IMG/VR virus record: IMGVR_UViG_3300032093_000893
Location: 1 to 22,814 of that record
Origin: a virus
DNA length: 22,814 nucleotides
Reading direction: 5' to 3' (one strand)
A program made the translations under genes and the position numbers. The stretch's first letter is position 1. Every line of letters starts with the position of its first letter. Positions 1 to 22,814 of the stretch are shown in pieces. The notes beneath the pieces were generated by a model. The model was not told where the DNA came from. It worked only from the letters and a program-made list of their open reading frames with translations, and made no database searches.

Positions 1-2257
1 AAGATCTTGCAGTGCCATCTGCACCAACTGCTTCACCAGACCCCCAAGTGTATAATGCACCATTCGCATGAATTGCCGCTGTTGCTTGCAATGTTCCTGC
101 AACTTTTTGCCAACTCTCATTACCAATTTTGACTGGAGAAGATTTACTGATTGTTGTGCCGTCACCAAGTTGACCAGAACTGCCTAATCCCCACATGAAC
201 AAAGCACCATTCGACAAAAGACCAGCACAACTGGCAGGATTCATTGAAACATCAGACCAACTATTTAAAGCACCAACTGCGGATGGAAGTGAAACTGCAA
301 AAATAGCTCCTCTACCACCTTCACCATTTAACGACGATCCCCAAGTATAAAGAAGTCCATTTGTACCAATTGCTGCTGCAGCCGAACCATGTTTTCCTAC
401 GACTTTTGTGAAGGTACTAACACCTCCGACAGCGGTGATGAGCACAGGAGAAGATTTACTGATTGTTGTGCCATCACCAATTATTCCTGAACCGCCAAAA
501 CCAAATGCATGTAATCTATTTTGATTGGGTCCTGGATTACCAATGATACCGAAAACTGCACCACCATGTGTTGCTGCTATTTGTGTGTATGAGTATGTAA
601 AATTGACCAATGGATATGATGGGTCACCGCTGGGACTATTAGTTAAATTAATACCAAGTTGACCAGCACTTGTGCCTGCAAATGAATTTATACCCCAGGT
701 GTATAAATTACCCGTAGATGATATTGCAGCAACAACAGAAACTCCTGGCGCAACAGTTGACCAACTTCCTTCAGCTGCTCCAACCCCAGCAACTATTTGT
801 ACAGGGGAACTTCTGCTCACAAAATCATTTGTACCGAGTGAACCAAAACTATTAGCTCCCCATGCAAATAATGCACCGTTAGCATGAATAGCATATGTAG
901 AAGAACCTAATGCAGCAAAAACTTTTTGCCAACTTTGATTGCCAATTTTAACTGGTGATGATTTACTAATTGTTGTACCATCGCCTAAATTACCAGCAAC
1001 ACCATTTCCCCAACAGTACAAGGCACCATTTGATGTGATTGCACAAGTGTGACCGTCAGCAGCAGAGAAATCTATAAATGTAACTTCAGGACCAATACCA
1101 AGACCAACGTTTACTGGATTGCTTTTGAAAATTGTTGTGCCGTCGCCTATTGTTCCCTGTGCGTTATTACCCCAACCCCAAAGTCTTCCAGTAGAAGTGA
1201 GCGCCATAATCTGATTTCCAGATGGTCCAGATACACCACTACCAGCACCACCTTCTATTTTAATCCAAGAGTAGGATCCTTGCGCATCATCAAATATACT
1301 TCTTACAACAGTGCTGTCGCCAATTTCACCACCCGTTGCGTTACCCCATGCAAACAAACTACCATCACCACGAATTGCATAAGAAGTATTTCCTGCTGCA
1401 CCAATTGCAGCCCAACTTGATGGACCAATTTTTACAGGTGCAGAACGTTTAAATAAGGTAGTATCTCCAAGTTGACCAAATGCGTTGTCGCCCCACGCAA
1501 ATAATGAACCATCAGATCTAAGAGCAAGAACGTGATCGGATCCAATTGCAATTTCATTCCAGTAATTTCCTGGTGTGCCAATAGGACCAGAGGACCAAAT
1601 TCTACCACTAGCGTCTAAACCTAATAAGTTTGCTGCGCCAGCAGAAACTTGCGTAAAAAATTCTGTTGATTGAATTGCAACAGGAGAATTATAATTGGAA
1701 CCGCGAACAAATTGATCTTCACCAAAATGCATCGCAAGACCCCATGCAAACATTGATCCATTTGCTAAAACTGCTGCGGTGTGTGACCAACCTGCACTAA
1801 CTGCGCTCCAACTTGAATCGCCAATTATTACTGGCGATGATCTACTAATTATTGTACCATCACCTAATTGACTTTGTTGATTGTTGCCCCATGTAAAAAG
1901 TTTATTATTTGCAGCAATAGCAGCAGTGTGAAAAGCGCCAGCAGAAACGTCATTCCAAGTGCCAGTTCCAATTACAACAGGGGAAGATTTACTTAATGTT
2001 GTTCCATCACCTAATTGACCAGAAGTATTTAATCCCCAAGCATAAAGACGATTGTTTGATAATAAGCCGACAGTATGACTCAATCCTGATGATATTTTTT
2101 TCCAAGATTCTAGACCAACCTTTACAGGCGATTGAGAATCTATGGTTGTTCCATAACCAAGTTGACCGACATTATTTAAACCAAAAGTATAAAGACTAGT
2201 TGGTATAACGGCATTGTCGGTTTTTTGTATACTGAGTAACCAATTATTTAAAATCAT
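1..2257 (-). CDS. RCC1-repeat beta-propeller protein, N-terminal 752 residues (3' end outside window)
   Basis: The frame starts at ATG 2257, just after an in-frame TGA, and runs open to the left edge. After MILNNWLLSIQKTDNAVIPT come at least 15 RCC1-type units of about 50 residues. The best show Y/F-x-W-G-x-N-x-x-G-Q-L-G-D-G-T-T-x-S-x-S-S-P-V-x-I-G, for example YAWGLNTSGQLGDGTTLSKS and FMWGLGSSGQLGDGTTISKS, followed by SW-x-x-V-x-A-G and a HTxAI strand. Canonical RCC1 propellers have seven blades, so this protein would hold two or more. Some units are degenerate (FAWGLAMHFGEDQF, IWSSGPIGTPG). It lies 15 nt after the chaperone-like gene with only a weak ribosome site. In a phage it is most likely a structural or receptor-binding protein rather than a GTPase exchange factor. 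The end and total length are not visible. Confidence 0.88.
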   Translation of the reverse strand, partial: MILNNWLLSIQKTDNAVIPTSLYTFGLNNVGQLGYGTTIDSQSPVKVGLESWKKISSGLSHTVGLLSNNRLYAWGLNTSGQLGDGTTLSKSSPVVIGTGTWNDVSAGAFHTAAIAANNKLFTWGNNQQSQLGDGTIISRSSPVIIGDSSWSAVSAGWSHTAAVLANGSMFAWGLAMHFGEDQFVRGSNYNSPVAIQSTEFFTQVSAGAANLLGLDASGRIWSSGPIGTPGNYWNEIAIGSDHVLALRSDGSLFAWGDNAFGQLGDTTLFKRSAPVKIGPSSWAAIGAAGNTSYAIRGDGSLFAWGNATGGEIGDSTVVRSIFDDAQGSYSWIKIEGGAGSGVSGPSGNQIMALTSTGRLWGWGNNAQGTIGDGTTIFKSNPVNVGLGIGPEVTFIDFSAADGHTCAITSNGALYCWGNGVAGNLGDGTTISKSSPVKIGNQSWQKVFAALGSSTYAIHANGALFAWGANSFGSLGTNDFVSRSSPVQIVAGVGAAEGSWSTVAPGVSVVAAISSTGNLYTWGINSFAGTSAGQLGINLTNSPSGDPSYPLVNFTYSYTQIAATHGGAVFGIIGNPGPNQNRLHAFGFGGSGIIGDGTTISKSSPVLITAVGGVSTFTKVVGKHGSAAAAIGTNGLLYTWGSSLNGEGGRGAIFAVSLPSAVGALNSWSDVSMNPASCAGLLSNGALFMWGLGSSGQLGDGTTISKSSPVKIGNESWQKVAGTLQATAAIHANGALYTWGSGEAVGADGTARS

Positions 2258-2272
2258 TTTTATTCATCATCT

Positions 2273-2806
2273 TTAAAAGTTTGGCCAAACAATGTTATAT
2301 GGATCTGATTGTTGCGTGATATCTGCAAGGGTTTGCATATAATTATCTAGATCATTAATATTGTCTGTTGGTGTTATATTTAAGCGAACTTGACGTTCGT
2401 ATCTGACATAACGCCACTCAAACTCTTGCATTTTTTTATCTCTTTCAATGCGGACTTCTGCCCAGCGAGTCGCAAGATTTGCAAGTCTTTGTTGCTCTAT
2501 TTCTTCTTCTGTTAAAAATGATGAGTGTTCAGGAAATACCTGCTCAACATCTACAACAAGATCTTCTTCATAAACTGTGTCGGTTGTAGCGTCATACCAA
2601 TGTCTAGAACCTTCAAGTTTTTGACGAGTTGGATCATACGTTGGTGTAACTTTTTGAACTTTATACCAGCCGAGCGTTTTCAAAAAATCCTTATGCTCTT
2701 CTTTATCTTGAAGCGCGAAAAAATTACTGATATTTTTCCAGTTTGTTGGAAGATTCCAGTAAACTCCGACGATCTCATTATTTTCTACAATTGCATAGTT
2801 ACTCAT
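2273..2806 (-). CDS. Probable phage tail fibre assembly/chaperone-like protein (177 aa)
   Basis: I chose the ATG at 2806 ([20 protein letters not shown]). It overlaps the upstream stop by one base (TAATG) and has AGGA at 2818-2821. An in-frame ATG at 2839 would add 11 residues but overlap the fibre gene by 34 nt. The N-terminal half contains LGWYKVQKVTPTYDPTRQKL, a pattern seen in phage tail-assembly proteins. The C-terminal helical part has RWAEVRIERDKKMQEFEW at 114-131 and ends with NYMQTLADITQQSDPYNIVW at about 155-174. The R-x-x-R-D...D/E-W ... Y-x-x-x-L-x-D-I-x ... V-W-P arrangement is that of phage tail fibre assembly/chaperone C-terminal domains (Phage_tail_APC-like). Its place right after a fibre gene fits a chaperone for that fibre. 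The family call is by pattern only. Confidence 0.72.
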   Translation of the reverse strand: MSNYAIVENNEIVGVYWNLPTNWKNISNFFALQDKEEHKDFLKTLGWYKVQKVTPTYDPTRQKLEGSRHWYDATTDTVYEEDLVVDVEQVFPEHSSFLTEEEIEQQRLANLATRWAEVRIERDKKMQEFEWRYVRYERQVRLNITPTDNINDLDNYMQTLADITQQSDPYNIVWPNF

Positions 2807-5800
2807 TATAGATTTTGTCCTGAAATAAGAGCATACCAATTTGTTCCGCCATCATGAGTAAAGAAGAAGAATAAATCTTTTCTACCGTTTGTTGCTGTTA
2901 TAGTTGGCGCCGTATCGTTTGGCCAATTAAAACTTCCTGGCCAATTAACTGTTCTTGTAGTTCCATCTGCAGTAAACAACACCGCAAAGGAACTGACGTT
3001 GTTAGTTAGTTCAACATTGTTTACTGTTAATGTTACAATATCACTATTTAACGTCACATAAAAGAAATTCGCCAATCGAAGATCTAATGTTAGTGCACTT
3101 CCTGAAATTGTCGGATTAGCCGCATAATGAACATAAGAATTAGAGGCAAATATATTCGCGCTCAATTCACCAATTGATGGTTGGAATTGCAATTTACTAG
3201 TTGCAACATTTGGCGTCAACGTGCCAGAAGTTGACGTTGTGAAAACAGGATAATGAATTGTAGCAGAACTAACTTGATCTATAATGTTAGATCCTACACC
3301 AGCAGCACCTTGTACGCCTTGCGGACCTTGAGCACCAGTTGCACCAGTGGTTGCAGTAACTTGCCAAGTTGATCCATCGTAAATAAATTCAACAGAAACG
3401 TTTTCAATGTCAAGAATTACATCATCGGCAACACCTTCAATAGTTGAGCCATTTCTTGCGACCGTAAGATTATTTACTGACCAATCCCCAGCGCCATCTG
3501 CAATTTTAATATAATTGCCTGTTGATGGTGTTGCTGGAAGCGTAATTGTAAATGCTCCGCCAGAAGTGTCTGCAATAATTTGATCATTGTTGACTGCGGT
3601 GTAGTTTGCCGTTTTAACTGTCCAACCACTACCGCCACCACCAGAAGCACCTTGAACACCTTGAGCACCCTGTACACCTACGCCAGTTGCACCTTGTACG
3701 CCCTGAGCACCTTCAGCACCTTGAACGCCTTGTGCACCTTGAGCGCCAGCAGCACCTTGTTCACCTTGGGCTCCATTAGAGCCAGCAGCACCCTGTGCAC
3801 CTACAGCACCTTGAGCGCCTTGTACACCTTGAGCGCCTTGAGCGCCAGCAAAGCCAGTCGCACCTTGAGCACCTACAGCACCTTGTTCACCTTGTGCACC
3901 AACAGCGCCTTGTGCGCCAACAGCGCCTTGAGCACCTTGAACGCCTTGAGCGCCTTGAGCACCAGCAGAACCTGTCGCGCCCTGAACCCCTTGTGCACCT
4001 TGAGCACCTACAGCACCTTGAGTACCAGCAGCACCTTGAACACCTTGCGCGCCTTGTGCACCCTGTGCACCTGCTGTTCCTTCTGCGCCCTGTACACCTT
4101 GAGCACCCTGTGCACCCTGTGCACCTTGAGCACCAGCAGAGCCAGTTGCACCTTGAACGCCTTGAGCGCCTTGTGCACCAGCAGAACCTGTCGCACCTTG
4201 AACGCCCTGAGCGCCTTGTGCACCAGCAGCACCTGCTGCGCCTTGAGCGCCAGCAGCGCCCTGAGCACCAGCAGCACCTTGTTCACCTTGAGCACCAGCA
4301 GCACCTGCTGCGCCTTGAGCGCCTGTCGCGCCTTGTACACCCTGAGCACCTTGTGCGCCAGCGGAACCTGCCGCACCTTGCACACCTTGAGAACCTGTTG
4401 CGCCTTGAGCACCCACAGCACCTTGTTCACCTTGTGCACCAACGACACCTTGCGCACCCTGTGCACCAATCGCACCTTGAGCACCTACAGCACCTTGAGC
4501 ACCAGCGGCACCTTCAGCGCCTTGAACGCCCTGAGAACCCTGTGCGCCGACGGCACCCTGTGCACCAACAAGACCTTGTGCACCCTGAACCCCTTGTGCT
4601 CCTTGAGCGCCAACAGCACCTTGTGCGCCAGTTTCACCTTTCGCTCCAGCATCGCCTTGAACGCCTTGTGCTCCATTGTCTCCTTTTTGACCTTTCTCAC
4701 CTTGTGCTCCTTGAGCGCCAGTCGCGCCTTGAGCACCATCAACGCCATTTGTACCCTGTACGCCTTGAAAACCTTGAGCGCCTTGTGATCCTGCAGTGCC
4801 TGCTGCACCTTGAACGCCTTGAAAACCTTGTGCACCTTTATCACCAGCGTCACCAGTACGAACCAAAGAAATGACAACAGCAGTTGTATTTGCAAAGTTT
4901 GTTACACCAGTATTCCATGCAACTGGAACATTGAAGTGATCGTCGTCGTGAATGTGATTGCCGTTAATACTGAAGAAGGCAAATTCGTTTACATTTGCAG
5001 TGTTTGCTAATTTAAACGTACCTTTAATTGTTGATGTGGAATCATCAATTGTTTGAATAAAGTTATAAATGTTTGCGCTTGTTGAATCATTGAAACTAAT
5101 ATACAACGTATTTGCAGTATTAAATGGATTGGCATTAAATTGTAAATGACCAGAACCTAGTGTTGCAGGATCATCTGTTTGAATTCTAAATTCGTATTCA
5201 AACGACGCACCACCGAATTCGCCAACGTCACCCTTTGTACCTGTTGAACCTTGAACGCCCTGCGCACCCTGTGCGCCAGTTTCACCTTTATCTCCAGTCG
5301 CTCCTTGTACGCCCTGAGAACCTGTTGCGCCTTGAGCACCAGTAGCACCTGCTGAACCTTGCACACCCTGCGCGCCAGTTTCACCTTTATCTCCAGTCGC
5401 TCCTTGTACGCCTTGTGCGCCTGTATCCCCTTTTTGACCTTTTTCACCTTGTGCGCCTTGAGCGCCGACAGAACCTTGAACACCTTGAGCGCCTTGTGAA
5501 CCAACAGCGCCCTGTGCACCAACAGCGCCTTGAGCACCTTGAACACCTTGAGCGCCTTGTGAACCAACAGCGCCCTGTGCACCAACAGCGCCTTGAGCAC
5601 CTTGAATGCCTTGTGCGCCCTGAGAACCAACAGAACCTTGTGCGCCCTGAACACCCTGCGCGCCTTGAACGCCTTGTGCACCCTGAGAACCAACAGAACC
5701 TTGTGCGCCCTGAACACCTTGAGCACCAGTAGCACCTTGCTCACCTTGCGCACCATTAGTGCCAGCAGCGCCTTGAATGCCCTGCGCGCCTTGCGCTCCA

Positions 5801-5937
5801 GTTGCACCTTGAACGCCTTGAGCACCCTGCGCACCTTGAGCGACCCATGCACCAGATGCAGCATTGTATACCCACGTTCGATTATTATAGGTATATGAAT
5901 CGTTATCTACTGGTGAATTTGGGAAATTAATTGCCAT
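2806..5937 (-). CDS. Collagen-like tail-fibre protein (1043 aa) with C-terminal beta domains
   Basis: Residues 1-33 repeat the N-terminal module of the giant fibre ([20 protein letters not shown]). Collagen-like tracts at 34-239 and 363-765 flank one type A globular domain at 240-362. A GGGGSG hinge follows. Residues 772-860 form a domain starting [20 protein letters not shown] and containing [20 protein letters not shown] know this type from many phage fibres and tailspikes. A short triplet stretch (863-880) leads to the C-terminal region 881-1043, which contains [20 protein letters not shown] and ends [20 protein letters not shown]. This is a typical distal fibre domain of marine phages. 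Triplets are A/V/S/T-rich, with almost no F, H or R. Its stop overlaps the next start as TAATG. A weak AGAG ribosome site lies 7 nt before the ATG. Confidence 0.9.
4852..5220 (-). other. Inter-collagen globular domain, type A, of 1043-aa fibre
   Basis: Residues 240-362. It is entered by [17 protein letters not shown], has the core [18 protein letters not shown], then [19 protein letters not shown], and leaves through [11 protein letters not shown]. Confidence 0.75.
5473..5603 (-). repeat. 63-bp perfect tandem repeat in the collagen tract
   Basis: Positions 5478-5540 and 5541-5603 are identical by eye over all 63 bases, with the match extending 5 nt further to the left. The unit encodes seven Gly-X-Y triplets. 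Identity at synonymous sites points to a recent duplication. Confidence 0.85.
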
Positions 5938-5963
5938 TATTTAACTCTGTGTTTAGGTAAATG

Positions 5964-5971
5964 TATTTATT
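5964..5971 (-). promoter_or_regulatory. Candidate late-promoter box AATAAATA before the 1043-residue fibre gene
   Basis: It sits in the 42-nt gap 5938-5979, 26 nt before the ATG at 5937. It has the same eight bases as the box before the 1601-residue gene and matches the T4 late box TATAAATA at seven of eight positions. No terminator hairpin is apparent in this gap. Confidence 0.55.
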
Positions 5972-5979
5972 TTTAAAAG

Positions 5980-6348
5980 TTAAACTGGTTCTTCAATTTC
6001 AACCCAACTCAACGTTGGTTCATCCCAGCGGTATAATTTACCATCATCTGGTTTTGATACGGGTGCAATCCAAGTTGCAGTATCATTATCTAATACCCAA
6101 GAAGAGTAGGGTTTTGGTGGAACGAATGCATCTAATTCAACATTATATGTGTAACCAACACCAGCATAACGTTTACGGAAATTTCCATTGTATGATGTTT
6201 GTTTCCAAGTACCGCCTAAAAGACGTTCGCAAAATGCTGCTCCGATGTGCTCTTTTTCCACACCATTTGCATCTGCTGTGTCTGTGTTCGCAACAACAAT
6301 AACTTGTGTCACTACATTATTTTCATCTAGCTGTGCAAAATGTGCCAT
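5980..6348 (-). CDS. Small conserved marine-phage protein (122 aa), probably tail/fibre associated
   Basis: The product begins MAHFAQLDENNVVTQVIVVA and continues through GAAFCERLLGGTWKQTSYNG, FRKRYAGVGYTYNVELDAFV and PPKPYSSWVLDNDTATWIAP. It ends PDDGKLYRWDEPTLSWVEIE. I recognise this as a recurrent small protein of marine T4-like phages, usually beside structural genes and without assigned function. It has no signal peptide, membrane segment or catalytic motif. The evenly spaced W and Y residues (KPYSSW, TATWIAP, YRWDE, LSWVE) suggest a small beta-sheet binding domain. It lies directly upstream of the promoter-like box of the 1043-residue fibre, so it probably ends the preceding operon segment. 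Confidence 0.75.
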   Translation of the reverse strand: MAHFAQLDENNVVTQVIVVANTDTADANGVEKEHIGAAFCERLLGGTWKQTSYNGNFRKRYAGVGYTYNVELDAFVPPKPYSSWVLDNDTATWIAPVSKPDDGKLYRWDEPTLSWVEIEEPV

Positions 6349-6354
6349 TTTATT

Positions 6355-6960
6355 TTAATCTCCTAAGATTAACTCTGTTAACGAATCAGTAACACCAAGT
6401 TTTCCTTTCAAAAAAGTATTAAAGGATAAACTAATTCTTGTCTCTTCATGATCTACCGTCTGAACCATATGTGTAAGTGAAGAAGGAAACATTACAAGTT
6501 TTCCTATTCCAACTTCAAACCACCATGATTTAGAATTTGAAACATTCCATTCTTTCGCTTCAACATCAATCATTTTATAACCATCATTATAAAAATAAAT
6601 TCTGTCTTTTGTTATATCAGCATTCAAATATAAAACGCCAGAAATAAAAGAATTTGGATGAGCATGCTTATGATGAAATTGACCTTTACCTGTATAATTA
6701 ATCCAAGACTGCGTTACATACAACTTTAAATCTTCTTTTGGTTGATGTATCGTTTGAAAATAATTATTTACAGAAGTCGTCACAAATTCTTTTAACTTTT
6801 TAAATTCCTTTAGTTCTAAAACGTTATAATTTTTACTTGTTTGATTTCCCTCGTTTGGTCTACGTTCTAATTTTGTAAATGTATCAATTTCTTTTTTAGT
6901 AAATTCTCGTTCAAGTTCAACAATGCCAACTGTCGTTGGAAAAATATTATATGTTTTCAC
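6355..6960 (-). CDS. 2OG-Fe(II) oxygenase superfamily protein (201 aa)
   Basis: This gene encodes a probable Fe(II)/2-oxoglutarate-dependent dioxygenase of the compact phage type (2OG-FeII_Oxy_5-like). Visible landmarks are QSWINYTGKGQFHHKHAHPN at about 84-103, SFISGVLYL at 104-112, GKLVMFPSSLTHMVQ at about 153-167 and the terminal ETRISLSFN at 173-181. By family logic the metal ligands come from the His cluster at 96-101 and from His164, and Arg175 would bind 2-oxoglutarate. Such enzymes hydroxylate or demethylate protein, nucleic acid or small-molecule substrates; this one's substrate is not evident. It starts with GTG at 6960. Its last codons carry the ribosome site of the next gene. It sits among fibre genes, so a virion protein is a possible but unproven target. 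Confidence 0.85.
   Translation of the reverse strand: MKTYNIFPTTVGIVELEREFTKKEIDTFTKLERRPNEGNQTSKNYNVLELKEFKKLKEFVTTSVNNYFQTIHQPKEDLKLYVTQSWINYTGKGQFHHKHAHPNSFISGVLYLNADITKDRIYFYNDGYKMIDVEAKEWNVSNSKSWWFEVGIGKLVMFPSSLTHMVQTVDHEETRISLSFNTFLKGKLGVTDSLTELILGD
6359..6364 (-). promoter_or_regulatory. Shine-Dalgarno AGGAGA for the 122-aa gene
   Basis: It lies within the last codons of the oxygenase gene, 10-11 nt before the ATG at 6348. The two genes are separated by only 6 nt. Confidence 0.65.
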
Positions 6961-6967
6961 AGTATCA

Positions 6968-6973
6968 TCCTTT
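6968..6973 (-). promoter_or_regulatory. Shine-Dalgarno AAAGGA that supports a GTG start
   Basis: AAAGGA lies 7 nt upstream of the GTG at 6960 and overlaps the TAA stop of the 82-aa gene. It supports GTG as the start of the oxygenase gene, since no upstream in-frame ATG with a better site is apparent. Confidence 0.7.
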
Positions 6974-7220
6974 AAGTTTGTTGTGAATCAAATTGCCCCA
7001 CAATTTCTGCTAATTGTTCATCTGTCCAAATAGTATGTATTGAATCTTCAAAAGCCTTGATTTTTTCTAGTGTTTCTTCAACTTCTTCTTTTGTTGGTTG
7101 TGGTCGTGGATCATCCCAACGAGTAAAACCTACGCCACCTGTCCACTCCCATTTTGCTCCTGGGCGAAGAAGATCCATTGCCGTATCAATTCCATAAAAA
7201 CGATAAATTTTTGCTTGCAT
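6972..7220 (-). CDS. Small conserved phage protein (82 aa), function unknown
   Basis: The sequence starts MQAKIYRFYGIDTAMDLLRP, then GAKWEWTGGVGFTRWDDPRP, and ends in a charged helix (PTKEEVEETLEKIKAFEDSI...WTDEQLAEIVGQF). The pattern of an aromatic beta part, a W-x-DPRP-x-P-T-x-EEVE turn and one long helix is one I associate with small proteins in tail-fibre regions of marine myoviruses. It also superficially resembles the XkdW type of small tail proteins of other phages. No enzyme motif is seen. It lies between the glycine-rich protein and the 2OG oxygenase gene, whose ribosome site overlaps its stop codon, so the two are co-transcribed and probably coupled. Function is unassigned. Confidence 0.72.
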   Translation of the reverse strand: MQAKIYRFYGIDTAMDLLRPGAKWEWTGGVGFTRWDDPRPQPTKEEVEETLEKIKAFEDSIHTIWTDEQLAEIVGQFDSQQT

Positions 7221-7224
7221 TTAA

Positions 7225-7232
7225 ATCACCTC
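7225..7232 (-). promoter_or_regulatory. Strong Shine-Dalgarno GAGGTGAT for the 82-aa gene
   Basis: It lies in the 14-nt gap before the ATG at 7220, with GAGG 8 nt from the start codon. It is the best ribosome site in the window and stands out against the nearly SD-less collagen genes. Confidence 0.75.
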
Positions 7233-7234
7233 AA

Positions 7235-8938
7235 TTACGCATTAAGTTTTAGAATAACGATACCTGAACCGCCGTTGCCGCCTGCACTATTCGAATCGCC
7301 AGCATTATCGTCCCAAGAGGCACCACCACCGCCGCCACCAGTATTAGGGCTACCAGCAGATCCATTTGAATTGGATGATGGTCCTGCGTTGCCGCCGCCG
7401 CCTGCGCCGCCAGTACCACCCGTTCCACTAATTCGATATCCACCTCCGCCGCCGCCACCAGCATATGTGACTGATGTTCCTGTTATAGATGATGCAGTGC
7501 CATTACCACCATCACCACCATGACCTGCACCGTCTGTATTTCCATTTTCTCCAGCTGCACCTGCACCTCCCCCGCCACCAACTCCAGTATTTGGATTTAC
7601 TGTTGGGCAATTTCCGCCATTATTTCCTTGACTTGGCGATGTGCTTGGAGTGTTACCAGTTCCACCACTTGTGCCTGACAATCCAGAACCACCACCAGAA
7701 CCACCATTTCCAGCAGACACAGCAGGTGTGCCTGCTCCACCTTTACCACCTCTTGTGCTAGTGATAGTGCTAAAAACAGAGTCATTACCATCAGAACCAA
7801 CATTATAACCGCCCTGCGCACCACCACTACCACCAGCACCAACAGTGATTGTATAGGTCTGGCCAGCAGTTACTGCAAATCCAGTTCCAGTTCTAAATCC
7901 ACCTGCTCCACCGCCACCACCATATCGAGATCCTCCTCCTCCACCACCAGCAACAACAAGATAGTCAACAGACGTCACACCAGTTGGGCAAATCCATTCT
8001 GCTGTGGAATTGAATACTTGTACACCTGTTGCTGGCATTGTATATTTGAGGATGACGATACCAGAGCCGCCAGTGCCACCAGTGATATTTGCTGAAAAAT
8101 TATAACCACCACCACCACCGCCGCCACCAGTGTTAGTTTCTCCAGCTGTTCCTGATGGTCCAGTTCCACTACTTGTTGATGCTCCTGCACCACCGCCACC
8201 TGTTCCTCCTGCGCCGCCTGCACCAGTTCCCGGACTATCTATACCAGATCCGCCACCACCGCCAGCATAAGTCACTGACGTGCCTGTTATTGAAGATGCA
8301 GCACCAGTGCCACCATCACCACCATTACCAGTGCTTGGGCTTCCAGCATTACCAGCAGCGCCTGAACCACCACCGCCGCCTCCGCCACCAAAACCACTTC
8401 CACCATTATTTCCTTGTGATGGACTTACCGATGGTATATTTCCTGATCCGCCAGCATTTGGTGAATTTCTTCCACCACCACCACCTGAACCACCATTAAA
8501 TCCAGCACCCAAACCACCACCACCACCGCCAGCAGAAGTGATTGTATCAAAAACTGAACTAGTTCCATTTGCGCCATTATATGGCGCAGTGTCATCGCCT
8601 CCACCTGCTCCACCAGAACCAATCGTAATTGTATAAGTGTTTCCAGCAGTCACTGGATATGAAGATCCTATTCTAAATCCACCAGCACCACCACCACCTG
8701 CTCCATTTCTAGATGCACCACCGCCACCACCAGCAACGACAAGGTATTCAACTTCAGTCACACCTTCAGGCGCAACCCATAAACCAGACTGTTTAAAAGT
8801 GAGAATTACTGTTTTACCTGGTGGAGTAAAATTCCAATTCGGATTTCGATTTGTACTTGGATTTGTGAGTGCATAACGAACAGCGCCGTTCGCACTCATC
8901 GCAGAAATACCCTGAATTGAATATAACTTAATGCCCAT
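7235..8938 (-). CDS. Glycine-rich two-repeat adhesin-like protein (567 aa)
   Basis: After an N-terminal segment of about 50 residues (MGIKLYSIQGISAMSANGAV, NPNWNFTPPGKTVILTF) come two tandem copies of one glycine-rich domain. Copy 1 covers about residues 54-299 and copy 2 about 315-565. Each starts W-x-(A/C)-P-x-G-V-T-x-V-(E/D)-Y-L-V-V-A-G-G-G-G. Each contains an AGGFR...VTAGxTYTITxGxGG stretch and SSITGTSVTYAGGGGG, and ends GGSGIVILK. Glycine runs reach eight residues. Such glycine-rich domains are widespread in phage and bacterial surface proteins. Polyglycine-II helix bundles are known in a gp38-type phage adhesin (Salmonella phage S16), so a receptor-binding tip is plausible, though homology to gp38 is not shown. 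The ATG follows the preceding stop by 5 nt, with a weak ribosome site. Confidence 0.8.
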   Translation of the reverse strand: MGIKLYSIQGISAMSANGAVRYALTNPSTNRNPNWNFTPPGKTVILTFKQSGLWVAPEGVTEVEYLVVAGGGGGASRNGAGGGGAGGFRIGSSYPVTAGNTYTITIGSGGAGGGDDTAPYNGANGTSSVFDTITSAGGGGGGLGAGFNGGSGGGGGRNSPNAGGSGNIPSVSPSQGNNGGSGFGGGGGGGGSGAAGNAGSPSTGNGGDGGTGAASSITGTSVTYAGGGGGSGIDSPGTGAGGAGGTGGGGAGASTSSGTGPSGTAGETNTGGGGGGGGYNFSANITGGTGGSGIVILKYTMPATGVQVFNSTAEWICPTGVTSVDYLVVAGGGGGGSRYGGGGGAGGFRTGTGFAVTAGQTYTITVGAGGSGGAQGGYNVGSDGNDSVFSTITSTRGGKGGAGTPAVSAGNGGSGGGSGLSGTSGGTGNTPSTSPSQGNNGGNCPTVNPNTGVGGGGGAGAAGENGNTDGAGHGGDGGNGTASSITGTSVTYAGGGGGGGYRISGTGGTGGAGGGGNAGPSSNSNGSAGSPNTGGGGGGASWDDNAGDSNSAGGNGGSGIVILKLNA

Positions 8939-8943
8939 GTTTA

Positions 8944-9276
8944 TTAGGTAATCTCTGAACCAAATACGCTGAAGGAAATATTTGCATTTGCTGAATAGAC
9001 AGACAATACGTCTGTGTTGCCCATTGTCACACCAAGTGTTAATGCAATTGAGTCAAGTGCATTAATTGGTGCATCAAAAGCAATGTAATGTTGATTTGCA
9101 AGAGCAGCACCAGCAGGTTGAACTGCTAATCTGTACGTTGCATTTGCATTGTTATTTCGATTTGTAATTACAATGGAAGAAATAACAGCCTGTGTTGCGG
9201 CAGGAACCGTATACACATTCGAAGTTGATGCTGCGTTTGGAGCAGCTTGTCCTAATACTTTGTATGTAAATGGCAT
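8944..9276 (-). CDS. Small virion-type protein (110 aa), fibre-cluster family
   Basis: The product is a short beta-rich protein: MPFTYKVLGQAAPNAASTSN, VYTVPAATQAVISSIVITNR, LAVQPAGAALANQHYIAFD, and a C-terminal SFSVFGSEIT. I recognise it as a type of small protein found repeatedly beside fibre genes of marine T4-like phages, where it is usually left as hypothetical or structural. No catalytic motif, signal peptide or membrane segment is visible. The ATG directly abuts the TAA of the 1601-residue fibre gene (0 nt), so it is probably translated by coupling. It could be a fibre cap, connector or head/neck decoration; the sequence does not decide. Confidence 0.75.
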   Translation of the reverse strand: MPFTYKVLGQAAPNAASTSNVYTVPAATQAVISSIVITNRNNNANATYRLAVQPAGAALANQHYIAFDAPINALDSIALTLGVTMGNTDVLSVYSANANISFSVFGSEIT

Positions 9277-12200
9277 TTAAGCACCCATGAGTAAGAAAGG
9301 ATGGAGAACCTCAGCACCAGCACCTGTGGCACCTTGTACACCTTGCGCGCCAGCAGGACCTTGTGGACCAGCAGTTCCAGCGATTACAAATACGTCAACG
9401 TTTGCATTTGCATCTGGTGCGCCATCAAAAGTGAGTGTTGTTGAAGATACGTTATATTCGTTATTTCTTTGAAGAACGCGATCAACAAAGACAAGAGCGT
9501 GATCTTCATTAAATGGTGTCGTTGTAAGTGTAAAGTCAACAGCAACGCCATTTGCAAGGAATGAATTTCTTGTTACAGAAATTGCTGCTGAACCAGAGTC
9601 CCCCTTATCTCCCTTTGTGCCTGTTCCTGCTGCGCCTTGAACACCCTGAGAACCCTGAGCGCCAGCAGTACCCTGAACACCTTGGAATCCTTGAGCACCT
9701 TGTGGACCACCTGATGCACCTTGTACACCTTGGAATCCTTGTTCGCCCTTTGCGCCAGTTGCACCAGTTGCACCTTGAGCGCCAGCAGTACCAGTAATAT
9801 GATAAGCATCAATTACGTCATTTGTATCTGGCGCCACATCAAACGATAGAGTCGTAGAACTTACATTGTATGCGCTGTTACGTTGGAATACATTGTTAAC
9901 GAATACAAGCACTTGATCTTCATTAAGTGGTGCAGTTGCCAAAGTAAACGAATTTGTATTACCATCACCAACAAAAGAATTTCTTGCTACAGCAATTGCT
10001 GCTGCAGCAGAACCAGGCGCGCCTTGTACGCCTTGGAATCCTTGAGCACCTTGTGCACCGCCGCCACCGCCACCGCCGCCTGAGCCAGCAGGACCAACTT
10101 CTACCCATTGAGTGCTGTCGCCGTCGTTGATATATTTGAATAGCAATCCAAGGTCAGTATCAAACCATTCATCACCCTCTGCTGGCGACACTGGTGCTGT
10201 TGCACCACTTGTGTAGATCACAGCACCTGTAGGAATCTCACCTTTAGCGCCTTGCACACCCTGTGCACCTTGTATACCTTGAGAACCTTGTGCACCTTGT
10301 GCGCCAACAGAACCTTGAACGCCTTGTTCACCTTGAGCGCCCTGAGAACCAACAGCACCTTGAGCACCTTGTACGCCTTGAGTACCTTGAGCACCGACGG
10401 CACCTTGTTGACCTTGAGAACCTTGTACGCCTTGAGAACCTTGTGCGCCCTGAACGCCTTGAGCACCCTGAGAACCAACAGAACCTTGAGCGCCTTGCAC
10501 ACCTTGAGCGCCCTGAGAACCAACAGCACCTTGAGCACCTTGAACGCCTTGAGCGCCCTGAGAACCAACAGCACCTTGAGCACCAACAGCGCCCTTATCG
10601 CCTGATCGTGCAAATTCAATTACGAGACCTTCACCGCTTGATGGACGTGCGCCAGAAACATACGTTACATCATATTCAACCCATCCAACATTATCAACAA
10701 GACTATTGATTTGGAATATTGTTGAAGTAGGATCGCTAGGATTATTTGATTTAATAATCAAGTAGCCCTTAACAGCATTTGTTGAATCATCAGCAGTTAA
10801 GAGATATGCGCTAAAGTCTGTTGATGTGACATCTAGATCGCTGATGGCTACTTTTGTTACACTACCAATTGCTGAATTATTATAACGAATTAATCCAGTT
10901 CCTGGATCCGCCATCGTTACCGTTGTATTGAACGTATAACGCAATCCACCTTTATCGCCTGTTGAGCCTTGTGCGCCTTCTGTACCTTGTGCACCGACAG
11001 CTCCTTGTGCGCCTTGTGCACCCTGTACGCCCTGGAATCCTTGTTCACCCTGCGCACCAACAGCGCCTTGTGCGCCTTGTGCACCTTGAACGCCTTGAGA
11101 ACCTTGATGTCCTTGATAACCTTGTTCACCCTGCGCACCGACAGCACCTTGAGCGCCTTGCACACCCTGTGCTCCCTGCTCACCTTGTGCACCAACAGCA
11201 CCCTGTACGCCTTGATCGCCCTGAGCACCAACAGCACCTTGTTCACCCTGAGCACCGACAGCACCTTGTGCGCCAGTCGCACCTTGAACACCTTGTGGAC
11301 CAGTGTCACCAACGTCACCAGTTCGCGCAAACGTGATTATAACATCATCATTATTATTTGGAGACCAACCGCTACCAGAAAGATAAGCACAGTTAGCGGT
11401 GAAGTAACCTGAATTATTTGTAAGAGCAGATATGGTATAAAATGCAAAACTTGTAGAATCAAACTTTGCTGAAATTCTAAAGTGACCCTTGATCGTCGAT
11501 GTTGAATCGTCGATTGTTGTTAAGAAATTTTGAATGTCAGTTGAACCGTCATCTAAATTATCAATATAAAGTTGTGTTGCAAGCGCAAGTACACTATTGT
11601 TTAATTTTAAACGTCCAGTTCCAGGATCTGTTGCATTTGTGTTAGTATCAAAAGTATAATCAAAAGTTGCGCCACCAAAGTTACCATCACGACCTTGTGC
11701 ACCTTGAACGCCCTGAGCACCTTGAGCACCTACTTCACCTTGTACACCTTGATCGCCCTGCACACCTTGTGAACCTTGAGCGCCAACAGAACCCTGTGCA
11801 CCTACGTCACCTTGTACGCCTTGTGAACCTTGTTGACCTTGGTGTCCCTGATGACCTTGATCGCCTTGCACACCTTGTGCACCTTGTACACCCTGTTCGC
11901 CCTGTGGTCCTTGTACACCTTGATGACCTTGAACGCCTTGAGCACCTTGCTGACCTTGTGAACCTTGAATGCCTTGTTCACCTTGGTGTCCTTGGAAACC
12001 TTGTTCACCCTGCACACCTTGTGCACCCTGTGCACCTTGTGCACCTTGACGTCCTTGTTCACCCTGGAATCCTTGGAGTCCTTGCGCACCTTGAACGCCC
12101 TGTTCACCTTGACGTCCCTGATGACCTTGTGCTCCTTGCTCACCTTGGAAACCCTGCTCACCTTGATGACCTTGATGACCCTGGAAGCCTTGCTCACCTT

Positions 12201-14082
12201 GGAAACCTTGATCGCCTTGATGCCCTTGATGACCTTGCTCGCCTTGATAACCTTGATGACCCTGATCACCTTGACGTCCTTGTGCTCCTTGAACGCCTTG
12301 GAAACCTTGTGCTCCCTGTTCGCCTTGGAATCCTTGGTGTCCTTGTTCACCTTGGAAACCTTGATCGCCTTGATGTCCCTGATGACCTTGCTCGCCTTGG
12401 AAACCTTGATGACCTTGTGAACCTTGTTCGCCTTGACGACCTTGAGCACCTTGCTCGCCTTGCGCACCAATAGTGCCTTGAACACCTTGATAACCTTGTG
12501 CGCCCTGTTCACCTTGAACACCCTGGAAGCCCTGTTCACCTTGATGACCTTGATGACCTTGAACTCCTTGGAAACCTTGAGCGCCTTGCTCTCCTTGAAC
12601 ACCCTGGAAGCCCTGTGCTCCCTGCTCACCTTGTGCACCAACAGCACCTTGTATACCTTGATAACCCTGCTCACCCTTGTCGCCGCGATCACCAGTACGC
12701 ACAAACGAAAGTGTTACCGCAGTTGTATTTGCTAGGTTTGATATACCACTTGTCCAAGCAACTGGAACATTGAAGTGATCTAGATCATTAGTGTGTAATC
12801 CATTAATACTGAAGAATGCAAACTCACTAACGTTTGCTGTGTTAGCAATCTTAAACGTGCCCTTGATTGTTGACGTTGAATCATCAATCGTTTGCAAGAA
12901 GTTGAATACATTCGCTGAATTTTGATCAAGGAAACTAATGTATAATGTGTTTGCTGTATTAAATGGATTTACATTAAACTGTACTAATCCATTTCCAAGA
13001 TTAACTGGATCGTTAGTTTCGACTCTGAATTCATATTCAAAAGATGCACCGCCAAATTCACCAGTTTCACCTTTGGCGCCAGTTGTACCTTGTACACCTT
13101 GATTTCCTTGAACACCTTGAAAGCCTTGAGATCCTTGTTCACCCTGTACGCCTTGAAAGCCTTGAGATCCTTGTTCACCCTGTACGCCTTGGAAGCCTTG
13201 TTCACCCTGATGACCCTGATGACCTTGTACACCCTGGAAACCTTGTGAACCTTGTGCACCTTGTTGACCCTGTGAACCTTGAACGCCTTGTTCGCCTTGG
13301 TGTCCTTGGAAGCCTTGTGAACCTTGTTCACCCTGTACGCCTTGGAAACCCTGAGAACCCTGAGCGCCCTGGTGTCCTTGAGCGCCTTGCACACCTTGGA
13401 ACCCTTGCTCGCCTTGATGACCTTGGAAACCTTGTGCGCCTTGAGCACCTTGTACGCCTTGTTCACCTTGGTGTCCTTGGAACCCTTGCTCACCTTGATG
13501 TCCCTGATGACCTTGTTCACCTTGGTGTCCTTGGAACCCTTGCTCACCTTGATGACCTTGTGAGCCTTGTACGCCCTGTTCACCTTGATGACCTTGGAAA
13601 CCCTGTGAACCTTGTTCACCCTGCACACCTTGAGAACCTTGACGCCCCTGATGACCTTGCTCGCCCTGTACGCCTTGAAAACCTTGTGCTCCCTGCTCGC
13701 CTTGATGACCCTGGAAGCCTTGCTCACCTTGGTATCCTTGCGCGCCTTGTTCACCCTGTACACCTTGAGCACCACCAACAGTTGGTGTAAAAATACTTAC
13801 TGTATTGCCAGAAACTGTAACAATAGAAACGCCACCTGGATCGCCAACGATTTTAAGTGTATCGTTATTTGAAGAAGGTGAAATAGAGGCAGTTGTGTTG
13901 GCTACATTTTTAAAGACAGAATCGTTTAATGCGCTGTTTGCTCGGCTTTCTGTATTTGTGAGGCGAGCCTGCACGTTTGTGCCATCCACAAATACTGTAT
14001 TCGCATTTAATGTTTGGGCAATGACTGTTGTATCTACGGTTACATTACCATAAATTCGTGTATTGCCTTGTAATTTTGCCAT
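9277..14082 (-). CDS. Collagen-like tail-fibre protein (1601 aa) with three inter-collagen domains and a duplicated C-terminal beta domain
   Basis: Residues 1-103 form an N-terminal segment ([40 protein letters not shown]) unlike that of the other two fibres. Collagen-like tracts are at 104-341, 465-799, 923-1044 and 1161-1281, separated by globular copies at 342-464, 800-922 and 1045-1160. Residues 1284-1331 hold a module ending [19 protein letters not shown], followed by an eight-glycine hinge at 1335-1342. Two copies of one beta-rich domain follow at about 1359-1433 and 1498-1571 ([16 protein letters not shown] and [16 protein letters not shown]). This domain resembles those common in phage fibres. 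The protein ends in LHPFLLMGA. The first half has E/F/H/R-rich triplets and the second half A/V/S-rich ones, so the gene looks mosaic. Little Shine-Dalgarno is visible. Confidence 0.9.
10603..10950 (-). other. Divergent inter-collagen globular domain, copy 3 of 1601-aa fibre
   Basis: Residues 1045-1160. It begins [10 protein letters not shown] without the FGGA[ST]F entry, and the core is drifted to [16 protein letters not shown]. It ends [11 protein letters not shown]. It keeps the ADPGTG, NNS and YVSG landmarks of type B, so it is a distant paralogue. Confidence 0.65.
11317..11685 (-). other. Inter-collagen globular domain, type B, copy 2 of 1601-aa fibre
   Basis: Residues 800-922. It is entered by [15 protein letters not shown], has the core [17 protein letters not shown], then [20 protein letters not shown], and leaves through [13 protein letters not shown]. 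Confidence 0.75.
12691..13059 (-). other. Inter-collagen globular domain, type A, copy 1 of 1601-aa fibre
   Basis: Residues 342-464. It is entered by [17 protein letters not shown] and has the core [18 protein letters not shown], then [20 protein letters not shown]. It leaves through [11 protein letters not shown]. It is closest to the single copy in the 1043-residue fibre. Confidence 0.75.
13115..13186 (-). repeat. 36-bp perfect tandem repeat
   Basis: Positions 13115-13150 and 13151-13186 are identical by eye. The unit encodes four Gly-X-Y triplets (GSQ, GFQ, GVQ and GEQ in some rotation). It is a direct trace of unit-by-unit growth of the collagen tract. Confidence 0.8.
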
Positions 14083-14112
14083 TTTTTAAATTTTACCCAA
14101 TTGGTTATCTAA

Positions 14113-14120
14113 TATTTATT
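14113..14120 (-). promoter_or_regulatory. Candidate late-promoter box AATAAATA before the 1601-residue fibre gene
   Basis: This box lies in the longest intergenic gap of the window (14083-14125, 43 nt). It matches seven of eight bases of the T4 late box TATAAATA and sits 30 nt before the ATG at 14082. The rest of the gap is AT-rich, and I see no convincing terminator stem; CCAATTGG at 14097-14104 is only a short palindrome. Confidence 0.55.
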
Positions 14121-14125
14121 TTACT

Positions 14126-14977
14126 CTAAAACCCATATCGAGTTTTAGTTAGATCATAATTTTGTTTAATTTCATCTGCAGTTAATGTTACATCATAAGT
14201 AAGTGCTTGCGACATTCTACCATTTAATAAATTACCACCAGCGCTAAAACAGGCTATATTTGTGGAACCATCTCCTGGTAATGCAGTAGTCCAAGAATAT
14301 GTGCTATCTTGAGTACCATTTACATATAATGTAAAACCAACTGCAACATCAAACGTTAATGCTACATTATACCACTTGTTTAAATCAAATGTTGCTGTAG
14401 AACCATATGCCATAAAATTGCCAAAATTTGTATGCCCTGAATAAACTTTATTTGTCGAAGTTCCGAAATATAAAAAATGTCCACTCGTACCGCTGATTAA
14501 ATTATTATCATTATAAGCGTTTAAATAAAACCAAACTTGTTTCGTATAGTTATTCGCGCCAAGAACTCTTCCACTGCTCGTCCCATATTGATTTGAACCA
14601 TTAAATGTAAAATACCTTGGCGAACTATTTGTAAATGTTGGACTATTATATAATGTTACGTCATTTGCAGTTCCAGCACTTATGTCAAACCAAGTTGATC
14701 CAGAGTTTGGATAACTTGCATTTTCTTCAGCATCTAATTGTAATGTCAATCCTCGCGTTACAATATTAATTTCATTAAAAATATTTGCAACTAAAATTCG
14801 ACCATCATTTGTTTTTCTTTGCGCTAAACCGTTCGTCAATGGACTAATTGTCACTTCATCAAACTCGGCAGCGCGCAAATATGTTTTGCTTTCACTGATT
14901 GTCGATTGAGTAACTTCATCAAGTGAACTAAAAACATTTAACGTGCCGTCACTTTTTATTTGCGAAGATCTTGCCAT
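14126..14977 (-). CDS. LamG/concanavalin A-like lectin-fold virion protein (283 aa)
   Basis: The N-terminal ~90 residues (SDGTLNVFSSLDEVTQS, then NGLAQRKTNDGRILVANIF) look like a virion-attachment segment. From about residue 95 the protein has features of the LamG-like jelly-roll superfamily: GLTLQLDAEENASYPNSGST, WFDISAGTANDVTLYNSPTF, YFTFNGSNQYG, then KWYNVALTFDVAVGFTLYVN around residues 205-225, and a C-terminal GRMSQALTYDVTLTADEIKQ. These match the usual order of strands in such domains, which often bind glycans. The ATG lies 2 nt after the stop of the giant fibre gene, with no clear Shine-Dalgarno, so translation is probably coupled. It is a likely carbohydrate-binding fibre or baseplate protein. 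Fold confidence is good; ligand unknown. Confidence 0.82.
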   Translation of the reverse strand: MARSSQIKSDGTLNVFSSLDEVTQSTISESKTYLRAAEFDEVTISPLTNGLAQRKTNDGRILVANIFNEINIVTRGLTLQLDAEENASYPNSGSTWFDISAGTANDVTLYNSPTFTNSSPRYFTFNGSNQYGTSSGRVLGANNYTKQVWFYLNAYNDNNLISGTSGHFLYFGTSTNKVYSGHTNFGNFMAYGSTATFDLNKWYNVALTFDVAVGFTLYVNGTQDSTYSWTTALPGDGSTNIACFSAGGNLLNGRMSQALTYDVTLTADEIKQNYDLTKTRYGF

Positions 14978-14979
14978 AA

Positions 14980-17900
14980 TTAGATAAACACTGTATCAAT
15001 GCTATTTTCTGAATCGTTATAATATTGATAGGCAACAATTACTCCAGTTGTATTCTTATACTGAACATTTGCAGCAGCAAGTTTATTCGTTGACAACATA
15101 TTGCTTGCGGTGTTAAACGTCAAGTCTGCATCACCACCAAACACACCATTGTTGTTAAACAATACTTGAGTGTTTGTCGTATTTGCTAGTGGTACACTGA
15201 ACGTTACACTTTGTGGTACTGAATTACCATTTCCGCTGATAAGAATATTATCACCAGAAATTAAATTGACAGTATCGAGACCAGAAGCAACAAGTTGATT
15301 GACGCCATTTACTTGCCAGTTCTTGAACGTACTATTAAGTTGAATAGTGACGGTGTTAGAACTTTCATCAACAACAGCCATTCCCGAATCAGCGTCGAAC
15401 TGAATCGTATTGATGTTGCTAAATGTATTAACAACAGTATTGTTGCCTGCATAAACTTCTTTAATCGTAATTGGTGCATTGGCTTTATCGTACGCATTAT
15501 TGGCTTGTAGATATGCAGCATTGGCTTGACCATATGCATTACCAGCAGCAGTTGTTGCAGTATTTGCTTGGTCATAAGCACCACCAGCTTGTGTTCGAAC
15601 ATCATCAAATGAGTAGAACGTTGTGCCATTGTCTGACCAACCCCACTTGTCTGTATTTTCATTCCAGCGCAAGAAGGTGTCTGGTTGATCCCCACGATTA
15701 ACTGTTACACTTGCATTAAGCGATGGTGCACCAGTTGCATTTGAGTTGAGGATGATTTCATTGTCTTCAACAAGCAACGTCTCAACATTAAGTGTCGTGC
15801 TGTTGCCAAGTATTTCAAGATTACCTTGAACAACAAGGCTACCTGTAATCGTACCACCAGCAATGTTAAGTTTTAGATTTGCTTCAGCATATGCAGCATT
15901 GGCTTGATCGTAAGTCTGACCAATTAATGCTTCGAGGTTTGCATTATTTTGACCAATGAAAACCGTATTCGCAATAATACCGTTTGTTGAGACATTACCA
16001 TCAACACTACTAATTATAGCATTGCCAAGGAAGATTGAGTTGTTGCTCAAATAAATGTCACGGAAACGATTGGTGCTTGTACCGATATCGTAGGTAACAT
16101 TTGACTCAGGAACAATATTTCTTGTTGTTAATAGTCCAGATACACTTACATTATTATTAAATTGAGCATTGCGTGTCGTAAATGTATTTGATGCAAGATC
16201 AAATGTTAAGTTAGCAGAACCAGCTGGGTTGTCTTGATTATTGAATACAATTTGTGTATTCTGTCCAGCAACTGGTCCAACTTCACCCTGTACGCCTTGG
16301 AAACCTTGCTCACCTTGAGCGCCAACAGTGCCTTGCACGCCTTGGAAACCTTGCTCACCTTGGAATCCTTGGAAGCCCTGCTCACCTTGTGCACCAACTT
16401 CGCCTTGAACGCCCTGTTCGCCTTGATAGCCTTGACGTCCTTGAGAACCTTGTACACCTTGAGCGCCTTGGTGTCCCTGAGATCCTTGAATACCTTGAGC
16501 GCCTTGAGCACCAACAGTACCTTGTACACCTTGGAAGCCTTGAGCGCCTTGCTCTCCTTGACGCCCTTGAGCACCTTGTACGCCTTGGAAGCCTTGTGCT
16601 CCTTGCTCACCTTGGAATCCTTGTTCGCCTTGATGACCTTGAGCGCCTTGTACGCCCTGGAAGCCTTGCTCACCTTGTACACCTTGGAATCCTTGTTCGC
16701 CCTGATGACCTTGTTCACCCTGACGCCCTTGTGATCCTTGTACACCTTGGAAGCCCTGTTCGCCTTGACGCCCTTGGAATCCTTGCTCACCCTGATGACC
16801 TTGGAAGCCTTGTGCTCCTTGCTCACCTTGTGCACCAATCGTTCCTTGAACGCCTTGGAAACCTTGTGAACCTTGTACGCCCTGGAATCCTTGCTCACCT
16901 TGATGCCCTTGGAAACCTTGTTCACCTTGGAATCCTTGTTCACCTTGGAAACCTTGGTGTCCTTGGAAACCTTGTTCGCCTTTATCGCCACGATCACCAG
17001 TACGAACGAAAGAAATCGTTACATTCGTTAGATCAGTGAAACTTGTTACGCCACTAGTGTGTGCAACAGGAACGGAGAAGTAATCGGCAACATGAGCATG
17101 TGTACCATTGATGCTAAAGAAAGCAAATTCGTTTACGTTTGCAGTGTTGGCAATTTTAAAACTACCTTTGATTGTCGAAGTTGAATCGTCAATCGTTTGT
17201 AGATAGTTGAATACATTTGCGCTGTTACTGTCAACAAAATCAATATACAATCTTGTTGCAGTTGAAATGTCTGCGGAATCAAATTTTAGATTAGCAATAC
17301 CTGGATCAGTGTTTGCAGTGTTTGACAAGAAGATGTATTCAAACGATGCTCCACCAAATTCACCGATTTCACCTTTCTGTCCTACAAGACCTTGATTACC
17401 TTGTACACCTTGGAAGCCCTGTTCGCCTTGGTATCCCTGATGACCTTGAACGCCTTGGAAGCCCTGTTCGCCTTGGAAGCCTTGGAAGCCCTGTTCGCCT
17501 TGGTATCCCTGATGACCTTGAACGCCTTGTGCTCCTTGTACACCCTGAGCTCCTTGTACACCTTGTGCCCCTTGAATACCTTGGAAGCCCTGTTCACCCT
17601 GAACACCTTGTTCACCTTGACGTCCTTGTGCACCTTGAATACCTTGATTACCCTGTACACCTTGATGACCTTGAACGCCTTGAGCGCCTTGAACACCCTG
17701 CTCGCCTTGAACGCCCTGTTCACCTTGACGTCCCTGATGACCTTGAACGCCTTGAGCGCCTTGATAACCCTGTTCACCTTGGAAACCTTGTGAACCTTGT
17801 TCACCTTGGCGACCCTGATGACCTTGAACACCTTGAACACCTTGTTGTCCTTGAACGCCTTGGAAACCTTGTGAACCTTGTTCACCTTGATGTCCCTGGA

Positions 17901-20900
17901 ATCCTTGATCGCCTTGATGACCTTGGAATCCTTGTTCACCTTGGCGACCCTGTGCACCTTGAACACCTTGTGCGCCTTGATAACCTTGCTCACCTTGGAA
18001 ACCTTGAGCGCCTTGCTCGCCTTGGAATCCTTGGTATCCTTGTTCACCTTGGTGTCCTTGATGACCCTGTGATCCTTGAACACCTTGGAATCCTTGGGCA
18101 CCTTGTTCACCTTGGAATCCTTGAGCGCCTTGTTGACCTTGTGAACCCTGACGTCCTTGTGAACCTTGTACACCCTGTTCGCCTTGGAAACCTTGAGCGC
18201 CTTGTTCACCCTGACGTCCTTGAACGCCTTGATGACCTTGAACACCTTGGAAACCCTGTTCACCTTGTGTTCCTTGGAAACCTTGTTCGCCTTGTGTACC
18301 TTGAGATCCTTGTACACCTTGGAAGCCCTGTTCGCCTTGATGACCTTGATAACCTTGCTCACCTTGGAAGCCTTGTGAACCCTGCTCGCCTTGAACGCCA
18401 GCAAAACCTTGTTCACCTTGATAGCCCTGCTCACCCTGATGACCTTGGAAACCTTGATCGCCTTGTGTTCCTTGGAAACCTTGTTCACCTTGACGACCCT
18501 GTGCACCCTGCACACCCTGTTCACCCTGTACGCCTTGGAAGCCTTGTGAACCTTGCGTGCCTTGCACACCTTGGAAGCCTTGTTCGCCTTGACGTCCCTG
18601 ATGACCTTGAACACCTTGCGCACCTTGTGCACCTACATCGCCACGATCGCCAGTGCGAGCAAATGTAATTAATACATCATCATTGTTACTGAACGATGAA
18701 TCTGCTCCCGAAACATAACTACAATCTACTTCAAAATAATTGTTTTGTACAGCAAGAGAAGAAATTGTGTAGAGAATATAGTTGTTTGAATCAAACTTAC
18801 TTGTAACTCTAAAATGTCCTTTAATTAATGATGTTGAATCATCAATTGTAATAAGGAAGTTATAAACGTTTGATGTATTGTCATCAAGATTGTCAATATA
18901 AAGTTTATTGACTGCGGTTAGATCTGCATTATTAAATCTTAAGAAGCCACTTCCTGGATCAGTATTTGCAGTGCTGCTGCTATAGGTGTAATCAAATGTG
19001 GCGCCACCAAAGTTGCCGTCGCGACCTTGATAACCTTGCGAACCTTGTACACCTTGTGCTCCTTGCTCACCTTGAGCGCCTTGGCGTCCTTGGAAACCTT
19101 GCTCACCCTGACGTCCTTGTGCACCCTGTGCTCCCTGTACGCCTTGGAAGCCTTGTGCTCCTTGCTCACCTACAAGACCTTGTAAACCTTGTGCACCCTG
19201 CACTCCCTGTTCACCTTGTGGTCCTTGGAAACCTTGTTCACCCTGACGCCCCTGATGCCCTTGAACACCTTGTGCGCCTTGAATGCCTTGGAAACCTTGT
19301 GAACCCTGTACACCTTGTGCACCTTGACGTCCCTGGAAACCTTGTTCACCTTGAGCGCCCTGTCGACCCTGTTCACCTTGGAAACCTTGCAAACCTTGAG
19401 CGCCTTGAACACCTTGCTCACCCTGTACGCCTTGTTCACCCTGTCGTCCTTGGAAACCCTGCTCACCTTGACGACCCTGGGAACCTTGCTCACCTTGACG
19501 TCCCTGTGCACCCTGTACACCTTGGAAGCCTTGATTTCCTTGATCACCTTGATGACCTTGGAAACCTTGTTCGCCCTGAACACCTTGCGCGCCCTGCACG
19601 CCTTGTTCACCTTGACGCCCTTGAGCACCCTGTACACCTTGGAAACCTTGTTGACCCTGTACACCTTGTGCACCCTGTACACCTTGGAAACCTTGTTGCC
19701 CTTGAACGCCCTGGAAGCCTTGCTCGCCCTGAACGCCTTGTTCACCCTGTACCCCTTGGAAACCTTGTTCACCTTGTACACCTTGGAAACCTTGTGAACC
19801 TTTATCGCCTTGATCGCCAGTGCGAACAAATGTAATATACAATTCAGTGTTTGATGCGAATGCTGTTCCTACAAGTGTTGATTGTAGCAATGCAACTGGT
19901 ACAGCAAAGTAACCATTTTGATGAGCATGTGAACCATTAATAGAATAGTAGACATATTCATTGGTGTTTGCAACATTTGCAGCTTTAAAGTGACCTTTGA
20001 TTACTGATGTTGAATCGTCAATTGTTTGCAAATAGTTGTAAGAGTTTGCACCATCAGCATCGATGGTGTCAATGTACATGAACGTAGCAGTAGAAAGATT
20101 TGAATTATTAAATGCTACATTTGCGATACCAGGATCAGTATTTGATGTGCCTGTTTGATAGAAATAGTCGAAAGTCGCGCCACCAAAGTCGCCAACTTCA
20201 CCTTTAGAACCTACAGATCCTTGTACACCTTGGAAACCCTGTTCACCTTGGAAACCTTGTGCTCCTTGAGCACCTTGTGCACCTTGAACGCCTTGGTGAC
20301 CTTGAACGCCCTGTGCACCTTGTGCGCCCTGACGACCTTGTTCACCTTGATAACCTTGAGAACCTTGCTCGCCTTGGAAACCTTGATGACCCTGCTCACC
20401 TTGACGTCCCTGTTCACCTTGACGACCTTGATTACCTTGAACGCCTTGCTGTCCCTGTCTGCCTTGAGCGCCTTGTACACCTTGGAAACCTTGTTCACCC
20501 TGTACACCCTGCTCACCTTGACGTCCTTGCTCTCCTTGAACGCCTTGGAAACCTTGTTCACCTTGACGACCTTGTTCACCTTGACGACCTTGAGCGCCCT
20601 GGAAACCCTGAGCGCCTTGAATACCTTGTGGACCTTGATCACCAATATCGCCAGTACGAGCAAATGTGATAATAACTTGTGTATTGTTACCAAATGTCGA
20701 TACGGAACCTTCAACATACGCCGCATTAACAGTAAAGTATCCTGAATTTTCCGTAAGAGAAGAAATCGTGTAAATAGCAAATTCAGACGTAGCACCACGT
20801 TCAGATACTTTAAAATGACCTTTTAGCGTTGATGTTGAATCATCAATTGTTCTTAAAAAACTTTGAATATCATTATTTTCAGTATCAACATCGTCAATGT

Positions 20901-21780
20901 AAAGCGTATTTGCTAAACTTAATTGAGAATTGTTGAATTTTAGATAACCTGCTCCTGGGTCAGAAGCAGTTATATTGTCTGAGAAGGAATATTCAAAAGA
21001 TGCGCCGCCAAAGTTACCATCGCGACCTTGAAAACCTTGTGCGCCTTGTTCGCCTTGATGACCCTGTGATCCTTGTTCACCTTGACGACCTTGTGCACCT
21101 TGTTGACCTTGAACGCCTTGTGCGCCCTGTATACCTTGGAAACCTTGTGATCCTTGTTCGCCTTGGTCTCCTTGTACGCCTTGGAAACCTTGTTCGCCTT
21201 GATAACCTTGATCGCCCTGAACCCCTTGGAAACCTTGTGAGCCCTGCTCACCTTGCGCACCGACAGCACCTTGAATGCCTTGATTACCTTGCGCACCGAC
21301 AGCACCTTGTACACCTTGATGACCTTGTATACCTTGTGCGCCAGTTGAACCTTGAACACCCTGTGCACCTTGGAATCCTGCTTCACCCTGAGGTCCTTGA
21401 TCGCCAGCTAAACCTGTACCGCCAGTTTCGCCTTTATCGCCTTTATCTCCAGTTGCACCTTGTACGCCTTGGAAACCTTGCTCACCTTGGAAACCTTGGA
21501 AGCCTTGTTCACCTTGTTGTCCTTGTGAACCTTGAGCGCCTTGAACACCTTGTGCACCTTGTGTACCCTGAACGCCCTGATAACCTTGTTCACCAAAGTC
21601 GCCTTTTTGACCTTTTTGACCTTGTGCGCCTTGCTCGCCTTGTGCTCCAGCTAAACCTTGCGGACCTGTGACTGCTGATACAAGTTGATCCCAAGTTGCA
21701 CCATTCCACACATAGACTACATCCCCAACTGTAAACTGTTGGTTAACTACTGGTGAATCAGGAAAATTTGGTATTGACAT
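14980..21780 (-). CDS. Giant collagen-like tail-fibre protein (2266 aa) with four inter-collagen globular domains
   Basis: Residues 1-37 form a small N-terminal module ([15 protein letters not shown]...WNGATW) also found in the 1043-residue fibre. Collagen-like Gly-X-Y tracts lie at 38-253, 368-529, 656-919, 1045-1472 and 1597-1836, about 1310 residues in all. They are split by four copies of a globular domain at about 254-367, 530-655, 920-1044 and 1473-1596. The C-terminal 430 residues hold beta-structured fibre modules: [18 protein letters not shown] at about 1897-1914, [16 protein letters not shown] at about 1998-2013, [14 protein letters not shown] at about 2039-2052, and A-Y-x-Q-A-N repeats at 1957-1967 and 2068-2101. 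As I recall, these are typical of marine T4-like fibres. No Shine-Dalgarno is evident before the ATG, which lies 6 nt after the upstream stop. Likely a homotrimeric long fibre or whisker. Its length is exceptional; the receptor is unknown. Confidence 0.9.
16993..17364 (-). other. Inter-collagen globular domain, type A, copy 4 of 2266-aa fibre
   Basis: Residues 1473-1596. It is entered by [15 protein letters not shown], has the core [18 protein letters not shown], then [19 protein letters not shown], and leaves through [11 protein letters not shown]. Confidence 0.75.
17408..17529 (-). repeat. 50-bp perfect direct repeat inside the collagen tract
   Basis: Positions 17408-17457 and 17480-17529 are identical by eye and offset by 72 nt (eight Gly-X-Y triplets). 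This looks like a recent in-frame expansion of the fourth collagen tract. Confidence 0.8.
18649..19023 (-). other. Inter-collagen globular domain, type B, copy 3 of 2266-aa fibre
   Basis: Residues 920-1044. It is entered by [12 protein letters not shown], has the core [16 protein letters not shown], then [20 protein letters not shown], and leaves through [13 protein letters not shown]. Confidence 0.75.
19816..20193 (-). other. Inter-collagen globular domain, type A, copy 2 of 2266-aa fibre
   Basis: Residues 530-655. It is entered by [15 protein letters not shown], has the core [15 protein letters not shown], then [18 protein letters not shown], and leaves through [11 protein letters not shown]. 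Confidence 0.75.
20680..21021 (-). other. Inter-collagen globular domain, type B, copy 1 of 2266-aa fibre
   Basis: Residues 254-367. It is entered by [13 protein letters not shown], has the core [16 protein letters not shown], continues [12 protein letters not shown], and leaves through [13 protein letters not shown]. Confidence 0.75.
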
Positions 21781-21786
21781 CTATGA

Positions 21787-22814
21787 TCACACTGGTACTT
21801 TGGTTCTTGAAATATTTAGGGTATTAACAGCGAATACTGGATCAAATAGAAGTCTCATTTGACCTGAATTTATATCAGCGCCAAAAGAACCCAAGTAAGA
21901 ACCAGTAGTAACTGTAGCATATTCTGTCATGTAAACTGTTGTTCCATTATGCAATAAAAGAATTTCAGTTGCTTGATAAGAAGCGCCGCTCTTAATTTGA
22001 ATTAAATATTTGACTGTGCGGTATTCGCTTGTTGGTAGTATGTCAACAACAGTTTGTGCGACAGTAGAGGTTGATCCTGTGTTTGCAGAAATTGTAATAT
22101 TGTTTACTTTGTATTGTGTAGCATTAATTGTTAAATCATTATTAGATTCAATCAATCTGCTGCTTACGTTTAATTTAGTTCCATTTTGCAGTACTGATAC
22201 ATTACCTGTAAACGTATCGCCAGCACGATTTGCCTTTTCTTGATACAAAGTATTTGCTGTAGCAATTGAAGCAGCAGTATTCGCGTCACTAAAGAATAAA
22301 TTGCTTGATGTATTTACAACTGGGGATGGTGTGAGTGAAACCCACTGTACACTATCACCATCATTGTAGTAGATGTAGAATTTACCAGTATTTGCTCTCC
22401 ACCAGAGAGCAGTATTTGAATTTGCTGAACCTGGTGGTGTATCTGAAATATAAAGTTCAGTGTTACCGTAAGCAGAAATGCCACTGCCGCCAAGTTTAGG
22501 ATTATCAAAGATAAGAATGACTTTATTATTGGTTGGATCATCAGTACCAGAAATTGTTAAATTAGAAGTATTTGCGCTTCTAAAATCTAACGTTCTTCTC
22601 TCACCAACCGCTGTATTTGCAACTTGAATAGGAACAGTATCGGTTCCTGCAACACCTTGTGCACCTTGAATACCTTGTGCACCTTGAACGCCTTGAACGC
22701 CTTGTGCACCAATAGCACCTTGTTCACCTTGTGCTCCTGCTGCACCTGTTGCGCCTTGAACACCTTGCGCGCCAGTAGCACCTTGTTCGCCTTGCTCGCC
22801 TTGTGCTCCTGCTG
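21787..22814 (-). CDS. Collagen-like tail-fibre protein, C-terminal 341 residues (5' end outside window)
   Basis: The frame is open from the right edge to a TGA stop, giving 341 residues without the start. A TTG codon at 22248 is only an internal leucine, because the frame upstream is continuous. Visible residues 1-56 are Gly-X-Y triplets ([10 protein letters not shown] type). Residues 60-106 form a beta-rich segment with GTDDPTNNKVILIF. Residues 119-161 carry the module ending YYNDGDSVQWVSLTP, and a related form ([16 protein letters not shown]) occurs in the 1601-residue fibre. A linker with SDANTAASIATANTLYQEKAN and RAGDTFTGNV leads to the C-terminal domain, about residues 255-341, containing EYRTVKYLIQIKSGASYQ and LLLHNGTTVYMTEY. 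As I recall, that domain is common at the ends of marine T4-like fibre proteins. It is probably a distal or connector fibre subunit. The structural call is firm; the exact virion position is unknown. Confidence 0.88.
   Translation of the reverse strand, partial: AGAQGEQGEQGATGAQGVQGATGAAGAQGEQGAIGAQGVQGVQGAQGIQGAQGVAGTDTVPIQVANTAVGERRTLDFRSANTSNLTISGTDDPTNNKVILIFDNPKLGGSGISAYGNTELYISDTPPGSANSNTALWWRANTGKFYIYYNDGDSVQWVSLTPSPVVNTSSNLFFSDANTAASIATANTLYQEKANRAGDTFTGNVSVLQNGTKLNVSSRLIESNNDLTINATQYKVNNITISANTGSTSTVAQTVVDILPTSEYRTVKYLIQIKSGASYQATEILLLHNGTTVYMTEYATVTTGSYLGSFGADINSGQMRLLFDPVFAVNTLNISRTKVPV
21813..21819 (-). promoter_or_regulatory. Candidate late-promoter box CTAAATA before the 2266-residue fibre gene
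   Basis: The minus strand reads CCTAAATATT inside the last codons of the upstream gene, with 32 nt between the box and the ATG at 21780. It matches six of eight positions of the T4 late box TATAAATA. Position is the main support, since the other two large collagen genes have a better box at nearly the same distance. TAAATA is frequent in this AT-rich DNA, so on its own this is weak. Confidence 0.35.
22645..22814 (-). repeat. Gly-X-Y (collagen-like) tract, truncated by window edge
   Basis: There are 56 consecutive residues of Gly-X-Y triplets, mostly with Q in the third position. The tract continues beyond the right edge, so its full length is unknown. Confidence 0.9.

Follow-up and report, generated by a model that had tools for sequence, protein, structure and literature searches.

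Eight copies of one globular domain interrupt the collagen tracts of three fibre proteins in the window, the whole 22,814-nucleotide stretch of viral DNA analysed here. The domain is widespread in virus fibres, being present in hundreds of viral contigs, and is unnamed. Its junctions with collagen are marked by basic-Gly-acidic charge pairs, which is a new finding. With slightly better than even confidence, we read the domain as an in-line trimeric bead of the tail fibre, which would restart and clamp a nearly proline-free triple helix.

All three collagen ORFs and all eight domain copies lie on the minus strand. The three proteins match the Pfam collagen triple helix repeat (PF01391) above the gathering threshold, with E values from 4.9e-92 to 4.3e-211. 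Their collagen contains 12 Pro in 961 triplets and is rich in Gly-X-Gln, with Gln at 779 of the 961 Y positions. The copies are 119–125 residues long (n = 8), and the other seven share 28 to 76% identity with the first, far above chance. FGGA[ST]F[ED]Y, TIDDSTS and RTGD are each found in seven of the eight, the divergent B′ copy being the sole one without these motifs (19 protein letters not shown), while DDST is present in all eight. SING-x-H and VPVA occur in all four type A copies, and TIS[SA]L, NN and ITFARTGD in all three type B copies. The entry border is KG[ED]xG[ED] in 4/4 A copies and RDGN in 3/3 B copies, and the exit motif GDxGDKG follows 4/4 A and 0/3 B copies. The copies, shared motifs, two-type signatures and borders reported in the initial annotation are thus all present in the sequence, and the copy orders that it gave, B-A-B-A in the 2266-aa protein and A-B-B′ in the 1601-aa protein, are correct.

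Table 1. Collagen-like fibre proteins, domain copies and collagen borders in the window
Feature	Position	Strand	Remark
1043-aa collagen-like fibre protein	2806-5937	-	60% collagen triplets
1601-aa collagen-like fibre protein	9277-14082	-	58% collagen triplets; two DUF4183 stretches
2266-aa collagen-like fibre protein	14980-21780	-	59% collagen triplets
Type A copy, 1043-aa protein	4849-5217	-	in A group of tree
Type A copy, 1601-aa protein	12688-13056	-	sequence and tree
Type B copy, 1601-aa protein	11314-11679	-	sequence and tree
B′ copy (divergent), 1601-aa protein	10597-10953	-	separate 7-row tree group, SH-aLRT 94
Type B copy 1, 2266-aa protein	20647-21012	-	sequence and tree
Type A copy 1, 2266-aa protein	19813-20187	-	sequence and tree
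Type B copy 2, 2266-aa protein	18646-19011	-	AlphaFold2 model m3e5f9402ea04
Type A copy 2, 2266-aa protein	16993-17358	-	AlphaFold2 model m27afaab03a03
Entry cap KGDVGE, A copy of 1043-aa protein	5218-5235	-	two collagen triplets
Entry cap KGETGE, A copy of 1601-aa protein	13057-13074	-	
Entry cap KGEVGD, A copy 1 of 2266-aa protein	20188-20205	-	
Entry cap KGEIGE, A copy 2 of 2266-aa protein	17359-17376	-	
Entry border QGRDGN, B copy of 1601-aa protein	11680-11697	-	
Entry border QGRDGN, B copy 1 of 2266-aa protein	21013-21030	-	
Entry border QGRDGN, B copy 2 of 2266-aa protein	19012-19029	-	
Exit cap AGDKGA, A copy of 1043-aa protein	4831-4848	-	
Exit cap RGDKGE, A copy of 1601-aa protein	12670-12687	-	
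Exit cap QGDKGS, A copy 1 of 2266-aa protein	19795-19812	-	
Exit cap RGDKGE, A copy 2 of 2266-aa protein	16975-16992	-	

Searches with single copies and with a profile of the eight copies retrieved hundreds of relatives, and the family comprises 233 distinct copies of ~122 residues in 197 fetched loci and the window. DDST is found in 215 of the 233 harvested copies, partly owing to the search seed: T[IA]DDST was part of the initial seed pattern, so the conservation of this motif is overstated, and copies from bacterial genomes vary there. No Pfam model, C1q-type and other collagen-partner domains included, matched any of the eight copies above the cut-off, and 143 family members hit just five Pfam families, with one to three members each and a best E of 0.0017. 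Searches of NCBIfam, Pfam and solved structures gave no clear family match, and those against PDB sequences gave weak matches only; the strongest, at E 0.028, covered part of an O-GlcNAcase. Among the PHROGs, only phrog_35140, of unknown function, was matched, by 24/143 members at E ≤ 0.001. In these searches the domain thus has no match to a well-characterised family, and hundreds of viral contigs share a domain for which no Pfam or NCBIfam model or solved relative was found. Similar domains had been noted in marine phages, but "marine" is too narrow, as the named relatives include ones from lake, spring and creek besides those from Pelagibacter. In five loci (L200, L201, L208, L210 and L211), the domain lacks flanking collagen tracts and is thus not dedicated to collagen; in L210 and L211 it follows alanine-rich stretches that look coiled-coil-like by eye.

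AlphaFold2 monomers of one A and one B copy have the same layout, with pLDDT values of 95.4 and 93.6, respectively, although such a high-confidence monomer prediction would be equally expected for a non-trimerising bead. Among solved PDB folds nothing stood out: Foldseek, which was run with the B model only and may miss folds, gave a best E of 0.019 and a TM of 0.36, and the best VIA Z scores, 6.0 (B) and 5.9 (A), were tied with unrelated rows. The BFVD structural search, also with the B model only, yielded 50 matches at E ≤ 0.001, with a best TM of 0.95. Twenty-six of these are named collagen proteins, and five are named as giant-virus collagens, suggesting that the bead crosses between bacterial and protist viruses. 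The viral "Collagen triple helix repeat" proteins among them (A0A6J5SZY5; Marseillevirus LCMAC102 A0A481YTC9; Indivirus A0A1V0SCQ2; Klosneuvirus A0A1V0SIY6) share the predicted fold over 120–122 alignment columns, with query-normalised TM values of 0.89–0.95 and 23–48% identity, and the domain itself carries no name or function there. Among seven large-contig records of the family, four had a phage terminase match at E ≤ 0.001, two of them over the cut-off. Capsid_NCLDV, taken as a sign of giant-virus contigs, matched 0/7, a count that carries no information because its control matched nowhere either; T4 Gp23 matched 0/4, with a control that was silent as well.

A tree was built without the border residues or the exit motif from 164 of the 233 copies (30 A and 134 others), after dropping copies that shared 85% identity or more with a retained copy, had fewer than six flanking residues, or lacked a terminal R-x-G-[DN]. 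Type A forms one group of 30 rows (SH-aLRT 97), with support of 93/86 in a careful 83-row tree, just under the star threshold of the tool. The proposed A/B split thus holds for A, which separates as a group, but B is the remainder and makes no second defined group. B′ sits apart on the tree and is no B copy. For the counts of mixed proteins, neighbours and junctions (50 A, 196 B), types were set by the three nearest tree members. A conserved A/B alternation, which the initial annotation had proposed to look for, did not emerge: unlike neighbours number 17/26, against 18.2 expected by shuffling. Only one of 61 multi-copy proteins has the order B-A-B-A, and 14 are mixed, a set that leaves out seven multi-copy proteins with an untyped copy.

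Across the family, the entry border follows the type. An acidic residue at −1 precedes 25/30 A copies and 14/134 others, and [KR]G[ED] at −6 to −4 precedes 23/30 and 13/134. Within single proteins carrying both types, the border matches the type in 13 of 14 for each of the two entry features, the 14 including relatives of one another. The exit is different: the GDKG mark, found after 7/30 A copies and 3/134 others, is mostly local and weak as a general A mark, whereas [KR]G[DE] directly follows the domain in both types (27/30 A, 71/134 others). The initial annotation, in which both borders followed type, is therefore upheld at the entry and only weakly at the exit. The type-linked entry spans six residues, that is, two collagen triplets, and beyond these the association is at background. 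It thus represents a cap, and a long border-domain cassette is rejected.

The charge pairs are concentrated at the junctions of this domain. A basic-Gly-acidic pair lies within the first three triplets of 141/221 (64%) tracts starting after the domain, as compared to 15/307 (5%) where a non-collagen stretch of 40 aa or more other than the domain precedes the tract, and to 18/388 tract middles. The 159 representative ORFs used for junction counts still include some copies in duplicate, so that about 250 junctions stand for 233 distinct copies. Before the domain, the pair occurs in 53/225 tracts, against 24/319 before other stretches and 23/388 middles. The Y residue of the exit triplet is Lys in 54% and Arg in 14%, frequencies that fall to 1.7–3.0% and 0.3–0.8% at least eight triplets away, and the next X residue is Asp or Glu in 85%, versus 8–10% far away. 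[KR]G[DE] is located near at least one junction in 49/50 A and 118/196 B copies, and at the entry in 40/50 A and 21/196 B copies, while the x-D-G-N entry is found in 0/50 A and 58/196 B copies. In the window, bead junctions hold 4/8 of the collagen lysines of the 2266-aa protein, 4/6 of those of the 1601-aa protein and 2/9 of those of the 1043-aa protein. A 2OG-Fe(II) oxygenase was considered as a modifier of the border lysines; relatives of the window gene occur in only 22/198 domain loci (overlapping loci, window included) and in 5/73 loci of at least 14 kb, leaving this reading unsupported.

Synonymous sites between the window copies are near saturation (pS 0.60–0.79), so the copies have not recently moved within this genome, and with no near-identical DNA among them a recent duplication is rejected. 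Seven related copy pairs from different contigs are under purifying selection (dN 0.06–0.21, dS 0.77–1.84). In fibres with 77–80% identical ends (L091, L122 and the visible part of L120), the number and order of beads differ. L091, whose ends mark it as an orthologue of the 2266-aa protein, has the order A-B-B with the entries KGEIGE, RDGN and RDGN. The suggestion that border and domain move as one cassette thus finds one clear case in L091, whose borders are true to type in an order unlike the B-A-B-A of the window, but the shortness of the border and the lack of recent movement speak against it.

In the mechanism that we favour, three chains would fold side by side, and at each bead three domain copies would meet, keeping the chains in register, ending one collagen triple helix and starting the next. 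Such restarts should be needed by a collagen with so little proline and so much Gly-X-Gln. The Lys-Gly-Asp/Glu triplets to which the collagen beside the bead often turns would lock the helix ends by interchain salt bridges; type A would mostly be clamped on both sides, and the other copies, when clamped, mainly at the exit. In the long term, orthologous fibres gain, lose and replace beads, each bead with its own short border. The occurrence of the domain behind coiled-coil-like stretches and in the HTVC010P tail fibre fits this picture, as does the purifying selection on the copy pairs. Phage collagens of pathogenic E. coli are described as trimers with non-collagen trimerisation modules (PMC3368898), and according to a review, KGE/KGD pairs raise the Tm of host-guest peptides by 15.4 to 17.5 °C, credited to interchain salt bridges (PMC7824840). 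Counting against this reading, 7/9 collagen lysines of the 1043-aa protein lie away from a bead, 78/196 B copies have no [KR]G[DE] on either side, and the domain is also found with no collagen around it; moreover, packing against the domain could explain the exit charges without any bridges between chains. In a wider version, which we regard as rather unlikely, one portable trimeric bead in tailed phages and giant viruses of protists would build very long, almost proline-free collagen by restarting the helix at every bead and bringing its own salt-bridge cap, and the two subtypes, one with a clamp at each end and one with a single clamp, would provide stiff and yielding joints reshuffled by evolution. 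The junction rule bears on the old question of how collagen is stabilised without hydroxyproline in bacteria and viruses, here almost without proline, and opens it to tests on small recombinant pieces.

The copies might instead be receptor-binding beads, for example sugar-binding ones, that sum many weak contacts, with collagen as a mere spacer and different ligands for A and B. The copies differ strongly within one genome and are turned over between orthologues, and the variable loops would also suit a binding domain, segments 41–49, 72–77 and 86–92 being the most variable (mean entropy 2.46–2.65 bits, versus 0.41 in TIDDSTS, a value lowered by the search seed). The operon is also rich in likely adhesins (Laminin_G_3, 14126–14977; Gly-rich, 7235–8938; RCC1-like, 2–2257). 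However, the domain has no lectin or carbohydrate-binding Pfam match, and its best PDB sequence match is the O-GlcNAcase fragment; the seven tested pairs are under purifying selection; and the most conserved parts are the entry, the exit and TIDDSTS. We consider this alternative somewhat unlikely. Common descent alone, in which an ancestral A copy carried KGE..E by chance and the A copies inherited it, appears rather doubtful to us as well. It accords with A being one tree group and with the kinship among the mixed proteins, and the independent-pair tests of border against type (four pairs, all on starred branches) have no power. On the other hand, the tree demands 29 changes of the entry residue (classed as acidic, Asn or other), which is thus labile, yet fits the type within single proteins. 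Copies c216/c222 and c209, too few to carry weight, hint at independent origins of V before RTGD that gained an acidic entry, and L121 386–508, typed outside A yet with an A-like border, makes the match imperfect either way. Quite improbable, in our view, is a recombination cassette, in which similarity of the flanking collagen would allow homologous bead swaps with the borders as mere passengers. The differing bead sets between similar fibre ends, the borders that stay with their type and the homology offered by long repetitive tracts would suit it, but the type-linked entry is just six residues, no recent duplicates exist among the window copies at synonymous sites, and passenger borders would not account for charge pairs being frequent beside this domain but rare at other junctions.

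A trimeric bead separating collagen tracts would have parallels in known fibres. Pf2 (PF03406, Phage_fiber_2) is described as sitting between two collagen domains in the EPclB proteins of E. coli prophages (PMC3368898), likewise a phage-fibre module, but none of the eight window copies matched it at E ≤ 10. The putative tail fibre of Pelagibacter phage HTVC010P (KC465898, AGE60292), whose N-terminus matches tail-fibre PHROGs, carries two nearly full domain copies; unlike those of the window, they are adjacent with no collagen tract between, and a short Gly-X-Y stretch follows. Pelagiphage fibres are described as having fibre-specific repeat patterns, in passages that make no mention of the domain (PMC3909814). 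The proximal long tail fibre protein gp34 of T4 works alike, as a thin trimeric shaft with interspersed wider beta domains, but the shaft is described as a triple beta-helix instead of collagen (PMC5537660), and we found no homology to the window domain. The baseplate fibre FibU of S. aureus phage 80alpha likewise has a collagen-like stretch, predicted only for residues 178–208; where trimers were expected, the reported density accounts for twelve copies arranged as six dimers (PMC7048315).

All eight copies of the bead, an unnamed globular domain of about 122 residues, were found in the window sequence with the positions, motifs and borders that the initial annotation had claimed. They interrupt the collagen of three long proteins, in the type orders B-A-B-A (2266 aa), A-B-B' (1601 aa) and A (1043 aa), and the main genes of this 22,814-base virus record are all on the minus strand. 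The collagen is unusual in being nearly proline-free (12 Pro in the 961 triplets of the three ORFs), with Gln at the Y position of 779 of the 961 triplets (81%). Lys is rare. In the 1601- and 2266-aa proteins at least half of it lies at bead junctions, while seven of the nine collagen Lys residues of the 1043-aa protein are far from the bead. A 45-kb contig (L001, L079, L192) includes the eight copies, each 100% identical in protein sequence, and encodes proteins matching baseplate wedge subunits in PHROGs, and for this reason we take the window to come from a tailed phage that has a baseplate, and to cover its tail-fibre region.

Collagen-like ORFs of the window and features beside or within them
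Feature	Position	Strand	Remarks
RCC1-like repeat protein	2-2257	-	at least 752 aa; gene cut by the window edge
Collagen-like ORF, 1043 codons	2806-5937	-	58-60% collagen-like (range over three ORFs)
2OG-Fe(II) oxygenase (PF13759, phrog_81)	6355-6960	-	lies among the collagen genes
Glycine-rich protein (PF21722)	7235-8938	-	567 aa; two matched stretches
Collagen-like ORF, 1601 codons	9277-14082	-	58-60% collagen-like (range over three ORFs)
C-terminal part of the 1601-aa protein	9277-10230	-	two DUF4183 stretches
Laminin_G_3 / concanavalin-like lectin protein	14126-14977	-	separates the two largest collagen genes
Collagen-like ORF, 2266 codons	14980-21780	-	58-60% collagen-like (range over three ORFs)

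The main tree was built from 164 non-redundant domain interiors, trimmed by five residues at the start and six at the end. The four window A copies fell into one group of 30 rows (SH-aLRT 97), and a more careful tree of 83 rows recovered the same split at 93/86, slightly below the star threshold of the tool. The three window B copies lay among the remaining rows, and B' belonged to a separate seven-row group (SH-aLRT 94). The proposed division into A and B stands for A as a single group; B is the remainder of the tree, and B' lies apart. With so few columns many forks lack resolution, and the tree, having no outgroup, presents A as one side of a branch, from which paraphyly of B is not inferable.

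The annotation had also proposed that the collagen borders follow domain type. In counts inflated by relatedness of the copies, an acidic residue at -1 (upstream of bead entry) occurred in 25/30 A copies versus 14/134 of the rest, Asn at -1 in 0/30 versus 57/134, and [KR]G[ED] at -6 to -4 in 23/30 versus 13/134. At the other end, Val preceded RTGD in 25/30 versus 7/134, [KR]G[DE] followed the domain immediately in 27/30 versus 71/134, and the GDKG exit was present in 7/30 versus 3/134. Mutual information with type, inflated likewise, peaked on the entry side at -6, -4, -3 and -1 (z 11 to 18), with other upstream positions under 4; on the exit side it reached at most 7.4 (at +7), with 5.6 at the distant +18. 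Because of this inflation, A and B were compared inside single proteins, using the 14 representative proteins that hold both. A exceeded B in 13/14 for the acidic residue (one reversal), in 13/14 for [KR]G[ED] (one tie) and in 5/14 for GDKG (nine ties); the respective sign-test p values of 0.0018, 0.00024 and 0.0625 are optimistic, since several of these proteins are relatives of each other. The link between border and type holds at the entry and is weak for the GDKG exit. One copy typed outside A (L121 386-508, ORF L121_+2_1936) ends in FIVTGD, yet resembles A in its borders at both the entry (KGETGE) and the exit (RGDKGA), and is possibly a hybrid.

Junction composition was counted outward from the bead over 251 entries and 254 exits of 159 representative ORFs. 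The Y position of the exit triplet was Lys in 54% and Arg in 14%, as compared to 1.7-3.0% and 0.3-0.8% at eight or more triplets' distance, and the following X was Asp or Glu in 85%, against 8-10%. Before the entry, Lys at -6 reached 28.5%, versus 1.7-1.9% far away. A basic-Gly-acidic pair was found within the first three triplets in 141/221 tracts after a bead but in 15/307 after other non-collagen stretches, and ahead of them in 53/225 and 24/319, respectively. At least one junction bore the pair in 49/50 A and 118/196 B copies. PMC7824840 reports that such pairs stabilise collagen peptides and attributes this to interchain salt bridges. We take the bead to be an in-line unit of trimeric fibres, and infer both the trimer and a clamp: the bead would end one triple helix, restart the next and clamp the helix ends. 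It may instead be a receptor-binding domain.

An orthologue of the 2266-aa protein (2282 aa, contig L091, the same contig as L122) shares 78% identity over 36 N-terminal residues and 77% over 449 C-terminal alignment columns, yet its bead order is A-B-B versus B-A-B-A, with best matches of 72, 81 and 71% and entries KGEIGE, RDGN and RDGN. The A-B-B' order of the 1601-aa protein is kept in relatives L098-L100 (92-93, 73 and 72%), where the A copy of the relative of the 1043-aa protein is nearest a different window copy (66%). Synonymous sites are near saturation among the window's own copies. These differences and the near-saturation show that beads are replaced over long times and their short borders along with them.

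AlphaFold2 predicted the B copy (143 family members) with pLDDT 93.6 and pTM 0.88, and the A copy (104 members) with 95.4 and 0.89; the models have nearly equal strand order and one longer helix each. Structure searches, proposed in the annotation, gave nothing clear in the PDB (best Foldseek E 0.019, B model; best VIA Z 6.0 and 5.9, values that unrelated proteins reached as well) but reached viral collagen proteins in BFVD: the B model had 50 matches at E ≤ 0.001, 26 of them named collagen proteins. Ranks 5, 9, 15, 16 and 20 are collagen proteins of the same predicted fold named for Marseillevirus LCMAC102, Indivirus and Klosneuvirus. These giant-virus genomes are metagenome assemblies, and mis-binning is therefore possible.

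No Pfam or NCBIfam model matched above cut-off, and 24 of the 143 family members matched one PHROG of unknown function. No description of the bead was found in a search, limited to an open-access library, for phage-fibre collagen, collagen charge pairs and giant-virus collagen, nor in the relevant text of PMC3368898, PMC7824840, PMC3909814, PMC7048315 and PMC5537660. The first scan confirmed at least 573 relatives, and the 80 best were retained; a profile search of 197 fetched loci and the window gave 454 full-length matches, overlapping loci counted, or 233 distinct copies. Among the named phages that encode it are Pelagibacter phage HTVC010P, Actinomycetia phage DSL-LC01 and Caulobacter phage DMCA. 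It is rare in bacterial genomes: a motif-seeded scan of a genome collection confirmed one locus, and 7 of 385 genomes of one bacterial class carry it, including the genome of that locus. In these bacterial copies the terminal motif is R-[TS]-G-[DN] in 5/8 and G-[DN] in 8/8; most are not set in long collagen tracts, and some follow alanine-rich stretches instead (L210, L211). The bead is thus a general fibre domain, for which collagen is a frequent setting but not the sole one.

Border Lys residues would be possible substrates of the 2OG-Fe(II) oxygenase, yet relatives of its gene occur in only 22 of the 198 domain loci. In the 1601-aa protein, KGE also closes the last long collagen tract ahead of the DUF4183 part.
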